Shown: piece after piece, positions 1-64,000 of the stretch
Position numbering within the stretch: position 1 is the first letter of the stretch
Layout of the letters: each line of letters starts with the position of its first letter
Origin: Williamsia maris
GTDB lineage: Bacteria; Actinomycetota; Actinomycetes; Mycobacteriales; Mycobacteriaceae
Direction: 5' to 3'
Assembly: GCF_024171815.1 (NCBI RefSeq)
Contig: NZ_JAMTCJ010000001.1
Location: 62,001-126,000, forward strand
DNA: 64,000 nucleotides
Notes under the pieces: model-generated
What the model saw: the letters and a program-made list of their open reading frames with translations, nothing else
Told to the model about the DNA's origin: nothing
Databases searched by the model: none
Position numbers and translations under genes: made by a program

Positions 1-345
1 CGGGAACATGGCGATCAGCAGTGCCGCTCCGATGAACAGCTTCTTGCCCGGGAAATCGAGGCGCGCGACCGCGTATGCGGCGATCGTGCCCAGCAGTACC
101 GCGATGAACGTGGTGATCAGGCCGATGCCGATCGAGTTGATCAACGCGCTCGTGAAGGTGCTGGTGTCGAAGATGCCTTTGTAGTTGTCGAGGGTTAAGC
201 TCTTCGGGATGAAGTTGCCGTCGGTCACCTGGCCGGTCGTCTTGAACGACAGGCTCACGATCCACAGCACCGGGATCAGTGCGTAGAGCACGACGAGCAG
301 ATTGATGACGGACCAACCGACCTTGCGTCCAGCAGTCTGGTTCAT
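1..345 (-). CDS. sugB: Trehalose/sugar ABC transporter permease SugB (partial, runs off left edge)
   Basis: Only the first 115 residues are inside the window. The reading starts with an ATG at 345 and stays open to position 1. It shows a hydrophobic first membrane segment (around residues 13-32) followed by a region resembling MalG/SugB-type inner-membrane permeases, including a stretch with [13 protein letters not shown] and a second membrane block. The start lies 8 bases after the stop of sugA, so it is the third gene of a lpqY-sugA-sugB operon. In mycobacteria LpqY-SugABC imports trehalose released during mycolyl transfer; the ATPase gene sugC would be expected just beyond the left edge. 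The family assignment is firm; trehalose as substrate is inferred from the operon. Confidence 0.85.
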
Positions 346-353
346 GCTCGGAC

Positions 354-1370
354 CTACCGCCCCTCGGTGTCGGACCCGGGCGCCGAGGCGCCGAATCCCT
401 TGATGAACAATGCGGCGATGATCGCGACGGTGAGGAAGATCAGCACGCTGATCGCTGATCCCACACCGAGATTGAACGCCCTGAACAGGTTGTCGTAGCC
501 GAGAACAGAGACCGAGTACGTCGTGTTCGCACCCTTGGTGAGCACGTAGATGTTGTCGAAGATGCGGAACGCGTCGAGCGTGCGGAACAGCAACGCGACG
601 AGGATCGCCGGCTTCATCAACGGGATGGTGATGCGGATCAGACGGGTCCACGCACCCGCTCCGTCGACCTGTGCGGCCTTGAGGAGATCGTCGGGCACCA
701 ACGCCAGACCGGCGAGCAGCAGCAGAGCCATGAACGGCGTCGTCTTCCACACCTCGGCGAGAACGATCACCGCCAGAGAGGGGATCTGGTGGGTCAACGG
801 CGCCGAACCGGTGGGCAGCAGGTTCGCGAGGTACCCGGTGTCGGGCGTCCATGCGTAGTACCACGAGTAGGCCGCGGCCACCGTGACGATGCCGTAGGGG
901 ATCAGGACGACGGTACGTACCAGCCCTTTGCCGAAGATGGTGCGGTGCATCACCAGCGCGATCGCCAGACCGAGCACGAACTCGATCACCACCGACACGA
1001 CGGTGATGCCGAGCGTCACCGAGAACGCCGTCCACCAGTAGCTGTCACTCAGTGCGGTCGCGTAGTTGGTGAACCAGACGAACTCACTCTCACCCGGCGC
1101 CGACAGGCTCGCCTTGAACAGGCTCAGGTAGATCGAGTAGACGATCGGATACCCGGTCACGGCGAGCATGACGATCGCGGCGGGTGCGATGAGCATCAGG
1201 CCCAGTCGACGCTCGGCGCGTTTGCCGTCACTGACGTTCTTGGCGGTGGGGGGTGCTCCCCCACCGTCGGCCCGGGCCGGGGCCTGGGCCGGCGACCGCG
1301 TCGGGCCGGAGGCATCGGGGCGCGCGTGCCGCCCGCCGGGCTGCGTGAGCCCGCCATCGGCAGTTGTCAT
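354..1370 (-). CDS. sugA: Sugar ABC transporter permease SugA
   Basis: This 338-residue protein has a disordered, Pro/Ala/Gly-rich N-terminus (about 55 residues) followed by six predicted membrane segments, starting near [16 protein letters not shown]. The permease loop facing the ATPase is visible as [20 protein letters not shown] (EAA-type loop, about residues 235-255). It belongs to the MalF/SugA family and should pair with SugB to form the channel of a trehalose-type importer. Its ATG (1370-1368) overlaps the lpqY stop by an ATGA junction, so the genes are translationally coupled. The long N-terminal tail is more extended than is usual for the family. Confidence 0.9.
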
Positions 1371-2869
1371 GGAATCAGTCCCTTACCGTCGATTGCCTTG
1401 CGGACCTGGTCTGCCAACACGTCGACGCCGGACTTGGGGTCGAGCCCACCGGGCGGACTCAGCTTGGCGACGAGCAGCGTCGAGATCGCCTGATAGACCG
1501 GTGAAGCCGGGCGAATCGACGACGAATTGGCCTCGAGCTGGGCCTTGATGTCGTCACCCATCGGGTACGTCTGCTTGAAATCCGGGTCGTCGTAGATGGA
1601 TGCGATCGTCGGAGGCGTGCCACCGCTGATCGAGTACACCTTCTGGGCGTCGGAGTTCGTCAGACACTGCGCCGCCTTGAAGGCCAACGACTTCTGCTTC
1701 GAGGTGCTCGCCACCGCGAGGTTCACACCACCGACGGTCGCCTTGGCGGGGGTACCCGGGTTGACCCCGGGGTAGCGGGCGAAATCGAACCGGGTGCGCA
1801 CGAGCTTGTTCACCGGCCCCAACTCGGAATCCTTGGGCGGGTTGTCCGCATCTGCGAAGAGGTTTGCGTACTTCTTCATCTCGGGGAAGAAGGCGACGTC
1901 GCCTGCCGCGGCGTTCGACCTCATGCTGGGGAACACGAACGGGTAGTTCACCTGGAAGGTGGACAGACCGTTCTCCATCGCCAGACGTCCCTCGTTCTCC
2001 TTGTTGTTGCTCAACGAGGGATCGCTACCCGGTGCGCGGGCCACCGAACGCAGGATCTCCAACGCCTTCTCGGTCGCCGCACGATGCTCCGGGGTGTCGT
2101 TCAACGTGATCTTCGACGGATCGTCAGGGTCGACCACCTCGCCGCCCGCACTGGCCAGCAGCGTGTTGAACCACACCATCAGCCCTTCGTACTGGGCGCC
2201 CTGGACCTCGACGTAACTTGGCGCGGGGCCGGGTCCCTTCCACGCGGTGCGGATCTTCTCGTTGGCGGCGAGCACCTCGTCCCAGGTGGCCGGCGGCGTG
2301 GTGGTGCCGAGATACTGCTTGAGGACGTCGGGTCGGTACCAGAGCAGCTGCGTGTTGGTCCACGTCGGGATCGCGTAGAGACGTTTGTCGTTGTCGTCCT
2401 TGGTCTTCCACTCGGCCGTCGCGAGCGGTCCGGGCAGGGACTCCTTGCTGATCTGCGACACCAGATCACTCGGAACCGGCTCCAACCACCCTGCATCGGC
2501 GAATTCCGCCGTCCACACGACGTCCATGCCCATGAGATCGAGGCCGGCGTCGTTACCCGCGAGCCGACGCGCCAACTGCAACCGCTGGTCGTCGGCCGCC
2601 TTGGGAAGCGCGTGCGTGACGATGTTGTACTCACCGTTGGACGCGGCGCTGCACTTCTTGCCGACCTGGTCGATGAACGTCGCGCCGTCGGCCGGGGCGT
2701 ACGCGTTCAACGTGCCCGTGGTGTAGCCGGAGCCACACGCGCTGACCCCGGGGATCACCACCGCGGCCGCGACCGCCGCGACGATCAGTTTCGACGCACC
2801 GGGGCGACGAAAAAATCCCCCCTGGTGCGGACGGGATGGCCCGCCCCCGAAAACCCTGTTCCCCGCCAC
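1367..2869 (-). CDS. lpqY: Extracellular sugar-binding lipoprotein LpqY
   Basis: I place the start at a GTG (2869) because AAGGAGG lies six bases upstream of it; an ATG 16 codons further out lacks such support. The 500-residue protein has a signal peptide (hydrophobic segment about residues 28-42) ending in a lipobox (VSAC), with Cys45 as the lipidated residue. The remainder has the fold pattern of family 1 solute-binding proteins (GMDVVWTAEFADAGWLEP; a C-terminal domain with VGGVNLAVAS). In mycobacteria LpqY captures trehalose for SugABC recycling. It is first in the operon lpqY-sugA-sugB and is preceded by a clear promoter near 2940-2967. Confidence 0.9.
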   Translation of the reverse strand: MAGNRVFGGGPSRPHQGGFFRRPGASKLIVAAVAAAVVIPGVSACGSGYTTGTLNAYAPADGATFIDQVGKKCSAASNGEYNIVTHALPKAADDQRLQLARRLAGNDAGLDLMGMDVVWTAEFADAGWLEPVPSDLVSQISKESLPGPLATAEWKTKDDNDKRLYAIPTWTNTQLLWYRPDVLKQYLGTTTPPATWDEVLAANEKIRTAWKGPGPAPSYVEVQGAQYEGLMVWFNTLLASAGGEVVDPDDPSKITLNDTPEHRAATEKALEILRSVARAPGSDPSLSNNKENEGRLAMENGLSTFQVNYPFVFPSMRSNAAAGDVAFFPEMKKYANLFADADNPPKDSELGPVNKLVRTRFDFARYPGVNPGTPAKATVGGVNLAVASTSKQKSLAFKAAQCLTNSDAQKVYSISGGTPPTIASIYDDPDFKQTYPMGDDIKAQLEANSSSIRPASPVYQAISTLLVAKLSPPGGLDPKSGVDVLADQVRKAIDGKGLIP

Positions 2870-2939
2870 GTGCGCCTCCTTGCGACCGGAGCACACGCAC
2901 CAACGATCGGCGTGCACCTTCGAATGCCTGAGGCGTTAC

Positions 2940-2967
2940 GTTATATGTGGCAATTCGTGACGCGCAA
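2940..2967 (-). promoter_or_regulatory. Putative sigma-70-type promoter of lpqY-sugAB
   Basis: On the minus strand, TTGCGC (2967-2962) and TATAAC (2945-2940) are separated by 16 bases. This matches a principal-sigma promoter well and would give a leader of about 60 bases before the lpqY GTG at 2869. The surrounding stretch is noticeably AT-richer than the genes. An AACGTAACG string lies just downstream of the -10 box. No experimental support. Confidence 0.6.
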
Positions 2968-3096
2968 CACATTCGGCATGATCGTCCCAACTGGATGCGA
3001 AATTGCCGCCGTGCGGCCACATCCAGTCGGGCTGAGCCCGCGCCGCACCGCGCGATCGGCGTCGGGAATCGCGGCGGGTGTGGTAACGCGGTCCGA

Positions 3097-3591
3097 TCAG
3101 ATCGACGTGCGCGCCAACAGGTCGCGGGCCTTCTCGGCGCTCTTGGGATCGCAGATCACGTCATAGCGACCGGCAACCAGCTGCATGGTGGAGGCGAAGT
3201 CGCGCTGCCCGCGCGTGGCGGCATACGGGATCGAGGTCGAGATGACACCGAAGACGATGCCGCCGACGAGTCCGAAAATCAGTGGGACGATTGCGTTCCC
3301 GGTCACCACCAGACTCACCAGCAGACCGAAGAACAGTCCGAGCCACGCGCCGGACACGATGCCGCCGCCGATCACCTTGCCCCAGGTGAGACGGCCGAGC
3401 ACCCGCTCGACCTGCATGAGATCGACACCGACGATGGTGACGTCCTCCACCGAGAAGTTCTCGTCGGACAGGTAGTCGACCGCCTTCTGCGCCTCGGCGT
3501 AGGTGCCGTAGGAGCCGATCGGCCAGCCGGTGGGCGGCGTGGGGAGTCCGGGGGTACCGCGGGCGGGCCCGGGTCGCATCGGGTTGGTCAT
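3097..3591 (-). CDS. General stress protein 17M-like membrane protein (Rv1234 type)
   Basis: The 164-residue protein starts with a Pro/Gly-rich tail and then a domain like the general stress protein 17M/YflT N-terminal region (GSYGTYAEAQKAVDYLSDE). Two adjacent membrane segments follow (about residues 75-95 and 102-120), separated by VTGNAIVPL. It closely resembles the membrane protein encoded next to lpqY-sugABC in mycobacteria. Its biochemical role is unknown. The ATG at 3591 overlaps the stop of the citE-like gene (ATGA), so the two are probably co-transcribed and translationally coupled. Confidence 0.8.
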   Translation of the reverse strand: MTNPMRPGPARGTPGLPTPPTGWPIGSYGTYAEAQKAVDYLSDENFSVEDVTIVGVDLMQVERVLGRLTWGKVIGGGIVSGAWLGLFFGLLVSLVVTGNAIVPLIFGLVGGIVFGVISTSIPYAATRGQRDFASTMQLVAGRYDVICDPKSAEKARDLLARTSI

Positions 3592-4541
3592 GTCTGGTGG
3601 TCCTCTCGTTGCAGGCCGGCGGCGCGGCCCTTCTGTGCGATCACCTCGGCCATCGCAGCGCTTGCCTCGTCGATCATCTCACCGCGGTGACGCACCGCGC
3701 CGCGTGCGCCACCGGGGCGCGACGTCGCCTCCCGATAGGCGTCGAGCAGGTCCTCGGCGGCGTCGTAGTCGCTCTGACGAGGCGCGAAGGCCGCGTTGGC
3801 GTCCTCGATCTGGCTGGGGTGGATCACCCACTTCCCGTCGAATCCCAGGGCGGCGACCGCAGCTGCGTTGCGACGGAACGCATCCCGCGCCTCGATGGCC
3901 AGGTACGGGCCGTCGATCGCGGCGAGCCCGTGTGCTCGGGCGGCGATGAGCACCGACATCAGCACGTGGTGGTGTGCGTCGCCGCGCTCGTATCCCTCGG
4001 GCTGCTCCCCGGTGGTGAGCGTCCGCATCCCCAGGCTCGCCGCCATGTCCGCCGGTCCGAGCACCAGCGCCTCCAGACGTGAACTGGCCGAGGCGATCTC
4101 ATCGATCTTCGTCAGCGCTGTCGCGTCCTCGATCTGCGCCTGGATCCCGATGGCCGACGCCACGAGGTCGTACTTCGTCTCGAGCTGGGTCAGCAGCAGG
4201 TCGATCGCGACGACCTCCGCACCCGAGCGCACCTTCGGCAGGATTATGGAGTCGATGTGCGGGCCGGCGCCGCTCACGACCGCGATGAGATCGTCGTGGG
4301 TCCAGGGTGTGGACCACCCGTTGACGCGCACCGCCCGTCGCTGCCTGCCCCATCCGGGATGGGCGAGCGCCTCGACGATCGTCGCGCGGGCGGCCTCCTT
4401 CTCACTCGGGGCGACCGCGTCCTCGAGGTCGCAGAACACCTCGTCGGCGGGCAGATCGCGCGCCTTGCCGAGCATCTTGGCCGAACTGCCGGGAACGGCC
4501 AGCACCGACCGTCGCGAACCCGGCGACGACTGTGTCTGCAT
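3588..4541 (-). CDS. CitE-like HpcH/HpaI-family lyase
   Basis: The start is taken at the ATG at 4541, which has GGAGAGG nine bases upstream, giving 317 residues; a GTG ten codons further out is less likely. The protein shows typical CitE-like features: LAVPGSSAKMLGKA near the N-terminus, the metal/substrate motif CDLEDAVAPSEKEAAR (about residues 36-51), a central SIILPKV strand and a late WVIHPSQI. The family cleaves or forms C-C bonds on acyl-CoA substrates such as citramalyl-CoA or malyl-CoA; the actual substrate cannot be read from sequence. It is divergent from the MgtE/CBS gene and overlaps the downstream stress-protein gene by four bases. A lyase at this place between the stress protein and the MgtE-like gene is not part of the arrangement I know from M. 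tuberculosis. Confidence 0.8.
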   Translation of the reverse strand: MQTQSSPGSRRSVLAVPGSSAKMLGKARDLPADEVFCDLEDAVAPSEKEAARATIVEALAHPGWGRQRRAVRVNGWSTPWTHDDLIAVVSGAGPHIDSIILPKVRSGAEVVAIDLLLTQLETKYDLVASAIGIQAQIEDATALTKIDEIASASSRLEALVLGPADMAASLGMRTLTTGEQPEGYERGDAHHHVLMSVLIAARAHGLAAIDGPYLAIEARDAFRRNAAAVAALGFDGKWVIHPSQIEDANAAFAPRQSDYDAAEDLLDAYREATSRPGGARGAVRHRGEMIDEASAAMAEVIAQKGRAAGLQREDHQT

Positions 4542-4597
4542 GCGTATGGACCTCTCCGCGAGCGGCTTCACAACGGGCGATGACTACCCTTACAGCC

Positions 4598-5896
4598 ATG
4601 GCAGCAGTGAGCAAGGTGTTCGTGGCCAGGCTCGCGGGCCTGGCGGTACTCGGCCCCGACGGCGAATCGATCGGTCGGGTGCGTGACCTCGTGCTCGCCC
4701 TGCGGTACGACACCGCCCAGCCGCGCGCGCTCGGTCTCGCCGTCGAGCTGTCCACGCGGCGACGGATCTTCGTGCCGATGCTGCGCGTCACCACCATCGA
4801 ACCGAACTCCGTGACGCTCAACACCGGAACCGTCAGCATGCGTCGACTCAACCTGCGCCCCGGCGAGGCGCTGGCGATCGGTCAGATCCTCGATTCCCGT
4901 GTCCGGATCGTCGATCCCGACCTCCCGGAGCTGGCGACCACCGACGCGACGGTCGTCGACCTGGGCATCGAGCGCAACCGGACCCGCGACTGGACGGTCT
5001 CGCGGGTCGCCGTGCGCGGTCTCCGGTCGCGACTCGGCCGCCGCGGCGGTACGCATGTCGTGGACTGGAACACCGTCCGCGGCCTCACCCACAGTGCCCT
5101 CGAATTACCTGGACAAGGTGTCGCGCAAGCGCTCTCGCAGTTCGACGGCATGCGTGCGGCCGACGTGGCCAACGCCCTGCGCGAGCTGCCGCCGAAGCGA
5201 CAGATGGAGATCGCCGCGGCGCTCGACGACGAACGTCTCGCCGACGTCATCCAGGAGCTGCCCACCGACGACCAGACCTCGCTGATCGGCCGCATGGAGG
5301 TCGATCGCGCCGCCGACGTCCTCGAAGCCATGGACCCCGACGACGCCGCCGACCTCCTCGGCGAGCTGCCCGACGTCGAGGCCGAGGCACTGCTGCAGCT
5401 GATGGATCCGGTCGAGTCCGAGCCGGTCCGCCGACTGCTCTCACACTCCCCCGACACCGCGGGCGGCCTGATGACGCCCGAACCGCTGGTCGTGACCGCG
5501 TCGACCACGATCGCCGAGGCGTTGGCCAGGGCCCGCAACATCGACCTGACGCCGGCGTCGGCGAGCCTCACGTTCGTGGTGCGACCGCCGACGGCCACCC
5601 CGACCGGCAAGTACCTGGGGTGCGTGCACCTGCAGGCGCTGCTACGCGAGCCGCCCGCCAACCTCGTCGGCGGCATCCTCGACACCGACCTCGCACACCT
5701 CAATCCCGAGGACTCGCTCGAGACCGTCACCCGCTACTTCGCGACCTACAACCTCGTGTGCGGACCGGTCGTCGACGAGGAGGGCCATCTGCTCGGCGCG
5801 GTCACCGTCGACGATCTCCTCGACCATCTGCTGCCCGAGGACTGGCGTGAGACCGAGCCGCAGGACGTCACCGCGGCCGCCGAGGTCGCTCCGTGA
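4598..5896 (+). CDS. Soluble MgtE N-domain/CBS protein (Rv1232c type)
   Basis: This 432-residue protein has an N-terminal PRC-barrel-like segment (ESIGRVRDLVLAL), a helical MgtE intracellular N-domain built of repeated DDAADLLGELP-like units (about residues 190-290) and a pair of CBS-type motifs (GGLMTPEPLVV; GPVVDEEGHLLGAVTVDDLL). It lacks the MgtE membrane channel domain, so it is probably a cytoplasmic Mg2+ or nucleotide sensor rather than a transporter. Its stop overlaps the GTG of the next gene (GTGA), so it is coupled to a DUF1003 membrane protein. The start follows a TACCCT -10-like box by a few bases, which suggests a leaderless mRNA. Confidence 0.85.
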   Translation: MAAVSKVFVARLAGLAVLGPDGESIGRVRDLVLALRYDTAQPRALGLAVELSTRRRIFVPMLRVTTIEPNSVTLNTGTVSMRRLNLRPGEALAIGQILDSRVRIVDPDLPELATTDATVVDLGIERNRTRDWTVSRVAVRGLRSRLGRRGGTHVVDWNTVRGLTHSALELPGQGVAQALSQFDGMRAADVANALRELPPKRQMEIAAALDDERLADVIQELPTDDQTSLIGRMEVDRAADVLEAMDPDDAADLLGELPDVEAEALLQLMDPVESEPVRRLLSHSPDTAGGLMTPEPLVVTASTTIAEALARARNIDLTPASASLTFVVRPPTATPTGKYLGCVHLQALLREPPANLVGGILDTDLAHLNPEDSLETVTRYFATYNLVCGPVVDEEGHLLGAVTVDDLLDHLLPEDWRETEPQDVTAAAEVAP

Positions 5897-6474
5897 GCCC
5901 GGACGCGTCGCGGACGACGCGCGGCAAGCTCGACACCCCTCGCAGCGGGCGCCGGCGGTTCCGTTTCCACCTCGACTCCGACATCGTCGGCGTCTACAGC
6001 GAACGGCTGGCCCGCTTCCTCGGGACCGGCCGGTACCTGGGCATCCAGACCATCGTCGTCATCGTGTGGATCACCCTGAACCTCGTCGCGATCAGCATCC
6101 GCTGGGATCCGTACCCGTTCATCCTGCTCAACCTGGCGTTCTCGACCCAGGCCGCCTACGCGGCCCCGTTGATCCTGCTCGCGCAGAACCGGCAGGAGAA
6201 CCGCGACCGGGTGGCGCTCGAAGAGGATCGGATGCGGGCCGAGCAGACCAAGGCCGACACCGAGTTCCTCGCCCGCGAGCTCGCCGCCGTGCGATTGGCC
6301 GTCGGCGACACCGTCACCCGCGACTACCTGCGCAAGGAACTCGACGACCTGCTGACCGAGATGACCACACAGCTCAAGAAGGCCGAGAAACGCCGGAACT
6401 CCGAGGGCAAGAACACCGAGGGCCAGAAGAGCGAGTCCAAGGCCGGCTCGAAACGCGACCCGATCGACGATTGA
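5893..6474 (+). CDS. DUF1003 family membrane protein
   Basis: The 193-residue protein has two membrane segments (IQTIVVIVWITLNLVAI; PFILLNLAFSTQAAYAAPLIL) followed by QNRQENRDR, the hallmark of DUF1003 proteins, then a charged helical C-terminus likely to be a coiled coil ending in a Lys/Glu-rich tail. The function is unknown. It starts with a GTG that overlaps the stop of the MgtE/CBS gene, and the same pair is adjacent in mycobacteria. The two probably work together at the membrane, perhaps in cation handling, but this is inference from neighbourhood only. Confidence 0.85.
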   Translation: MSPDASRTTRGKLDTPRSGRRRFRFHLDSDIVGVYSERLARFLGTGRYLGIQTIVVIVWITLNLVAISIRWDPYPFILLNLAFSTQAAYAAPLILLAQNRQENRDRVALEEDRMRAEQTKADTEFLARELAAVRLAVGDTVTRDYLRKELDDLLTEMTTQLKKAEKRRNSEGKNTEGQKSESKAGSKRDPIDD

Positions 6475-6487
6475 ACATCGTCGATCG
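6461..6487 (+). terminator. Inverted repeat across the stop of the DUF1003 gene
   Basis: An 11-bp perfect inverted repeat (CGATCGACGAT at 6461-6471 and ATCGTCGATCG at 6477-6487) encloses the TGA stop. A second short repeat (GATCGGT/ACCGATC, 6483-6500) overlaps its right arm. There is no T-run, as is common for actinobacterial terminators, so this could be a terminator or an mRNA 3-prime stabiliser. Confidence 0.5.
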
Positions 6488-6591
6488 GTTGTGACCGATC
6501 CGCTACGTCACCGTGACCACATATGTATCGTGGGTCACAGTCCCGGGTCGGGGGATGATGTGAAGATCGGCGAGAACGGAGCTTTCCCAAC

Positions 6592-7938
6592 GTGTCTCGG
6601 ATTTCCGTGCCCCCTTCCGTTCGTGAGCACTTCCCGCGTCGCGCGGTGTCGTTGAGTGTCGCGAGCATCCTGATCGGGGTGTTCGTCCTCGGAGCCGCCA
6701 CCTCGAGCGCGCAGCGTCAACCGGCGTCGGTGGCCGCGGCGGCCGAGGTCCGCGCCGAGGCGCCCGTCGCCCAGGTCCTCCCCGGCACGACCAGGACGCC
6801 GGCCGGCTTCGCACCGCCTGCCGCGCGACCCGCCGCGGCCGTCGAGGCGCTCCGCGCGCTCGCACCCACGCTGCCGCCCGGACCGCTGGGCATCCCCGGG
6901 TTCGTCCTGCAGGCCTACAAGCTCGCGGCCGACCGTGTCGGTGCGGAGAACAGCGCCTGCAAACTCCCCTGGTTCCTGCTCGCCGGGATCGGACGCATCG
7001 AGTCCGGTCATGCGGGCGACGGATCGGTGGACGCCTCCGGGACCACCATCAACCCCATCGAGGGTCCGCTCCTCAACGGCACCCTCGCGGGCAACGCCGT
7101 CATCACCGACACCGACAAGGGCGCCATCGACGGCGACGCGACACACGACCGGGCGATGGGACCCATGCAGTTCATCCCGAGCACCTGGGCGGCGTGGGGA
7201 ACCGACGCGAACGGCGACGGCAAGGCCGATCCGAACAACATCTTCGACGCGACCCTCGCCGCGGGCCGCTACCTCTGCTCCGGGGTCACCGACATCATGT
7301 CCGCCTCGCACCGCGTGAGTTCGGTGCTGCGCTACAACAACTCCGTCGAGTACGCCACCAACGTCCTCACCTGGGCGTTGGCGTACTCCACCGGGGCGAT
7401 GCCCACCACGGGCATCCTCGAACCGAAGCGACCGCCCTCGACCAAGGCGTCCGCGCCGGTCACCGCGCCCGGCTCGCGTCCGCGCGCACCGTCGGCCCCC
7501 GGCGCACCGTCGGCCCCCGGTACCCCGTCCACCGCCGACGGACCGGCCGCGCGTTTCGCGAAGGTGAGCACCCGGTTCACCACCCCGGCCACGATCGTGG
7601 TCACGTCGCCGGCCGGGCCGGTCAGCTGCACGGTCGACCTCACCGGCGAGACCAGCACCGACGGGACGACCGCGACCATCAGCAAGGCCGCGATCCGCGG
7701 CGCCAACGCGTTGTGCGGCCTGGCCCGTACCGCGGGGATCCCCTGGACGGTGACTCCGACCAGCGCAACGGCCGTCGAGGTGTCGAACGTGGGCGTCGAC
7801 GCGCTGGGGGCGCGGTGTGGACCCGTCGTCCTGACCGGCGCTCTGACCGAGGCCCTCACGACGACGTCGGAGAGCACCGGCACCTGCACGGTTCGCTCGC
7901 TGACACTGCGCCCGACACCCGCGCTCGCCCTGGCGTAG
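6592..7938 (+). CDS. Secreted lytic murein transglycosylase (Rv1230c type)
   Basis: The protein has 448 residues from a GTG start. An N-terminal hydrophobic segment (about residues 19-38) acts as signal or anchor. The catalytic domain is of the SLT/MltB kind: the putative catalytic Glu lies in AGIGRIESGHAGD, followed by DRAMGPMQFIPSTWAAWG and YLCSG. A Pro/Ala/Gly linker with repeated GAPSAPG units leads to a C-terminal domain with two Cys pairs that could form disulfides outside the cell. It should cleave peptidoglycan glycan strands during growth. It is followed by mrp in the same direction, with its own short upstream region containing a GTGACC/GGTCAC dyad (6513-6538). Confidence 0.85.
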   Translation: MSRISVPPSVREHFPRRAVSLSVASILIGVFVLGAATSSAQRQPASVAAAAEVRAEAPVAQVLPGTTRTPAGFAPPAARPAAAVEALRALAPTLPPGPLGIPGFVLQAYKLAADRVGAENSACKLPWFLLAGIGRIESGHAGDGSVDASGTTINPIEGPLLNGTLAGNAVITDTDKGAIDGDATHDRAMGPMQFIPSTWAAWGTDANGDGKADPNNIFDATLAAGRYLCSGVTDIMSASHRVSSVLRYNNSVEYATNVLTWALAYSTGAMPTTGILEPKRPPSTKASAPVTAPGSRPRAPSAPGAPSAPGTPSTADGPAARFAKVSTRFTTPATIVVTSPAGPVSCTVDLTGETSTDGTTATISKAAIRGANALCGLARTAGIPWTVTPTSATAVEVSNVGVDALGARCGPVVLTGALTEALTTTSESTGTCTVRSLTLRPTPALALA

Positions 7939-7986
7939 CCGGACGCCGGTCCGGCCCGTTCATCGCGGCGGATACTCTGGTCGGTG

Positions 7987-9144
7987 ATGACTGACTACTC
8001 CCCACGAACCCCCGCGGACACCGAATCGGCGATCCGGATCGCGCTGTCGAAGGTGACCGATCCCGAGATCGGCAAACCCATCACCGATCTCGGCATGGTC
8101 AAGTCCATCGCCGTGGCGCCGGACGGCAGTGTCGACGTGGGTATCTACCTGACCACCTCGGGATGCCCGCTGCGCACCGAGATCACCGAGCGCGTCACGA
8201 ACGCGGCCTCAGACGTGCCCGGTGTCGGAGCGGTCCGCGTCGAACTCGACGTCATGGACGACGAGCAACGCACCGAACTCCGCAAGTCCCTGCGCGGTGA
8301 TCGCGCCGAACCGGTGATCCCCTTCGCCCAGCCGGGCTCACTGACCCGCGTCTACGCCGTCGCGTCCGGCAAGGGCGGCGTCGGCAAGTCCAGCGTCACG
8401 GTCAACCTCGCCGCGGCGATGGCCCGACGCGGTCTCACCGTGGGCGTGCTCGACGCCGACATCTACGGCCATTCCGTGCCCCGGATGATGGGCAACGACG
8501 CCAAGCCGACCCAGGTCGAGAAGATGATCATGCCGCCGATGGCGCACGGCGTGAAGTTCATCTCGATCGCGCAGTTCACCAGCGGGAACACGCCGGTCGT
8601 GTGGCGCGGACCCATGCTGCACCGTGCCCTGCAGCAGTTCCTCGCCGACGTCTACTGGGGCGACCTCGACGTGCTGCTGCTCGACCTGCCCCCGGGCACC
8701 GGCGACGTGGCCATCTCGATCGCCCAGCTCATCCCGGGTGCGGAGATCCTCGTGGTCACCACCCCGCAGCAGGCCGCCGCCGAGGTCGCCGAACGCGCGG
8801 GCGCGATCGCATTGCAGACGCGTCAGAAGATCGTCGGTGTCGTGGAGAACATGTCGTGGATGGAGCTGCCCGACGGCAGCCGGATCGAGCCGTTCGGTTC
8901 CGGCGGCGGCGAGATCGTCGCCGAACGCCTCACCCGCGCAGTCGGTTCCGACGTCGCTCTGCTGGGCAAGATCCCGCTCGACACCGCCCTGCGTGAAGGC
9001 GGCGACTCGGGGATGCCGCTGGTGCTCTCGGCGCCGGAGTCGGCCGCGGGTTCGGCGCTGCTCGAGGTGGCCGAGCGTCTGGCGGTCCGCAGGCGTGGTC
9101 TGGCCGGCATGAGCCTGGGCATCGACACCGCGCGCAACCTCTAG
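7987..9144 (+). CDS. mrp: Mrp/ApbC-type Fe-S cluster carrier ATPase
   Basis: The 385-residue protein has an N-terminal MIP18/DUF59 domain (KVTDPEIGKPITDLGMVKSI) and a C-terminal deviant Walker P-loop ATPase domain with GKGGVGKSS near residue 127 and a DADIYG motif. This layout fits Mrp proteins, which bind and hand over Fe-S clusters in an ATP-dependent way. The CxxC seen in many Mrp proteins is not obvious in this copy. A GATACT -10-like box ends about ten bases before the start, suggesting a leaderless or near-leaderless transcript; a GTG immediately upstream (7984) is an alternative start. It converges on tatB. Confidence 0.9.
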   Translation: MTDYSPRTPADTESAIRIALSKVTDPEIGKPITDLGMVKSIAVAPDGSVDVGIYLTTSGCPLRTEITERVTNAASDVPGVGAVRVELDVMDDEQRTELRKSLRGDRAEPVIPFAQPGSLTRVYAVASGKGGVGKSSVTVNLAAAMARRGLTVGVLDADIYGHSVPRMMGNDAKPTQVEKMIMPPMAHGVKFISIAQFTSGNTPVVWRGPMLHRALQQFLADVYWGDLDVLLLDLPPGTGDVAISIAQLIPGAEILVVTTPQQAAAEVAERAGAIALQTRQKIVGVVENMSWMELPDGSRIEPFGSGGGEIVAERLTRAVGSDVALLGKIPLDTALREGGDSGMPLVLSAPESAAGSALLEVAERLAVRRRGLAGMSLGIDTARNL

Positions 9145-9176
9145 ACGGCGCGCGCGTCCCGTGTCCGGGGGTGGGG

Positions 9177-9650
9177 CTAGGTCGCGTCCCAGTCGGTGAC
9201 CTCGCGACGCGGCGGTGTGGCCGGTCGGTCCAGGTCGAAGGCCGGGTCCGCGGCGTTCGTGGTCGCCTTGGCGACCGACGTCTTGTCCATCGACACCGCG
9301 GGAGCCGGGGTGATCTCGGGCATCGGCGCCGACACCGGCTTGATCTTCGTGGTGTCGTCGAAGTTGCCCGTGAAGAACGACTCGTCGCCGTCGAGCAGGT
9401 GCTTTGTGATGATCGACCGCGGAGTCATCCCGCGCAGTTGGTTGAGCTCGGCGAGGGGCGCCCGGAAATCCTCGAACTCGGGACCCAGGTCGTCCTTGAG
9501 CTGACTGGTCGCGCCGGTGGCGTACTCGCGCACCTGACGCAGCGACTTCATGCTCCAGGTGACGGCTCCGGGAAGGCGTTCCGGGCCCAGGATGACGAGA
9601 CCGGCGATCAGAAGTATGAGGAGCTCTCCCCAACCGACGCTGCTGAACAC
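9177..9650 (-). CDS. tatB: Sec-independent translocase subunit TatB
   Basis: The 157-residue protein begins with [20 protein letters not shown] and a GPERLP hinge, the canonical TatB single membrane helix, followed by an amphipathic helix and a long soluble tail. With TatA and TatC it forms the twin-arginine export system for folded proteins. It is last in the order sigE-rseA-htrA-tatB, 34 bases after htrA, exactly as in mycobacteria. It converges with mrp across a 32-base gap. Confidence 0.92.
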
Positions 9651-9684
9651 GGTTTCAGGCTACTCCGGGGTCTCGGCGAGACGA

Positions 9685-11205
9685 TCAGGCGTCGGTCGCG
9701 GGCGTGATGGTGGTGTCGAAGGTCCGCCCGTCGCGCCAGTAGCTGATCGGGATGCTCTTGCCCGGTGTGGACGTGCGCTCGGCGACGGTCAGCTCGTCGG
9801 CGCCGTCGATCGGGCGTCCGTCGAACTCGGTGACGACGTCACCCTCACGCAGCCCCGCGCGCTGTGCGGGCGATCCGTCGACCACGTTGCGGACCTGGGC
9901 GCCGAGCACCCGGTCGTTGCGCACCGAACTGGTGTTGACGCCGATCTGGGCGTGCACGGCGCGACCGTCGCGGATCAGTTCCTCGGCGATACCGCGGACC
10001 TCGTTGATGGGGATCGCGAAACCGAGACCGATGGAACCACCGCCGGGTACGAGGCCGGCGGTGTTGATGCCGACGACCTTGGCGTCGTCGTCGACCAGGG
10101 GTCCACCGGAGTTGCCGGGGTTGATCGCGGCGTCGGTCTGGATCCCGTCGATGACGGCGTTGGTGTCGGAGGTGTCGTCGGGGCGCAGCGGGACCGCACG
10201 GTGGGTGGCGCTGACGATGCCGCTGGTGACGGTCCGATCGAGACCGAGCGGCGATCCGAAGGCGATGACCTCCTGGCCGATGGCCAGGTCGTCGGAGTTG
10301 CCCAGGGCCGCGGTGGTGAGGTTGTCGATGTTGTCGACCTTGATCACCGCGAGATCGGTGCGGATGTCGCGGCCGACGATGCGGGCGGGCACCCGCTGAC
10401 GGTCGAAGAACGTGACCTCGAGCTTCGCCTTCTGGGTCGCGGCGAGCGAGATCACGTGGTTGTTGGTGACGATGTAGCCGTTCTTGTCCAGGACGACCCC
10501 GGACCCCGTGCCCACCGCACTCGACGTGCTCACGGTGATGGCGACGACGGCCTTCTCGACCGCCGAGGCGACGCGGGCCACCTGTCCCCGATTTCCGCCG
10601 GGGGTGGACTCGCCCTTGCCGAGTGAGACCGAGTCGGAGTTCAACGGTGGCGTCACCTCGGCGGTGACGCGGCCCAGCAGGCCCCCGATGCCGCCGATGA
10701 GCACCGCGATGACGGCGAGCAGGGCCAACGCCCGCCAGCTGACGATGCGGTCGAAGAGCAGTTCACGCGCGCCGAGCTTGCGTCCGGGAACGGTCGGCAC
10801 GGGAGCGGTCGGACGGTCGACCGCCGGGCGGTCCATCGCGGCGATGCTGGCCGGGTCGCGCCACGGGTCCGCGGGGACCGGGGGCTGCTCGGTCTCGCCG
10901 AACCGGGAGTCCGGGTCGCGCTGCAGCGAGGCGGTGTCGTCGGACGGTCGGGCGAAGGCCTCGCGCAGCACCGGGTCGGGGTCGGCGACCACGGGCTGTC
11001 GCGGTCCGGTGCGAACCTGGTCGGAGGCGGCAAACGATCCGGCCACGCCGTCGGGTCGCCCGAACACGGCCACGGTCTGGGGTGAGATCGGTGAGTGCCG
11101 AGGACGACGCTGCGTCGGCTGCGACTCGCCCGTGGGCGGACGTGACGGACCGTCGGGACCGGGGTCCGACGGTGTGGGGCCGCCGGACTGCTGATCAGAG
11201 GTCAA
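9685..11205 (-). CDS. htrA: Membrane-anchored HtrA/DegP-type serine protease
   Basis: The 506-residue protein has a long disordered, Pro/Asp-rich cytoplasmic N-terminus, one membrane helix (ALALLAVIAVLIGGIGGLL) and a trypsin-like protease domain with the triad His in TNNHVIS, Asp in RTDLAVIKV and Ser in NPGNSGGPLV. A C-terminal PDZ domain follows (QRAGLREGDVVTEFDGRPI). It would degrade or refold damaged envelope proteins. It starts with TTG, overlapping the rseA stop (TTGA), so protease and anti-sigma factor are translationally coupled. In mycobacteria SigE, RseA and HtrA form an envelope-stress circuit. Confidence 0.92.
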   Translation of the reverse strand: MTSDQQSGGPTPSDPGPDGPSRPPTGESQPTQRRPRHSPISPQTVAVFGRPDGVAGSFAASDQVRTGPRQPVVADPDPVLREAFARPSDDTASLQRDPDSRFGETEQPPVPADPWRDPASIAAMDRPAVDRPTAPVPTVPGRKLGARELLFDRIVSWRALALLAVIAVLIGGIGGLLGRVTAEVTPPLNSDSVSLGKGESTPGGNRGQVARVASAVEKAVVAITVSTSSAVGTGSGVVLDKNGYIVTNNHVISLAATQKAKLEVTFFDRQRVPARIVGRDIRTDLAVIKVDNIDNLTTAALGNSDDLAIGQEVIAFGSPLGLDRTVTSGIVSATHRAVPLRPDDTSDTNAVIDGIQTDAAINPGNSGGPLVDDDAKVVGINTAGLVPGGGSIGLGFAIPINEVRGIAEELIRDGRAVHAQIGVNTSSVRNDRVLGAQVRNVVDGSPAQRAGLREGDVVTEFDGRPIDGADELTVAERTSTPGKSIPISYWRDGRTFDTTITPATDA

Positions 11206-11642
11206 CGATTACGCCACCGGCTCGGACGGTGGATGGGGAAGCCGGGGGCCGACAGCGGACCACGCGGGACGCGGCGCTCGTCGGTGCGCTCGGCCTCGCG
11301 ACGCGCCAGGGCGCTGCGCAGATCGATCTCACGGGTGGGGATCTGGTTGAGCTGACCCAGCAGATCGACGGGCATGGTCACGTCGGCACAGGAGCGCAGC
11401 GCGCTGCGGGCGGAGGTCTGGGCCTCGACCTCGGCGGCACACTCGGTGCAGGCCGAGATGTGACGGGCGGCCCGGAGATGGGCGTTCATCCGGAGTTCGC
11501 CGTCGACGTACGCGGCGATCGCCTCGGTGGCGAGGTGATCGGTCGATGCGAACGACCGGCCACCGTCTGAGCCGGGCGCACGGTAGGACGCGTTCGGCGA
11601 GAACGACGAGTTCGCAGGTGTCCAACGATTTCGGTCGGTCAT
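11202..11642 (-). CDS. rseA: Anti-sigma-E factor RseA (ZAS family)
   Basis: I choose the ATG at 11642, preceded by AAGAGGGG eight bases upstream, giving 146 residues; a much longer reading frame further out has no ribosome site. The zinc anti-sigma signature HxxxCxxC is present as HISACTEC (about residues 63-70). The protein lacks a membrane helix, so it acts in the cytoplasm, binding SigE until redox stress or phosphorylation and proteolysis release it, as known for mycobacterial RseA. It lies 158 bases after sigE and overlaps htrA by four bases. Confidence 0.9.
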   Translation of the reverse strand: MTDRNRWTPANSSFSPNASYRAPGSDGGRSFASTDHLATEAIAAYVDGELRMNAHLRAARHISACTECAAEVEAQTSARSALRSCADVTMPVDLLGQLNQIPTREIDLRSALARREAERTDERRVPRGPLSAPGFPIHRPSRWRNR

Positions 11643-11800
11643 CTCGATCACCCCTCTTCGCGATTCGGCCCGGATGGGAGTGGCCCGCTGCTCGCGGACC
11701 ATCGACCACGATAGCGAACCCACATCCGGCGTGCCGAGCATCCATCAGCCCGACCTCGAGATCAACGAACCGGGAGCCCGCAGGGTTCCCGGGGGTGCGG

Positions 11801-12421
11801 CTACAGCGCCGGGGTGGCGACCGAACGGCTGCTGGTGTGGCCGTTCGACGCGAGGTGGTCGCGGATGGCCTGGCGGCCGCGGTGGATGCGACTGCGCACG
11901 GTCCCGAGCTTCACGCCGAGCGTGGTGGCGATCTCCTCGTAGGACAGGCCCTCGATGTCACACAGCACGACCGCGGCACGGAACTCCGGGGCCAGCGCGT
12001 CGAGCGCCTGCTGCAGGTCGGGGTCGAGATTTGCCTCGACATAGACGCGCTCCGGGTCGGGGGCGGTGCCGGGGACGCGCTCGTAGTCCTCGGGCAGCGC
12101 CTCCATGCGGATCTTCGCGCGGCGCCGGACCATGTCCAGGAAGAGGTTGGTGGTGATGCGGTGCAGCCATCCCTCGAACGTGCCCGCGCGGTAGTTCGAC
12201 AGCGAGCGGAAGACCCGGATGAAGGTCTCCTGGGTGAGGTCCTCGGCGTCGTGCTGGTTGCCGGACAACCGGTACGCCAGGCGGTAGACGCGGTCGGCGT
12301 GCTCACGGACCAGTTCGTCCCAGGACGGCATCAGGGCGCCGTCGCCGGTCTCGTCGAAGCGCGCGGTTCCTCCCACGACGGTGACGTCGGTGTCGTTGCT
12401 GAGCTGGGGAGATTCGGTCAT
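11801..12421 (-). CDS. sigE: ECF sigma factor SigE
   Basis: The start is set at the ATG at 12421 (206 residues) with GTGGAG about seven bases upstream; a longer in-frame extension would run into the divergent methyltransferase gene. Region 2 is visible as [19 protein letters not shown] and region 4 as [20 protein letters not shown]. The N-terminal tail of about 35 residues is typical of mycobacterial SigE. It directs RNA polymerase to envelope-stress genes and is restrained by RseA encoded next to it. M. tuberculosis sigE has several promoters and starts, so an alternative longer form cannot be excluded. Confidence 0.92.
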
Positions 12422-12468
12422 CTGCGCGGCTCCACTTTCCTCTGGTGAGATGTGGGGATCACTGCTGG

Positions 12469-12496
12469 CAACTCGAGCCCCTGAGGGTTTGTTCCC
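12469..12496 (-). promoter_or_regulatory. Possible ECF-type promoter of sigE
   Basis: On the minus strand GGGAAC (12496-12491) is followed, after 18 bases, by GTTG (12472-12469). This resembles the GGAAC / GTT elements used by SigE/SigH-type ECF factors and would allow stress-responsive autoregulation, as known for mycobacterial sigE. The spacer is one or two bases longer than ideal. Confidence 0.4.
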
Positions 12497-12623
12497 GAGA
12501 CCACCGCATCTGCTGTTGGTGATGACTCTGGTACATCGGCGTGTGCAAGCAGTGTGAGTGAGCTGAGGTTTCCCTGAGAGTCGCGTTCTCTCCTCCGGCG
12601 GCACGGGGGATAGCCTCATCGTT

Positions 12624-13298
12624 GTGTCCGACACCACCGGTGAGAACCCACCCGATCCCCACTCGCTGCGCGCCTACGCCGAGTCGGCGATCGCCGAGGA
12701 CGACGCGCTGATCGCGGCCCGCGAACGCGCCCAGGAGCTCGGCGCGCCCGCCATCTCCCCCGCCGTCGGCGCGGCGCTCTGCCTGCTCGCCCGGCTCGTC
12801 GACGCACGGTCGGTGGTCGAGATCGGTACGGGCGCAGGCGTCAGCGGTCTGTGGCTGCTGGGCGGGATGCGCGCCGACGGGGTGCTCACCACGATCGACC
12901 CGGAGTCCGAACACCAACGCGCGGCCAAGCTCGGATTCGCCGCCGCCGGCGTCGCGGCCTCGCGGACACGACTGATCAACGGCCGCGCCGCCGAGGTGCT
13001 CCCCCGCCTCGCCGACGACTCCTACGACCTCGTCTTCGTCGACGGCGCCGTCATCGACCAGCCGCGCTACGTCCGTGAGGGGTTGCGGCTGTTGCGATCC
13101 GGCGGTGTCCTGCTGGTACACAACGCGACAGCAGACGGCCGGATCGCCGACCCGTCGGCCACCGACCCCGACACCGTCGCGGCGCGAGAGGCCGCACTGC
13201 TCATCTCCGAGGACGATGCGCTGCTGCCGGTGGTGATCCCGCTCGGACGCGGACTGCTCGCGGCCACCAGGGCCGAGCGTCCCGCTCCGCTGGACTGA
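12624..13298 (+). CDS. SAM-dependent O-methyltransferase (Rv1220c type)
   Basis: The 224-residue protein belongs to the O-methyltransferase family 3 (catechol/caffeoyl-CoA type). The SAM-binding motif I is [18 protein letters not shown] (about residues 63-80), followed by an acidic residue in TTIDPE and motif [12 protein letters not shown]. It starts with GTG six bases after a TAGCCT -10-like box, so it is probably leaderless. It is divergent from sigE, the same arrangement as in mycobacteria. The methyl acceptor is unknown. Confidence 0.88.
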
Positions 13299-13322
13299 AC
13301 CACCCTCGGACCGCCGCGTCGA

Positions 13323-14126
13323 TCACCGTGTCGCCGGGACCAACTCGGTGAGATCCGGGTATTTGGGGGCCATGTTGTCGCCGCGGGACCGGCCGCGCAG
13401 TCGCCGGCCGATCCACGGCGCGGCCGCCTGAGCGGCCCACTGACGGTTGTCTTTTCGCCGCTGCGCCGCCGTCATGGTCTCGGGAGGACCGAACGCCACC
13501 GGCACGAGGTCGTGGTCGATGCCCAGCGACTCCAACACCCGGATCGCCATCTGGTGATGGCCCGCCGACGACAGATGCATGCGGTCGAACTCCCACATCC
13601 GGCGGTCGGAGAACTCGTGCATGCGCCAGAAGTCGACCAGGTCCACGCCGCGACGTTCGACGACCTCGCGCAGTAGTTCGTTGTAGATCGCGAACCGGCC
13701 GCGCATCGCGGCGAACAGCGGTCGGCCCCCGGTGTCGAATGCCGTGAACGTGAAGACGCGCGCACCCGTGTCGACCAGGGCGCCCAACGCGTCGTCGTAG
13801 CGCGCGATGATGGCGTCGATGTCGACCGACGGGCGCAGCAGATCGTTTGCGCCCGCGCACATCCCGACGAGATCAGGGGTCATCGCCACCGCAGGCTCGA
13901 GCTGGTCGTCGACGACCGGGCCGAGCAACTTCCCACGGATCGCGAGGTTCGCATAGCGCGTCGGTGCGACACCGGTCTCGACGGTACGACGCGCGAGCAC
14001 CTCGGCCATCCGATCCGCCCAGCCACGAACCCCGTTCGGGCAGCGCGGTTCCGGGTCCCCGACCCCCTCGGGGAACGAGTCGCCGATGACGACGAACCGG
14101 CGCACGGCCGGTTCGGTGTCAGACAT
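13323..14126 (-). CDS. SGNH/GDSL-type hydrolase
   Basis: The 267-residue protein has the SGNH blocks in order: block I GDSFPEGVGD (catalytic Ser at about residue 17), block III CAGANDLL (Asn), and block V with the Asp/His pair in DRMHLSSAGHH. No signal peptide is visible, so it is probably cytoplasmic. These enzymes hydrolyse or transfer acyl groups on esters. Its ATG overlaps the end of manB by eight bases, making it the last gene of a rmlD-wbbL-manB unit and suggesting a role in sugar or lipid metabolism. The substrate is unknown. Confidence 0.85.
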   Translation of the reverse strand: MSDTEPAVRRFVVIGDSFPEGVGDPEPRCPNGVRGWADRMAEVLARRTVETGVAPTRYANLAIRGKLLGPVVDDQLEPAVAMTPDLVGMCAGANDLLRPSVDIDAIIARYDDALGALVDTGARVFTFTAFDTGGRPLFAAMRGRFAIYNELLREVVERRGVDLVDFWRMHEFSDRRMWEFDRMHLSSAGHHQMAIRVLESLGIDHDLVPVAFGPPETMTAAQRRKDNRQWAAQAAAPWIGRRLRGRSRGDNMAPKYPDLTELVPATR

Positions 14127-15228
14127 CGGTGGAGAAGCGCACCCCGCCGTCGGGGATGGTCACACCGGGCCAGACCCGGGCGCCGCGGAGCAGTTCACAG
14201 CGTGCGCCGATGTCGGCACCGTCACCGATCACGCCGTCGCGGACCAGGGCTCGGGGACCGATCCGGGCGCCGAAACCGATGATGCTGCGCTCGACCACCG
14301 CGCCTGCCTCGATCACCGCGCCGTCGAACACCACGGCACCGTCGAGACGCACCCGCGCGCCGATCTCCGCGCCGCGCCCGACGACCGTGCCGCCGATGAG
14401 GACGGCTCCGGGGGCGACGCCCGCACCCTCGTGCACGAGGGACTCGCCGCGCTGACCCGACAGCGCCGGCGACGGGGCGATGCCGCGCACCAGATCCGCC
14501 GAGCCCTGCACGAAGTCCTCGGGGGTACCCATGTCGCGCCAGTACCCCGCGTCGACGTGGGCGTGTACGTGACGGCCGTGGGCCAACAGGTTCGGGAACA
14601 CCTCGCGCTCGACCGACACGGGACGGTCGGCGTCGATCTCCTCGATGACCGACCGCTTGAAGACGTAGCAGCCGGCGTTGATCTGATCGGTCGGCGGATC
14701 CTGCGTCTTCTCCAGGAAGGCGGTCACGCGACCGTTGTCGTCGGTGGGGACGCATCCGAACGCGCGGGGGTCGCCGACCCGCACGAGGTGGATGGTGACG
14801 TCGGCGCCGGAGGTGTGGTGCGTGTCGAGGACCGCCCGTACGTCGGTGCCGCCGAGGACGTCTCCGTTGAACACCAGGATCGTGTCCGCGGTCAGCTCGC
14901 CCAGCACGTTGCGGATGGCGCCGCCGGTGCCCATGGGCTCGGTCTCGGTGACGTAGCGGATCTGCATCCCGAGTTTGTAGCCGTCACCGAAGTGGTCCTC
15001 GAACACCTCGGCCTTGAACGAGGTGCCGAGCACGACGTCGGTGATGCCCGCGGCCTGGATCCGCGACAGCAAATGCGTCAGGAAGGGCACGCCCGCGGTC
15101 GGGAGCATGGGCTTGGGCGCCGACAGGGTCAGCGGGCGTAGCCGAGTTCCTTTGCCTCCCACCAGGATCACTGCTTGAACGGCGGGTGCGCCTGCCGACT
15201 TGTCGGCAGCGCTGTCGAACTCTGACAC
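14119..15228 (-). CDS. manB: Mannose-1-phosphate guanylyltransferase ManB
   Basis: The 369-residue protein carries the nucleotidyltransferase signature VGGKGTRLRPLTLSAPKPML (about residues 23-42), the FNGDVLGG metal-binding motif, and a C-terminal left-handed beta-helix of hexapeptide repeats (GAVLIGGTVVGRGAEIGARV). It closely matches the mycobacterial protein that makes GDP-mannose from GTP and mannose-1-phosphate, feeding mannolipids and lipoglycans. The GTG start abuts the wbbL stop directly and has GGAGG six bases upstream, inside wbbL. Confidence 0.9.
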   Translation of the reverse strand: MSEFDSAADKSAGAPAVQAVILVGGKGTRLRPLTLSAPKPMLPTAGVPFLTHLLSRIQAAGITDVVLGTSFKAEVFEDHFGDGYKLGMQIRYVTETEPMGTGGAIRNVLGELTADTILVFNGDVLGGTDVRAVLDTHHTSGADVTIHLVRVGDPRAFGCVPTDDNGRVTAFLEKTQDPPTDQINAGCYVFKRSVIEEIDADRPVSVEREVFPNLLAHGRHVHAHVDAGYWRDMGTPEDFVQGSADLVRGIAPSPALSGQRGESLVHEGAGVAPGAVLIGGTVVGRGAEIGARVRLDGAVVFDGAVIEAGAVVERSIIGFGARIGPRALVRDGVIGDGADIGARCELLRGARVWPGVTIPDGGVRFSTDV

Positions 15229-16146
15229 TCAGGCCTCCCTCGGAGGTGTCGATGGTGGATTCACGATAGGCGAATCCGGCCGGCTGGTCGTGGTCCGTCG
15301 GGCAGATGCGACCGCCATTCGTGACCGAACCCACAGGCCGGCGCGCAGCCCCGCCCGCAGCGGGGCCCAGCGTGCTCCCGGATGCCGGTCGGCCTGGAAG
15401 CGGTAGGCGCTCTCGTGGTGCGCGGGCAGCATCAGTTCCGGGTGTTCACCGGCGACGTGGCCCTTGCGGTGGATCACCTCGGCGCTGGGTGCGAACACGT
15501 TGAGCCACCCCGCGCGCGCGAGGCGGTCACCGAGGTCGACGTCCTCCATGTACATGAAGTAGCGGGAGTCGAAGCCGTTGATCGACTCGAAGGCCGCGCG
15601 GCGCAGCAGCAGACACGAACCGGAGAGCCATCCGACGGTGCGCTCGGCGATGGCCTCGTCGTCCTGTCGGTAGCCGGCGGTCCACGGGTTCGACTTCCAC
15701 ACCCGGCCCAGCAGGGCGTGTCCGGTTCCCGACACGAGGTCGGGGACGCGGCGCGCCGAGGGGTAGACCGTGCCGTCGGGTTCACGGATCAGCGGTCCGA
15801 CCGCTCCGGCGCGCGGCCATCGGCGGGCGACGGCGAGCATCTCGTCGATGGAACCGGGCACCCACTCGACGTCGGGGTTGGCGACGATCACGAACTCCGT
15901 CGCCGGATCGGTCGCCGCGACCGCGCGGTTCGAGGCGCCGCCGTAGCCGATGTTGGCCCCGGTACGCAGCAGGGTGACGTTGTCGAAGTCCCGCTCGGCG
16001 GCCTCGGGCGCGCCGTCGGTGGATCCGTTGTCGGCGATGACCACCTCGTGTTCGACCGTGGTCGCCGTGGAGAGGCTGCGCAGGAAGTTGGAGAGGTGGT
16101 CGCCGGAGGAATAGGTCACCGTCACCACGGCCAACTCAGCTGTCAC
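15229..16146 (-). CDS. wbbL: Rhamnosyltransferase WbbL (galactan linker synthesis)
   Basis: The start is set at GTG 16146 (305 residues), because homology begins at ELAVVTVTYSSGDHL and the long in-frame extension is a shadow of rmlD. The protein is a GT2 family transferase with GSTDGAPEAAERD, a VANPDVEW metal-binding motif and the acceptor-domain motif MYMEDVDLGDRLARAGW. In mycobacteria WbbL transfers rhamnose from dTDP-rhamnose to GlcNAc-PP-decaprenol, the linker joining arabinogalactan to peptidoglycan, and it is essential. It overlaps rmlD by eleven bases. Confidence 0.9.
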   Translation of the reverse strand: MTAELAVVTVTYSSGDHLSNFLRSLSTATTVEHEVVIADNGSTDGAPEAAERDFDNVTLLRTGANIGYGGASNRAVAATDPATEFVIVANPDVEWVPGSIDEMLAVARRWPRAGAVGPLIREPDGTVYPSARRVPDLVSGTGHALLGRVWKSNPWTAGYRQDDEAIAERTVGWLSGSCLLLRRAAFESINGFDSRYFMYMEDVDLGDRLARAGWLNVFAPSAEVIHRKGHVAGEHPELMLPAHHESAYRFQADRHPGARWAPLRAGLRAGLWVRSRMAVASARRTTTSRPDSPIVNPPSTPPREA

Positions 16147-17053
16147 GGGGCAAGGGTAACGAACGTGTGTGCAGCGCCATGTCCAGGGCGGGGCGCCACT
16201 CGCGCAGCGGCCGCAACCCCGCATCCGCCCACGACACGCCGGACAACACCGAATAGGCCGGACGTGGTGCCGGGCGCGGGAACTCGGCGGTCGTGACCGG
16301 TCGGACGCGATCGGGATCGGCCCCGACACCGACGAACACGGCCCGGGCGAGGTCGAACCAGCTGCATCGGCCCGCGTTGGTGGCGTGCAGCACGGCACCC
16401 GTCACGCGGGACAGGTGGTCGGGCGGCGTCTGCGCGAGCTGGAGCAGCCCGGCGGCGAGGTCGACGGCGTAGGTCGGCGACCCGATCTGGTCGTCGACCA
16501 CCCCGATCGTGTCGCGCTCGGTCTCGAGGCGGCGCATCGTGGAGACGAAGTCGGAGCCCCTGTCGGCGCCGGTGTAGACCCACGCGGTCCGCACGATCGT
16601 CGTCCGCGGGTCGGCCGCGCGCGCGGCGCGCTCACCGGCCAGCTTGGTCCGCCCGTAGACGGTGGCCGGCGTCGCGTCGGGATCGAGGTCGGCCGGCTCC
16701 AACGGCCGGTCCCTGGTCGCGGGGGCGGAGAAGACGTAGTCGGTGGACAGGTGGATCAGCCAGGCGCCCGCGGCCGCCGTGACGCGGGCGAGCGCGGCGG
16801 GACCCGCGACGTTGGCGGCCTCGGCCATCGCGACATCGGTCTCCGCAGCGTCCACCGCGGTGTAGGCCGCGCAGTTCACGACCACGTCGTGCGGCCCCAG
16901 GTCGGCGAGGACCCGTGCGGGCGCGCCGGCGTCGGAGATGTCGAGGTCGGTGCGACCGAGTCCGATCGCCCCGGGCGTGGCGGCCAGCAGACGGCCGACC
17001 TGCCCCCCGGCGCCGGTGACGAACAACCGGCCCGGTCTCGTCGAATTCGTCAC
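16136..17053 (-). CDS. rmlD: dTDP-4-dehydrorhamnose reductase RmlD
   Basis: The 305-residue short-chain reductase has the NAD(P) motif VTGAGGQVG near the N-terminus, the strand NCAAYTAVDAAE, STDYVFS, and the catalytic YxxxK in YGRTKLAGE. It reduces dTDP-4-keto-rhamnose to dTDP-rhamnose, the donor used by WbbL encoded directly downstream. It is first in the rmlD-wbbL-manB-SGNH unit and divergent from the LCP gene. The gene order matches M. tuberculosis. Confidence 0.92.
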   Translation of the reverse strand: MTNSTRPGRLFVTGAGGQVGRLLAATPGAIGLGRTDLDISDAGAPARVLADLGPHDVVVNCAAYTAVDAAETDVAMAEAANVAGPAALARVTAAAGAWLIHLSTDYVFSAPATRDRPLEPADLDPDATPATVYGRTKLAGERAARAADPRTTIVRTAWVYTGADRGSDFVSTMRRLETERDTIGVVDDQIGSPTYAVDLAAGLLQLAQTPPDHLSRVTGAVLHATNAGRCSWFDLARAVFVGVGADPDRVRPVTTAEFPRPAPRPAYSVLSGVSWADAGLRPLREWRPALDMALHTRSLPLPRDS

Positions 17054-17203
17054 ACCCGCCCCTCCTGGTCAGACATCGCCGTGAGCATATTGGACCCCGC
17101 CGCCCGGCGTTGCGCTCCCCGATCGACCCCGTCACCCCCAGTAGCGTGAGACCCCGGGGAACAGCCAGTACATCTCTGCCATCTCAGAAGTCGAAAGGGT
17201 CAC

Positions 17204-18859
17204 GTGCACCAGCCACCCGACGATCGGCGTGCGCGTCGTGCCGCACCCCGGGACCCCGGCGAACGGCGTCGGCCCCGTCCGTCGACCGGTGCGACCCGAT
17301 CCGGAGCCGGCGCGCGTCAAGCGTCGTCGCGAGCCGCCGCGGCACCCGGCACCACCCCGAGGTCGGGCAACCCGACCCCGGCGCAGGCGCCCACCCCACC
17401 GGTCGGGCCTCCCCGTAACGGCGCCCTGACCCTGTCGGGCAACGTCGGACGGGTCGCCGTCGCGCTGCTGTCGGTGGTCGTCCTGCTGATCACGGGGTTC
17501 GCGTGGAGCAGCATCACCTCGCTGCAGAACGGGGTGACCCGCCTCGACGGACTGCAACTCGGTGACGGCCGGGACGGCGCCGTCGACATCCTGATGGTCG
17601 GTACCGACTCCCGGGTCGACGCACAGGGCAACCCGCTGTCGGCGTCCGAGGCCGCCCAGCTGCACGCCGGCGACGAGGTCGCCACCAACACCGACACCAT
17701 CCTGCTGATCCGGATCCCCAACGACGGGTCGTCGGCGACGGCGATCTCGATCCCCCGCGATTCCTACGTCGACGTCCCCGGGATCGGCATGAGCAAGATC
17801 AACGCCGCCTACGGCGCCACCAAGGAGACCAAGCGGGCCGCGCTCGTCGAGGCCGGTACCGATCCCGCCGAGGCCGAGAAGGAGGCGACGGTGGCCGGCC
17901 GCAAGGCCCTGATCCAGACCGTCGCGCAGCTGACCGGCGTGCAGGTCGATCGGTACGCCGAGGTCGGACTGGTCGGGTTCGTGTTGCTCACCAACGCCGT
18001 GAACGGTGTGGACGTCTGCCTGCGCAACCCGGTGAACGAGCCCCTGTCGGGTGCGCGCTTCCGGGCGGGGCGACAGACCCTCGACGGCGCCAAGGCCCTG
18101 AGCTTCGTCCGACAGCGTCACGACCTCCCCCGCGGCGACCTCGACCGCATCGTGCGCCAGCAGGTGTTCATGGCCTCACTCGCGCAGAAGGTGCTCTCGG
18201 CCGGGACGCTGACCGATCCCGGCAAGCTGAGCGCGTTGCAGGACGCGGTGTCGCGGTCCATCGTCATCGACGACAACTGGGACATCCTCAAGTTCGTCGA
18301 GCAACTGAAGGACCTCACCGGCGGCAAGGTGAAGTTCGCGACCATCCCGGTCACCGACGAGCAGGGCTGGAGCGAGGACGGTGAGCAGTCGGTCGTCACC
18401 GTCGACCCGGCCGCCGTGCACCGGTTCACCGCGGCCCTGTTGACGTCGAAGAAGGGCGCCCTGGCGCGCGACGAGTACACCGTCGACGTGACCAACGCCG
18501 GGACCGTGGACGGACTCGCGACGAACGTCTCGGGCATCGTCGCGGCCAAGGGCTACACCCGCGGCACGACCGACACCAAGGGCACGAACGACGCCGACAG
18601 CTACATCGCGACGTCGGAGAACAACGCCGGCGCAACCGATCTGGCCAAGCAGATGGGCGGCCTGCCGGTCCGGGTCGACGGCTCGGTCCCGTCGGGACAC
18701 CTCCGCCTGGTGCTCACCGATTCCTACACCGGCCCCGGGTCGATCAGCGACACCGGCGCGCAGGGGCAGCAGGATGGCGCCGCGCCGGCGACCCCGGCCG
18801 CCGCGACCACCGCCCCGCCGATCACCGCCGCCGGTTCCGGGCCGCAATGCGTCAACTGA
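17204..18859 (+). CDS. LytR-CpsA-Psr (LCP) family cell-wall ligase
   Basis: The 551-residue protein starts at GTG (GAAAGGG a few bases upstream) with a basic, Pro/Arg-rich cytoplasmic tail of about 75 residues, then a membrane helix (VAVALLSVVVLLITGFAW). The LCP domain has DILMVGTDSR, the arginine-containing AISIPRDSYVD and FVRQRHDLPRGDLDRIVRQQ. A C-terminal LytR_C domain (YTVDVTNAGTVDGLA) and an Ala/Thr/Pro tail follow. LCP enzymes attach arabinogalactan to peptidoglycan. The homologue at this place in M. tuberculosis is CpsA, which makes this gene a functional partner of the linker genes it diverges from. Confidence 0.88.
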   Translation: MHQPPDDRRARRAAPRDPGERRRPRPSTGATRSGAGARQASSRAAAAPGTTPRSGNPTPAQAPTPPVGPPRNGALTLSGNVGRVAVALLSVVVLLITGFAWSSITSLQNGVTRLDGLQLGDGRDGAVDILMVGTDSRVDAQGNPLSASEAAQLHAGDEVATNTDTILLIRIPNDGSSATAISIPRDSYVDVPGIGMSKINAAYGATKETKRAALVEAGTDPAEAEKEATVAGRKALIQTVAQLTGVQVDRYAEVGLVGFVLLTNAVNGVDVCLRNPVNEPLSGARFRAGRQTLDGAKALSFVRQRHDLPRGDLDRIVRQQVFMASLAQKVLSAGTLTDPGKLSALQDAVSRSIVIDDNWDILKFVEQLKDLTGGKVKFATIPVTDEQGWSEDGEQSVVTVDPAAVHRFTAALLTSKKGALARDEYTVDVTNAGTVDGLATNVSGIVAAKGYTRGTTDTKGTNDADSYIATSENNAGATDLAKQMGGLPVRVDGSVPSGHLRLVLTDSYTGPGSISDTGAQGQQDGAAPATPAAATTAPPITAAGSGPQCVN

Positions 18860-18875
18860 TGAAAGCGTCGTGCCG

Positions 18876-19598
18876 ATGACCCCCACCACCCACGCCACGG
18901 TCACCGACGCGGTCTTCGCGTACGCGATGGCGCACGACCCCGCGGGCCCGTTGATCACCTTCTACGACGACGCGAGCGGTGAGCGGACCGAGCTGTCCAC
19001 CATCACCACCGCGAACTGGGCGGCCAAGACGGCCAACATGATCCGCGACGAGTTCGGGCTCGCCCCGGGGGATCTGGTCGCCGTCGACCTGCCCGTCCAC
19101 TGGCAGACGTTCGCGATCCTGCTCGGCGCGTGGTGGGCCGGATGCGAGGTCGTCATCGGTCCGTCCGACGCAGCAGCGGGCGCCTTCTGTTCGATCGACC
19201 GTCTCGACGCCAACGACCACGGGGGCGAGGTCGCGGTGGCGCCGCTGGACCCGTTCGCCCGGCCCGTACCCGGTCTGCCCATCGGCATCACCGACTTCGG
19301 GTCCGCGGTGCGGGTGCACGGTGACCAGTTCGCCCCCGTCGTGGCGGGACCGCTCGCCCTCGCGGGCCGCGACACCACCGACGTCATCTCCGCGGCACGC
19401 GATTTCGCAACCACCGCGGACATCGGTCCCGGGGCGCGCATCGTGTCCACCCGGCACTGGGACACCGCGGACAATGTCGTCGCCAACCTGTTGTCGGTGA
19501 CGGTCGCCGGCGCGAGCCTGGTGCAGATCGCGAATCCCGACGTCGCCCGACTCACCGATCGTGCGGCGAGCGAAAAGGCCACCGCGACACTCTCGTAA
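18876..19598 (+). CDS. TIGR03089 family protein
   Basis: The 240-residue protein matches the small actinobacterial TIGR03089 family, found beside the LCP gene in mycobacteria. It resembles the N-terminal part of AMP-binding enzymes (TFYDDASGERTELSTITTANW; NWAAKTANMI) but is far too short to hold the adenylation core, and the phosphate loop is absent. It may be a degenerate acyl-adenylate domain with a binding or structural role. A GTG two codons upstream is an alternative start. The function is unknown. Confidence 0.75.
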   Translation: MTPTTHATVTDAVFAYAMAHDPAGPLITFYDDASGERTELSTITTANWAAKTANMIRDEFGLAPGDLVAVDLPVHWQTFAILLGAWWAGCEVVIGPSDAAAGAFCSIDRLDANDHGGEVAVAPLDPFARPVPGLPIGITDFGSAVRVHGDQFAPVVAGPLALAGRDTTDVISAARDFATTADIGPGARIVSTRHWDTADNVVANLLSVTVAGASLVQIANPDVARLTDRAASEKATATLS

Positions 19599-19649
19599 TC
19601 GCGATGGCCCCGTCGTGGGTCGTGGTCGCCGTGGTGACGACCGCGGGTG

Positions 19650-20810
19650 TCAGCGCAGCAGGGCGCGCGACATCACGACCCGCTGGATCTGGTTGGTGCC
19701 CTCGTAGATCTGGGTGATCTTGGCGTCGCGCATCATCCGCTCGACCGGGAAGTCGCGGGTGTAGCCGGCCCCACCGAACAACTGCACCGCATCGGTGGTG
19801 ACCTTCATGGCGACGTCGGAGGCGAAACACTTCGAGGCCGACGAGATGAAACCGAGGTTCTTCTCACCGCGCTCGGCGCGGGCCGCCGAGGTGTAGACCA
19901 TCAACCGCGCCGCCTCGATGTTCATCGCCATGTCGGCGATCATGAACTCGACGCCCTGGAACTGCGAGATCGTCTTGCCGAACTGCTTGCGGTCCTTGAT
20001 GTACTCGATGGTCTTGTCCAACGCACCCTGCGCGATACCGACCGCCTGCGCGCCGATGGTGGGACGGGTGTGATCGAGGGTCTGCAGGGCGGTCTTGAAG
20101 CCGGTACCCGGCTCGCCGATGATGCGATCGGCCGGGATCTCGCAGTTCTCGAAGTACAACTCCGCCGTCGGTGAGCCCTTGATACCGAGCTTGCGCTCGT
20201 AGCCGCCGGTCGAGAAGCCGGGATCGTCCTTGTGGACCATGAACGCGGAGATGCCGTTGGCACCCTTCTCCGGGTCGGTCACCGCCATCACGGTGTACCA
20301 GGTCGACTTGCCGCCGTTGGTGATCCACGCCTTGGCGCCGTTGAGCACCCAACCGTCGGCGGTCTGCTTGGCACGGGTGCGCATCGCGGCGGCGTCCGAA
20401 CCAGCCTCTCGCTCGGACAGGCCGTAGGACGCGAGGGCGCCTCCGGTCGCGAGATCGGGCAGCACCTGCTTCTTCAGTTCGTCGGAGCCGTTGAGGATCA
20501 GCCCCATGGTTCCGAGCTTGTTGACCGCGGGGATCAGCGAGGCCGATGCGTCGGCCCGCGCGACCTCCTCGATGACGATGCACGCGGCGACCGAGTCGGC
20601 GCCCTGACCCTCGAACTCCTCCGGCACGTGGATCGCGTTGAAGCCCGACGCATTCAGGGCGTCGAGCGCCTCCTGCGGGAAGCGTGAGTTCTCGTCGACG
20701 TCGGCCGCGTACGGCTCGATCTCCTTCTCCGTGAGCGCACGAATGGCCTCACGCAGCGCGTCGTGTTCCTCGGGCAGTGAGAACAGGTCGAAATCCGGGT
20801 TACCCGACAT
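19650..20810 (-). CDS. fadE25: Acyl-CoA dehydrogenase FadE25
   Basis: The start is placed at the ATG at 20810, with AGGAG nine bases upstream, giving 386 residues. It shows the acyl-CoA dehydrogenase layout: LSEREAGSDAAAM (FAD contact), KAWITNGGKSTWY, and the C-terminal QIYEGTNQIQR, in which the Glu of YEGT is the catalytic base. It oxidises acyl-CoA to trans-2-enoyl-CoA with electron transfer to ETF. The homologue sits near purE in M. tuberculosis. It is convergent with the TIGR03089 gene and divergent from the dienelactone hydrolase. Confidence 0.9.
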   Translation of the reverse strand: MSGNPDFDLFSLPEEHDALREAIRALTEKEIEPYAADVDENSRFPQEALDALNASGFNAIHVPEEFEGQGADSVAACIVIEEVARADASASLIPAVNKLGTMGLILNGSDELKKQVLPDLATGGALASYGLSEREAGSDAAAMRTRAKQTADGWVLNGAKAWITNGGKSTWYTVMAVTDPEKGANGISAFMVHKDDPGFSTGGYERKLGIKGSPTAELYFENCEIPADRIIGEPGTGFKTALQTLDHTRPTIGAQAVGIAQGALDKTIEYIKDRKQFGKTISQFQGVEFMIADMAMNIEAARLMVYTSAARAERGEKNLGFISSASKCFASDVAMKVTTDAVQLFGGAGYTRDFPVERMMRDAKITQIYEGTNQIQRVVMSRALLR

Positions 20811-20970
20811 CGGCGAAACTCCTAGCGAACTGTGGTGGACCGGTGGATACGTCCTCTTCATGCTAGCGCCGGTGATCGAAATAGTTACTCACGGGTAACC
20901 CAGATCATGTGGTGTGCCCCGGCCCCGGATGCGAGGCTGACCGGATGACCACCCACGAAGGACGGCGCCG

Positions 20971-21795
20971 GTGAGCAACGACACATTGGCCGATTTCGAC
21001 CGTACCGAGTTCAGCGCACACGGCCGCACGGCCCCGGTCTACCGCCTCGGCACCGGGCCCGCGGTCGTCGTCATCTCCGAGATGCCCGGCATCACCCCGA
21101 AGGTGGCCGACTTCGCGCGGACGGTGGCGGGCATCGGGTGCACCGCGGTCATGCCGCACCTGTTCGGCGCCGACGGCAAGGACCCGATGGACGCACGGAT
21201 CCCCGCACTGGGCGCCGTCGCCACCATCACCCGCGCGATCGTCCCCGCCTGCATCAGTCGCGAGTTCACCGTCCTGGCCACCGGCAAGTCGTCACCGGTG
21301 GTGACGTGGCTGCGCGCACTCGCCGCCCAGGAGCACGCGCGCTGCGGCGGACCCGGCGTCGGCGCGATCGGGATGTGCTTCACCGGCGGGTTCGCCCTCG
21401 CCATGGCCGCGGACGACCGGCTGATCGCGCCGGTGCTGTCGCAGCCGTCGTTGCCGTTCGCGATGTCGGGCCGGCGGGCCCGCTCCATCGACATCGACCC
21501 CGGAGACCTCGAGAAGGTCAGGGGGCGTTGTGCCGCCGGAGATCTGACCGTGCTCGGGCTCCGCTTCCAGGGCGATCGGATGTGCCCGTCCGCGCGGTTC
21601 GGATGGTTGCGCGAACAGCTCGGCGACGCGTTCACCGCCGTCGAGCTCCCGGACTCCTCGGCAAACCCGGACGCGATGGGACCGCCGCACTCGGTGGTCA
21701 CCGAGGGACTGATCGACGAGCCCGGCCAGCCGACCCGCGCGGCGTTGGACGAGGTGCTCGACCTGTTCCGTAGGCGGCTGCTGACCCCCGCCTGA
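20971..21795 (+). CDS. Dienelactone hydrolase family protein
   Basis: The 274-residue alpha/beta hydrolase starts at GTG and has the dienelactone-hydrolase nucleophile elbow with Cys in GMCFTGG (about residue 134), an ISEMPGITP oxyanion region and a late PPHSVVTEG with the candidate catalytic His. It has no signal peptide. These enzymes open lactones or hydrolyse small esters; the substrate here cannot be inferred. It is divergent from fadE25 and is followed by a 21-bp repeat array. Confidence 0.8.
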   Translation: MSNDTLADFDRTEFSAHGRTAPVYRLGTGPAVVVISEMPGITPKVADFARTVAGIGCTAVMPHLFGADGKDPMDARIPALGAVATITRAIVPACISREFTVLATGKSSPVVTWLRALAAQEHARCGGPGVGAIGMCFTGGFALAMAADDRLIAPVLSQPSLPFAMSGRRARSIDIDPGDLEKVRGRCAAGDLTVLGLRFQGDRMCPSARFGWLREQLGDAFTAVELPDSSANPDAMGPPHSVVTEGLIDEPGQPTRAALDEVLDLFRRRLLTPA

Positions 21796-21810
21796 CCCCG
21801 CCCCCGCGTC

Positions 21811-21878
21811 GGGCCCTCGTTCCTCGGTGTTGGGCCCTCGTTCCTCCGTGTTGGGCCCTAGTTCCTCCGTGTTGGGCC
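21811..21878. repeat. Left 21-bp tandem repeat array
   Basis: Three units and a partial fourth, with an exact period of 21 bases, begin at 21811, 21832, 21853 and 21874. Each starts GGGCCCT(C/A)GTTCCTC and ends CGTGTT or GGTGTT. Read on the minus strand the unit is GGCCCAACACGG plus an Ala/Glu-rich remainder, the same core as the array right of the AbiEi-like gene but in opposite orientation. There are no unique spacers, so this is not CRISPR. On the minus strand it could encode a heptapeptide repeat, but no gene is supported there. Confidence 0.85.
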
Positions 21879-21915
21879 ACTGAACCGTTCTGGCGATCCG
21901 TGCGTCGAACAACGC

Positions 21916-22794
21916 ATGACATCTCCCGAGCCCACCGCCGAATCCTCAGGGCGGATCATCCGGTCCGACGCACATGCGACCGACGTCCGCCGCGATCACC
22001 ACCGCCTGCACCGCGGCATCTACACGCCCTTGGCGTCCGAACTGTCGACGACAGACCGGATCCGGGCCGCGGCCATGAGAGCCGGCGACGGCGCCGTGGT
22101 GGCCGGACTGAGCGCGGCCATCCTGCACGGCACGACGTTCGTCGACGAGGACCACGATGTGGAACTCATCCGAGGTCTGGACGGTCAGGGACGGATGCGC
22201 GGATCGGTCCGCGTGATCCGCACCGACCAACTCGGACCGGGCGACATCGAGATGGTCGAGGGTATTCGCGTCACGTCACCGGTGCGGACGGCCTACGACC
22301 TCGGCCGGCGACGCCCGGACTGGATGGCACTGGCGCGGTTGGACGATCTCGTGCGGGCGACGCAGCTGAGTCTGACCGAGCTGTGGTCCTACACCCGGGC
22401 ACACCCGCGAACCCACGGAGTCCCGCAGATGCGCGAACTCATCCACCACATCGACCCCGCAGCGGAATCACCGGGTGAGAGTTGGCTGCGCCTGGTCATG
22501 ATCCGCAACCATCTACCGCGACCGGACTCGCAGATCGTGCTGACCGACACCGACGGCCGCATGATCGCCCGGTTCGACCTCGGCTACAAGCGATACAAGC
22601 TCGGAATCGACTACGACGGAATCGAATTCCACACCTCCGACGAGCAACGCGCCCATGACGCACGTCGCGATCGAGCCGCGCGCGACAGGGGCTGGGAGGC
22701 GATCCGGGTCGCGGGAACCCTGTTGTCGCGCGACCCCTGCGCGGTGATCAACACCATCGAGAACGCGATGCGGCAGCGTGGCTACCGCCCGTGA
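21916..22794 (+). CDS. AbiEi-like/DUF559 domain protein
   Basis: The 292-residue protein has an N-terminal AbiEi-antitoxin-like region (HRLHRGIYTPLASEL, then GAVVAGLSAAILHGT) and a C-terminal DUF559/Vsr-like nuclease-fold segment (LGIDYDGIEFHTS, then RDRGWEAIRVAG). The usual N-terminal winged helix of AbiEi proteins is short or missing. Such proteins are common and variable in actinobacteria; whether they are antitoxins, nucleases or something else is not settled. No toxin gene (AbiEii) is adjacent. The gene interrupts an otherwise conserved neighbourhood and is bracketed by inverted copies of a 21-bp repeat array, suggesting a mobile or exchangeable cassette. Confidence 0.7.
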   Translation: MTSPEPTAESSGRIIRSDAHATDVRRDHHRLHRGIYTPLASELSTTDRIRAAAMRAGDGAVVAGLSAAILHGTTFVDEDHDVELIRGLDGQGRMRGSVRVIRTDQLGPGDIEMVEGIRVTSPVRTAYDLGRRRPDWMALARLDDLVRATQLSLTELWSYTRAHPRTHGVPQMRELIHHIDPAAESPGESWLRLVMIRNHLPRPDSQIVLTDTDGRMIARFDLGYKRYKLGIDYDGIEFHTSDEQRAHDARRDRAARDRGWEAIRVAGTLLSRDPCAVINTIENAMRQRGYRP

Positions 22795-22806
22795 GGGCAA
22801 CGACGA

Positions 22807-22911
22807 CCCAACAGGCGGTGACAACGGCCCAACGCGCGGGAACCAGGGCCCAACGCGGTCAAACGAGGACCCAACACGGGAGAACAACGGCCCAACACGG
22901 GAGGGCGGGCG
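22807..22911. repeat. Right 21-bp tandem repeat array
   Basis: Five degenerate units with CCCAAC at 22807, 22828, 22849, 22870 and 22891 keep an exact 21-base period. The best units read GGCCCAACACGGGAGAAC. The core is the reverse complement of the left array at 21811-21878, so the two arrays form a long imperfect inverted repeat around the AbiEi-like gene. The array starts 12 bases after that gene and ends before the purE stop. Confidence 0.85.
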
Positions 22912-22934
22912 TCGGTGATCGGGACGGTCGGCGG

Positions 22935-23489
22935 TCAGTCGCCGAGCAGTGTGCGCCGGAGGGCGACGTCCTTCTCCAGCACCACCGTCTCGAGCTCACG
23001 CTGGAACGCCTGCATCCGCGCCAGCAGGACCCGATCACCTGTCGCGAGGATCCGGACCGCCAGCAGACCCGCGTTGCGGGCACCGCCGATGGAGACGGTC
23101 GCGACCGGGACGCCCGCGGGCATCTGCACGATCGACAGCAGTGAGTCCATCCCGTCGAGGTATTTCAGCGGGACCGGCACGCCGATCACCGGGAGCGGCG
23201 TCGCCGAGGCCACCATGCCCGGCAGGTGCGCGGCACCACCGGCGCCGGCGATGATCACCGAGATCCCGCGATCGGCCGCTCCCGCGGCGTAGTCGAGCAT
23301 GCGCTGCGGCGTGCGGTGCGCCGAGACGACACCGACCTCGAACGGCACCTCGAACTCGGCGAGGGCCTGCGCCGCGGCCTCCATCGTGGGCCAGTCGGAG
23401 TCGCTGCCCATGATCAGACCCACCCGCGGCCCCGACGGGCTGGTGCCCACCGGATCGCCCGCGGGGGCGGGTCCCGTCGATTCAGCCAT
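22935..23489 (-). CDS. purE: N5-carboxyaminoimidazole ribonucleotide mutase PurE
   Basis: About 184 residues, with the PurE signature [29 protein letters not shown] and the loop [13 protein letters not shown], followed by [20 protein letters not shown]. It converts N5-CAIR to CAIR in purine synthesis. The start is uncertain: the ATG at 23489 overlaps the purK stop by eight bases, and an in-frame ATG at 23501 is possible. It lies directly downstream of purK as in other actinobacteria. Confidence 0.93.
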
Positions 23490-24774
23490 CGCTGTGTTCA
23501 TCCCATCCGTCGGTCCATACCGCGTTCGACATCCAGTGTGCGGCCCGTTCGGCGCGCTCACGCACGGCGGCCACGTAGTCGGGGTCGGTGATCGAGCCGG
23601 GACCACCGACGACGTTGACGTGACCGATCTTCCGATCCGGACGCTCGCCCTTGGCGTACAGGTGCACCTTCGCGTCGGGCATTCGCGCCATCAGATGATG
23701 CAGCCGCTCGTCCATCGACATCGCCGGCGCCTGCGCCGCGCCCAGGATGTTGCCCATCACGGTCACGGGCGCACGACTGCGGGTGTCACCGAGTGGATAG
23801 TCCAGGACCGCTCGCAGGTGCTGCTCGAACTGGCCGGTGACAGCACCGTCCATGCTCCAGTGCCCGCTGTTGTGCGGGCGCATCGCGAGCTCGTTGATCA
23901 ACAGCCGACCGCCGTCGGGTCCGGGCTGGGCGGTCTCGAACAGCTCGACCGCCATCACACCGACCACGCCGAGTTCGGCGGCGAGCCGCAGCGCGATCCG
24001 TTCCGCCTCCTCGGCGAGGTCGTCGGACAGGTCGGGGGCGGGCGCGATGACCACGGCGCACTGCCCGTTGCGCTGCACCGTCTCCACGACCGGCCACACC
24101 GCACCCTGGCCGAACTCCGACCGGGCCACCATCGCCGACAACTCGCGACGCATCGACACCTTCTGCTCGGCGATCAGGGCGGAGTCGGAGGTGCGGGAGT
24201 CGGCGAGGATCTGCCGGGCCTCGTCGAGGCTGTCGGGCATCCAGACCCCGCGGCCGTCGTACCCGCCGCGGATCGCCTTCAGGACGACCTGACCGTCGTG
24301 CCGGGTCCAGAAGTCGTCGAGGACTGCACGCGCGTCGACCGCGGCGTCGTCGGCCGGCGCCAGATCGGCGAAATCGGGGATCGGCAGGCCCATCTCCGAC
24401 AACCGACGGCGCATCGCCAGCTTGTCCTGCGCGTAGAGCAGGGCCTGCGGCGGCGGCGCGACGGTGACGCCCTGCTCGACCAGCGCGAACAGGTGCTCGG
24501 TGGGGACGCCCTCGTGGTCGAAGGTGACCACGGTGGCGCCGTCGGCCAGTCGTCGCAGATCGTCGAGTTCGGTGTGGGTGCCCAGGACGACGTCCGGGGT
24601 CACCAGCGCGGCCGGTTCGTCGTGCGAGGCGGCGAGGACACGCAGCCGCTGGCCGAGCGCCACCGCGGCCTGATGGGTCATCCGGGCCAACTGCCCGCCA
24701 CCCACCATCGCCACGACGGGCATACCGCCGCTGCTCGGGGACGGACGCCGACTCTCGGGGGTCTCACTGCTCAC
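23482..24774 (-). CDS. purK: N5-carboxyaminoimidazole ribonucleotide synthase PurK
   Basis: The 430-residue ATP-grasp enzyme starts at GTG 24774. It shows [12 protein letters not shown] near the N-terminus, [15 protein letters not shown] in the ATP-grasp domain and the catalytic strand [17 protein letters not shown]. It converts AIR, ATP and bicarbonate to N5-CAIR, the substrate of PurE. purK-purE form a translationally overlapping pair; purK is divergent from gtrA across about 100 bases. Confidence 0.93.
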
Positions 24775-24874
24775 GGCGGTAATGGTGTCACGACCACCGC
24801 ACAACACACCCAAAGCGCCCGGTCAGCCCGTTCGATGGGGGCGAATGCGCGATAGTTTCGTACACTCTGGACTT

Positions 24875-25447
24875 GTGTCGTTCATCGACGGGTTGATGGC
24901 CCGTACCCCAGCGCCGGTACAGCGGCTGGCGCTCCGTCATCACGAACTGATCAAGTTCGCGCTCGTCGGCGGGTCCACGATGATCTTCGACATGGCGATC
25001 TTCTACAGCCTGAGCCTGTCGGTTCTCGAGCAGAAGCCGGTCGTCGCGAAGGTCATCGCGAGCACCCTCGCGACGGTTCTGAGTTACTTCCTCAACCGCG
25101 AATGGGCCTTCAAGAACCGTGGTGGTCGTCAGACGCACCACGAGGTCCTGCTGTTCTTCGTCATCAGCGGGATGGGCGTCATCCTGCAGGCGGCGCCGCT
25201 GTTCATCGCCAACAACCTGTTCGACGTGCGCAACCACGCCAGCGTCGCCCAGTTGGTGGTCATCGACTTCGTGCTCGGCTACGTCATCGGCAACGTCCTG
25301 CAGCTCGCGTTCCGGTTCTGGGCGCTGCGCAAGTTCGCGTTCCCGGAGACGCAGGGTCACGAGGACCAGGAGATCGAGGCGCTGGCCACCGGCCACGTCA
25401 CGCTGCCCGAGAACAAACCCGCCTCGCAGTCCGACTCGGTCTCGTAA
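24875..25447 (+). CDS. GtrA family membrane protein (Rv3277 type)
   Basis: The 190-residue protein has four predicted membrane segments and the GtrA pattern ELIKFALVGGSTMIFDMAIF, with NREWAFKN between segments two and three. GtrA proteins are thought to flip or help move polyprenyl-linked sugars across the membrane for cell-surface glycosylation. The GTG start (24875) follows a TACACT box by about nine bases, consistent with a leaderless mRNA. The charged C-terminus is cytoplasmic. Confidence 0.85.
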   Translation: MSFIDGLMARTPAPVQRLALRHHELIKFALVGGSTMIFDMAIFYSLSLSVLEQKPVVAKVIASTLATVLSYFLNREWAFKNRGGRQTHHEVLLFFVISGMGVILQAAPLFIANNLFDVRNHASVAQLVVIDFVLGYVIGNVLQLAFRFWALRKFAFPETQGHEDQEIEALATGHVTLPENKPASQSDSVS

Positions 25448-25480
25448 GACCTCGGCTCGTGAGGCCCGGCCCGTAGAACC

Positions 25481-26797
25481 TCAGCGGGGTTCGCGCGCGG
25501 CACCGACCGGACGCTCACGCGGTCCCGACAAGGGGCCCGATTCCCCGGTCGGCACCACGATGGTGAACGTGGCCGGACGGCGTGCGGCCAGGTCCAGGCG
25601 GCCGCCGTCGGCCTCGATCAGGGCGCGAGCCAGCGACAGCCCCACCCCGCTCGATCCCCCGGTGGAGTACCCGCGGCGGAAGATGTGCGGGACGAGCTCG
25701 TCGGGGACTCCGGAGCCTTCGTCGGACACCGACACCCGCAGCATCCCGGCCCCGGACAACTCGGCGACGTCGACGAGGGTGTCGCCGTCACCGTGGCGCA
25801 GCGCGTTGTCGATGAGCACGCTGACCGCCTCACGCAGACGGCTCGGTGTCGACCACGCCGTGGTGTCACCGGCGTAGGTGACCGCCAGCGACCGGCCCTC
25901 CTGGGCGAACGAGTCGGTGAAGTCGCGGACGAGCGGATCGATGGCCGACTGCACCGGGATCGGCCCCTTGGGCACCACCGCGGAGTCGCGCGACACCGAG
26001 ATCAGTTCGTCGAGTTCACGGTTGAGTCGTTCGACCTGCTCGTGGGCGGCCTCGGCCTCGGTGACCACGTTGGCGTCATCGTGCAGGGAGAGCTCGTCGA
26101 GTCGGAGCTGGATGGCGGTGAGTCGACTGCGCAGTTGGTGCGACACCTCGCCGACGATCTCGCCCTCCCGTTCGAGGCGGAGCGCGATCTCCCGGTTCGC
26201 GACCTCCAGCGCGCTGGAGACGCGATCGAGTTCGACGATGCCGTGGGCCTTCCACGCCGAGTGGAAGTCGCCCTGGGCCATGCTCGACGCTCGCTCGGCC
26301 AGTTCCTCGAGCGGATCGGCCAGCCGTTTGGCGGTGAACGCGGCGACCGCCGTACCCGCGGCCACCGACATCGTCAGCACCAGTGCGACGACACCGACGG
26401 CGGTCCACTGGTTGCTGCGCACCTGCGACAGCGGGATCTCCATCGTGATGGCGCCCGCGTCACCCAGGCTCACCGACTCGCTCACCGTCGAATCGCCGAT
26501 GGGCGAACCGATCTCGGTGCGGTCGGTCTCCCCCGGTGCGGCCGGGTACTGCAGTTCGAGCCGTCCGTTCGCCGGGAGCAACAGGCGGAACGGGGCGCTG
26601 TCGATCGAGGCCGGACCCTCACGGCCGGCCACCTCCTGGTCGATGAGCTCGCTCGACACACGCTTGAGCCGTTGATCGAGATCCTGATGAGCCAGATCGT
26701 CGACCCACCACCAGGCGGTGAACATCAGCGGCAGGCCCAGGAGCAGGCCGATCCCGACCACCATCGCGATCATCGACAACAGGATTCGCCTGCGCAC
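25481..26797 (-). CDS. Two-component sensor histidine kinase
   Basis: A kinase of about 438 residues. It has two membrane helices (LLSMIAMVVGIGLLLGLPLM; VALVLTMSVAAGTAVAAF) enclosing an extracytoplasmic sensor loop of about 100 residues. A HAMP domain, the HisKA box EVSHQLRSRLTAIQ (phospho-acceptor His) and an ATPase domain with SVLIDNALRHG, VSDEGSGVP and GVGLSLARAL follow. The start is uncertain: GTG 26797 lies just after the response-regulator stop, while GTG 26833 would overlap it by 29 bases. It forms a unit with the regulator upstream. The signal sensed is unknown. Confidence 0.88.
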   Translation of the reverse strand: MRRRILLSMIAMVVGIGLLLGLPLMFTAWWWVDDLAHQDLDQRLKRVSSELIDQEVAGREGPASIDSAPFRLLLPANGRLELQYPAAPGETDRTEIGSPIGDSTVSESVSLGDAGAITMEIPLSQVRSNQWTAVGVVALVLTMSVAAGTAVAAFTAKRLADPLEELAERASSMAQGDFHSAWKAHGIVELDRVSSALEVANREIALRLEREGEIVGEVSHQLRSRLTAIQLRLDELSLHDDANVVTEAEAAHEQVERLNRELDELISVSRDSAVVPKGPIPVQSAIDPLVRDFTDSFAQEGRSLAVTYAGDTTAWSTPSRLREAVSVLIDNALRHGDGDTLVDVAELSGAGMLRVSVSDEGSGVPDELVPHIFRRGYSTGGSSGVGLSLARALIEADGGRLDLAARRPATFTIVVPTGESGPLSGPRERPVGAAREPR

Positions 26798-26804
26798 GGC
26801 CGCT

Positions 26805-27482
26805 CTAGTCCGGATCGAATCGGAAGCCGACACCGCGGACGGTGACGATGCGCTTCTTGCGGCCGGACTGGTCGTCGCCGATCTTGCGGCGCAGCCACGA
26901 CACGTGCATGTCCAGGGTCTTCGACGACCGCAGGTCGGCCGATCCCCACACCTCGGTGAGGATCTCCTCGCGGCTGACGACCTCGCCGCCGCGTTCCATC
27001 AGGAAGCGCAGCAGGTCGAACTCGCGGTTGGCCAGGGTCGCGTCCTTGCCTGCGACGAGCACCCGACGCCCACGGGCATCGAGGTGGATGTCACCGGCCT
27101 CCAGGACGAGGTCGACGCCCTGCTTGCGGCGCAGCAGCGCACGGACACGGGCCAGCAACTCGGCGAGTCGGAACGGTTTGCCGACGTAGTCGTCCGCGCC
27201 CGCGTCGAGACCCACCACGAAGTCGACCTCGTCGGTACGGGCGGTCAGCATCAGCACCGCGAGTTGCGGACGGGCGGCGCGCACCCGACGGCAGACCTCG
27301 AGTCCGTCCATGTCGGGCAGTCCGAGGTCCAGCACGAGCAGCTCGAACCGGGTGTCCTTGGACCGCTCGAGGGCGTCCGGGCCGGTGGTCACGATCTCGC
27401 ACCCGTAGCCCTCACGGGTGAGCGCCCGGGCCAGGGGGCCCGCGATCGCCTCGTCGTCTTCGGCCAGCAGTACGTCCGTCAC
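26805..27482 (-). CDS. OmpR-family response regulator
   Basis: The 225-residue protein has a receiver domain with the acidic pocket AEDDEA, phospho-acceptor Asp52 in LVLDLGLPDMDG and the conserved Lys in VGKPF, followed by a winged-helix DNA-binding domain ending in IVTVRGVGFRFDPD. It is encoded directly before its kinase. The GTG start overlaps the stop of the PH-domain gene (GTGA), so the order PH gene, regulator, kinase is one transcript. I do not recall this pair at the corresponding M. tuberculosis position. Confidence 0.92.
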   Translation of the reverse strand: MTDVLLAEDDEAIAGPLARALTREGYGCEIVTTGPDALERSKDTRFELLVLDLGLPDMDGLEVCRRVRAARPQLAVLMLTARTDEVDFVVGLDAGADDYVGKPFRLAELLARVRALLRRKQGVDLVLEAGDIHLDARGRRVLVAGKDATLANREFDLLRFLMERGGEVVSREEILTEVWGSADLRSSKTLDMHVSWLRRKIGDDQSGRKKRIVTVRGVGFRFDPD

Positions 27483-27994
27483 GTTTTCACGTTACCGTCG
27501 CCCCGGTCGAACACCTCGTGGTAGAGCAACGAGTGCACCTTCTCGACCTGCGGGATGTCGTCGAAGGACAGCGGGTCGTCCGATGCGGACTCGATGATGA
27601 GCGTCCCGGTGCGCAGCATGCGGTCGACGAGTCCGTGCCGGAACTCGACGGAGTTGATGCGCTGCAGCGGGATGTCGATGCCGGAGCGGGTGAGGATGCC
27701 GTTGCGGAACGTCACCCGACGGTCGGTCAGCACGAAGTGCGTTGTGCGCCAGGAGATCAGTGGGCGCAGGAAGAACCAGACGACCAGGGCCAGCCACACC
27801 ACCGCGATCACGATCCACACGACGAGTTCGGCGGTGCCGTCCAGGCTCGACGAGGTGGTGTAGCCACCCGCCACGCCGGCCGCCGCTGTGACCAGCAGGA
27901 ACACGATCGTGGGGAGGACCAGGCACTTCCAGTGGGGATGACGGTGCAGCACCACGTGCTCGCCCTCGGCGAGGATGTTCTCCGGATACCCCAT
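27479..27994 (-). CDS. PH-domain (bPH2) membrane protein (Rv3278c type)
   Basis: The 171-residue protein begins GYPENILAEGEHVVLHRHPHW, has two membrane segments (LPTIVFLLVTAAAGVAG; VVWIVIAVVWLALVVWF) and a bacterial PH/DUF304 domain (VLTDRRVTFRNGILTRSGIDI; LQRINSVE). Its role is unknown. It is first in the transcript leading into the two-component system, and lies beside birA and accD5 in the same general order as in mycobacteria. Confidence 0.85.
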   Translation of the reverse strand: MGYPENILAEGEHVVLHRHPHWKCLVLPTIVFLLVTAAAGVAGGYTTSSSLDGTAELVVWIVIAVVWLALVVWFFLRPLISWRTTHFVLTDRRVTFRNGILTRSGIDIPLQRINSVEFRHGLVDRMLRTGTLIIESASDDPLSFDDIPQVEKVHSLLYHEVFDRGDGNVKT

Positions 27995-28066
27995 GCGTAG
28001 AAGTTAGTCGAGAGGTCGGGCCGCCTGGGTGTGACTCGCTACACTCTGCGTCAAAGGGAGGTGCCG

Positions 28067-28717
28067 ATGTACCCGAACGATCCTCGAGACCCGCGCACAC
28101 GAGCGTACGAACAGCAGCCCTACCAAGACCAGTACGGCAACGACCAGTACGGCCAGGCCCAGTACGGCAAGGACTCCTACGCCGGAGATCGCTATGCGGC
28201 CGACAACTACTACGACGACCGTCGCCGGACCGCCGATCCCTATCAGGCGCCTGCCGCCGAGCGGTCCCGGTCACGCGCCCCCAAGCCGCCGCGTCGCGGA
28301 CCCCGCATCAACGCCGGCCTGTTCGCGGGCGGCGTACTGGCCACCGCGGTCGTGACCGCGCTCGCGGCCTGGCTGGTCGCCTGGATCATCCGCGTCATCA
28401 GCCAGCGGATCACCGAGACCGGCAAGCTCGGGGTCTGGAACCCCGTCGCGCAGGACGAGTACTGGTTCGCCGTCGTCGGGGCGCTGTGCGCGCTGCTCGC
28501 GGGTGCGCTCTGGTACGTGCTGCAGCTGACGACACCGTCGCCGGATCAGTTCTTCGGGTGGATCGTGGGTCTGCTCATCGTCGCGGCCGTATTGCTGCCG
28601 TTGCTGCTCTCACAGGAGTGGACCTCGGCGATCGGCACCGCGGTGATGCACCTCGTGATCGGCCTGCCGATCCTGTTCCTCGTCCGTGCGATGGGCTCGA
28701 AGAGCCTCGAGTACTAG
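28067..28717 (+). CDS. Membrane protein with Tyr/Gln-rich N-terminal repeats
   Basis: The start is the ATG at 28067, with AAAGGGAGG five bases upstream, giving 216 residues. The first 65 residues are hydrophilic with repeated QYGN/QYGQ/QYGK units and many Asp/Tyr, then Arg/Pro-rich sequence. Four membrane helices follow (NAGLFAGGVLATAVVTAL and three more). I do not recognise a named function. Its TAG stop shares the four bases CTAG with the stop of birA on the other strand. Confidence 0.75.
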   Translation: MYPNDPRDPRTRAYEQQPYQDQYGNDQYGQAQYGKDSYAGDRYAADNYYDDRRRTADPYQAPAAERSRSRAPKPPRRGPRINAGLFAGGVLATAVVTALAAWLVAWIIRVISQRITETGKLGVWNPVAQDEYWFAVVGALCALLAGALWYVLQLTTPSPDQFFGWIVGLLIVAAVLLPLLLSQEWTSAIGTAVMHLVIGLPILFLVRAMGSKSLEY

Positions 28718-29526
28718 TCGGTCCGGATCGCCCGGAGATGAGTGACGTCGCCGGCGGCCAGCGCGGTGGGGTGATCCGCCCCGTCGGCCAGCACGACGAT
28801 CCGACCGAACTCGTCGACGTCACGGGCGATCCCGACGATCGACCGGTCCCCCGGTAGTTCCATCCGGACCCGGGCGCCGATGGTGGCGCACACCTCGCGA
28901 TAGGCCGCGGTCAGGGCGGCGATGTCGTCCGGCCACGACCGCACCCCCTCGGCGAGTTCGGCGAGCACCGCGCCGGCGAGCGCGGATCGGTCCACCGGGG
29001 TGTCGGTGTGCAGGTTCAGCGACGTCGCCGTGGGTACCGGTAGGTCGGCGACCTGCAGACCGGTGTTGATGCCGAGCCCGATGACCACCGCCGGATGGGT
29101 GCCGTGCGCCAACTCGGCGAGGATGCCCGCGACCTTCGACCCGTCCACCAGCACGTCGTTCGGCCACTTGAGCACGGCGTCGACCCCGGTGACCGTCCGG
29201 ATAGCGCGCACCGCGGCGACTCCGGTCAGCAGGGGCAGCCATCCGAGGACCCCGGCGGCCGCCGCCCCGCCGGAGCCGACCGCCGCCGACATCGCCAACT
29301 GCGCGCCCGGTGGGGACGACCAGACACGTCCGTGACGTCCGCGCCCGGACACCTGGTGGTCGGCGATGAGCACCTGTCCGACGGCGTCGGTGTCGACACA
29401 TCGAGCCACCAGATCGGCGTTGGTCGACCCCGTCTGCGCCACCACCTCGATCGAACGCCACGACGGCCCCGCCGCCCGACCGATCAGTTCCGGGTCGAGG
29501 GCGCGGGGATCGGGGTGCGACGTCAT
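28714..29526 (-). CDS. birA: Biotin--[acetyl-CoA-carboxylase] ligase BirA
   Basis: The 270-residue monofunctional ligase (no DNA-binding domain) shows the biotin/ATP-binding loop SGRGRHGRVWSSPPGAQL, KWPNDVLVDGSKVAGIL and GLGINTG, plus a C-terminal SH3-like segment. It attaches biotin to the carrier Lys of biotin-dependent carboxylases; the obvious client is AccA3 in this window. It is divergent from accD5 and convergent with the membrane protein, with overlapping stop codons. Confidence 0.92.
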   Translation of the reverse strand: MTSHPDPRALDPELIGRAAGPSWRSIEVVAQTGSTNADLVARCVDTDAVGQVLIADHQVSGRGRHGRVWSSPPGAQLAMSAAVGSGGAAAAGVLGWLPLLTGVAAVRAIRTVTGVDAVLKWPNDVLVDGSKVAGILAELAHGTHPAVVIGLGINTGLQVADLPVPTATSLNLHTDTPVDRSALAGAVLAELAEGVRSWPDDIAALTAAYREVCATIGARVRMELPGDRSIVGIARDVDEFGRIVVLADGADHPTALAAGDVTHLRAIRTD

Positions 29527-29615
29527 GCGGTCAGCGTAGGGCCGTCACCGACGCCGCCGGACGGCCCGGATCGGCAAACATGAGACAACACTCAGGTTGG
29601 GCCGGTAGGCACGAC

Positions 29616-29636
29616 CGAGCGCACGCTCGTTAGCAT
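29616..29636 (+). promoter_or_regulatory. accD5 promoter with palindromic candidate operator
   Basis: A TAGCAT -10 box (29631-29636) lies seven bases before the accD5 ATG, so the message is probably leaderless. Immediately upstream is a 14-base perfect palindrome CGAGCGCACGCTCG (29616-29629) that overlaps the spacer and could be a repressor site. The regulator is unknown. Confidence 0.45.
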
Positions 29637-29643
29637 CGATGCC

Positions 29644-31272
29644 ATGACAACAGCCTCGCGCGACGCAGACAGCGCGCCAGACATCCACACCACCGCCGGA
29701 AAGCTCGCTGACCTGCGTGGTCGCCTGGCCGAGGCAGAGCATCCCGTCGGCGAGGACGCGGTCGAGAAGACCCACGCGAAGGGAAAGCTCACCGCGCGCG
29801 AGCGGATCACCCATCTGCTCGACGAGGGGTCGTTCGTCGAACTCGACGCACTCGCCCGCCACCGCAGCACGAATTTCGGATTGGCCGAGCGCCGCCCGGT
29901 CGGCGACGGCGTGGTCACCGGATACGGCACCGTCGACGGCCGCGAGGTCTGCGTGTTCAGCCAGGACTCCACCGTCTTCGGCGGCAGCCTCGGCGAGGTC
30001 TACGGCGAGAAGATCGTCAAGGTGATGGACCTGGCGATCAAGACCGGCCGGCCGCTGATCGGCATCAACGACGGTGCAGGCGCCCGCATCCAGGAGGGTG
30101 TCGTCTCGCTGGGGCTGTACGGCGAGATCTTCCACCGCAACGTCCGTGCCTCGGGTGTCATCCCGCAGATCTCGCTGATCCTCGGTGCGGCCGCGGGCGG
30201 ACACGTCTACTCCCCCGCCCTCACCGACTTCGTCGTGATGGTCGACAAGACGAGCCAGATGTTCATCACCGGCCCCGACGTGATCAAGACCGTCACCGGC
30301 GAGGACGTCACGATGGAAGACCTCGGCGGCGCGCAGACGCACATGTCGAAGTCCGGTACCGCGCACTACGTCGCCACCGACGAGGAGGACGCCCTCGACT
30401 ACGTCAAGGACCTCCTCGGTTATCTGCCGAGCAACAACCGCGCCGAGGCGCCCCGTCTCCCGGTCGCCGTTCCCGCGGCCGGCTCGATCGAGGACACCCT
30501 GACCGACGAGGACCTCGAGCTCGACACCCTCATCCCGGATTCGCCCAACCAGCCCTACGACATGCACGAGGTCATCGCGCGGATCCTCGACGACGACGAG
30601 TTCCTCGAGGTGCAGTCCGGCTACGCCGGGAACGTCATCGTCGGATTCGGCCGCGTCGACGGTCGCAGCGTGGGCATCGTGGCGAACCAGCCCACGCAGT
30701 TCGCCGGGTGTCTCGACATCAACGCCTCGGAGAAGGCGGCGCGGTTCGTCCGCACCTGCGACTGCTTCAACATCCCGATCGTCACCCTGGTCGACGTGCC
30801 CGGCTTCCTGCCCGGCACCGAGCAGGAATACAACGGCATCATCCGACGGGGCGCGAAGCTGCTGTACGCGTACGGCGAGGCCACCGTCGGCAAGATCACC
30901 GTCATCACCCGCAAGGCGTACGGCGGCGCGTACGACGTCATGGGGTCCAAGCACATGGGCGCCGACGTCAACCTCGCGTGGCCCACCGCCCAGATCGCCG
31001 TGATGGGCGCCTCGGGTGCGGTCGGTTTCGTCTACCGCGGCAAGCTCAAGGAGGCCGCGGCCAACGGCGAGGACGTCGACGCCCTGCGCCTCGAGCTGCA
31101 GCAGGAGTACGAGGACACGCTGGTCAACCCGTACGTCGCCGCCGAGCGCGGCTACGTCGACGCGGTCATCCCGCCGTCGCACACCCGCGGACAGATCGCG
31201 ACCGCGCTCAAACTGCTCGAGCGCAAGATGGTCACCGTCCCGCCCAAGAAGCACGGGAACATCCCGCTGTGA
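29644..31272 (+). CDS. accD5: Propionyl/acyl-CoA carboxylase beta subunit AccD5
   Basis: The 542-residue carboxyltransferase shows the two-domain crotonase-like layout: an N-terminal half with [20 protein letters not shown] and [16 protein letters not shown], and a C-terminal half with [15 protein letters not shown] and [19 protein letters not shown]. It transfers the carboxyl group from biotin to propionyl-CoA or acetyl-CoA, making methylmalonyl- or malonyl-CoA. Partners are AccA3 and the epsilon subunit AccE5 encoded immediately downstream with a GTGA overlap. Confidence 0.95.
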
Positions 31273-31529
31273 CCGCGGCGGACGACGAACAGACCACCGC
31301 ATCCGAGGCCGACGCGACAACGCAGTCCGCGCCGGTGTTCCGGATCGTGAAGGGGAACCCCTCCGACGAGGACGTGGCGAGCATCGTGGCCGTGTTGGCC
31401 GCCGCGACCGGCTCGGGCGAGGCGCCCGCCTCTGGTCCGCGCGACCTGTGGGGCACCCCGACCGACCGGCTCCGTCCCGCGGAGCCGCTCGCGCCCCTGA
31501 ACTTCGTCAACCTGAGGTTCGGTTACTGA
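31269..31529 (+). CDS. accE5: Acyl-CoA carboxylase epsilon subunit AccE5
   Basis: An 86-residue protein starting at GTG 31269, overlapping the accD5 stop. The conserved core is [20 protein letters not shown], followed by [12 protein letters not shown], as in actinobacterial AccE epsilon subunits. It stimulates and stabilises the AccD5-AccA3 complex. The N-terminal 20 residues are acidic and Thr-rich. Its TGA lies 14 bases before the first plausible start of maf. Confidence 0.88.
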
Positions 31530-31542
31530 GTCGTCGACGCCG

Positions 31543-32175
31543 ATCCAGGTCGTCCTCGGATCGGCGTCGCCGGCCCGACTGAAGGTGTTGCGGGCGGCCG
31601 GGATCGCACCGGTCGTCCGTGTCTCCGATGTCGACGAGGACGCCGTCGCGGCGGGTCTCGGTGTCGATGCGCATCCCGAACAGGTCGTCGCCGCGCTCGC
31701 CGCGGCCAAGGCGCAGGCGGTCCGTGCCACCGTCGCAGACGATCCGGAGATCGCCGCCGACGTCGTCGTGATCGGCTGCGACTCGATGCTTCTCGTCGAC
31801 GGCCGGCTGACCGGCAAGCCGCACACCGCCGATGTCGCACGCGCGCAGTGGATGTCGGTGCGGGGACGGTCGGCGCAGCTGCTCACGGGCCACTGCGTCA
31901 TCCGGGTGACCCCGGGATCACCGGACGGCCACGCGCAGGCGGTGTCGTCCACGGTGGTGCGATTCGCCGATGTCGACGAGGCGACCATCGACGCCTACGT
32001 CGCCTCGGGTGAACCGCTCGAGGTCGCGGGCGGGTTCACGCTCGACGGTCTGGGCGGGTGGCTGATCGAGGGCATCGACGGCGACCCCTCCTCGGTCATC
32101 GGTATCGGCCTCCCGCTCGTCCGACGACTGCTCGCCGAACTCGACGTACATCTGTCCGAGCTCTGGACCCACTGA
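31543..32175 (+). CDS. maf: Maf-like nucleotide pyrophosphatase, apparent non-AUG start
   Basis: The conserved Maf N-terminal motif [10 protein letters not shown] is encoded at 31555-31584, but no ATG, GTG or TTG precedes it in frame back to a TGA at 31513. The first canonical start, GTG at 31585, would delete the motif, which lines the active site. I place the start at the ATC at 31543 (210 residues), which aligns to within one residue with the start I recall for the mycobacterial protein; this is inference. Further Maf features are [26 protein letters not shown] and [20 protein letters not shown]. Maf proteins hydrolyse non-canonical or house-cleaning NTPs and affect septation. It follows accE5 in the mycobacterial order and is the last conserved gene before the glycolipid locus. 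Confidence 0.8.
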
Positions 32176-32232
32176 GCGTCCCCCGGCCGCGTCGGTGATG
32201 TGGCGCACGGTGCGCATGGGCGTGGGCCGCTA

Positions 32233-32238
32233 GCCTGT
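32233..32238 (+). promoter_or_regulatory. -10-like box before the first ABC exporter
   Basis: TAGCCT lies about 67 bases upstream of the ATPase start, after a short hairpin-like sequence (GCGCACGGTGCGC, 32202-32214) that may terminate the maf transcript. It marks the likely promoter at the left edge of the inserted glycolipid locus. No clear -35 box. Confidence 0.35.
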
Positions 32239-32304
32239 GTCGGTGAGATCAGCAGCGAGCGCACAATTCGGCCCGATGCCGACCATCGCGGGGGAAAGCG
32301 AGTC

Positions 32305-33453
32305 ATGACCGAACAGCGTCTCGGACGACATTCTCGACGCGACGACGACGCGGCGGACACGTCCGACGGTTTCGTCTTCGCACCGCAGGAGACGTTCGCG
32401 CCCCCTGTCGCACCCGTGCGGCAGGCGCCCGCTCGACCGGCACCCGCTCGACCGGCACCCATGCGGCAGCCACCGATCGAGCAGGCTCCACCGAGGCGAC
32501 CCCGACCCGTCGGTCCGCTCGCCGTGGAGGTGTCCGGCCTCACCAAGACCTACGGCGAGCACCGGGTGGTCGACGATGTCGACTTCGTCGTGCCGGAGGG
32601 CACCGTGCTGGGCCTGCTGGGCCCCAACGGTGCGGGCAAGACGACCATCGTGCGGATGTTGGCCACACTGTTGCGGCCCGACGCCGGCCAGGTGCGGATC
32701 CTGGGCCGCGACGTGGCCAAGGACTCCACCGCCGTCCGCTCCCTGATCTCGCTCACCGGTCAGTACGCGTCGGTCGACAACGACCTCACCGCGCTGGAGA
32801 ACCTCGACATCTACGGTCGACTGCTCGGCCTGAAGGGATCGCAGGCCCGCGCGCGGGCACGTGAGCTGGTCGACCAGTTCGGTCTCGCCGACGCCGCGAC
32901 CCGCCCGGTGCAGGGATTCTCCGGCGGCATGCGCCGTCGCCTCGACCTCGCGGCGAGCATGATCCACCGCCCCGCACTGCTGTTCCTCGATGAACCCACC
33001 ACCGGGCTCGACCCCCGCACACGTACACAGCTGTGGGAGATCGTGCGCGACGTCGTCGCCGCCGGGACCACCGTCGTCCTCACCACCCAGTACCTCGACG
33101 AGGCGGACGCGCTCGCCGACCACCTCGTCGTCATCGACCACGGCCGCGTGGTCGGTCGCGGGACGCCCGAGACGCTCAAGCGGTCGGTCGGCAGCTTCTC
33201 GCTGTCCATCCGTCTCGCTGATCCCGGCAGCACGCAGGCCGCCGCCGCGACCATCCAGGAACTCCTCGGCCACTCGGTGGACATCGACCGCCGCACCGGT
33301 GAGCTCACCGCACCGGTCCCCGACTCCGCCCGCGCGGCACAGGTCATCGCGGCCCTGTCCGCACGCCGGATCACCGTCGGCGAGTTCGGCGTCCACTCGC
33401 CCTCGCTCGACGAGGTCTTCCTCGCCCTCACCGAAGACCGGAGCCAGAAATGA
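32305..33453 (+). CDS. DrrA-type ABC exporter ATPase, copy 1
   Basis: Start at ATG 32305 with GGGGGAAAG upstream; 382 residues. The first 72 residues are a low-complexity extension rich in Arg, Asp and then Ala-Pro-Arg (a repeated ARPAP). The ATPase domain follows with Walker A GPNGAGKTT (about residue 106), signature FSGGMRRRLDLAASM, Walker B LLFLDEPTTGLDP and a C-terminal DrrA-type domain. The family exports drugs and, in mycobacteria, PDIM-type lipids. It overlaps its permease (ATGA) and leads a run of same-strand genes. Copy 2 at 48520-49476 lacks the N-terminal extension. Confidence 0.9.
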   Translation: MTEQRLGRHSRRDDDAADTSDGFVFAPQETFAPPVAPVRQAPARPAPARPAPMRQPPIEQAPPRRPRPVGPLAVEVSGLTKTYGEHRVVDDVDFVVPEGTVLGLLGPNGAGKTTIVRMLATLLRPDAGQVRILGRDVAKDSTAVRSLISLTGQYASVDNDLTALENLDIYGRLLGLKGSQARARARELVDQFGLADAATRPVQGFSGGMRRRLDLAASMIHRPALLFLDEPTTGLDPRTRTQLWEIVRDVVAAGTTVVLTTQYLDEADALADHLVVIDHGRVVGRGTPETLKRSVGSFSLSIRLADPGSTQAAAATIQELLGHSVDIDRRTGELTAPVPDSARAAQVIAALSARRITVGEFGVHSPSLDEVFLALTEDRSQK

Positions 33454-34268
33454 CATCGACCGAGAACGTGTTCGCGGCGATCCCCACGGCGACGGTCACC
33501 GAGACCATCAGTGCGGGCAAGGCCGTCCGCGACACCGCCACGTTGGCGCGACGCGGCCTGCTCAAGTTCAAGCACTCCCCGCAGCTGTTGGTCGACGTCA
33601 TCATCGTGCCGATCATCTACACCGTGTTGTTCGGCAGCATCTTCGGCGGTGTCATCGCCGGCGACGTGACGACGTACCTCCCCACCCTGATCCCCGGCGT
33701 GCTGGTCAACGTGGCGATCACCTCGACCGTCGTCGTAGGCATCCAACTGCGTGAGGACATCGACAAGGGCATGCTCGATCGCTTCGTGTCGATGCCGATC
33801 TCGCGCATCGCACCGTTGGCGGGCGGACTGGTGGCCGCGAACCTGCGGTACCTGATCGCGGTGGTCATCACCGTCATCGCCGGCGTGGCGATGGGATACC
33901 GACCGGCGAGCCCGCTGGGGGTGCTCGCCTCGGCGGCCCTGGTCGTGTTCTCGGCGTTCGCGTTGAGCTGGGTGTTCGCCCTGATGGGGGTCGTACTGAC
34001 GAAAGCCTCGGCCGTGCAGGGTTTCTCAGCACTGCTGCTCACCATCCTGGGTTTCACGTCCAACGCGTTCGTCCCCACCAGCACCCTGCCCGGGTGGCTG
34101 CGGCCGATCGCCGAGGTCAACCCGCTCTCGCAGCTGATCTCCGCGGTGCGTCTGCTCTCCAACGAGGGACAGGTCGACCACCACCTCGTCTACTCGGTTC
34201 TCGGTTCGCTGCTGATCATGGCGATCGCGACACCGCTCACCGTGCGCATCTACCTGCGCAAGCTCTGA
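33450..34268 (+). CDS. DrrB-type ABC exporter permease, copy 1
   Basis: The 272-residue ABC-2 family permease has six predicted membrane segments, with FKHSPQLLVDVIIVPIIYTV at the first and the ABC-2 signature region DIDKGMLDRFVSMPISRIAPL between segments two and three. It should form the membrane channel for the ATPase encoded just upstream. It is clearly paralogous to the permease at 47708-48523 (shared FGSIFGGVIAGDVTTYLP-like and FALSWVFALMGVV-like stretches). The substrate is inferred to be a glycolipid from context. Confidence 0.88.
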   Translation: MTSTENVFAAIPTATVTETISAGKAVRDTATLARRGLLKFKHSPQLLVDVIIVPIIYTVLFGSIFGGVIAGDVTTYLPTLIPGVLVNVAITSTVVVGIQLREDIDKGMLDRFVSMPISRIAPLAGGLVAANLRYLIAVVITVIAGVAMGYRPASPLGVLASAALVVFSAFALSWVFALMGVVLTKASAVQGFSALLLTILGFTSNAFVPTSTLPGWLRPIAEVNPLSQLISAVRLLSNEGQVDHHLVYSVLGSLLIMAIATPLTVRIYLRKL

Positions 34269-34308
34269 CGAGCGCGCCCACCGACGCCCTCGACGCTGGA
34301 GGAACGAC

Positions 34309-35691
34309 GTGCCCGACCGCACACCACCCGTGCTGCGCACCACCGCCGACGACGACCTGTTCATCAGGATGGACCGCGCCCTGGGTGTGCCCGTCGTCAA
34401 CCAGATCGCCTGGCGTCTGACGTCGGCACCGGATGAGCGCGAGCTGGAGCAGCTGTTCGGTCGGTTGGCGTCGGGTCGGCTCGGACGGCTGCTCCGACGG
34501 ACCGGCCTCCCGCTCGTACGGGATCACTGGGTCGGCGCCGGGGCCGCGTCGGGCCGTCGGGTGGCCGACACCGAGCCCGTCGCCGAGGGAGCGGTGGTCG
34601 CGTGGATCGACGCGGCCGCGTCGCGACCGCTCGATCTGACCGAGGGCCCGGTCTGGGAACTCCGCTCGGCACCGCTGGCCTCCGGGGGCGCGGTCGTCTC
34701 GCTGTGCGTCGCGCACGCGGCCGGCGACGGCTCCGCGGTGATCGACGCCGTACGCGCCGCCCTCGACACCACCGCCGCCACCTCGTTCGCAGCCCGGTCG
34801 CCGGGGCTGATCGAACAGGCCGTCGACGCCGCGACGCAGGCAGGCGCCATCACCAGCAACCTCGTTGCCCTGGCGCGCGGCGCGATCTCCGCACGCACCG
34901 CCGGATCACCGTCCGACGGCAACGACGACCGCACCGGGCAGGCCCCGCTGTCGGCACGGACCAGCCGGGTGGTCCCCCGGGATCCCGACGCCGCGCCCGA
35001 CGACCACGTCGCGTTGGCCCCGGTGTGCATCGTCGGCGTCCCGACCGAGCAGTGGGCGGCGGTGGCCGCCGCGTCCGGCGGCTCGTCGAACACCCTGTTC
35101 ATCGCGATCGTGGTCGGGATGCTCGTCGCGGGTGGCCGTGCCGGTGACGACGACGTCGTCCGGATCTCGATCCCGATGTCGTTGCGCGGCGGCGTTCCCG
35201 ACGACCGGGCCAACGCCACGCTCGGTTTGTCGCTGGATGTCCCGGCCTCGGCGGCCCGCGACAAGGACCTGGCGACCATCCGCGCGTTGTCGAAGGACGT
35301 CTACGCCCAGCGCACCGCCCGCCCGGGCACGTTCGTGCGGCTGCAGCCGATGATGCAGGCCCTCGGCGACCGCGCCGTGGCCGCGCTGAGCAAGGGGGCG
35401 ACCACCCCGTTGGCACTCGCCTCGAACCTGGGCTCCCTCGACGACCACCTGGCCGGGCTCGGCGATCCCAACCGGGCCGACGGGATCGTGACCCGGTCGA
35501 CCACCCAGGCGATCAGCACGGCCCGTCTGCGGGAGCTGCGGGGCGGCCTGGCCGCCTGGGTCAACGACACCGGCCAGACCACGACGGTGTCGGTGATCGG
35601 GCTGGATCCCGACGGCCTGGGGCGCACCTCGCTGTCGCCGATCCTGCACGCCGAGCTGGCCCGATGGTCCCTGACACCGCGGGAGTGGTGA
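34309..35691 (+). CDS. WS/DGAT-like acyltransferase D1 (DDRANA family)
   Basis: The 460-residue protein starts at GTG with GGAGG seven bases upstream. It has a condensation/WS-DGAT-type active-site motif HAAGDG with His136 and Asp140, a later SLRGGVPDDRANATLGL and an ASNLGSL motif like the SNxxG of wax-ester synthase/diacylglycerol acyltransferases. It probably moves an acyl group onto a hydroxyl. The DDRANA motif is shared only with the proteins at 42650-44005 and 44049-45371, defining a three-member family in this locus. It is followed four bases later by a glycosyltransferase, so acylation and glycosylation are probably coupled. The donor and acceptor are unknown. Confidence 0.75.
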   Translation: MPDRTPPVLRTTADDDLFIRMDRALGVPVVNQIAWRLTSAPDERELEQLFGRLASGRLGRLLRRTGLPLVRDHWVGAGAASGRRVADTEPVAEGAVVAWIDAAASRPLDLTEGPVWELRSAPLASGGAVVSLCVAHAAGDGSAVIDAVRAALDTTAATSFAARSPGLIEQAVDAATQAGAITSNLVALARGAISARTAGSPSDGNDDRTGQAPLSARTSRVVPRDPDAAPDDHVALAPVCIVGVPTEQWAAVAAASGGSSNTLFIAIVVGMLVAGGRAGDDDVVRISIPMSLRGGVPDDRANATLGLSLDVPASAARDKDLATIRALSKDVYAQRTARPGTFVRLQPMMQALGDRAVAALSKGATTPLALASNLGSLDDHLAGLGDPNRADGIVTRSTTQAISTARLRELRGGLAAWVNDTGQTTTVSVIGLDPDGLGRTSLSPILHAELARWSLTPREW

Positions 35692-35695
35692 TCGG

Positions 35696-36967
35696 ATGAG
35701 ACTCGCGCTGGCGCTCAACGGCAGTCGGGGTGACGTCCAGCCGGGCATCGCCGTGGCTCTGGAGATGACGTCGCGGGGCCACGAGGTGGTCGTCGGCGTC
35801 CCGGAGAACCTCGTCGACTTCGCCCGCGGCCACGGTGTCGACGCGCAGATGTTCGCCCCCGACACCGACGACCTCCTCAGGTCCCCGCTGATCAAACGCG
35901 ACCTGAAGTCACCGAACCCGCGCACCCGCGCACGAGCCATCCGCGAGGTCACCGAGTTCGGGGCGGCCACGATGGACGACCGACTGCTCGAGATGGCCGA
36001 CGGAGCAGACCTGGTCGTCACCGGACTGATGGGCCAGGAACGCGGTGCGACGGTCGCCGAGCACCGGGGCGCCCGGTTCGTTCCCCTGCACTACTGCCCC
36101 GTCCGGCCGAGCCGGAGCGTTCCGGTGCCTCTCGGACCACTCGCTGCGCTGCGTGCGGTACCGGTGCTCAGCGAGGCCGTCTGGCGACTCGTCGACCACG
36201 CCTTCTGGTGGGGTTCGGCGCGACGCGGTGATGTCGCCCTGCGACAGCGATTGGGCATGGCCCCCGCCTCCGGGCCGCTCGGCAACCGACTCCGCAGCGC
36301 CGACAGCCCGGAGATCCAGGCGTACGACCCCGGCCTGTTCCCGACGCTCGCCGCCGAGTGGGGGCCGCAGCGCCCCTTCACGGGGTTCGTGACACCGCCC
36401 GCACCCGCGCGCGATCATCCGAGCGCCGACGACACGGTGTCGACGTGGCTCGACCAGGGGCCGCCTCCGGTGTACGTCGGGTTCGGCAGCATGCCGCTGG
36501 CCGACGCCCCGACAACCTTCACCCATCTCGTCGAGACGATCCGTGCACAGGGACACCGCGTCCTGCTGTGCGCGGGACCGAACGCCGAGGCCGTCGCCGG
36601 GCGTCTCGACGGTCCCGAGGTGCTGGTGGTCGGCGCGGTCGACCACGGGCTCGTGCTGCCGCGATGCGTCGCCGCGGTCCACCACGGCGGCGCCGGCACC
36701 ACCGGGGCCTGCGCGCGGGCGGGTGTCCCCAGCTTGATCGCTGCGTTCAGCGCCGATCAACCGATGTGGGGTCGCGCGATCAGCGACGCCGGCCTGGGGG
36801 CCACGTGCGGGATCCGGCACGCCGACGACAACGACGTGCTGCCCGACCTGATCCGCCGGATTCTCGACCCGGGGACCGCGCAGCGGAGTCGTACATTTGC
36901 ACGACTAATGATCGACCCCGCGGACGCCATCACGGCAATAGCGGAAATACTCGAGCAGACGGTGTGA
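35696..36967 (+). CDS. GT1 glycosyltransferase of the mycobacterial Gtf type, copy 1
   Basis: The 423-residue protein has the N-terminal acceptor-domain signature LNGSRGDVQPGIAVALEM and NLVDFARGHGV, and the C-terminal donor-binding motif VHHGGAGTTGACARAGVPS followed by DQPMWG. These are hallmarks of the sterol-glucosyltransferase-like family that includes the Gtf enzymes of glycopeptidolipid and lipooligosaccharide synthesis. It would transfer a sugar to a lipid or glycolipid acceptor in the cytoplasm. Its paralogue is at 45411-46679. The 3-prime end is slightly AT-richer than the rest. Confidence 0.88.
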   Translation: MRLALALNGSRGDVQPGIAVALEMTSRGHEVVVGVPENLVDFARGHGVDAQMFAPDTDDLLRSPLIKRDLKSPNPRTRARAIREVTEFGAATMDDRLLEMADGADLVVTGLMGQERGATVAEHRGARFVPLHYCPVRPSRSVPVPLGPLAALRAVPVLSEAVWRLVDHAFWWGSARRGDVALRQRLGMAPASGPLGNRLRSADSPEIQAYDPGLFPTLAAEWGPQRPFTGFVTPPAPARDHPSADDTVSTWLDQGPPPVYVGFGSMPLADAPTTFTHLVETIRAQGHRVLLCAGPNAEAVAGRLDGPEVLVVGAVDHGLVLPRCVAAVHHGGAGTTGACARAGVPSLIAAFSADQPMWGRAISDAGLGATCGIRHADDNDVLPDLIRRILDPGTAQRSRTFARLMIDPADAITAIAEILEQTV

Positions 36968-37049
36968 CGTACCGTCCACCTCGGATCCTGAGATCGTGCG
37001 TTCGTATCGGTTATGCGAGACTGTGCCTCAACTCACGTAAGGACATTTG

Positions 37050-38105
37050 ATGCATTCAGGAATCAGCCGCGAAACGGGGACATCTCCGATGATGAACTCG
37101 ACTCGGCCGTTGCGATCACGGCGTTTTGTGACATTTGTCATCGCAGCGATGACATCATTGTGCGTCGTCACATCCCTGTCTGCAACCGCAGCCGCGTCGC
37201 CCTCGGTCTCGACGATCGAACGCGTCGCCCGAGAAGGGCCGACCCAGTACGGCGTCTACGTGTACTCGGCGTCGATGGCGAAGACGATCAAGGTCCAGGT
37301 CCTCGTCCCCAGCGTCGCGCGCGGCCCCCGGCCGGTGCTGACGATGCTCAGCGGACTCGGCGAGGAGGACCCCACCAACAGCATGTGGCTGCGCAAGTCC
37401 GACGCGGCCACCTTCTTCCGCGACAAGAACGTCACGGTGGCCCTCCCGCTCGCGGGCAACGGCAGCTTCTACACCGACTGGCAGCGTGACGATCCGAAGC
37501 TCGGGCGCTACCGCTGGGAGACCTTCCTGACCCGCGAGCTGCCACCCCTGTTGGACAAGCAGTTCTCCGGCAACGGGATTCACGGTGTTGCCGGCCTGTC
37601 GATGGGTGCAGGTTCCGCCCTGACCCTCGCAGCGCGCAAGCCCGGGTACTTCAAGGCGGTCGGGTCCTACAGCGGCTGCTACTCGACGGCCGACATCGTC
37701 TCGCAGGGCATCCCGCGCGCCATCGTCGCGGCCTTCGGCGGCGACGCGACCAACATGTGGGGTGCGCCGAACAACCCGGCCTGGGCCGCGCACGACGTCC
37801 TGCTGCACGCCAACGGGCTCCGCGGCTCCGCCGTCTACGTCTCGGTCGGCAGCGGCCTGCCCGGGCCCTACGACGCACCGAACTACCCCGGGAACACCAA
37901 TCCCGCCGACCGCCTGATCGTGGGCGGCGCCATCGAGGCGGGCGCGAACTTCTGCACCCACCGCCTCGCCGACACGCTCGCCGCCAAGCGGATTCCGGCG
38001 ACCTTCGACTTCGAGGCGCGGGGATCGCATTCCTGGCCCTATTGGAACGACCAAATGCATCGCAGCTGGCCGACGCTTTCGCGCGGTTTGGGCGTAACCG
38101 GATAA
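37050..38105 (+). CDS. Antigen-85-like mycolyltransferase/esterase inside the glycolipid locus
   Basis: The ATG at 37050 has AAGGA six bases upstream, giving 351 residues; a second ATG pair lies at 37089. After a 24-residue polar start comes a signal segment (FVTFVIAAMTSLCVVTSL) ending near ATAAAS. The alpha/beta hydrolase domain has the nucleophile elbow GLSMGAGS (Ser184) and the catalytic His in GSHSWPYW near the C-terminus, plus the typical GGDATNMWG. Antigen 85 enzymes transfer mycolates to trehalose and arabinogalactan outside the cell; this copy could acylate the product of the surrounding locus. The upstream gap of 82 bases suggests its own promoter. Confidence 0.88.
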   Translation: MHSGISRETGTSPMMNSTRPLRSRRFVTFVIAAMTSLCVVTSLSATAAASPSVSTIERVAREGPTQYGVYVYSASMAKTIKVQVLVPSVARGPRPVLTMLSGLGEEDPTNSMWLRKSDAATFFRDKNVTVALPLAGNGSFYTDWQRDDPKLGRYRWETFLTRELPPLLDKQFSGNGIHGVAGLSMGAGSALTLAARKPGYFKAVGSYSGCYSTADIVSQGIPRAIVAAFGGDATNMWGAPNNPAWAAHDVLLHANGLRGSAVYVSVGSGLPGPYDAPNYPGNTNPADRLIVGGAIEAGANFCTHRLADTLAAKRIPATFDFEARGSHSWPYWNDQMHRSWPTLSRGLGVTG

Positions 38106-38351
38106 CAGTAAACAAAGATCTGTTGACGGATACGTAATAGGTGACAACATTTACCGACGGATGGTCACAGGCACTTGCGCACTGAGACTTTCACAGGCTA
38201 AATACTCACTCGACACCGAAAAAATCAACGGCGATCACGTTAGTGTCTGGTGTGGAGTGGAGTCCTTCGACAGGGCTGCGGAGCGGGGGCTCTGGGGGGA
38301 TCGTCAATGCGCCAGGTCAGAAATGTGCCAGGACAGTAAGGAGATCTCCCC
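38106..38351. other. AT-rich intergenic region upstream of the first A-B-C trio
   Basis: This 246-base gap is much AT-richer than the genes around it. It holds an imperfect inverted repeat AACAG/CTGTT just after the mycolyltransferase stop, a TTGACGGATACG string, a TAGTGT -10-like box near 38241, and the ribosome site AAGGAG before the ATG at 38352. It probably contains a terminator and the promoter of the acyltransferase trio. No gene is supported here. Confidence 0.45.
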
Positions 38352-39866
38352 ATGGAGTACACCGAGCTCGCCGACTATCCACTCCCGGCCGGAACGGTCA
38401 CCGAGTGGACGCCGGCCGCCGATGACCACGACTGGGCCGACGACGACCGCCGACTGTCCTACGTCCACCTCGAGCACGCACGCCGCGCCCACGAGGTCGG
38501 CGACGAGTGGTACAGCCAGTGGATCGGCACCGCGTTCACGATCGACCACCCGCTCTGCGCCGACGCCATGGCCGCGACCCTGCAGCGCTGGTTCGCCCGG
38601 CACGAGGCGTTCCGCTCGACGGTGACCCGGCACCCCGATGTGGACGCCAACCACCTCGAGGACGAGTTCGGACGCCGCATCATCGCCGCCGACAAGGTGA
38701 GCATCGCGATCGCACGGGACGAGGAGCCCTCGACCAGCAGCGCGGTCTACGAGCGCATCAACGAGCTGTTCAACACCCGCATCAGCCCGCTGGCCTGGCC
38801 GCACTGCCTGGTCACGACGGTCGAGCCCGAGGACACCCCGGGATCGTTCCTGCTGGTGTTCGGCGCCGACCACACCGTCATGGACGCCTACACGCAGGTG
38901 TTCGCGATCAAGGAGCTCACGCGGCTCTACGAGTCGGCACTGCTGGGCCACGACGACTCCCTCGCCACCTTCGGCAGCTACCTCGACTTCAGCCACGCCG
39001 AGCGGGCCAGCGGTGCCCGTCTGGCCGCCGACACCGTCGAGGTCACCCGGTGGGCGAACTTCCTGCAGGCGCACTCCGACGCCACGTCGATCACGCAGCC
39101 GGACCCGATGCCCGCGTTCCCGCGTGCGCTGCCGGCGTCGCAGTCCCAGGTCGGTCCGCTCACCCGGGTCGAGACCACCCATTCACGCTTCCAGGGCAGT
39201 CTGTCGACCTGGCTGCTCGACGCCGAGCAGACCGAGCGGTTCCACCGCGCCTCCAAGGCGGCGGGCGCGAACATGGCCGCAGGCATCTACACCGCACTGT
39301 CGATCACCACGCACCGACTCTCGGGCACCGGGGACCTGCGCTTCATCAGTCCCGTGCACACCCGGACCGAGCTGCAGTGGGGCGAGGCCGCCGGATGGTT
39401 CGTCGGCCTGATCCCGGTCCACCTGCGTCCGGGGGCCGCACGCACCTTCTCCGAGGCCATCGGCCCGGTCGCCGAGTGCGCACGTGAGTACAAGGACCTG
39501 GGCACCGTGCCGTTCCACCCGATCGCCGACCTGATCGGGCACCGCACCCCGCCGCAGTTCGTCGTCTCCTACATCGACCTCCGCGGTGCCGAGGGCGCCG
39601 ACCAGTGGGACACCCACGACGCCCGCGTGCTCCGCAGTGCCTGCGCGTCGTCGGACGAGGTCTACTTCTGGATCAACCGGATCCCGACGGGCACCAACCT
39701 CTCGGCCCGGTTCCCCAGCCACCACCCCGGCGCCAACGACGTGCACCGGTTCCTGCGCACCTTCAACGATGTACTCCTCGAGATCGTCGAGGCCGGTGAC
39801 ACCGGATTCGACGTCGAGACCGCGATGTCTGCCCCGGGAGGGCAACCGGGCGGCCTCACGTCGTGA
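38352..39866 (+). CDS. PapA-like condensation-fold acyltransferase, class A copy 1
   Basis: 504 residues, starting at an ATG with AAGGAG eight bases upstream. It begins MEYTELADYPLPAGTVTEW, nearly identical to class A copy 2 at 50027. The active-site motif is DHTVMDAY with His174 and Asp178; the first His of the usual HHxxxDG is Asp and the Gly is Ala. Other landmarks are RRLSY, PVHTRTELQW, AGWFVGLIPV, SYIDLR and EVYFWINR. Mycobacterial PapA proteins of this kind esterify trehalose or diols with acyl chains. No carrier-protein or adenylation domain is fused, so this is not an NRPS. It overlaps the class B gene by four bases. Confidence 0.85.
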   Translation: MEYTELADYPLPAGTVTEWTPAADDHDWADDDRRLSYVHLEHARRAHEVGDEWYSQWIGTAFTIDHPLCADAMAATLQRWFARHEAFRSTVTRHPDVDANHLEDEFGRRIIAADKVSIAIARDEEPSTSSAVYERINELFNTRISPLAWPHCLVTTVEPEDTPGSFLLVFGADHTVMDAYTQVFAIKELTRLYESALLGHDDSLATFGSYLDFSHAERASGARLAADTVEVTRWANFLQAHSDATSITQPDPMPAFPRALPASQSQVGPLTRVETTHSRFQGSLSTWLLDAEQTERFHRASKAAGANMAAGIYTALSITTHRLSGTGDLRFISPVHTRTELQWGEAAGWFVGLIPVHLRPGAARTFSEAIGPVAECAREYKDLGTVPFHPIADLIGHRTPPQFVVSYIDLRGAEGADQWDTHDARVLRSACASSDEVYFWINRIPTGTNLSARFPSHHPGANDVHRFLRTFNDVLLEIVEAGDTGFDVETAMSAPGGQPGGLTS

Positions 39867-41278
39867 TCGCGGGCACGCTGCAGGGGTGGGATCCCGCGGC
39901 AGGCGAACTCGTCGAGTGGCGACTCCGGGACGGCGATGCCGTCGCCGCGAGCGCACCGACACACCCGGTGGGTCCCTCGTTCCTTCAGCGTGACCACCTC
40001 GTCGCGGCGACGGCCAAGCGCGCCACCGGCGCACCGCACCGTGCCGTGGTGATGATGGTGACCGACATCGACGAGCCACTGGACCGTGCGGCCATGCGAG
40101 CGGCGATCACCGGTTTCGTCCGTGCCCACGACGAGGTCCGTAGCTTCTTCGAGGTGTCGGACGACGCCATCGTCCGGCGGGTCGCCGACCCCGACAGCAT
40201 CGAGTTCGACACCGTCGGCACCGGGCCGTCCGGCGATCACGCCACGCTCATCGACCGTCTGCACACCCGCATCGACTCCGAGGCGGTCCACGACCGACTG
40301 CCCGGGGTCGTCTTCGGTGCGGTCGACGCCGGTGACTCGTTCGGGTTCTACGTCGTGTCCGATCACTCGCACACCGACGGGACCGCGTCCATCGGTGCCC
40401 TCGGCGAGCTCTTCGAGCGGTACCGGGCGCATCGAAACGGCACCGCCGCACACCTTCTCGCCGCAGGCAGCCATCTCGACTACATCGCCGACGAATACGC
40501 CCGGGCCGCGCAGGTGTCGCCCGACGACCCGCGGGTCGAGACGTGGCGGTCGATCCTCGCCGACCACGGACGGACCGTGCCGCGATCCAAGCTCGACCTG
40601 GGTCTGACGGGACCGGGCACCCTCGACGCGATCGCCATCGACCGTCCCCTCGCCTCCGCCGACGCGACCGCCGCATGCGAGCGTCGCGCGCGGGCACTGG
40701 GCGGTTCGCTGCTCGGCCTCCTGTTCGCCGCGCTGGCCCGGGCGGAGTACGAGATCACCGGCGACCCCGCCTATTTCACGTCTACGGTCCTCTCCACCCG
40801 CGATCCGGAACTCCCCGGCACACAGGGATGGCTGTGCACCTTCGCGCCCGTGGCCTTCCGGGCCGACGCCGGTGACGACTTCGACGATCTCGTACTGATC
40901 GCCTCCGACGCGGTGCGCCGCACCCGTGACCTCAAAGCCGTTCCGGTGCATGCGGTGCTGGGACTGCTCGCCGCGCAGGGCGAATTCGTCCCGGACGACG
41001 GGAGCCCACAGATGGTGTCCTACCTCGACTTCCGGCGACTCGCCGACGAGACCTCGCCGGAGATCGCGGGCGGTCAGGTCATCCCGGGCGTCGGCCGCAC
41101 CCGCAACGCCAACCTCTGGATCAACCGGAACAGCGACGGTCTCCGTCTGCTGTCACACCTGCCCGACACCGCCGCCGCCCGCGCCTCGGTGACCGAACTC
41201 CACGACCGCGTCGGTGCCGTTCTCGCCGAACACGCCTCGCGCGCCGACCTCGTGCCGACCACGGTGGGTGACCGATGA
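39863..41278 (+). CDS. PapA-like condensation-fold acyltransferase, class B copy 1
   Basis: The 471-residue protein starts at GTG, overlapping the class A stop (GTGA). The active-site motif is DHSHTDGT with His168 and Asp172, retaining the Gly. It has SFLQRDHL near the start, which matches SFLQENHL in class B copy 2, and SYLDFRRL near the end. Where classes A and C have PxHTR, it has VLSTRDPEL, followed by GWLCTFAPV. It overlaps the class C gene by four bases, so all three proteins should be made in fixed proportion, perhaps as one complex or acting in sequence on one acceptor. The substrate is unknown. Confidence 0.83.
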   Translation: MIAGTLQGWDPAAGELVEWRLRDGDAVAASAPTHPVGPSFLQRDHLVAATAKRATGAPHRAVVMMVTDIDEPLDRAAMRAAITGFVRAHDEVRSFFEVSDDAIVRRVADPDSIEFDTVGTGPSGDHATLIDRLHTRIDSEAVHDRLPGVVFGAVDAGDSFGFYVVSDHSHTDGTASIGALGELFERYRAHRNGTAAHLLAAGSHLDYIADEYARAAQVSPDDPRVETWRSILADHGRTVPRSKLDLGLTGPGTLDAIAIDRPLASADATAACERRARALGGSLLGLLFAALARAEYEITGDPAYFTSTVLSTRDPELPGTQGWLCTFAPVAFRADAGDDFDDLVLIASDAVRRTRDLKAVPVHAVLGLLAAQGEFVPDDGSPQMVSYLDFRRLADETSPEIAGGQVIPGVGRTRNANLWINRNSDGLRLLSHLPDTAAARASVTELHDRVGAVLAEHASRADLVPTTVGDR

Positions 41279-42621
41279 AACTGACCACCTTCGCCAACCT
41301 CGACGTCCCGGCCGGACGTCTGCACCGGTGGGCGACAACGGCCTCGGGTGTCGCGGTCCGGCACGCCACCGGTCCGTCAGAGAACGAGCGGTTCCACCTC
41401 GACGCGGTCGCCGACGGCGCCTCGGGCTGGCTTGCCGTCACCTTCGACATCGACTCGCCCGCACCGGATCTCGTGGCCGTGCAGCATGCGTTCGAGACCG
41501 TTCTGGACCACCATGAGGTGCTGCGCGCGCACTTCGTCACCGACGATGACGGCGACGTGCGCCGACTGCTGCACGCACCCGGCGGTCTGACGGTGTCGGC
41601 GGCGGAGACCGTCGAACACGTCGACGCCGCGACCTGCAAAGAACTCATCTCCTCGACCATCGTGGACGGGTGCACCGCACTGTCCCCCGCCTCGCACGTC
41701 CTCGCCGCACTCGAACACGGCGACACCACGACGATCATCTGCGCGTTCGACCACTGTTACGTCGACGCGCACTCCCTCGCCGTGATCGCCGAGGACCTCA
41801 CCGACGCCTACCGCGGCGAGGCCCTGCGTCCGGCCGGTAGTTTCCTCGAGCACCAGGCCGCCGAGGCGTGCGGCGAGTTGTCCGACAGCGACGCCCGGAT
41901 CGTCGGCTGGAACGACTTCCTGTCCGCCACCGACTGGCACGTCCCGGAGTTCCCCATCGATCTCGGGGTGGCCGAGGGCGAGTTCGCGGCCGCACGCATC
42001 CACGTCGAGACCGTCCTGTCGGCCGAGGACGCCGCGACGTTCTCCGCGTCCGCCGCCGAGCGCGGGATCCGCTTCTACCCTGCCCTGTTGGCCTGTCTGG
42101 CGTTGGCCACCCGCGATCTCGGCGGTCCGGAGAAGCTGCCGTTGATCCTGCCGGTGCACACCCGGCGTACCGACACCTGGTCGCGGTCGGTCGGCTGGTT
42201 CGTCGCGAACGCGCCACTGGTCCTCGACGCGTCGAACGATCTCGTCTCGGCGATGCGGTCGGCCACCGATGCCCTGGCCGCGGCCCTGCCACTCGCCGAG
42301 GTGGACCTGACCACGGTGTACGGCACGTTCGGGCACCGGTTGCGCAAGACCCGGCACGACGTGTTCATGGTGTCGTACCTGGACTACCGGCGTTTCGACG
42401 GACTGCCGACGATGAACGTCCACCACGTCTCGAGCGACGGCCGCGCCGACACGTTGCAGCTCTGGTTCTGGCGGGACGAGAACGGCGTGCACCTGCGCGC
42501 CCGTTTCCCCGACACCGAGACCGCCGCGACGGTGGTGCACACGCTGGTCGACGACCTGATCCGGATCGCCACCGATCAGCTGCGGCACGGTCACGCGTCG
42601 CTGCTCACCTCACCCGTCTGA
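41275..42621 (+). CDS. PapA-like condensation-fold acyltransferase, class C copy 1
   Basis: 448 residues from an ATG overlapping the class B stop. It starts with FANLDVPAGRLHRW and has the active-site motif DHCYVDAH with His160 and Asp164 (Ala in place of Gly). PVHTRRTDTW, VGWFVANAPL and SYLDYRRF are the other family landmarks. Class C copy 2 at 52964 shares the same pattern (DHAHVDAY, MHTRRSRLW, SYIDYRRL). It closes the first A-B-C trio and converges with the D2 gene across 28 bases. Confidence 0.83.
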   Translation: MKLTTFANLDVPAGRLHRWATTASGVAVRHATGPSENERFHLDAVADGASGWLAVTFDIDSPAPDLVAVQHAFETVLDHHEVLRAHFVTDDDGDVRRLLHAPGGLTVSAAETVEHVDAATCKELISSTIVDGCTALSPASHVLAALEHGDTTTIICAFDHCYVDAHSLAVIAEDLTDAYRGEALRPAGSFLEHQAAEACGELSDSDARIVGWNDFLSATDWHVPEFPIDLGVAEGEFAAARIHVETVLSAEDAATFSASAAERGIRFYPALLACLALATRDLGGPEKLPLILPVHTRRTDTWSRSVGWFVANAPLVLDASNDLVSAMRSATDALAAALPLAEVDLTTVYGTFGHRLRKTRHDVFMVSYLDYRRFDGLPTMNVHHVSSDGRADTLQLWFWRDENGVHLRARFPDTETAATVVHTLVDDLIRIATDQLRHGHASLLTSPV

Positions 42622-42649
42622 GCCCGGACCGCCGGACACGTCAGCCGCC

Positions 42650-44005
42650 TCACCAGGCCGAGTGCGACAGGCCCCAGCGGTCGAGTTCGGCGGTGATGTC
42701 GCGGTGCAGTGCGTCCGCGTCGCCGAAATGGTCGGGGTCGATGCCGAAGAAGGCGACGCTGACCTTGTCGCCGTACTCGACCGCCCACGCTGCCAGGGCC
42801 GGGCCCTTCTCACGGCGCACCTGAGCCGGCTGCCCCTGCATGAGGGCGCGGATGACGAACGATTCCGCGGTGACCCCACCGATGTCGAGTGCCGTCGCCG
42901 GCGCCTCCCCGAGGTTGGACACCGTCGTGTCCGGGCCGACGAGCTTCGCCATCAGCCGACCGATGACCGCCGACGGAAGCAGACGCACGATCGGCTGGAC
43001 GTTGTCGGCGACCTGCCGGTCGCCGGAGTTCGCATAGTCGACGAAGGCCTGCTTGCTCAGGGCCCTGATCCCGCCGAGTCCCACCTCCGGCCCGATGGCA
43101 CCCGGGACCCGGATCCACACTCCCCCGGAGGCATTCGCACGATCGTCGTCGTCACCCTCGCGTTTGCTCACCGCGATGCACACGCGCAGGACACCGTCGG
43201 TCACCTGGATCCCGGCCCGCTGGACGAGTCCGCCGATGACACCGGTGAACAGACTGTTCGAGGTCCCGCCGAACTCCGCCGCCCGCGCCGCCCATTCCGC
43301 ACGATCGAGGTCGTAGATCGCCAGGGTCGGTTCCGGGGCGGGATCGTGTGCGGCGACCGGAGTCGCCACCGGCGGCGGGGCGGTGACCGGTTCGGGCTTC
43401 GACGGCGGGTCGGTCGCACCCCGGCGCGCGGCGAGAGCGGCCCCGGCGATGACGGCCACCGACCGCGCAGCGGCGACGATCTGACCGGCCGCGTCGGTCA
43501 GATCGGCTCGGAGACCGGCCGACCCGGTGGTCACGGCCGCCGGCGGCAACGGGTTCGTCGAGCTGTGTGCGTGTGCCGCCGCGAGCGCACGGTAGATGCC
43601 CTGGCCGTCCGAGGTCATGTGCGAGACCAGCAGCGAGACCACACACCGGCCGGCGGAGGTGGGTGCGGCGTCGAGTTGCCAGCCGTACCCCGACGTCGGG
43701 TCGAGACGGGTCGTGCGCACGCGGGCGTCGAACCAGTCGGAGGTCGACGAGTCCTCCACCGGGTCGGTGGCGAGGCGCGGCTGCGGCGAGGAGTCGCACC
43801 GCACCCACCGTGCCCGCGCGAACGGCACCCGGGCATCGACCACCCGGCGTGCGAGGATCCCCTGCGCCAGTTGATCGTTGAGGTCGTGCAGCGCCACCGA
43901 ACCGGGGTCGGCGGGCAGGATCCAGCAGTACTGGATCGGCGCGGACATCCCGAAGAGCCTCTCCGCCAACAGGTATGACTCGTCGTTGCCCGTTACGCGA
44001 TACAC
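42650..44005 (-). CDS. WS/DGAT-like acyltransferase D2 (DDRANA family)
   Basis: The 451-residue protein starts at GTG 44005, six bases after a TAGTGT box, suggesting a leaderless message. The active-site motif is SHMTSDGQG with His129 and Asp133, followed by NSLFTGVIGGLV, DDDRANASGGVW and TTVSNLG. It ends with a conserved LDRWGLSHSAW-like tail (compare ARWSLTPREW in D1). A Pro-rich stretch (EPVTAPPPVATPV) sits in the linker. It belongs with D1 and D3. It lies 43 bases after D3 on the same strand. Likely transfers acyl chains to the locus product. Confidence 0.75.
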   Translation of the reverse strand: MYRVTGNDESYLLAERLFGMSAPIQYCWILPADPGSVALHDLNDQLAQGILARRVVDARVPFARARWVRCDSSPQPRLATDPVEDSSTSDWFDARVRTTRLDPTSGYGWQLDAAPTSAGRCVVSLLVSHMTSDGQGIYRALAAAHAHSSTNPLPPAAVTTGSAGLRADLTDAAGQIVAAARSVAVIAGAALAARRGATDPPSKPEPVTAPPPVATPVAAHDPAPEPTLAIYDLDRAEWAARAAEFGGTSNSLFTGVIGGLVQRAGIQVTDGVLRVCIAVSKREGDDDDRANASGGVWIRVPGAIGPEVGLGGIRALSKQAFVDYANSGDRQVADNVQPIVRLLPSAVIGRLMAKLVGPDTTVSNLGEAPATALDIGGVTAESFVIRALMQGQPAQVRREKGPALAAWAVEYGDKVSVAFFGIDPDHFGDADALHRDITAELDRWGLSHSAW

Positions 44006-44048
44006 CCGCTCGACACTAGTTGCCCTGGCGTATCACCGCAGCGCGTGA

Positions 44049-45371
44049 TCACCGGATGCGATGAACGACACCCCACGCGTCGAGTTCGGCGGCGATGCCC
44101 GCCCGCAGCTGCGAGGCGTCGGCGAAGGCGGTCGCGTCGAAGGCGGCGACCGAGAAGGTCAGCGTGTCGCCCACCTGCACCGACCACGACTGCAACCCGT
44201 CGCCGAACCGGTGGTGCCGGTCGGGGTCCACCCCCTGGGCGTCGCCGCGGAACGCCACCGACGAGGCAGTCTTCCGGCCGATGCGGGCCACCTCGGGTCC
44301 GAAGACGCCCAGGTTCGAGGTCATCACGTCGGGCATCCCGTCACCCGCGGTCGCGACCTTCGCCACCACCGAGACCGGCAGCACGTTCATCAGGGGTCGC
44401 AGGTGCATCATCGCGGGTCGCGTTCCCGCGGCCAGACGTTCGTAGGCCTGCTTGCAGAGTCGTCGCAGGGCGGTCAGATCTCCCCCTGCGGTGGCCTCGT
44501 CGAGGACCATCACCGACACCCCCGCCGTGGCGTTCGCACGGTCGTCGCCCTCGGCTCGCTGGCTGACCGGTATCCCCACCTTGACGGGCTCGTCCGCCGG
44601 GAGGTGCCCCGCAGCGCGCAGCGCACCGGTGATGACCGCCACGAACAGGATGTTCGCCGTGCCGTGGTGGCGTCGGGCCACCTGCTCCCACTCCGCCGCG
44701 GACACCGAGACGACGGCCCAGCTGGTGTGTGCCCGTGGGGACCGTTCGTGCATGGGCGCACGCACGGCCCGGATCGGGGCACCCGGACCGTCGTCGGCTC
44801 GCGACATGAGCGCACCGGTCACTGCCCTGGTGACGCCGACCCCGGCCTGCGACACGACCGTGGCCACGTCGCCGAGGTCGGCGAGCAGTGCGCGCCCGGT
44901 GGCGACCGGCATCGGATCCGCCGAACCACCCGGTGTCGCGGCCGCAACCGCGGCGGCCACCATCCCGCGTCCGTCGGCGACCAGGTGCAGCGCGGTCAAC
45001 GACACGACGAACCCGCCGTCGGCGGTCGGGGTCCCGCGCAGCCGCCACGTCGAGCCGGTCACCGGGTCGAGTGTGACGGTCTCGAGTTCCGCGTCGGCCC
45101 ACGTCTCGATCCCGTCGGACGCGATCGGCCGTGTGTCGATGACCACATCGGGCGTCTCGGGTGAGTGCGACCACCGCGGACGGGCGATCGGCACCGACGG
45201 CAGCACCACCCGGCGGTTGAGGGAGCCGGTGCCGAGTGCGGCGTTCATCCGGGCCAGGTCCCCCGCGTCGACCACGTCGTCGAACGTCCACACCAGCTGC
45301 AGCACCACCGACCAGTCGAAGGCACGGTTGACGAACCAGTAAGTCATGTCCTGGGTTTCGAGACGCCGCAT
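44049..45371 (-). CDS. WS/DGAT-like acyltransferase D3 (DDRANA family)
   Basis: I place the start at ATG 45371, seven bases after a TATGCT -10-like box (leaderless); ATG 45383 and 45347 are alternatives. The much longer in-frame extension is a shadow of the divergent glycosyltransferase gene. The 440-residue protein has ALHLVADGRG with His129 and Asp133, ANILFVAVITGAL, GDDRANATAGVSV and MTSNLGVFG. It pairs divergently with the Gtf copy 2, whereas D1 pairs tandemly with Gtf copy 1, which supports a shared job of D and Gtf proteins. Confidence 0.75.
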   Translation of the reverse strand: MRRLETQDMTYWFVNRAFDWSVVLQLVWTFDDVVDAGDLARMNAALGTGSLNRRVVLPSVPIARPRWSHSPETPDVVIDTRPIASDGIETWADAELETVTLDPVTGSTWRLRGTPTADGGFVVSLTALHLVADGRGMVAAAVAAATPGGSADPMPVATGRALLADLGDVATVVSQAGVGVTRAVTGALMSRADDGPGAPIRAVRAPMHERSPRAHTSWAVVSVSAAEWEQVARRHHGTANILFVAVITGALRAAGHLPADEPVKVGIPVSQRAEGDDRANATAGVSVMVLDEATAGGDLTALRRLCKQAYERLAAGTRPAMMHLRPLMNVLPVSVVAKVATAGDGMPDVMTSNLGVFGPEVARIGRKTASSVAFRGDAQGVDPDRHHRFGDGLQSWSVQVGDTLTFSVAAFDATAFADASQLRAGIAAELDAWGVVHRIR

Positions 45372-45410
45372 GGTCCCGAGCATAGGGCCGGGACCATTAC
45401 GGTGTTGTCC
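45372..45410. promoter_or_regulatory. Compact divergent promoter between D3 and Gtf copy 2
   Basis: Only 39 bases separate the two starts. The minus strand has TATGCT (45384-45379) close to the D3 ATG; the plus strand has CATTACGGT a few bases before the Gtf ATG. Both genes are probably leaderless, and their promoters must overlap, so they are likely co-regulated. Confidence 0.4.
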
Positions 45411-46679
45411 ATGGAACTGGTCCTGTCGTTCAACGGCAGCCGCGGCGATGTCCAGCCCGGCGTCGCGCTGGCCGTCGCGGTGGCTGCGCGGGGCCACACG
45501 GTGCGAATGGCCGTGCCACCCAATCTCGTTGACTTCGCGCGGGCCGCGGGTGTCCGCGCCGAGCCGTGCGGTGCCGACACCAGGGCGCTGCTGGGTTCCG
45601 ACCTCGTCACCCGAGACCTCAAGTCGCGCAACCCCGTGTCGCGGATGCGCGCCGTCGCCGAGGTGACCCACCTGGGGAGTCGCGCGGCTGCGGCCGAACT
45701 CGTCGAGATCTGCACCGGCGCCGACGCGATCGTCGGGGGCAGCGTCGGGCAGGAGCGTTCGCTCACCGCGGCCGAGGCGCTCGGTGTGCCCTACCTCCCC
45801 GTGCACTACTGCCCCATGCGGACCAACGGCGCGGCCTCGCCGCTCGCGCAGTGGGGCCTCGACCCGCCTGCGTCGGTGTCCCGAGCATCCTGGCGGCTGC
45901 TCGAGCAGATCCTGTGGCAGACCAGCCGCAGCGGGGAGAACCGTCTGCGGTCCGACCTCGGCCTACGGCCGGCCCGCAGGTCAACGGCACGTCGGATCGC
46001 CGACCAGGGCGTGCCCGAGATCCAGGCCTACGATCCCGCCCTGTTCCCGGGACTGTCCGACGAATGGGGTGCGAGTCGTCCGCTGGTCGGGTTCCTCAAC
46101 CTCACCGGCGACACGAGAGCGCTGGTCGGAGCCGACGCACCCTCCACCGCACTGAACACCTGGCTCGACGGGGGCGAACCACCCGTCTACGTGGGGTTCG
46201 GCAGCATGACCGTCGACGATCCCGCCCGACTCGCCGACGCCATCGTGCGGGGCACCCAAGGACACCGCGTGCTCGTCGCGACCGGCTGGAGCGATTTCAT
46301 GTCCGACGCCGCCGACGACCGGATCCACGTGGTCGGCAGTGTCGACCACGACACCGTCCTGCCCCGCTGCTCGGTCGCCGTCCATCACGGGGGCGCCGGG
46401 TCCACAGCGGCCGGGCTGCGTGCCGGCCTGCCCGCCGTCATCTGCTGGCTGGGCGCCGATCAGCCGATGTGGGGACAGCAGGTGACGCACGCGGGTGCCG
46501 GGATCAGCGGTCCGCTCGCCGCACTCACCGAGACGACGTTGCGCGACTCGATCGACACCGTCCTCGCGCCCGCGTCGAGGGCCGCGGCGCAGGCGGTGAG
46601 CCGTCGGCTCATCGATCCGGTTCGGGCCGTCGACGCCGCTGTCGAGATCATCGAGTCCACCGTGCTCACCCGAGGGTGA
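45411..46679 (+). CDS. GT1 glycosyltransferase of the mycobacterial Gtf type, copy 2
   Basis: The 422-residue protein is a clear paralogue of the one at 35696: FNGSRGDVQPGVALAVAV, NLVDFARAAGV, RDLKSRNP, HYCPMR and the donor motif VHHGGAGSTAAGLRAGLPA followed by DQPMWGQQV. Family knowledge suggests addition of a sugar to a lipid-linked acceptor, as in glycopeptidolipid Gtf enzymes. It is slightly shorter than copy 1 in the middle region. It precedes the GT2 gene on the same strand with a 127-base gap. Confidence 0.88.
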   Translation: MELVLSFNGSRGDVQPGVALAVAVAARGHTVRMAVPPNLVDFARAAGVRAEPCGADTRALLGSDLVTRDLKSRNPVSRMRAVAEVTHLGSRAAAAELVEICTGADAIVGGSVGQERSLTAAEALGVPYLPVHYCPMRTNGAASPLAQWGLDPPASVSRASWRLLEQILWQTSRSGENRLRSDLGLRPARRSTARRIADQGVPEIQAYDPALFPGLSDEWGASRPLVGFLNLTGDTRALVGADAPSTALNTWLDGGEPPVYVGFGSMTVDDPARLADAIVRGTQGHRVLVATGWSDFMSDAADDRIHVVGSVDHDTVLPRCSVAVHHGGAGSTAAGLRAGLPAVICWLGADQPMWGQQVTHAGAGISGPLAALTETTLRDSIDTVLAPASRAAAQAVSRRLIDPVRAVDAAVEIIESTVLTRG

Positions 46680-46806
46680 TCACCACCACGATCAGCGGTC
46701 GTCGCCGGGCCGCCGCGCCCGGGATCGCTTAGGGTCAGGGCGTGTCGTGTGCACGGCGAACCTTCTCACCGCACGCGCACGACGCCTGACCGGGGGTGAG
46801 GAAAGA

Positions 46807-47691
46807 ATGTCGACGACGCTGCTGTCCGTGGTGATTCCCACGTACAACGAGGAGGACGTGATCGCCGACTGCCTCGACCGTCTGCTGCCCCAGCTCGATC
46901 ACATCCACGAGATCGTCGTGGTGGACAACAACTCCGGTGACAAGACGGTCGACATCGTCGCGACGTACGTCGACCGCTACCCGGCTGTCCGGATGATCTC
47001 CGAGGAGAGTCAGGGACTGGTGTTCGCGCGTAACGCGGGCCTCGACGCCGCCACCGGGACCGCGATCGCCCGCATCGACTCCGACACCATGGTCGGACCG
47101 CGCTGGGCCGCCGACATCGTCGACTTCCTCGACGCCGACACCGACGGCCGGTGGGCCGCCCTGTGCGGTCGCGGCGAGGCCTATGGCCTCCCCTACGGCG
47201 ACGCGATGTCGCGGATCAAGGAGCGGATCGCGTTCCTGCCGTTCGCCGCACGTCGCCACAGCAGGAATTCGGAGGTCAAGCCGGTCTTCGTGCTCTACGG
47301 GTCGAACATGGTGCTCCGACGCGACACGTGGCTGGCCATCCGCGAATCGGTGAGCATGCGCCGCGACATCTTCGAGGATGTCGACACCGGGTTGTGCGTC
47401 GGCGAGATCGGTGGCCGCAACGCCTTCCTGCCCCATCTCGGGGTCGGGGTGTCGCCGCGCCGGATGGAGAGCAGCGTCGGCTCGTTCGTCCGCTACATGA
47501 GCTTCCTACCGCGGACGTTCCTGCTGCACAAGCGATACGGACTCGCGCTCGGTTCGCTGACGCTCTACGTCCCGTGGGTGACAGTGGTGCATTCCGCCCG
47601 GCTGATCCTGATCCGGAGCTACGACGTCGAGACGCGGACGTTCGCGCCGCGTCACCTGCTGCGGCGGACCACCGACCGCATCATGCCCTGA
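46807..47691 (+). CDS. GT2 family glycosyltransferase
   Basis: The ATG at 46807 has GAGGAAAGA just upstream, giving 294 residues. The GT-A fold is evident: SVVIPTYNEEDVIADCLDRL, VVDNNSGDKTVDIV, SQGLVFARNAGLD and the metal-binding RIDSDTMVG. A C-terminal segment with aromatic and basic residues (VRYMSFLPRTFLLHKRYGLA) may associate with the membrane. It probably adds one sugar to the locus product. A TTAGGGT box around 46729-46735 may be its promoter. It converges with the second exporter across 15 bases. There is no counterpart near the first module. Confidence 0.85.
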   Translation: MSTTLLSVVIPTYNEEDVIADCLDRLLPQLDHIHEIVVVDNNSGDKTVDIVATYVDRYPAVRMISEESQGLVFARNAGLDAATGTAIARIDSDTMVGPRWAADIVDFLDADTDGRWAALCGRGEAYGLPYGDAMSRIKERIAFLPFAARRHSRNSEVKPVFVLYGSNMVLRRDTWLAIRESVSMRRDIFEDVDTGLCVGEIGGRNAFLPHLGVGVSPRRMESSVGSFVRYMSFLPRTFLLHKRYGLALGSLTLYVPWVTVVHSARLILIRSYDVETRTFAPRHLLRRTTDRIMP

Positions 47692-47707
47692 GTCGTACCG
47701 CCACGCC

Positions 47708-48523
47708 TCACGCGCGGCGCATGTAGACCCGCAACGTCAACGGCGCCACCACGATCAGCACGACGGCCGCGCCGAGCAATGACCACGCGATCTGCATCCC
47801 GTAGATCCCGTCGGCCATCTCCCGTACCGCGGAGACAAGGTGCGAGACCGGGTTCACCCCGGCGAACGCCTGCATCCACCCGGGCATCGTCGCCACCGGG
47901 ACCAGGGCGTTGGACATGAACGTCAGCGGCATCAACACGAGCATCGACACCCCCTGCACCGTCGACGCCTTCTCCATGACGACCCCCATCAGCGCGAAGA
48001 TCCAGCTCAACGCGAACGCGACCACGACGACCAACACGCAGGCGAGAACGACCCCGACCACACTGCCCGGTCGGTACCCCATGAACAGGCCGACGATGAC
48101 GGTGATCGTGGTACCGACGATGTAGCGGAGCACGTCGGCGAGCAACGATCCGGCCAGCGGCGCGATCCGGGCGATCGGGAGCGTGCGGAAGCGGTCGAAG
48201 ACCCCCTTGTTCATGTCCTCGCGCAACTGGACTCCGGTCGTGACCGAGGCCGCCAGGGCGACCTGCACGAGAACCCCGGGGATGAGGATCGGGAGATAAC
48301 CGGTCACGTCACCGGCGATCGCCCCGCCGAAGATGCTCGAGAACATCACGGTGAACACGATCGGCAGGACGATGACGTCGAACAGGTGTTGCGGGTTGTG
48401 CTTGATCTTGAGCAGTCCCCGGCCCGCCATGGTGGCCGACTGGGTGACCGCCTCGACGACGGTCACCTGACGGGCGGTGGGCGTGGGGGTGTCGATGTGC
48501 GACACCGTCGAGATGGCGGTCAT
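47708..48523 (-). CDS. DrrB-type ABC exporter permease, copy 2
   Basis: The 271-residue permease starts at ATG 48523, overlapping the ATPase stop (ATGA). It has six membrane segments with FDVIVLPIVFTVMFSSIFGG, DMNKGVFDRFRTLPIARIAPL and FALSWIFALMGVV, all strongly similar to the permease at 33450. A longer in-frame reading across the ATPase gene is a shadow. It should form an exporter with the ATPase encoded just upstream. Confidence 0.9.
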   Translation of the reverse strand: MTAISTVSHIDTPTPTARQVTVVEAVTQSATMAGRGLLKIKHNPQHLFDVIVLPIVFTVMFSSIFGGAIAGDVTGYLPILIPGVLVQVALAASVTTGVQLREDMNKGVFDRFRTLPIARIAPLAGSLLADVLRYIVGTTITVIVGLFMGYRPGSVVGVVLACVLVVVVAFALSWIFALMGVVMEKASTVQGVSMLVLMPLTFMSNALVPVATMPGWMQAFAGVNPVSHLVSAVREMADGIYGMQIAWSLLGAAVVLIVVAPLTLRVYMRRA

Positions 48524-49476
48524 GCTGCGTCCTCTCCGACGCCGGTGATCGAGAAGAACACGTCGTCGAGACTCGGCTTGACCACGTTCACCTCGGCCAG
48601 CTCGATGCCCACCGAACCGAGCGCCACCAGGATTCGGCCCACCACCGCGAGGTCGGTCAGGGCCACGGTCAGGGTTCCGTCGCCCGCGGCGGTCACCGCA
48701 CCCGTCGGCACATGCCGTTCGGCGACGGAGAACGCGAGTGCGACAGCCGTCGGTTCGGCAGGCGTGAGCACGAGCGCCGAACTGCCGACCGACGACTTGA
48801 GTCCGTCGGCCGTCCCCTCGGCCACCACCCTGCCGCGATCGATGACCGCGATGCGGTCCGCGAGCTGGTCGGCCTCCTCGAGGTATTGGGTGGTCAGCAG
48901 GATCGTCGACCCCTCGGCGACGAGCTGACGCACCGTGTCCCACATCTGCGCCCGCGTCCGCGGGTCGAGCCCGGTGGTGGGCTCGTCGAGGAACAGCAAC
49001 GGCGGCCGCGAGATCAGACTGGCGGCGAGATCGAGCCGCCGGCGCATGCCGCCGGAGAAGTTCTTCAACGTCTTCGACGCGGCCTCCTGCAGACCGAACT
49101 GTTCGAGCAGGTCGTGCGCACGGGCCCGCGAGTGACGACGCGAGCGCCCCAGCAACCGGCTGAAGACCATCAGGTTCTCGGTCGCGGTCAGGTCCTCGTC
49201 GACCGAGGCGTACTGCCCGGTGACGCCGATCATCGATCGCACCTCGGTGGCCTCGGCCACCACGTCGCGGCCGAAGACGCGCGCGCTGCCGCCGTCCGGA
49301 CGCAACAGCGTCGCGAGCATCCGCACCGTGGTCGTCTTGCCCGCTCCGTTCGGGCCGAGCACCGCGTACACACTTCCCTGTGGCACGACGAGATCGACCC
49401 CGTCCACCGCCCTCATCGACCCGAAGGTCTTGGTCAGTGCGTGGGTCTCGATGGCCGGCCGATCGCCCGGTGTCAT
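48520..49476 (-). CDS. DrrA-type ABC exporter ATPase, copy 2
   Basis: The 318-residue ATPase has Walker A GPNGAGKTTTVRM (about residue 37), signature FSGGMRRRLDLAASL, Walker B LLFLDEPTTGLDP and a C-terminal DrrA extension. The ATG has GAGGGG about six bases upstream. Compared with copy 1 it lacks the 72-residue proline-rich extension. It is divergent from the second A-B-C trio across a 550-base gap. Confidence 0.9.
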   Translation of the reverse strand: MTPGDRPAIETHALTKTFGSMRAVDGVDLVVPQGSVYAVLGPNGAGKTTTVRMLATLLRPDGGSARVFGRDVVAEATEVRSMIGVTGQYASVDEDLTATENLMVFSRLLGRSRRHSRARAHDLLEQFGLQEAASKTLKNFSGGMRRRLDLAASLISRPPLLFLDEPTTGLDPRTRAQMWDTVRQLVAEGSTILLTTQYLEEADQLADRIAVIDRGRVVAEGTADGLKSSVGSSALVLTPAEPTAVALAFSVAERHVPTGAVTAAGDGTLTVALTDLAVVGRILVALGSVGIELAEVNVVKPSLDDVFFSITGVGEDAA

Positions 49477-50026
49477 GTGTGTCCCCTCGATCGAGTCGTC
49501 GCGACATCGTGGAGTGTCGCCGTCAGAACCTCTGTCGTGTGCGCGATCTGGGCAAAGTGTAGGTGCCGATTCACGTTGTCGGCGGCGCTGATCGGCGCGA
49601 AGCGCGCCGCATCGGTCGTTCTTGTTCGGATGTACGGCGCGATGTCACACGCCCGTTACACGGATGCGATCTCGATGACTCAAAGGACCGCGTGATCTCG
49701 AAGTCGCTGTGGCGTCGAGATTTTCGGTGATCGTCCTCACCGTCATCCGAAAGCCGTTGCAAGCAACGCGATCTGAGGTATCTGAACACTCCTCCGGGGG
49801 CGTGTGACGGTCCGGACCGGCCCATCAGTGATGAAGAACACTCGTTACCCAGGTAAACAACATCGGCCCGGTCTGCCTACCATTTGCTCACCCCCGAATC
49901 GGGCATCTCCGAACGAACGGGGCATCCGACGGGCTCGGCAGCGCTGCCGGGATCGACCGCACGACACCTTCGATGCGTGTCGCTCATGCCCAGGACCACC
50001 ATCGGCGCGAAATCTGAGAGGCTGAA
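49477..50026. other. Large intergenic region between exporter copy 2 and the second A-B-C trio
   Basis: I see no convincing gene in these 550 bases; the short open frames lack ribosome sites and family features. The region is AT-richer than the genes. It holds a GGCGCG/CGCGCC hairpin near 49595-49610, a dyad TTACCCAGGTAA (49845-49856) placed just upstream of a TACCAT -10-like box (49878-49883), and a CGACAC/GTGTCG inverted repeat closer to the class A start. It most likely carries divergent promoters and a leader of over 100 bases for the trio. Confidence 0.45.
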
Positions 50027-51475
50027 GTGGAATTCACCGAATTGGCCGACTACCCCCTACCGGCCGGACAGCTGACGGAGTGGACTCCACGTCTCGTCGA
50101 CGACGAGAGCGCCTGGGTGCACGACACCCGGCCACTGAGCTACCTGCACGAGGACTACTGCGGGCGCGGCAGCACCTGCCATCCGCCCACCGCACCCGAG
50201 GACGGGCACCAACGTGGGTCCTGGCTGGGTGCGGCGTTCGAGATCCCGCATCGCCACGACCCCGACGCGGTGGCCCGCGCCCTCACGGTGTGGATGCGTC
50301 GGCACGAGGTCTTCCGGACCACGGTCTCCGAGACCCGCGACGACGACGGTGTCCGCCTGTGCCGACGATCGACCTCCGATGTCGAGGTGGCCGGCACCGT
50401 CGTCGGTCACATGCGTACGGGCACAAGGGTTCACGAACACCTCGTCGGCCTCTTCGAGCGACTGTCCCCGCTGCAGTGGCCGCACTGCCTGGCGGTCACC
50501 ATCGCCCAGACCGACTCCGCCGAGGACTCCTTCGTGCTGGTGTTCGGCGCCGACCACTCGGTGATGGACGCCTACTCCATGCTCCTCGCGATCGGTGAGA
50601 TCCAGCGCATCTACGAATGCGAGTTGGCGGGGCAGGACCCCGAACTACCCATGGCGGGAAGTCATCTGGATTTCAGCGTGGACGAGCGGGTGGTCGGACA
50701 GGCCCTCGACGCCGAGCACCGCGCGGTCGACGTGTGGAGTCGCTTCCTCGCGCGTGACGAGGGCCGGTTCCCCGCGTTCCCACTCCCGGTCACGGGCCCG
50801 AGCTCGTCGCACCGCCGACACCAGAGCGGCACATCGTCCTGGGTCCTGTCGGCCACGCAGTCCGACGCGATCAACCGCCGCGCCCGCGAGTCCGGACACT
50901 CCATGCAGTCCGCCGTGCTCGCCGCGCTCGCGCTGACCACGCGGACGGTCGCCGGCGCCGACGTCACCCGGTTCGCGATGCCCATGCACACCCGCAACCA
51001 GGCGCAGTACGTCTCGTCGGTGGGGTGGTTCGTCGGGATGATCCCGATCGAGGTGGACGTGCGCGGGGTGGAGTCGTTCGACGACTGCCTGTCGCGGGCG
51101 GGCGGCGCGGTCACCGCGCACAAGGACCTGGCGCAGTTCCCGTACCCACGCATTGCCGAACTCATCGGCGTCGAGGAGGTGCCACGGTTCGTCGTGTCCT
51201 ACGTCGACGCCCGCTTCATCCCGGCCGCGCAGGACTGGTCCCGCTGGGGTGCGCGAACCCTGCGCGGAGCGGCCGAATCCGACGACGAGGTCTACCTCTG
51301 GATCGTCCGGTCTCCGAAGGGCATCTCGGTCTCGGCGCGGTTCCCGAGCAACCCGGTCGCGACCGCCGGTGTGCACGACTACCTGAACTCTTTCACCGCG
51401 GTGCTGGCACGGCTCGCCGCGGCCGGTACCGACCAGACCCGGCTCAGCGCCGACGATCTCGTGGCTGCGAGCTGA
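50027..51475 (+). CDS. PapA-like condensation-fold acyltransferase, class A copy 2
   Basis: 482 residues from a GTG with GAGAGG five bases upstream. It starts EFTELADYPLPAGQLTEWTP, almost matching copy 1 at 38352. The active-site motif is DHSVMDAYS with His177 and Asp181. PMHTRNQAQY, VGWFVGMIPI, SYVDARF and EVYLWIVR complete the family landmarks. The gap to the class B gene is five bases. Role as for the other PapA-like proteins: transfer of an acyl group to a sugar or lipid hydroxyl, inferred from family. Confidence 0.85.
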   Translation: MEFTELADYPLPAGQLTEWTPRLVDDESAWVHDTRPLSYLHEDYCGRGSTCHPPTAPEDGHQRGSWLGAAFEIPHRHDPDAVARALTVWMRRHEVFRTTVSETRDDDGVRLCRRSTSDVEVAGTVVGHMRTGTRVHEHLVGLFERLSPLQWPHCLAVTIAQTDSAEDSFVLVFGADHSVMDAYSMLLAIGEIQRIYECELAGQDPELPMAGSHLDFSVDERVVGQALDAEHRAVDVWSRFLARDEGRFPAFPLPVTGPSSSHRRHQSGTSSWVLSATQSDAINRRARESGHSMQSAVLAALALTTRTVAGADVTRFAMPMHTRNQAQYVSSVGWFVGMIPIEVDVRGVESFDDCLSRAGGAVTAHKDLAQFPYPRIAELIGVEEVPRFVVSYVDARFIPAAQDWSRWGARTLRGAAESDDEVYLWIVRSPKGISVSARFPSNPVATAGVHDYLNSFTAVLARLAAAGTDQTRLSADDLVAAS

Positions 51476-51480
51476 TCGCG

Positions 51481-52983
51481 ATGATGATCGACATGCTCTC
51501 GCACTGGCAACCCGCACGGGGCCGCCTGGTGGAGCTCACGGCGACGGCCGCGTCGGTGGCCGCCGCCGGCTCGGCGCTCGCCCACCCGACACCGGCGTCG
51601 TTCCTCCAGGAGAACCACCTGCGGGGATCGGCGGCCACCGCGGCGCGCGGTGACGCGCACAAGGCCTACCTCGCCGCCACCACCGAGGTCGAGGGCGACT
51701 TCGACGCCGACGCGCTGGCCCGTGCCTTTCGGCGATTCGTCGCGCGGCACGACGGGCTGCGGTCGTGGTTCGACGTCACCGACGGGGCGGTCACCCGGCA
51801 CATGGTGGCCCTGGCCGACATAGCCTTCGAGGCGACGGCCGTCGGCTCGGTCGACGACTACGGATATCTTCGGGCCGACGACGGGGCGGCGCCGCTGGCG
51901 CGTCGGTTCTCCGACCACGTCGAGCAACGCTTCAGCCAGAACGCCAACGCTCTGAGCTGGCCGGGTTTCGTCGCCGGTGCGATCGTCCGCGCCGACGGCT
52001 TCACGCTCTACTACGGCTGCGATCACGCGCTGAGCGACGGCATCTCCCAGGCTCTCGTCCTGGCCGAGGTGGCCGACCTGTACCTCTCCGAACGCGATGG
52101 CACCGACGTCGGCCCGTTCACGTCGGCACCCGCGGGATCCCAGCTCGACTACGTGGTGGCCGAACGCGCCCGCGCGCAGACGCTCACCGAGTCGTCGCCG
52201 GAGGTGCGTGGCTGGGTCGACATCGTCGCGCGCCACGGCAACCGGATGCCCCAGTTCCCCCTCGACCTCGGCCTGGCCCCCGGGGAGACCGCACCGGTCA
52301 CCCCGATCAAGTTCGACGTCCTCGACGCCGCCGGCGCGGAGGTCTTCGACCGGATCTGCCGGGATCACGGCGCCCGGATGATCGGCGGCATCATCGCCGC
52401 CCTGGCGATCGTCGATCACGAGTTGGCCGGGGTGGACAGCTATTTCGGCATCACCGCACTGAGCGATCGCGCTCTCGCGGGGAGCGAGCTCTCGCAGGGC
52501 TGGTTCTGCCGTTTCGCGCCGGTGTCGTTCCCCATCACGCCCGCCCGGACGTTCACCGAACTGGTGTCCGCCGCGCAGCAGGGGTGCGAGGTCGGCAAGT
52601 CGCTGTCGGATGTGCCGGTGCACACCGTGCTCGGCTCACTCCTGGCCAGCGGCGCGCAGAGCGGCGACGTGCTCATCACCCCGCAGTTGCTCTCCTACAT
52701 CGACTTCCGCCGGTTCCCGATGGCAGGCACCGCGGTATACGACCGCGGCATGCAGACCACCGGCGAGGGACGCACCTCGAATGCGTCCATGTGGGTGAAC
52801 CGGGACGACTCCGGTGTGTACGTCGGGACCCAGACGCCGGACACACCGACCGCCCAGCGGCGCCTGGCGCGCTACCACCGACGACTGCGGGAGGTGTTCG
52901 CGGCGGTCGTGGCCGAGGGCGACCACGTGATCGCGACCGCGGTCACCGAGAGGGAGCCCAGCCTTGCGCGTCACCACGATTGA
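51481..52983 (+). CDS. PapA-like condensation-fold acyltransferase, class B copy 2
   Basis: 500 residues if the first of three close ATG codons (51481, 51484, 51493) is used; no strong ribosome site, so it is probably coupled to class A. It begins LSHWQPARGRLVEL and has SFLQENHL, the active-site motif DHALSDGIS (His182, Asp186, Gly kept), ALSDRAL in place of PxHTR, GWFCRFAPVSF and SYIDFRRF. It matches copy 1 at 39863 feature for feature, confirming class B as a distinct type. The in-frame extension upstream of 51481 is a shadow of the class A gene. Confidence 0.83.
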   Translation: MMIDMLSHWQPARGRLVELTATAASVAAAGSALAHPTPASFLQENHLRGSAATAARGDAHKAYLAATTEVEGDFDADALARAFRRFVARHDGLRSWFDVTDGAVTRHMVALADIAFEATAVGSVDDYGYLRADDGAAPLARRFSDHVEQRFSQNANALSWPGFVAGAIVRADGFTLYYGCDHALSDGISQALVLAEVADLYLSERDGTDVGPFTSAPAGSQLDYVVAERARAQTLTESSPEVRGWVDIVARHGNRMPQFPLDLGLAPGETAPVTPIKFDVLDAAGAEVFDRICRDHGARMIGGIIAALAIVDHELAGVDSYFGITALSDRALAGSELSQGWFCRFAPVSFPITPARTFTELVSAAQQGCEVGKSLSDVPVHTVLGSLLASGAQSGDVLITPQLLSYIDFRRFPMAGTAVYDRGMQTTGEGRTSNASMWVNRDDSGVYVGTQTPDTPTAQRRLARYHRRLREVFAAVVAEGDHVIATAVTEREPSLARHHD

Positions 52984-54319
52984 CCGGTTCACCCCGGTCG
53001 GCGGGACACTGCACACCTGGTCGGTGAACTCGTCGGACAGCACGCCGGTCGTCTCGGCAGTCCCACCGTCGTTCAACCAGAGCTTCCACCTCGCCTCCGC
53101 AGGCGATTCCGACGACGCACCGAGCACGTGGCTCGCGGCGTCGTTCGACATCGACGGGCCCATCGATCTCAAGGCCATGGAGCAGGCGTACGCCATGCTC
53201 ATCGCCCGCCACGGCACACTGCACAGCGGCTTCACCCGTGAGAACGGCGCCATCGTCCGACGACTGCACGACCCGGCGACCCTGGGGCTCGACGCCGCGG
53301 CGCCCGTGGTCGGGCTCGACTCCGACGGGCTCCGCACCCACCTGTGGGACGCCCTGAACACCTCGTGCCCGATGCTCGGACCGCCGAGCTACCTGCTCGC
53401 CGCGGTCGACCGCAGCGATCGTTCGACGATCATCTGCGGCTTCGACCACGCCCACGTCGACGCCTACTCGATGGCGATCGTCATCGACGACCTGCACCAG
53501 CTGTACGAGGGATGCCTCGCCGAGCCCGGAGGGTTCTGCCCCCGGCGCCTGCCGCAGGCGGGCAGCTTCGTCGACTACTGCGCCGCCGAGGCCGACGACG
53601 ATCGCGACTACCGCACCCACCCGGCCATGGCGCGATGGCTCGAGTTCTTCGAGCGACACCGCAACACCCCGCCGTCGTTCCCGCTCGACCTCGGACTCGC
53701 CCCCGGCGAACAGGCACCCCAGGCCGTCGACCTGAGACAGGTGCTCGACCGCACCGGACTCGACGCGTTCGAGCGCGTGTGTCGCGAGAACGGCGCCAGC
53801 GTGTTCGCGGGCGTCCTGGCGGCGATGGCCCAGGCCGCGCACAACCTCGGCGCCGGGCGCGAGATGTCGGTGCTGTTCCCGATGCACACGCGTCGCTCCC
53901 GGCTGTGGCAGAACGCGGTGGGCTGGTTCACCACCAACGCCCCGCTGACCGTGCGCTGCGCAGACGACGTCCTCGACACCCTCGCCGCCACCGGGCCGGC
54001 GTTGCGGTCGGCCGTCGCACTCGGCGAGATCCCGGTGCCCCACGTCCTCGAGGCGATCGGCGGTCTCACCTGCCTGCGCAACGACATCTTCATGGTCTCC
54101 TACATCGACTACCGCCGACTCCCCGGCGCCGCCGCCCACGCCACGATCGACGCGCACCACATCTCCAACGTCACCACCGCCGACGACGCACAGTTCTGGG
54201 TCTCGCGGACCGACGACGGCGTCGCGCTGCGGAGCCGGTACCCGGACACACCGACCGCCCACACCCAACTGGGCGCGTTCTTCGCCGAGCTGGAGTTCGT
54301 CGTTCGCTCGATCATCTGA
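52964..54319 (+). CDS. PapA-like condensation-fold acyltransferase, class C copy 2
   Basis: 451 residues from a TTG with GGGAG upstream, overlapping the class B end by 20 bases. Its start (TTIDRFTPVGGTLHTW) lines up with copy 1 at 41275. The active-site motif is DHAHVDAYS with His162 and Asp166. PMHTRRSRLW, VGWFTTNAPL and SYIDYRRL are present. It is the last gene of the inserted locus; sseA begins 92 bases later with its own -10-like box. Confidence 0.83.
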   Translation: MRVTTIDRFTPVGGTLHTWSVNSSDSTPVVSAVPPSFNQSFHLASAGDSDDAPSTWLAASFDIDGPIDLKAMEQAYAMLIARHGTLHSGFTRENGAIVRRLHDPATLGLDAAAPVVGLDSDGLRTHLWDALNTSCPMLGPPSYLLAAVDRSDRSTIICGFDHAHVDAYSMAIVIDDLHQLYEGCLAEPGGFCPRRLPQAGSFVDYCAAEADDDRDYRTHPAMARWLEFFERHRNTPPSFPLDLGLAPGEQAPQAVDLRQVLDRTGLDAFERVCRENGASVFAGVLAAMAQAAHNLGAGREMSVLFPMHTRRSRLWQNAVGWFTTNAPLTVRCADDVLDTLAATGPALRSAVALGEIPVPHVLEAIGGLTCLRNDIFMVSYIDYRRLPGAAAHATIDAHHISNVTTADDAQFWVSRTDDGVALRSRYPDTPTAHTQLGAFFAELEFVVRSII

Positions 54320-54410
54320 TCTCGACCGCGGTGATGCGACGCGCGGGGACGGTGACCACTAGGCTCGGACGCGTACTCGTCCGCCCACCTCAAGCCCCGG
54401 GAGCCGTGCC

Positions 54411-55295
54411 GTGACCGTCCAGACCGACCCATATCCGGGCTTCGCCGCCTACGCTCACCCCGAGCGACTGGTCAGCACCGAATGGCTCAGCGCCAACCTC
54501 GGGACCCCCGGACTCAAGGTCGTCGAGTCCGATGAGGACGTCCTTCTCTACGACATCGGCCACATCCCGAGCGCGCAGAAGATCGACTGGCACCTGCATC
54601 TCAACGATCCCGTGACCCGCGACTACATCGACGGCGACCAGTTCGCGGAGTTGATGCGCGCCAAGGGGATCCGACGCGACGACACCATCGTGATCTACGG
54701 CGACAAGTCCAACTGGTGGGCCGCCTACGCCCTGTGGGTGTTCACCCTGTTCGGCCATTCCGACGTTCGCCTGCTCGACGGCGGACGGCAGGCCTGGTTC
54801 GCCGAGGACCGTGAGACCAGCTTCGAGGTCCCCGAGTACCCGCGATCGGACTACCCGGTGGTCGACCGCGACGACAGCACGATCCGCGCGTTCGCCCCGC
54901 AGATCCGCGAGATCATCGGGTCCGAGCCGCTCATCGACGTCCGCTCGCCCCAGGAGTACTCCGGCGAGCGCACCCACATGCCGGAGTACCCGCAGGAGGG
55001 TGCGTTGCGCGGCGGCCACATCCCGACCGCCGTCTCCATCCCCTGGGCCAAGGCCGCCGCCCCGGACGGGCGCTTTCGCAGCCGCACCGAACTCGACGAG
55101 ATCTACGGCGACTTCGCACCGGATCAGCCGACCGTCGCCTACTGCCGCATCGGTGAGCGCTCATCGCACACCTGGTTCGTGCTGACCCACCTACTCGGGT
55201 TCTCCCGGGTGCGCAACTACGACGGCTCGTGGACCGAGTGGGGCAATGCGGTGCGCGCACCGATCGTCACCGGTGACGACCCCGGCACGCTGTGA
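54411..55295 (+). CDS. sseA: Thiosulfate/3-mercaptopyruvate sulfurtransferase SseA
   Basis: The 294-residue two-domain rhodanese has the N-terminal linker region [14 protein letters not shown] and the active-site loop with Cys in [13 protein letters not shown] in the second domain. It transfers sulfane sulfur to acceptors. The GTG start follows a TAGGCT box (54361-54366). It resumes the conserved order after the inserted locus and overlaps the SufE-like gene (GTGA), suggesting the two cooperate in sulfur transfer. Confidence 0.9.
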
Positions 55296-55738
55296 CGGTG
55301 CCCGCCGCGCTCGCCGAGATCGTCGACGACTTCGAGGCGCTGGGTGAGTCCGACAAGGTGACGTTGCTGCTGGAGTTCTCCTCCGAGCTCCCCGCACTGC
55401 CCGACACCCTGGCGACCGCCGCGATGGAGCCGGTTCCGGAATGTCAGTCGCCGGTGTTTCTCTCGGTCGACGCCGCCGACCGATCGTCGGTGCAGTTGTT
55501 CTTCAGCGCCCCGCCGGAGGCCCCGACCACACGCGGTTTCGCGTCCATCCTGCACCAGGGGCTGAACGGGGCGTCGGCCGACGAGATCCTCGCCGTGCCC
55601 GCGGATTTCTATCACGACCTCGGGCTGGACAAGGCGGTGAGCCCGCTGCGGTTGCGCGGGATGGCCGGGATGCTCGCCCGCATCAAGAACCAGATCGTCG
55701 CCCAGGCCGGTGACCCGAACCCGGCATCGCAGCCGTAG
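55292..55738 (+). CDS. SufE-like sulfur acceptor protein (Rv3284 type)
   Basis: The 148-residue protein starts at GTG, overlapping sseA. It has the SufE core: an N-terminal [20 protein letters not shown], the sulfur-accepting Cys in PECQSPVFL (about residue 50) and a C-terminal [14 protein letters not shown]. SufE accepts persulfide from a sulfur donor and passes it to Fe-S cluster assembly; here SseA is the likely donor. In M. tuberculosis accA3 follows directly; here a PapA-like gene intervenes. Confidence 0.88.
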
Positions 55739-55756
55739 TCGTCACCGCCGCCCGCC

Positions 55757-57181
55757 ATGAAGTTCATCCAGATGATGGACCAACCCGTCGACCCCGGCGG
55801 ATTGGTCGAATGGTCACCGCACACCCCGGGCGGGTTCGCGAACTGGAACAGCGACCCCCGCCCGACGTCGCACAATCATGAACTGCACCTGCGCGGTGCG
55901 CTCGAATACCGATGGCGCACACAGCGTGAGGGCGGCCGCGAGTCCTGGCTGGGGCTGGCCATCGAGTTCGACGAACCGATGTCGGTACCGGCGATCCGTT
56001 CGGCGCTGACCCGGTGGATCGACCGGCACGAGGTGCTGCGCAGCCACGTGATCATCAAGAACACCGGCATGGCGCGACTGTCGACCCCGCCGGGATCGGT
56101 GGCGCTGAAGATGGGGCGCGTCCGGTGGTACGCCGAGGCCGGTCCGCTGCTCGATCAGCTCGCGGGCACCTTCGACCGCGCCACCGCACCCCTGCAGTGG
56201 CCCGCCTACCTGTTCGCCACGGTGGCGCGCGAACGCACCTTCACGCTGTTGTTCGCAGGCGACCACTCCCTGCTCGACGGCTACTCACTGATCCTGGCCC
56301 AGCACGAGCTCATCGAGCTCTACCGTGCCGCCCGCGAACGTCGGGAACCCGATCTGCCCCCGGTGGGCAGCTACGTCGACTTCAGCGCCGAGGAACGTCG
56401 CGTCGCCGACGCCGCCGAGCGGGACCACCCCGCGGTCGCCGCCTGGGACAGTTACCTGCTCTCGACCGATCGACAGATGCCGCGGTTCGCGACATCGGCG
56501 CCGGATCCGCAGCCGACGTCGGAGGAGGGCACCGACGCCCCCGCCCTGCCCCAGTCCTCGGTGACCATGGAGCTGCTCGACGACGACGCGGCCAACCGGT
56601 TCACCGCGGTGTGTTCGGCGGCCGGGGGGAACCTGTTCGCGGGCATCCTGTCGGCGTTGGCGCTGGCCTACCGCGAGGTCGGCGGCGGCGAGGAGTTCCG
56701 CTGCATCACGCCACGGCACACGCGTTCCGAGGGGCGCTGGCTCGGCGCCCTCGGCTGGTTCGTCGCGGTCTCGCCGCTGTACCTCGACACCACCGGCGTC
56801 GTCTCGTTCGACCAGCTCATCGACCGCGCGACCGCCGAGCTGCGACAGGCGCGGGTGGCCGCCGGGATCCCCTTCCTGCGCGTGGCGGGTCTGCTGGCGT
56901 ACGAGGGGGAACCGAAGTTCGTGGTGTCGTTCATCGACACCCGGCACGCGCCCAACGCCGCGGAGGCCGACGCCGGCGGCGCGCGGGTGCTCCGCAGCCA
57001 CAGCTACTCCACCGACGAGGTGTTCATCTGGGTGAACCGCACCCCGTCCGGGGTACGGATCTCGGCCCGGTTCCCGGCGGCGGGTCCGGCGCACGGTGAG
57101 GTCAGTCGTTTCCTGGTCACCTTCGGCGACATCGTGCGCGGTATCGGCGATCAGAGCACCTTCGCGCCACACAACACTTGA
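55757..57181 (+). CDS. PapA-like condensation-fold acyltransferase, orphan class A copy 3
   Basis: 474 residues from an ATG without a strong ribosome site. It starts KFIQMMDQPVDPGGLVEW, with active-site motif DHSLLDGYS (His170, Asp174), restoring the Gly lost in the other class A copies. PRHTRSEGRW, LGWFVAVSPL, SFIDTR and EVFIWVNR place it in class A. It is separated from the main locus by sseA and the sufE-like gene, and lies directly before accA3. It may complete the same pathway or act on a different acyl group. Confidence 0.83.
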   Translation: MKFIQMMDQPVDPGGLVEWSPHTPGGFANWNSDPRPTSHNHELHLRGALEYRWRTQREGGRESWLGLAIEFDEPMSVPAIRSALTRWIDRHEVLRSHVIIKNTGMARLSTPPGSVALKMGRVRWYAEAGPLLDQLAGTFDRATAPLQWPAYLFATVARERTFTLLFAGDHSLLDGYSLILAQHELIELYRAARERREPDLPPVGSYVDFSAEERRVADAAERDHPAVAAWDSYLLSTDRQMPRFATSAPDPQPTSEEGTDAPALPQSSVTMELLDDDAANRFTAVCSAAGGNLFAGILSALALAYREVGGGEEFRCITPRHTRSEGRWLGALGWFVAVSPLYLDTTGVVSFDQLIDRATAELRQARVAAGIPFLRVAGLLAYEGEPKFVVSFIDTRHAPNAAEADAGGARVLRSHSYSTDEVFIWVNRTPSGVRISARFPAAGPAHGEVSRFLVTFGDIVRGIGDQSTFAPHNT

Positions 57182-57268
57182 CCGCCGAACCGATCAATCG
57201 CTCGGTGCGTTAGGGTACTTTTCGTTGCCAGCACCTCACATCCGCGTCACATCGCCACAGGAGAACAA

Positions 57269-59077
57269 GTGCCCAGTCATGCCAGTCCGGTGATCAGCAA
57301 AGTCCTCGTCGCCAATCGCGGTGAGATCGCCGTCCGGGTGATCCGCGCCGCGCGCGACGCGGGCCTGGGCAGCGTGGCTGTCTACGCCGAGCCCGACGCC
57401 GATGCACTGTTCGTCAAGCTGGCCGACGAGGCCTTCGCCCTGGGCGGCCAGAGCTCCGCGGAGTCGTACCTGGTGTTCGACAAGATCCTCGACGCCGCCG
57501 CCAAGTCCGGCGCCGACGCCATCCACCCCGGATACGGCTTCCTCTCGGAGAACGCCGACTTCGCCCAGGCCGTCATCGACGCCGACCTGGTGTGGATCGG
57601 CCCGTCGCCGCAGTCGATCCGCGACCTCGGCGACAAGGTCACCGCACGCCACATCGCCCTCAAGGCCGACGCCCCCATGGCGCCGGGCACCAAGGACCCG
57701 GTCAAGAACGCCGACGAGATCGTCGCGTTCGCCGAGGAGCATGGTGTCCCCGTCGCCATCAAGGCGGCATTCGGTGGCGGTGGCCGCGGGATGAAGGTCG
57801 CGTACACGATCGCCGAGATCCCCGAGCTCTTCGACTCGGCCACCCGCGAGGCCGTGTCGGCCTTCGGTCGCGGCGAGTGCTTCGTCGAGCGCTACCTCGA
57901 CAAGGCCCGTCACGTCGAGGCCCAGGTGATCGCCGACCAGCACGGCAACGTCATCGTCGCCGGAACCCGCGACTGCTCGCTGCAGCGACGTTTCCAGAAG
58001 CTCGTCGAGGAAGCCCCCGCGCCCTTCCTGACCACCGAGCAGCGCGACAAGATCCACTCCTCGGCCAAGGCCATCTGCCGCGAGGCCGGCTACTACGGTG
58101 CCGGGACCGTCGAGTTCCTCGTCGGCTCCGACGGACTGGTGTCGTTCCTGGAGGTCAACACCCGCCTGCAGGTCGAACACCCCGTCACCGAGGAGACCGC
58201 GGGCATCGACCTCGTCCGCCAGCAGTTCCGCATCGCCGCCGGCGAGAAGCTCGAGTTCACCGAGGACCCCACACCGCGCGGACACTCCTTCGAGTTCCGC
58301 ATCAACGGCGAGGACGCGGGACGCAACTTCCTGCCCGCCCCCGGCCCCATCACCGTCTACAAGGAGCCGACCGGCCCCGGCGTGCGCGTCGACTCCGGTG
58401 TCGTCCAGGGCGACGTCATCGGCGGCGGATTCGACTCGATGCTGGCCAAGCTGATCGTGACCGGCGAGAACCGCGAACAGGCGCTGGAGCGCTCGCGCCG
58501 CGCCCTCGCCGAGTTCCAGGTCGAGGGACTGGCCACCGTGCTGCCCTTCCACCGCCACATCGTCTCCAACCCCGCCTTCATGGCGTCCGTGGACGACAAC
58601 GGCGTGGAGAAGTTCGACATCTACACCAAGTGGATCGAAACCGACTGGGACAACCCGATCGAGCCGTACACCGGTGGTCAGCCCATCGAGGAGGACGACT
58701 CCGCGCCGCGACACAACGTGGTGGTCGAGGTCGGTGGCCGTCGCGTCGAGGTCTCCCTGCCCGGCGACCTCGCCCTGGCCGGCGCCAACGGCTCCGCAGG
58801 CGGCGCCGTCCGCAAGAAGCCCAAGTCGCGCACCCGCACCAAGGGCGGAGCCGCGGCCGTGTCCGGTGACGCCGTCGCCGCACCGATGCAGGGCACCGTC
58901 GTCAAGGTCGCCGTCACCGAGGGCCAGGAGGTCACCGCCGGTGAACTCGTCGTGGTGCTCGAGGCGATGAAGATGGAGAACCCGGTCACCGCGCACAAGG
59001 ACGGCACGGTCACCGGCCTGTCGGTCGAGCCCGGATCCGCGGTCACGCAGGGCACCGTCCTGCTCGAGCTCAAGTAG
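57269..59077 (+). CDS. accA3: Acyl-CoA carboxylase alpha subunit AccA3 (biotin carboxylase + carrier)
   Basis: 602 residues from a GTG with AGGAG just upstream. The biotin carboxylase half shows [45 protein letters not shown] and [18 protein letters not shown]. After a Lys/Arg-rich linker, the carrier domain carries the biotinyl Lys in [10 protein letters not shown]. It carboxylates biotin for AccD subunits, supplying malonyl- and methylmalonyl-CoA for fatty and mycolic acids. AccD5, AccE5 and the biotin ligase BirA are encoded in the same window. Confidence 0.95.
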
Positions 59078-59097
59078 CACCGGGCCCGGTCTCCGCG

Positions 59098-59475
59098 ATG
59101 GAACCCGTGGAGATCAACGCCGGCGCGTGGTACCTGCGCGCGCTCCGCGACGACGAACGGGTCAGTGACGTCCCCGCGCTCGCCGAGACGGGTCTGCTCG
59201 GCACCGCGAGCGGCTCACCCGCGCAGTTCGTGGTCGATGCCGCCTCGTGGTGGGCCGACGAGTCGCGGTTCACCTGGGCGGTCTGCGAACCGACCACCGG
59301 TGAGCTGATCGCACTGATCGCGGTCACCACCGACGACCGCCGGCCAGATCACGCGCGCCTGACCTCGGCCCACCGCGCCGATCACACCGAGGCTCTCGCC
59401 GTGGGGAGCGCGGCGGTCACCCGTTTCGTCGAGGGCGCACTGGGTCTGACTGTCGACCCTTCGGCCGAACTGTAA
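59098..59475 (+). CDS. Small GNAT-like hypothetical protein
   Basis: The 125-residue protein starts at an ATG 20 bases after accA3. Its beginning (AWYLRALRDDERVSDVPALAE) and middle (FTWAVCEPTTGELIALIAVT) resemble the first strands of GNAT acetyltransferases, but the acetyl-CoA pyrophosphate loop (Q/RxxGxG/A) is missing. It may be a shortened or degenerate acetyltransferase with a binding role. Low certainty on function, fair certainty that it is a gene because of position and codon pattern. Confidence 0.6.
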   Translation: MEPVEINAGAWYLRALRDDERVSDVPALAETGLLGTASGSPAQFVVDAASWWADESRFTWAVCEPTTGELIALIAVTTDDRRPDHARLTSAHRADHTEALAVGSAAVTRFVEGALGLTVDPSAEL

Positions 59476-59542
59476 GACCTTGGCGTCCGCGAGCGATAGT
59501 CGAGGATAGGATCGACCAACCTCCTTCGAAAGGCCTGGACCC

Positions 59543-60583
59543 TTGTCTCACCGGACCCCGGTTGCCCGTGTGCGCACCGCGCTGCTGACCGCAGCGGCGG
59601 CCGCCGCAGTCGTGTTGGCGGGGACGGTCACCGTCCCGACCGCGACCGCAGCCCCGCTCCCCGTTCCCGGCGCGAAGTCGGCGGACGGCTCACAACTCGT
59701 CACGGTCACCAAGACCGGTGATCGGCAGCTGAACATCGAGGTCCGTTCGGCCGCGATGAACAAGGTCATCCCGCTCTCGGTCATCCTGCCGAAGGATCGC
59801 AGCGCTCCGCGGCCGACCCTCTACCTACTCAACGGCGCAGGCGGCGGCGAGGACGCGGCGACCTGGGAGCGACAGACCGACGTCGTGAAGTTCTTCTCCG
59901 ACAAGAACGTCAACGTCATCACTCCCAACGCGGGCGCCTACAGCTACTACACCGACTGGGAGCGCACCGACAAGGTGCTCGGCAAGCCGCTGTGGTCGAC
60001 GTTCCTCGGCAAGGAACTGCCCACCATCATCGACCAGGCGTTCGCGACCACCGGGCGCAACGCCATCGCCGGCATCTCGTCGTCGGCGTCGTCGGTGTTG
60101 AACCTGGCCGTCGAACACCCCGGTCTCTACCGCTCGGTCGGCGCCTACAGCGGCTGCGCCGCGTCGTCGAGCCCGGCGGGTCAGGCCTACGTCCGTCTCG
60201 TGGTGGAGAGCCGCGGCGGCGCCAACGTGACCAACATGTGGGGTCGCTACCCCGGACCGGGCTGGACGAACCACGATGCCCTGGTGACCGCACCCAAGCT
60301 CCGTGGGACGAGCCTCTACATCTCCAGCGGCAGCGGGTTGCCCGGCAAGTACGACAACCAGGCGGACCTGCGCCCGGGTGCCGACCTCGGCTCACAGATC
60401 ATCCTGGGTGGTCCGATCGAGGCCGCGACCAACGCCTGCACCCATCAGCTCGCCGAGCGCCTGGGCCAGTTGAAGATCCCCGCCACCTTCCACTTCCCCG
60501 GCGGCGGCACGCACTCGTGGGGTTACTGGCAGGACGAGCTGCACCGGTCCTGGCCGCAGCTCGGTCGTGCGATCGGCGCCTGA
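59543..60583 (+). CDS. Antigen-85-like mycolyltransferase, second copy
   Basis: 346 residues from a TTG with GAAAGG nine bases upstream. A Sec signal peptide (LLTAAAAAAVVLAGTV) ends near TATAAP. The nucleophile elbow reads GISSSASS (Ser179), differing from the usual GLSMxxSS; the catalytic His is in GTHSWGYW. NMWGRYPGPGW is typical of the family. It should act outside the cytoplasmic membrane in trehalose or arabinogalactan mycolylation. Its transcript probably ends at the strong hairpin at 60601-60639. Confidence 0.88.
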   Translation: MSHRTPVARVRTALLTAAAAAAVVLAGTVTVPTATAAPLPVPGAKSADGSQLVTVTKTGDRQLNIEVRSAAMNKVIPLSVILPKDRSAPRPTLYLLNGAGGGEDAATWERQTDVVKFFSDKNVNVITPNAGAYSYYTDWERTDKVLGKPLWSTFLGKELPTIIDQAFATTGRNAIAGISSSASSVLNLAVEHPGLYRSVGAYSGCAASSSPAGQAYVRLVVESRGGANVTNMWGRYPGPGWTNHDALVTAPKLRGTSLYISSGSGLPGKYDNQADLRPGADLGSQIILGGPIEAATNACTHQLAERLGQLKIPATFHFPGGGTHSWGYWQDELHRSWPQLGRAIGA

Positions 60584-60600
60584 GCGCAGACGTAGAAGAC

Positions 60601-60639
60601 GAGACGACCGCCGGGCCCTGAGGGCTCGGCGGTCGTCTC
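60601..60639. terminator. Strong bidirectional hairpin terminator
   Basis: Two 18-base arms (60601-60618 and 60622-60639) form a stem with one G-U pair and a three-base loop (TGA). It lies between the convergent mycolyltransferase and acyl-CoA dehydrogenase genes. There is no T-tract, as usual in actinobacteria. Confidence 0.8.
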
Positions 60640-60651
60640 GTTGGTGAGCGA

Positions 60652-61875
60652 CTACTTCGCGGCCAGCAGGCCCTTCGCGACGTGGGTCACCTGGATCTCG
60701 TTGCTGCCCGCGTAGATCATGAGCGACTTGGCGTCGCGGGCGAGCTGTTCGACGCGGTACTCGGCCATGTAGCCGTTGCCGCCGAACAGCTGGACGGCCT
60801 CCATGGCCACATCGGTGGCTGCCTTCGACGAGTAGAGCTTCATCGCCGACGCCTCCGACAGGCTGATCGCCTTACCGTCCTTGCCGCGCTCGAGCGCGCT
60901 GAAGATCATGTTCTGCACGTTGATCCGCGCGATCTCCATCTCGGCGAGCTTGAGCTGGATGAGCTGGAACTGGCCGATGTTCTTGCCCCACAGGGTGCGG
61001 TTGCGGGCGTAGTCGACCGACAGGCGCAGGCACTCGTTGATGATGCCCAGCGACAACGCGGCGATGCCGACCCGCTCGGTGGTGAAGCCGGCCTTCGCGC
61101 CCTCGCCGCCCCGCTTGTCCGCGCCGGTGTCCTCGGTCTCGCCGAGCAGACGGTCCTTGGACACGCGCACGTTGTCGAAGAACAGCTCACCGGTGGGCGA
61201 GGACATCATGCCCATCTTCTTGAACGCCTTGCCCTGGGTCAGCCCCTCCATGCCTTTGTCGAGCACGAAGGTCAGCACCTTGCGATCGCGGATCGGGGTG
61301 CCGTCGCCCTCGTCGAGCTTGGCGAACACCACGATGGTGTCGGCGTACGGGCCGTTGGTGATGAAGGTCTTGTTGCCCTTGAGGATGTAGTCCTCACCGT
61401 CGCGCTTGACGGTGGTCTTCATGCCGCCCAACGCATCCGAACCGGAGTCGGGCTCGGTGATGGCCCAGGAGCCGACCTTCTCCAACGTGACGAGTTCGGG
61501 GAGCCAGCGCTTCTTCTGCGCCAGGGTGCCCTTCGAGCGGATGGTGCCGATGGTGAGCTGGCAGACGCCCAGCGACGCGATGATGCCGAGGCTGACGCCC
61601 GCGAGCTCGGTGTTGAGCAGCATGAACGTGCTGTCGCCCATCCCACCGCTCACCGTGGCCGGCTTCGCGGCCCCGGTCGCCTCGGACTCGAGCTCCTTCT
61701 CCAGACCCTCGCGGGCCATCTGGTCGACGCCGAAGGTGGTGTACAGCTTCCGCGCGATGTCGTAGGGCGGGAGCACCCCGGTCTCGAGCTCATCGAGGTG
61801 CGGTCGGACCTCTTTGTCGATGAACCCGCGCAGGGCATCGCGGATCATGAGATCTTCTTCGGACCATTCGTACAT
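60652..61875 (-). CDS. Acyl-CoA dehydrogenase (catalytic Glu in the alternative position)
   Basis: The ATG at 61875 has GGAGGAA upstream, giving 407 residues. It has TEPDSGSDALGGM (FAD contact), KTFITNGPYADT and GLTQGKAFKKMG. The C-terminal motif is MIYAGSNEIQ, so the Glu of the usual YEGT is missing; a Glu in TTERVGIAAL aligns with the helix-G base of isovaleryl-CoA-dehydrogenase-type enzymes, which suggests a branched or long-chain substrate. It is not a close duplicate of fadE25 at 19650. Confidence 0.88.
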   Translation of the reverse strand: MYEWSEEDLMIRDALRGFIDKEVRPHLDELETGVLPPYDIARKLYTTFGVDQMAREGLEKELESEATGAAKPATVSGGMGDSTFMLLNTELAGVSLGIIASLGVCQLTIGTIRSKGTLAQKKRWLPELVTLEKVGSWAITEPDSGSDALGGMKTTVKRDGEDYILKGNKTFITNGPYADTIVVFAKLDEGDGTPIRDRKVLTFVLDKGMEGLTQGKAFKKMGMMSSPTGELFFDNVRVSKDRLLGETEDTGADKRGGEGAKAGFTTERVGIAALSLGIINECLRLSVDYARNRTLWGKNIGQFQLIQLKLAEMEIARINVQNMIFSALERGKDGKAISLSEASAMKLYSSKAATDVAMEAVQLFGGNGYMAEYRVEQLARDAKSLMIYAGSNEIQVTHVAKGLLAAK

Positions 61876-61941
61876 GGGGCATTCCTCCGGCGCTGATGGC
61901 GTCACTGATGGGCATCGATGAAACAAAAAGTGAAACTTGCT

Positions 61942-62502
61942 TCATTTCTGTGTATCAGAGTGACACCGATCCCCGCCACTGTCCAGTGGCAGGGACACCG
62001 TGTGCTCGGAGGCCGGCTCCACCTCGATGGACCAGTAGTCATGCGGGCCGCCGTGGGTGGCGCACGCGATCACGGCCTGCGCCACCGGCATCGAGACGAC
62101 GAGGATCATCTCGGGGCTGCGGGCCCGGTCGAGCCAATCACCGATGCGCGCAACGAAATCCGCGATGCTCTCTCCGCCGTGGGGCACCGAGGCGACGTCG
62201 GTGAACCAGTCACGCAGTTCGCCGACGGGGATGTCCTCTGGTGCGCGACCCTGCCAGCGCCCGAGATCGAGCGAACACAGACCGGCGTCGACGCCTGCGT
62301 GGATGCCCAGTAGGTCGGCGGTCTGCACCACCGACGCCTCCGGCCCGCAGAACGCCACACCGACCGACGTGAGACCCGCCGATCCCTCGACGAGCCGGCG
62401 GCAGTCGCGCCGGCCGGTCTCGTCGAGGTCGTGGTGTTCTGATCCGAATCTCAGGTCCCGGTTGGGACCGGTCCGTCCGGCGGCGATGACCCGGACGGTC
62501 AG
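61942..62502 (-). CDS. Histidine-phosphatase-fold protein lacking the RHG motif, apparent CTG start
   Basis: The reading frame matches histidine phosphatases in layout (LDETGRRDCRRLVEG; LDLGRWQGRAPEDI; VPHGGESIADFVARIGDWLD; LVVSMPVAQAVI), but the N-terminal RHG catalytic motif is replaced (VIAAGRTGPNRDL), and the second catalytic His is also not in its usual setting. No ATG/GTG/TTG lies near the domain start; a CTG at 62502 overlaps the cbtA stop (CTGA) in the manner of the other couplings here, giving 186 residues. It is probably a catalytically altered protein tied to cobalt or cobalamin metabolism through its cbtB-cbtA operon. Confidence 0.65.
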   Translation of the reverse strand: MTVRVIAAGRTGPNRDLRFGSEHHDLDETGRRDCRRLVEGSAGLTSVGVAFCGPEASVVQTADLLGIHAGVDAGLCSLDLGRWQGRAPEDIPVGELRDWFTDVASVPHGGESIADFVARIGDWLDRARSPEMILVVSMPVAQAVIACATHGGPHDYWSIEVEPASEHTVSLPLDSGGDRCHSDTQK

Positions 62503-63308
62503 CGAAGCGACTCCGCGGCCGCCTGCGTGGTGCGGCGCGTCGCAAGCCGCGTGAGCACGACCGCGAAGACCAGTCCGAGGACCGTCCACAGGATCATCTG
62601 ATTGGCGATCGAGTAGAAGCGGAACGTACCGACGACGTCACCGGGGAAGCCCGGGAACACGATCGCCCCGTCCGGAGCGGTCAGGGCCGTGGGCACCTCG
62701 TCGAAACTCGGCAGCAGCGCCATCGCGACACCGACGATCGCGAGATAGCCGACCGCGGACACGATCAGCGCGTACAGGCCGCCGATGCGAGGCAACAGCC
62801 AGAACGCCAGGACCACCGCGGCGATCGCGACGACCAACGACACGAGCGTCATCGTCAGGTAGGACCCGCTGCGCGAGCCGATGGTGTCGTCGTTGCCGAC
62901 GGCGGGCGGGTTGGCCGGGTACTTGCCGAACGGCACGAGATAGACCGCGATGAACCCGCCGAACGCCAGCAGACCGGCGACGAGACGAGGATCGACGGAC
63001 GGGTACCGACGACCGACGTAGGCCCACAAAACGGTGAAGATCACCGCGAAGATCGCGCCCATCGCCAGTCCGAAGACGATCGAGCCGACGCCGGCACCGA
63101 TGTTCTCCTGTATCGAGCGGGTGAAGACCTCGGGGTGCTCGTGGCCTCCATGCCCGCCCGCCAGCATCTCCTCGGCGGCGCTGCGGCCACCCTCGTAATC
63201 GATGGCCTTGACCACCTGTGGCTCGATGAAGATCCGAGCGAACACGAACGCGAACAATCCGGCGACCAGACCCGAGATGAGTCCGGCGCCGATGAATTTC
63301 TTCTCCAT
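62499..63308 (-). CDS. cbtA: CbtA family cobalt transporter subunit
   Basis: 269 residues from the ATG at 63308, with GGAAG 11 bases upstream; the longer in-frame reading covers cbtB in another frame and is a shadow. Five to six membrane helices are predicted, beginning FIGAGLISGLVAGLFAFVFA, with a His-rich loop GGHGGHEHPEVF after the first. CbtA is a predicted cobalt permease controlled by cobalamin. It follows cbtB, under a cobalamin riboswitch. Confidence 0.88.
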   Translation of the reverse strand: MEKKFIGAGLISGLVAGLFAFVFARIFIEPQVVKAIDYEGGRSAAEEMLAGGHGGHEHPEVFTRSIQENIGAGVGSIVFGLAMGAIFAVIFTVLWAYVGRRYPSVDPRLVAGLLAFGGFIAVYLVPFGKYPANPPAVGNDDTIGSRSGSYLTMTLVSLVVAIAAVVLAFWLLPRIGGLYALIVSAVGYLAIVGVAMALLPSFDEVPTALTAPDGAIVFPGFPGDVVGTFRFYSIANQMILWTVLGLVFAVVLTRLATRRTTQAAAESLR

Positions 63309-63346
63309 GGAGTTGTCGACTTCCTTCGCTACGACCGGTGGGGTGC

Positions 63347-63589
63347 TCAGTGGCAGGGGAAACCGAGGAAGTGACGGGCGTCGTGGACGAACTCGTGCAC
63401 GTGGGTGTCGGCACCGAACATCGAGACGGCGCCCTGGTCGTAGCCGAGGAAGTAGTAGGCCAGTGCCGCGACCGCGGTGGTGGCGGTGAGCCACAGCGCG
63501 GTGTTGACCAGCGAGATGTCCGGGGTGTCGAGAACCAGCGAGCCGGGGACGGCCCGGCGGTTCGCGGTGGCGACAGATGCGTTCGACAT
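63347..63589 (-). CDS. cbtB: CbtB family cobalt transporter subunit
   Basis: 80 residues from the ATG at 63589 with GAGGAG four bases upstream. It has one membrane helix (VNTALWLTATTAVAALAYYF) and a His-rich C-terminus (DTHVHEFVHDARHFLGFPCH) that is the metal-binding hallmark of CbtB. It partners CbtA encoded 38 bases downstream. Translation initiation lies directly behind a riboswitch hairpin. Confidence 0.88.
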   Translation of the reverse strand: MSNASVATANRRAVPGSLVLDTPDISLVNTALWLTATTAVAALAYYFLGYDQGAVSMFGADTHVHEFVHDARHFLGFPCH

Positions 63590-63599
63590 GGAGCTCCTC

Positions 63600-63755
63600 A
63601 ACGGGATTGCGCGTCCCGTGTCGTGGGGGTGATGTGTGCCGTGCGCGGATACCTGACTCGATCACCTCGTCGGCGACCTCACAGTGGCGCGACCGTCCCG
63701 GATTCTCACCGGGTTCCCCGCGCACAGCTCGCATGACTGTATTGCCGACCATCAC
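63600..63755 (-). promoter_or_regulatory. Cobalamin (B12) riboswitch upstream of cbtB-cbtA
   Basis: On the minus strand the aptamer core is clear: GGGGAACCCGGTGAGAATCC, then GCCACTG (together 63719-63679), followed by the B12 box GAGTCAGGTATCCGCGC (63659-63643). A CGGGA/TCCCG hairpin (63618-63602) then abuts the cbtB ribosome site, so control is probably by blocking translation when B12 is plentiful. This agrees with the known regulation of cbtAB genes. Confidence 0.88.
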
Positions 63756-63821
63756 CGCTGGTCAATACGCATCGCCCGGCGAGACGGCGGAGTTGTCACA
63801 GGTGTGGTGGATCATGGACCG

Positions 63822-64000
63822 ATGACCACCACCGTCGCTGCCGACGTGCTCGCGCGGTTCAGCGCGCCCACCCGCGACTGGTTCACCGGTGCGTTCACGG
63901 CCCCGACCCCGGCTCAGATCGGTGCGTGGAACGCCATCGCCGACGGCGCCCACACCCTGGTGGTGGCCCCGACCGGATCCGGCAAGACCCTCTCGGCGTT
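63822..64000 (+). CDS. lhr: Lhr-type ATP-dependent helicase (partial, runs off right edge)
   Basis: Only 59 residues are in the window, from an ATG at 63822. [13 protein letters not shown], the Q-motif-like [13 protein letters not shown] and Walker [13 protein letters not shown] match the start of Lhr superfamily 2 helicases, which act in DNA repair. It is divergent from the riboswitch-controlled cbtB. The identification rests on this short start. Confidence 0.8.

Follow-up and report, generated by a model that had tools for sequence, protein, structure and literature searches.

Gene content between maf and sseA

We analysed a window of Williamsia maris DNA (the whole stretch, 64,000 nucleotides long) in which a set of predicted glycolipid acylation and export genes lies between maf (31585..32175, + strand; TIGR00172 over its cut-off) and a gene for an sseA-like, 3-mercaptopyruvate-type sulfurtransferase (54411..55295, +; NF008557 at 2.1e-23, below its cut-off). 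The flanks also encode an AccD-like carboxyltransferase, a SufE/CsdE-like protein and an AccA3-like biotin carboxylase; among the flanking proteins, a family cut-off was passed by Maf only. All of the genes named in the original prediction were real open reading frames, with starts corrected for GT2 (46807 or an in-frame start before it), WS3 (45371) and B2 (near 51484). The locus consists of two paralogous modules that adjoin each other, and not of one cluster that was duplicated and shuffled. Module 1 (32305-42621) contains DrrAB, a WS-like acyltransferase, a GT1 glycosyltransferase, an Ag85-like mycolyltransferase and a trio of PapA-like acyltransferases (A, B and C). Module 2 (42650-54319) contains two WS-like acyltransferases, a GT1, a GT2, DrrAB and a second PapA trio. 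Identities between module 1 and module 2 paralogues were 55% for DrrA, 55% for DrrB, 45% for GT1, 40% for A, 34% for B and 35% for C. Family-profile scans found no PKS, FadD or MmpL among the locus genes, with DrrA2, B2 and C2 assigned by identity to their module 1 partners and not by the family library; this supports the prediction of a glycolipid set lacking all three between maf and sseA.

The exporter of module 1 comprises the ATPase DrrA1 (32305..33453, +; TIGR01188 drrA over cut-off) and the membrane part DrrB1 (33450..34268, +; ABC2_membrane), whose genes overlap by 4 bp. In module 2, the membrane part DrrB2 (47708..48523, −) gave DrrB-family matches below cut-off, and the gene for the ATPase DrrA2 (48520..49476, −) is divergent from A2, with 550 bp between them. 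Both GT1 proteins are of the Gtf type: GT1a of module 1 (35696..36967, +) was Gtf-like in family scans, and the best solved match of GT1b of module 2 (45411..46679, +; divergent from WS3) was GtfB (1iir, 1.1e-32). The GT2 glycosyltransferase of module 2 (46807..47691, +) matched Glycos_transf_2 (PF00535, 2e-27). The Ag85-like protein of module 1 (37047..38105, +; its start possibly lies further in) combines the Esterase family (PF00756) with a GxSxG nucleophile (GLSMG), as expected of an antigen 85-type mycolyltransferase. Its nearest match was Cmt1 (4.5e-52), and GxSxG was present in all 23 of the Ag85-like proteins that precede A1.

The PapA-like genes of module 1, A1 (38352..39866, +), B1 (39863..41278, +) and C1 (41275..42621, +), overlap by 4 bp at each junction; those of module 2 are A2 (50027..51475, +), which falls in a separate clade from A1, B2 (51484..52983, +) and C2 (52964..54319, +), the last two overlapping by 20 bp. 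A fourth PapA (55757..57181, +), 32–34% identical to A1 and A2, lies outside 32305-54319, between the SufE-like and accA3-like genes. The same placement, after the SufE-like gene, was seen in 39 of 71 regions, many of which end before that point. Pfam Condensation was over cut-off for A1 and C1 and below it for B1. For all four proteins searched, the best solved relative was the trehalose-2-sulfate acyltransferase PapA2 (6aef): A1 at 3.2e-18, B2 at 1.3e-38 with an alignment of nearly full length, C1 at 1.2e-18 and the fourth PapA at 3.7e-22. PapA5 (1q9j) appeared for B2 only (0.078) and was absent for C1 and the fourth PapA when E values up to 1 were considered; the A1 search ran to E 0.01 only. 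The HxxxD motif was kept in every row (82/82 A, 73/73 B, 69/69 C, and 30/30 classed as fourth PapA). Judged from these likenesses, the PapA-like enzymes would acylate a sugar, probably trehalose.

The three WS-like acyltransferases, WS1 (34309..35691, +; of an orphan WS/PapA-like family, motif HxxxDG), WS2 (42650..44005, −) and WS3 (44049..45371, −), share 30–34% identity, WS2 and WS3 having been placed by alignment. All three missed the WS/DGAT cut-offs: WS1 scored 16.3 bits against 23.6 for PF03007, WS2 and WS3 had no Pfam WS/DGAT match at E 0.001, and the frame holding WS3 scored 25.5 against 309.95 for TIGR02946 (5.8e-6). The WS/DGAT motif is HHxxxDG; the corresponding strings here (AHAAGDG, SHMTSDG and LHLVADG) keep the second histidine and the DG and lack the first histidine. 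HxxxD was present in 108 of 108 WS rows, and the fold comparison of WS1 showed a WS/DGAT-type fold. The best fold match was AzeD of Pseudomonas aeruginosa (8s6l), which is called a dehydratase, and the reaction of the WS proteins is therefore uncertain. PapA2 was absent among the best 50 fold matches listed, which says nothing either way.

Distribution and origin of the two modules

In several other genera module 2 is found by itself, and most of its layout is retained there. Gordonia has the module 1 core but no module 2 with it, W. herbipolensis carries both modules in the gap, and in W. sterculiae the complete module 1 occupies the maf-sseA gap, with module 2 at a separate place. Module 1 is not a fixed unit: the Gordonia copies in the gap are without GT1 and DrrAB, and where a Gordonia core does have a DrrA beside it, that DrrA groups with a third module type, not with Williamsia DrrA1. 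Elsewhere the gap is short, at 536 bp in one genome (G016) and at 347-681 bp between matches in five genomes of a related genus (g6). Within g6, 10 of 21 genomes carried one glycosyltransferase gene, 6/21 carried three and 5/21 were without a trio; in 10/21, sseA was flanked by the PapA trio and the fourth PapA, accompanied by GT1 and WS genes, one of these ten being cut by contig ends. The two halves of the locus are distinct modules, each with a distribution of its own.

These distributions bear on how the paired genes arose. The original prediction had read them as an old duplication followed by rearrangement, and most parts do have a diverged partner within the same window. Against one locus duplicated in Williamsia and later rearranged by inversion, module 2 stands alone in other genera in the same order and, except for GT2, on the same strands, and the module 1 core occurs without module 2 in Gordonia loci and apart from it in W. 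sterculiae. DrrAB and the WS genes of module 2, which had been read as inverted, lie on those strands in other genera too. Tests of whether the Williamsia copies form one clade rejected this in all six families (A, p = 0.0009; B, 7.6e-6; C, 4.1e-66; DrrA, 6.2e-49; DrrB, 3.6e-87; GT1, 1.6e-10), with the G006b rows left out; the A, DrrA and GT1 trees were already known when these tests were made. Trees and tests alike were quick searches under a simple model with long branches, and their finer branching is unreliable. We rejected duplication within Williamsia, which we consider very improbable. A duplication older than the surveyed genera must have happened, and the two gene sets in Williamsia are different and ancient.

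Candidate products of the modules

We favored the reading that the two paralogous modules each assemble and export polyacylated glycolipids, probably trehalose esters with added sugar, and we assign it a probability of about one half. The GT1, joined by the GT2 in module 2, would glycosylate a small core that is probably trehalose, presumably with one sugar per glycosyltransferase gene. The A, B and C enzymes would then move acyl chains from acyl-CoA to different hydroxyls of the sugar, and the WS-like enzymes may attach more acyl groups, perhaps to hydroxyls of the chains that are already in place. DrrAB would export the finished product, and in module 1 the secreted Ag85-like enzyme could acylate it outside the cell, with a mycoloyl or a different acyl group. 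The genome carries an OtsA-family gene.

The strongest competitor is a polyacylated glycolipid whose core is not trehalose but glucose, glycerol, a carotenoid or some other lipid alcohol, although we consider it less probable. The sequence does not reveal which acceptor is used, GT1b has a likeness to sterol glucosyltransferases as well (5gl5, 9.7e-26), and mycolic acid bacteria make other acyl-glycosides. Against such a core, the trios are PapA2-like, a similar PapA quartet is listed for a trehalose-ester producer, Rhodococcus sp. I2R (see below), and the neighbours inspected, nine of which were run against Pfam, showed no carotenoid gene. The nine proteins, all from other sites, gave an FtsK-like ATPase, a 3-hydroxyacyl-CoA dehydrogenase, LeuA, RpoC, a Na/H exchanger, DnaE, a weak lectin match, DUF2330 and, for the last, nothing; they offered no clear functional clue and included no PKS, NRPS or MmpL.

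The lack of an NRPS among these neighbours also argues against a role of the enzymes in modifying a non-ribosomal lipopeptide, as happens with mycobacterial glycopeptidolipids, where Gtf-type GT1 enzymes and acyltransferases serve together. Open frames of >11000 codons with condensation-like matches, presumably NRPS, do exist elsewhere in 8/8 genomes of the genus. The number of acyltransferases nevertheless appears to exceed what a glycopeptidolipid would need, and the Williamsia modules, which share the Gtf-type GT1 and acyltransferases with the Mycobacterium glycopeptidolipid locus, have DrrAB and PapA trios in place of its NRPS and MmpL. We judged this reading to be quite unlikely. That DrrAB are drug exporters with chance neighbours, as the DrrA family name might suggest, can be set aside, since 22 of the 71 regions, from several genera, have DrrAB flanked by GT2 (or GT1) and A2 (a pattern count in which several genomes supply more than one region, and which undercounts modules that are incomplete or truncated at a region end), and since DrrABC of M. 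tuberculosis serves lipid export.

Polyacylated glycolipid assembly also has precedent in Mycobacterium, where the loci for sulfolipid-1, PAT/DAT, LOS and trehalose polyphleates pair PapA with PKS, FadD and MmpL. The Williamsia locus resembles these in having PapA enzymes that probably act on trehalose and dedicated export. In contrast, no PKS, FadD or MmpL was seen in it, and the modules suggest a route to acylated glycolipids that needs none of the three in the locus.

Relation to known trehalose lipids

Trehalose lipids of the succinoyl and oligosaccharide types have long been known as surfactants. TlsA of Rhodococcus sp. SD-74, which is said to have a key role in succinoyl trehalose lipid (cited in PMC8396431), is the sole enzyme named with a shown role in acylating succinoyl trehalose lipids in the papers examined. 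Relatives of both Williamsia gene sets may turn out to be the missing genes behind surfactant lipids that have been chemically characterised for decades; the modules offer a complete candidate set for sugar transfer, acylation and export and, in module 1, mycoloyl transfer.

The report on strain I2R (PMC8396431) describes its succinoylated acyl-trehalose di- and trisaccharides, with acyloxyacyl chains and a probable third glucose. It lists a PapA quartet on contig 9, without locus analysis, as candidate trehalose acyltransferases and as the closest TlsA match in the genome (about 30%); for the succinate, the authors name a SucT-like gene that lies on a different contig. The link from TlsA to the Williamsia modules runs through this quartet. 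Like the Williamsia region, the quartet begins with three PapA genes in a row, followed by a gap long enough for sseA-like and SufE-like genes and then by a fourth PapA. Its stop-to-stop distances by the published coordinates (1448, 1407 and 2995) lie close to those of the ten g6 genomes with a trio in the gap (1450-1504, 1351-1405 and 2967-3092), two of the three being 2 bp outside the g6 range in a comparison by coordinates, not sequence; none of the 15 g6 regions measured (G077 and G092 left out) matched all three exactly. Williamsia differs by an additional trio that comes with an exporter, GT1 and mycolyltransferase of its own, and no GT, WS or DrrAB genes are named beside the quartet in the available part of PMC8396431. 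That report was also the only description of the PapA quartet in the open-access literature searched, in which we found no published product of any Williamsia or Gordonia module. The original suggestion of something not yet described is only partly right: for I2R, three PapA genes and a fourth with similar distances between them had already been listed.

A more speculative extension, which we regard as doubtful, is that the modules form a PKS-free plug-in family, repeatedly beside acyl-CoA carboxylase genes at maf-sseA, that supplies the missing genetics of oligosaccharide trehalose lipids. It yields a simple prediction tying gene number to sugar number: the count of glycosyltransferase genes would set the sugars beyond trehalose, one giving a trisaccharide and three a pentasaccharide, and Williamsia would make two new members, with module 1 giving a trisaccharide lipid that carries a mycoloyl group and module 2 a tetrasaccharide lipid. 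Lipids of the g6 group, as given in PMC4365757, include a trisaccharide tetraester of R. fascians and a pentasaccharide octaester of N. corynebacteroides; because genomes and lipids are paired here at the level of the group and not the species, the sugar count is a two-point match. In another cluster (g30), an MFS-like ORF was present and no glycosyltransferase was seen. If g30 corresponds to Tsukamurella, which makes tri- and tetrasaccharide esters (PMC4365757), this would speak against the sugar-count idea. The modules also mark maf-sseA as a place that such sets occupy repeatedly across mycolic acid bacteria. GT1 enzymes are inverting, and beta-glucose would be expected as the third sugar. 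The third sugar of two such trehalose lipids is beta-glucose (PMC8396431).

Gene content of the locus and its borders

The 4.93-Mb genome containing the window belongs to the genus Williamsia; the closest named match of the PapA-like acyltransferase A1 was a Williamsia MAG (97% identity), and the next six among the matches listed were also Williamsia (58–78%). We found 17 genes between maf and an sseA-like sulfurtransferase gene, two genes that adjoin each other in M. tuberculosis. A short maf–sseA gap was observed in genome G016 and in five genomes of the genus-level group g6. The original prediction had placed these genes in one 22-kb locus lacking PKS, FadD and MmpL; its gene list and its observation of the locus were right, and none of the three missing types was found in either module or among nine neighbours tested at other module sites.

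Mapping of the window proteins onto related loci split the locus into two modules. Module 1 (32305–42621), entirely on the plus strand, has the order DrrA-DrrB-WS1-GT1a-Ag85-like-A1-B1-C1, in which DrrAB is an ABC exporter, WS a WS-like acyltransferase, GT a glycosyltransferase, and A, B and C a PapA-like trio. Module 2 (42650–54319) comprises WS2 (−), WS3 (−), GT1b (+), GT2, DrrB2 (−), DrrA2 (−), A2 (+), B2 (+) and C2 (+). The divergent DrrA2 and A2 are separated by a 550-bp intergenic region (49477–50026), the longest spacer inside the locus and a possible control region.

On the left, an AccD-like carboxyltransferase gene is followed by maf. The right flank runs from the sulfurtransferase through a SufE/CsdE-like protein and a fourth PapA (55757–57181, plus strand) to an AccA3-like biotin carboxylase. 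The fourth PapA, outside the original finding, shares 32–34% identity with A1 and A2. A second Ag85-like protein (59543–60583, plus strand), encoded downstream of accA3-like, carries GISSS where the module copy has GLSMG, and GISSS was present in all seven downstream copies examined. The serine is kept, but the activity may differ.

Distribution and ancestry of the two modules

Both modules occupied the maf–sseA gap in seven of the eight genomes of the window's genus, the exception being G006 without module 1, and in G095 of group g11, whose module 1 lacks GT1. Among the seven, G001 lacks DrrAB2, and in G001, G004 and G007 the WS genes lie on the maf side. At the G006 locus (L130), three consecutive WS2-like matches stand beside WS3, an expansion of the WS family.

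Among named genomes, the scan located 23 loci (7 in Williamsia, 16 in Gordonia). The gap of W. sterculiae contains module 1 only (L051); its module 2 occupies another place on that contig (L090). Five Gordonia loci (L055, L056, L067, L069, L070) have the module 1 core (WS1, Ag85-like, A1 and B1, plus C1 in three) directly adjoining sseA, without GT1 and DrrAB. In ten others (L057–L066) the core is away from the gap, with WS1, and mostly also GT1, on the opposite strand; the Ag85-like gene was unmatched in L058. The remaining Gordonia locus, L068, holds a different type of trio. A thiolase-like family (read by eye) occurs near the module in L060, L061, L063 and L066 and in G034 (L108), where a 3-hydroxyacyl-CoA dehydrogenase follows; this neighbour may reflect chance or acyl-chain supply.

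In six genomes of g11 (G131, G064, G080, G017, G046, G108) and in G006 the gap contains only module 2; the module lies outside the gap in groups g16, g22 and g28 and in four members of g9 (G242 lacking a match to C2). Gene order was constant across these copies, as were strands, save that GT2 lies on either strand. Most module 2 copies beyond the window's genus have an additional minus-strand GT1 adjoining WS3, absent from the window. In G129 and G201, one contig carries a core of module 1 and another carries module 2.

The original prediction explained the paired genes by an old duplication and later rearrangement. The A-protein tree placed A1 with Gordonia (support 100 over 24 rows) and A2 with g11, g16, g22, g28, g6 and W. 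sterculiae's second locus; the window's two copies also separated in the DrrA and GT1 trees. Constraining the copies from seven Williamsia genomes to one clade was rejected in all six families (A, B, C, DrrA, DrrB, GT1; p from 0.0009 to 3.6e-87), indicating that the paralogy is older than the genera surveyed. We concluded that the duplication account, taken as an event within Williamsia, is wrong. In four module 1 loci of Gordonia, DrrA joined a third module type (G044, G161, G013, G106) and not Williamsia DrrA1, which shows an exchange of parts.

Possible relation to known glycolipids

The esters that Rhodococcus sp. I2R is reported to make are succinoylated di- and trisaccharides carrying hydroxy fatty acids, hexanoate, phenylacetate and acyloxyacyl chains. 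Contig 9 of this strain has papA3-papA1-papA3 and a further papA3, the authors' candidate acyltransferases and the closest homologues there of TlsA, which is reported to have a key part in the succinoyl trehalose lipid of Rhodococcus sp. SD-74 (PMC8396431). In 16S comparison the nearest species to I2R is R. yunnanensis, followed by R. cerastii and R. fascians (PMC8396431). The NCBI taxonomy now assigns R. yunnanensis, R. fascians and R. corynebacterioides to Rhodococcoides.

Stop-to-stop distances of the I2R papA genes, from the coordinates published in PMC8396431 and not from sequence, are 1448, 1407 and 2995 bp. The ten g6 genomes whose trio lies inside the gap gave 1450–1504 (nine genomes; G200 is cut), 1351–1405 and 2967–3092 bp; in four others of g6, where maf separates the trio from sseA, the values were 1427–1460, 1334–1379 and 3917–3958 bp. 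I2R spacing thus closely resembles the trio-in-gap type, though two distances fall 2 bp outside its range and no g6 genome measured matched all three.

Twenty-one g6 genomes gave matches, and the sample may contain further members that gave none. In ten (region GC 63–66%) the gap contains a single GT1, WS genes and the trio (G200 incomplete, over two contigs); six (68–73%) carry two GT1, one GT2, WS2, WS3 and the trio directly in front of maf; the remaining five (62–63%) are without a trio. A 2015 review (PMC4365757) lists a trisaccharide succinic tetraester from R. fascians, a pentasaccharide succinic octaester from Nocardia corynebacteroides SM1, and tri- and tetrasaccharide esters from Tsukamurella. 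One versus three glycosyltransferases acting on trehalose would give exactly tri- versus pentasaccharides, a lead rather than a result.

What the analysis shows is the gene content, the protein families, a single fold, and the patterns of conservation and distribution; the chemistry below is inferred. An OtsA-family gene is present in the genome, and the core is likely trehalose, which would be extended by GT1 and, in module 2, by GT2 too. The three PapA-like enzymes would transfer acyl groups from acyl-CoA onto different positions. The WS-like enzymes would add further acyl groups, perhaps onto chain hydroxyls, which would account for acyloxyacyl motifs. DrrAB would export the product, and a finishing step outside the cell may fall to module 1's Ag85-like enzyme. 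The suggestion of an undescribed lipid is narrowed: the module family plausibly serves a lipid class whose chemistry is already known, and the literature searched named no product of a Williamsia module.

Other contents of the maf–sseA gap

The gap is a recurrent site whose contents vary with genus: module 1 or module 2 by itself, the two together, shorter sets, or no trio at all. In group g30 (G147) an MFS-transporter-like ORF (translation read by eye) shares the gap with PapA-like genes and one WS-like gene; no DrrAB match and no glycosyltransferase were seen in this cluster. A short PapA-like ORF of 310 codons follows maf there (L109:12587–14815 for this ORF and the MFS-like one, both read by eye). 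Of 71 regions, many ending before that point, 39 have a PapA directly after the SufE-like gene, and this fourth PapA is present even beside a trio-less gap (G016, G117, G160, G170, G209, G218). Presumed NRPS frames, open over more than 11000 codons and showing condensation-like matches to the PapA used as query, are present in all eight genomes of the window's genus; the one in the window's own genome, noted at G000:C3:887751–891926 outside the window, has 11325 codons.
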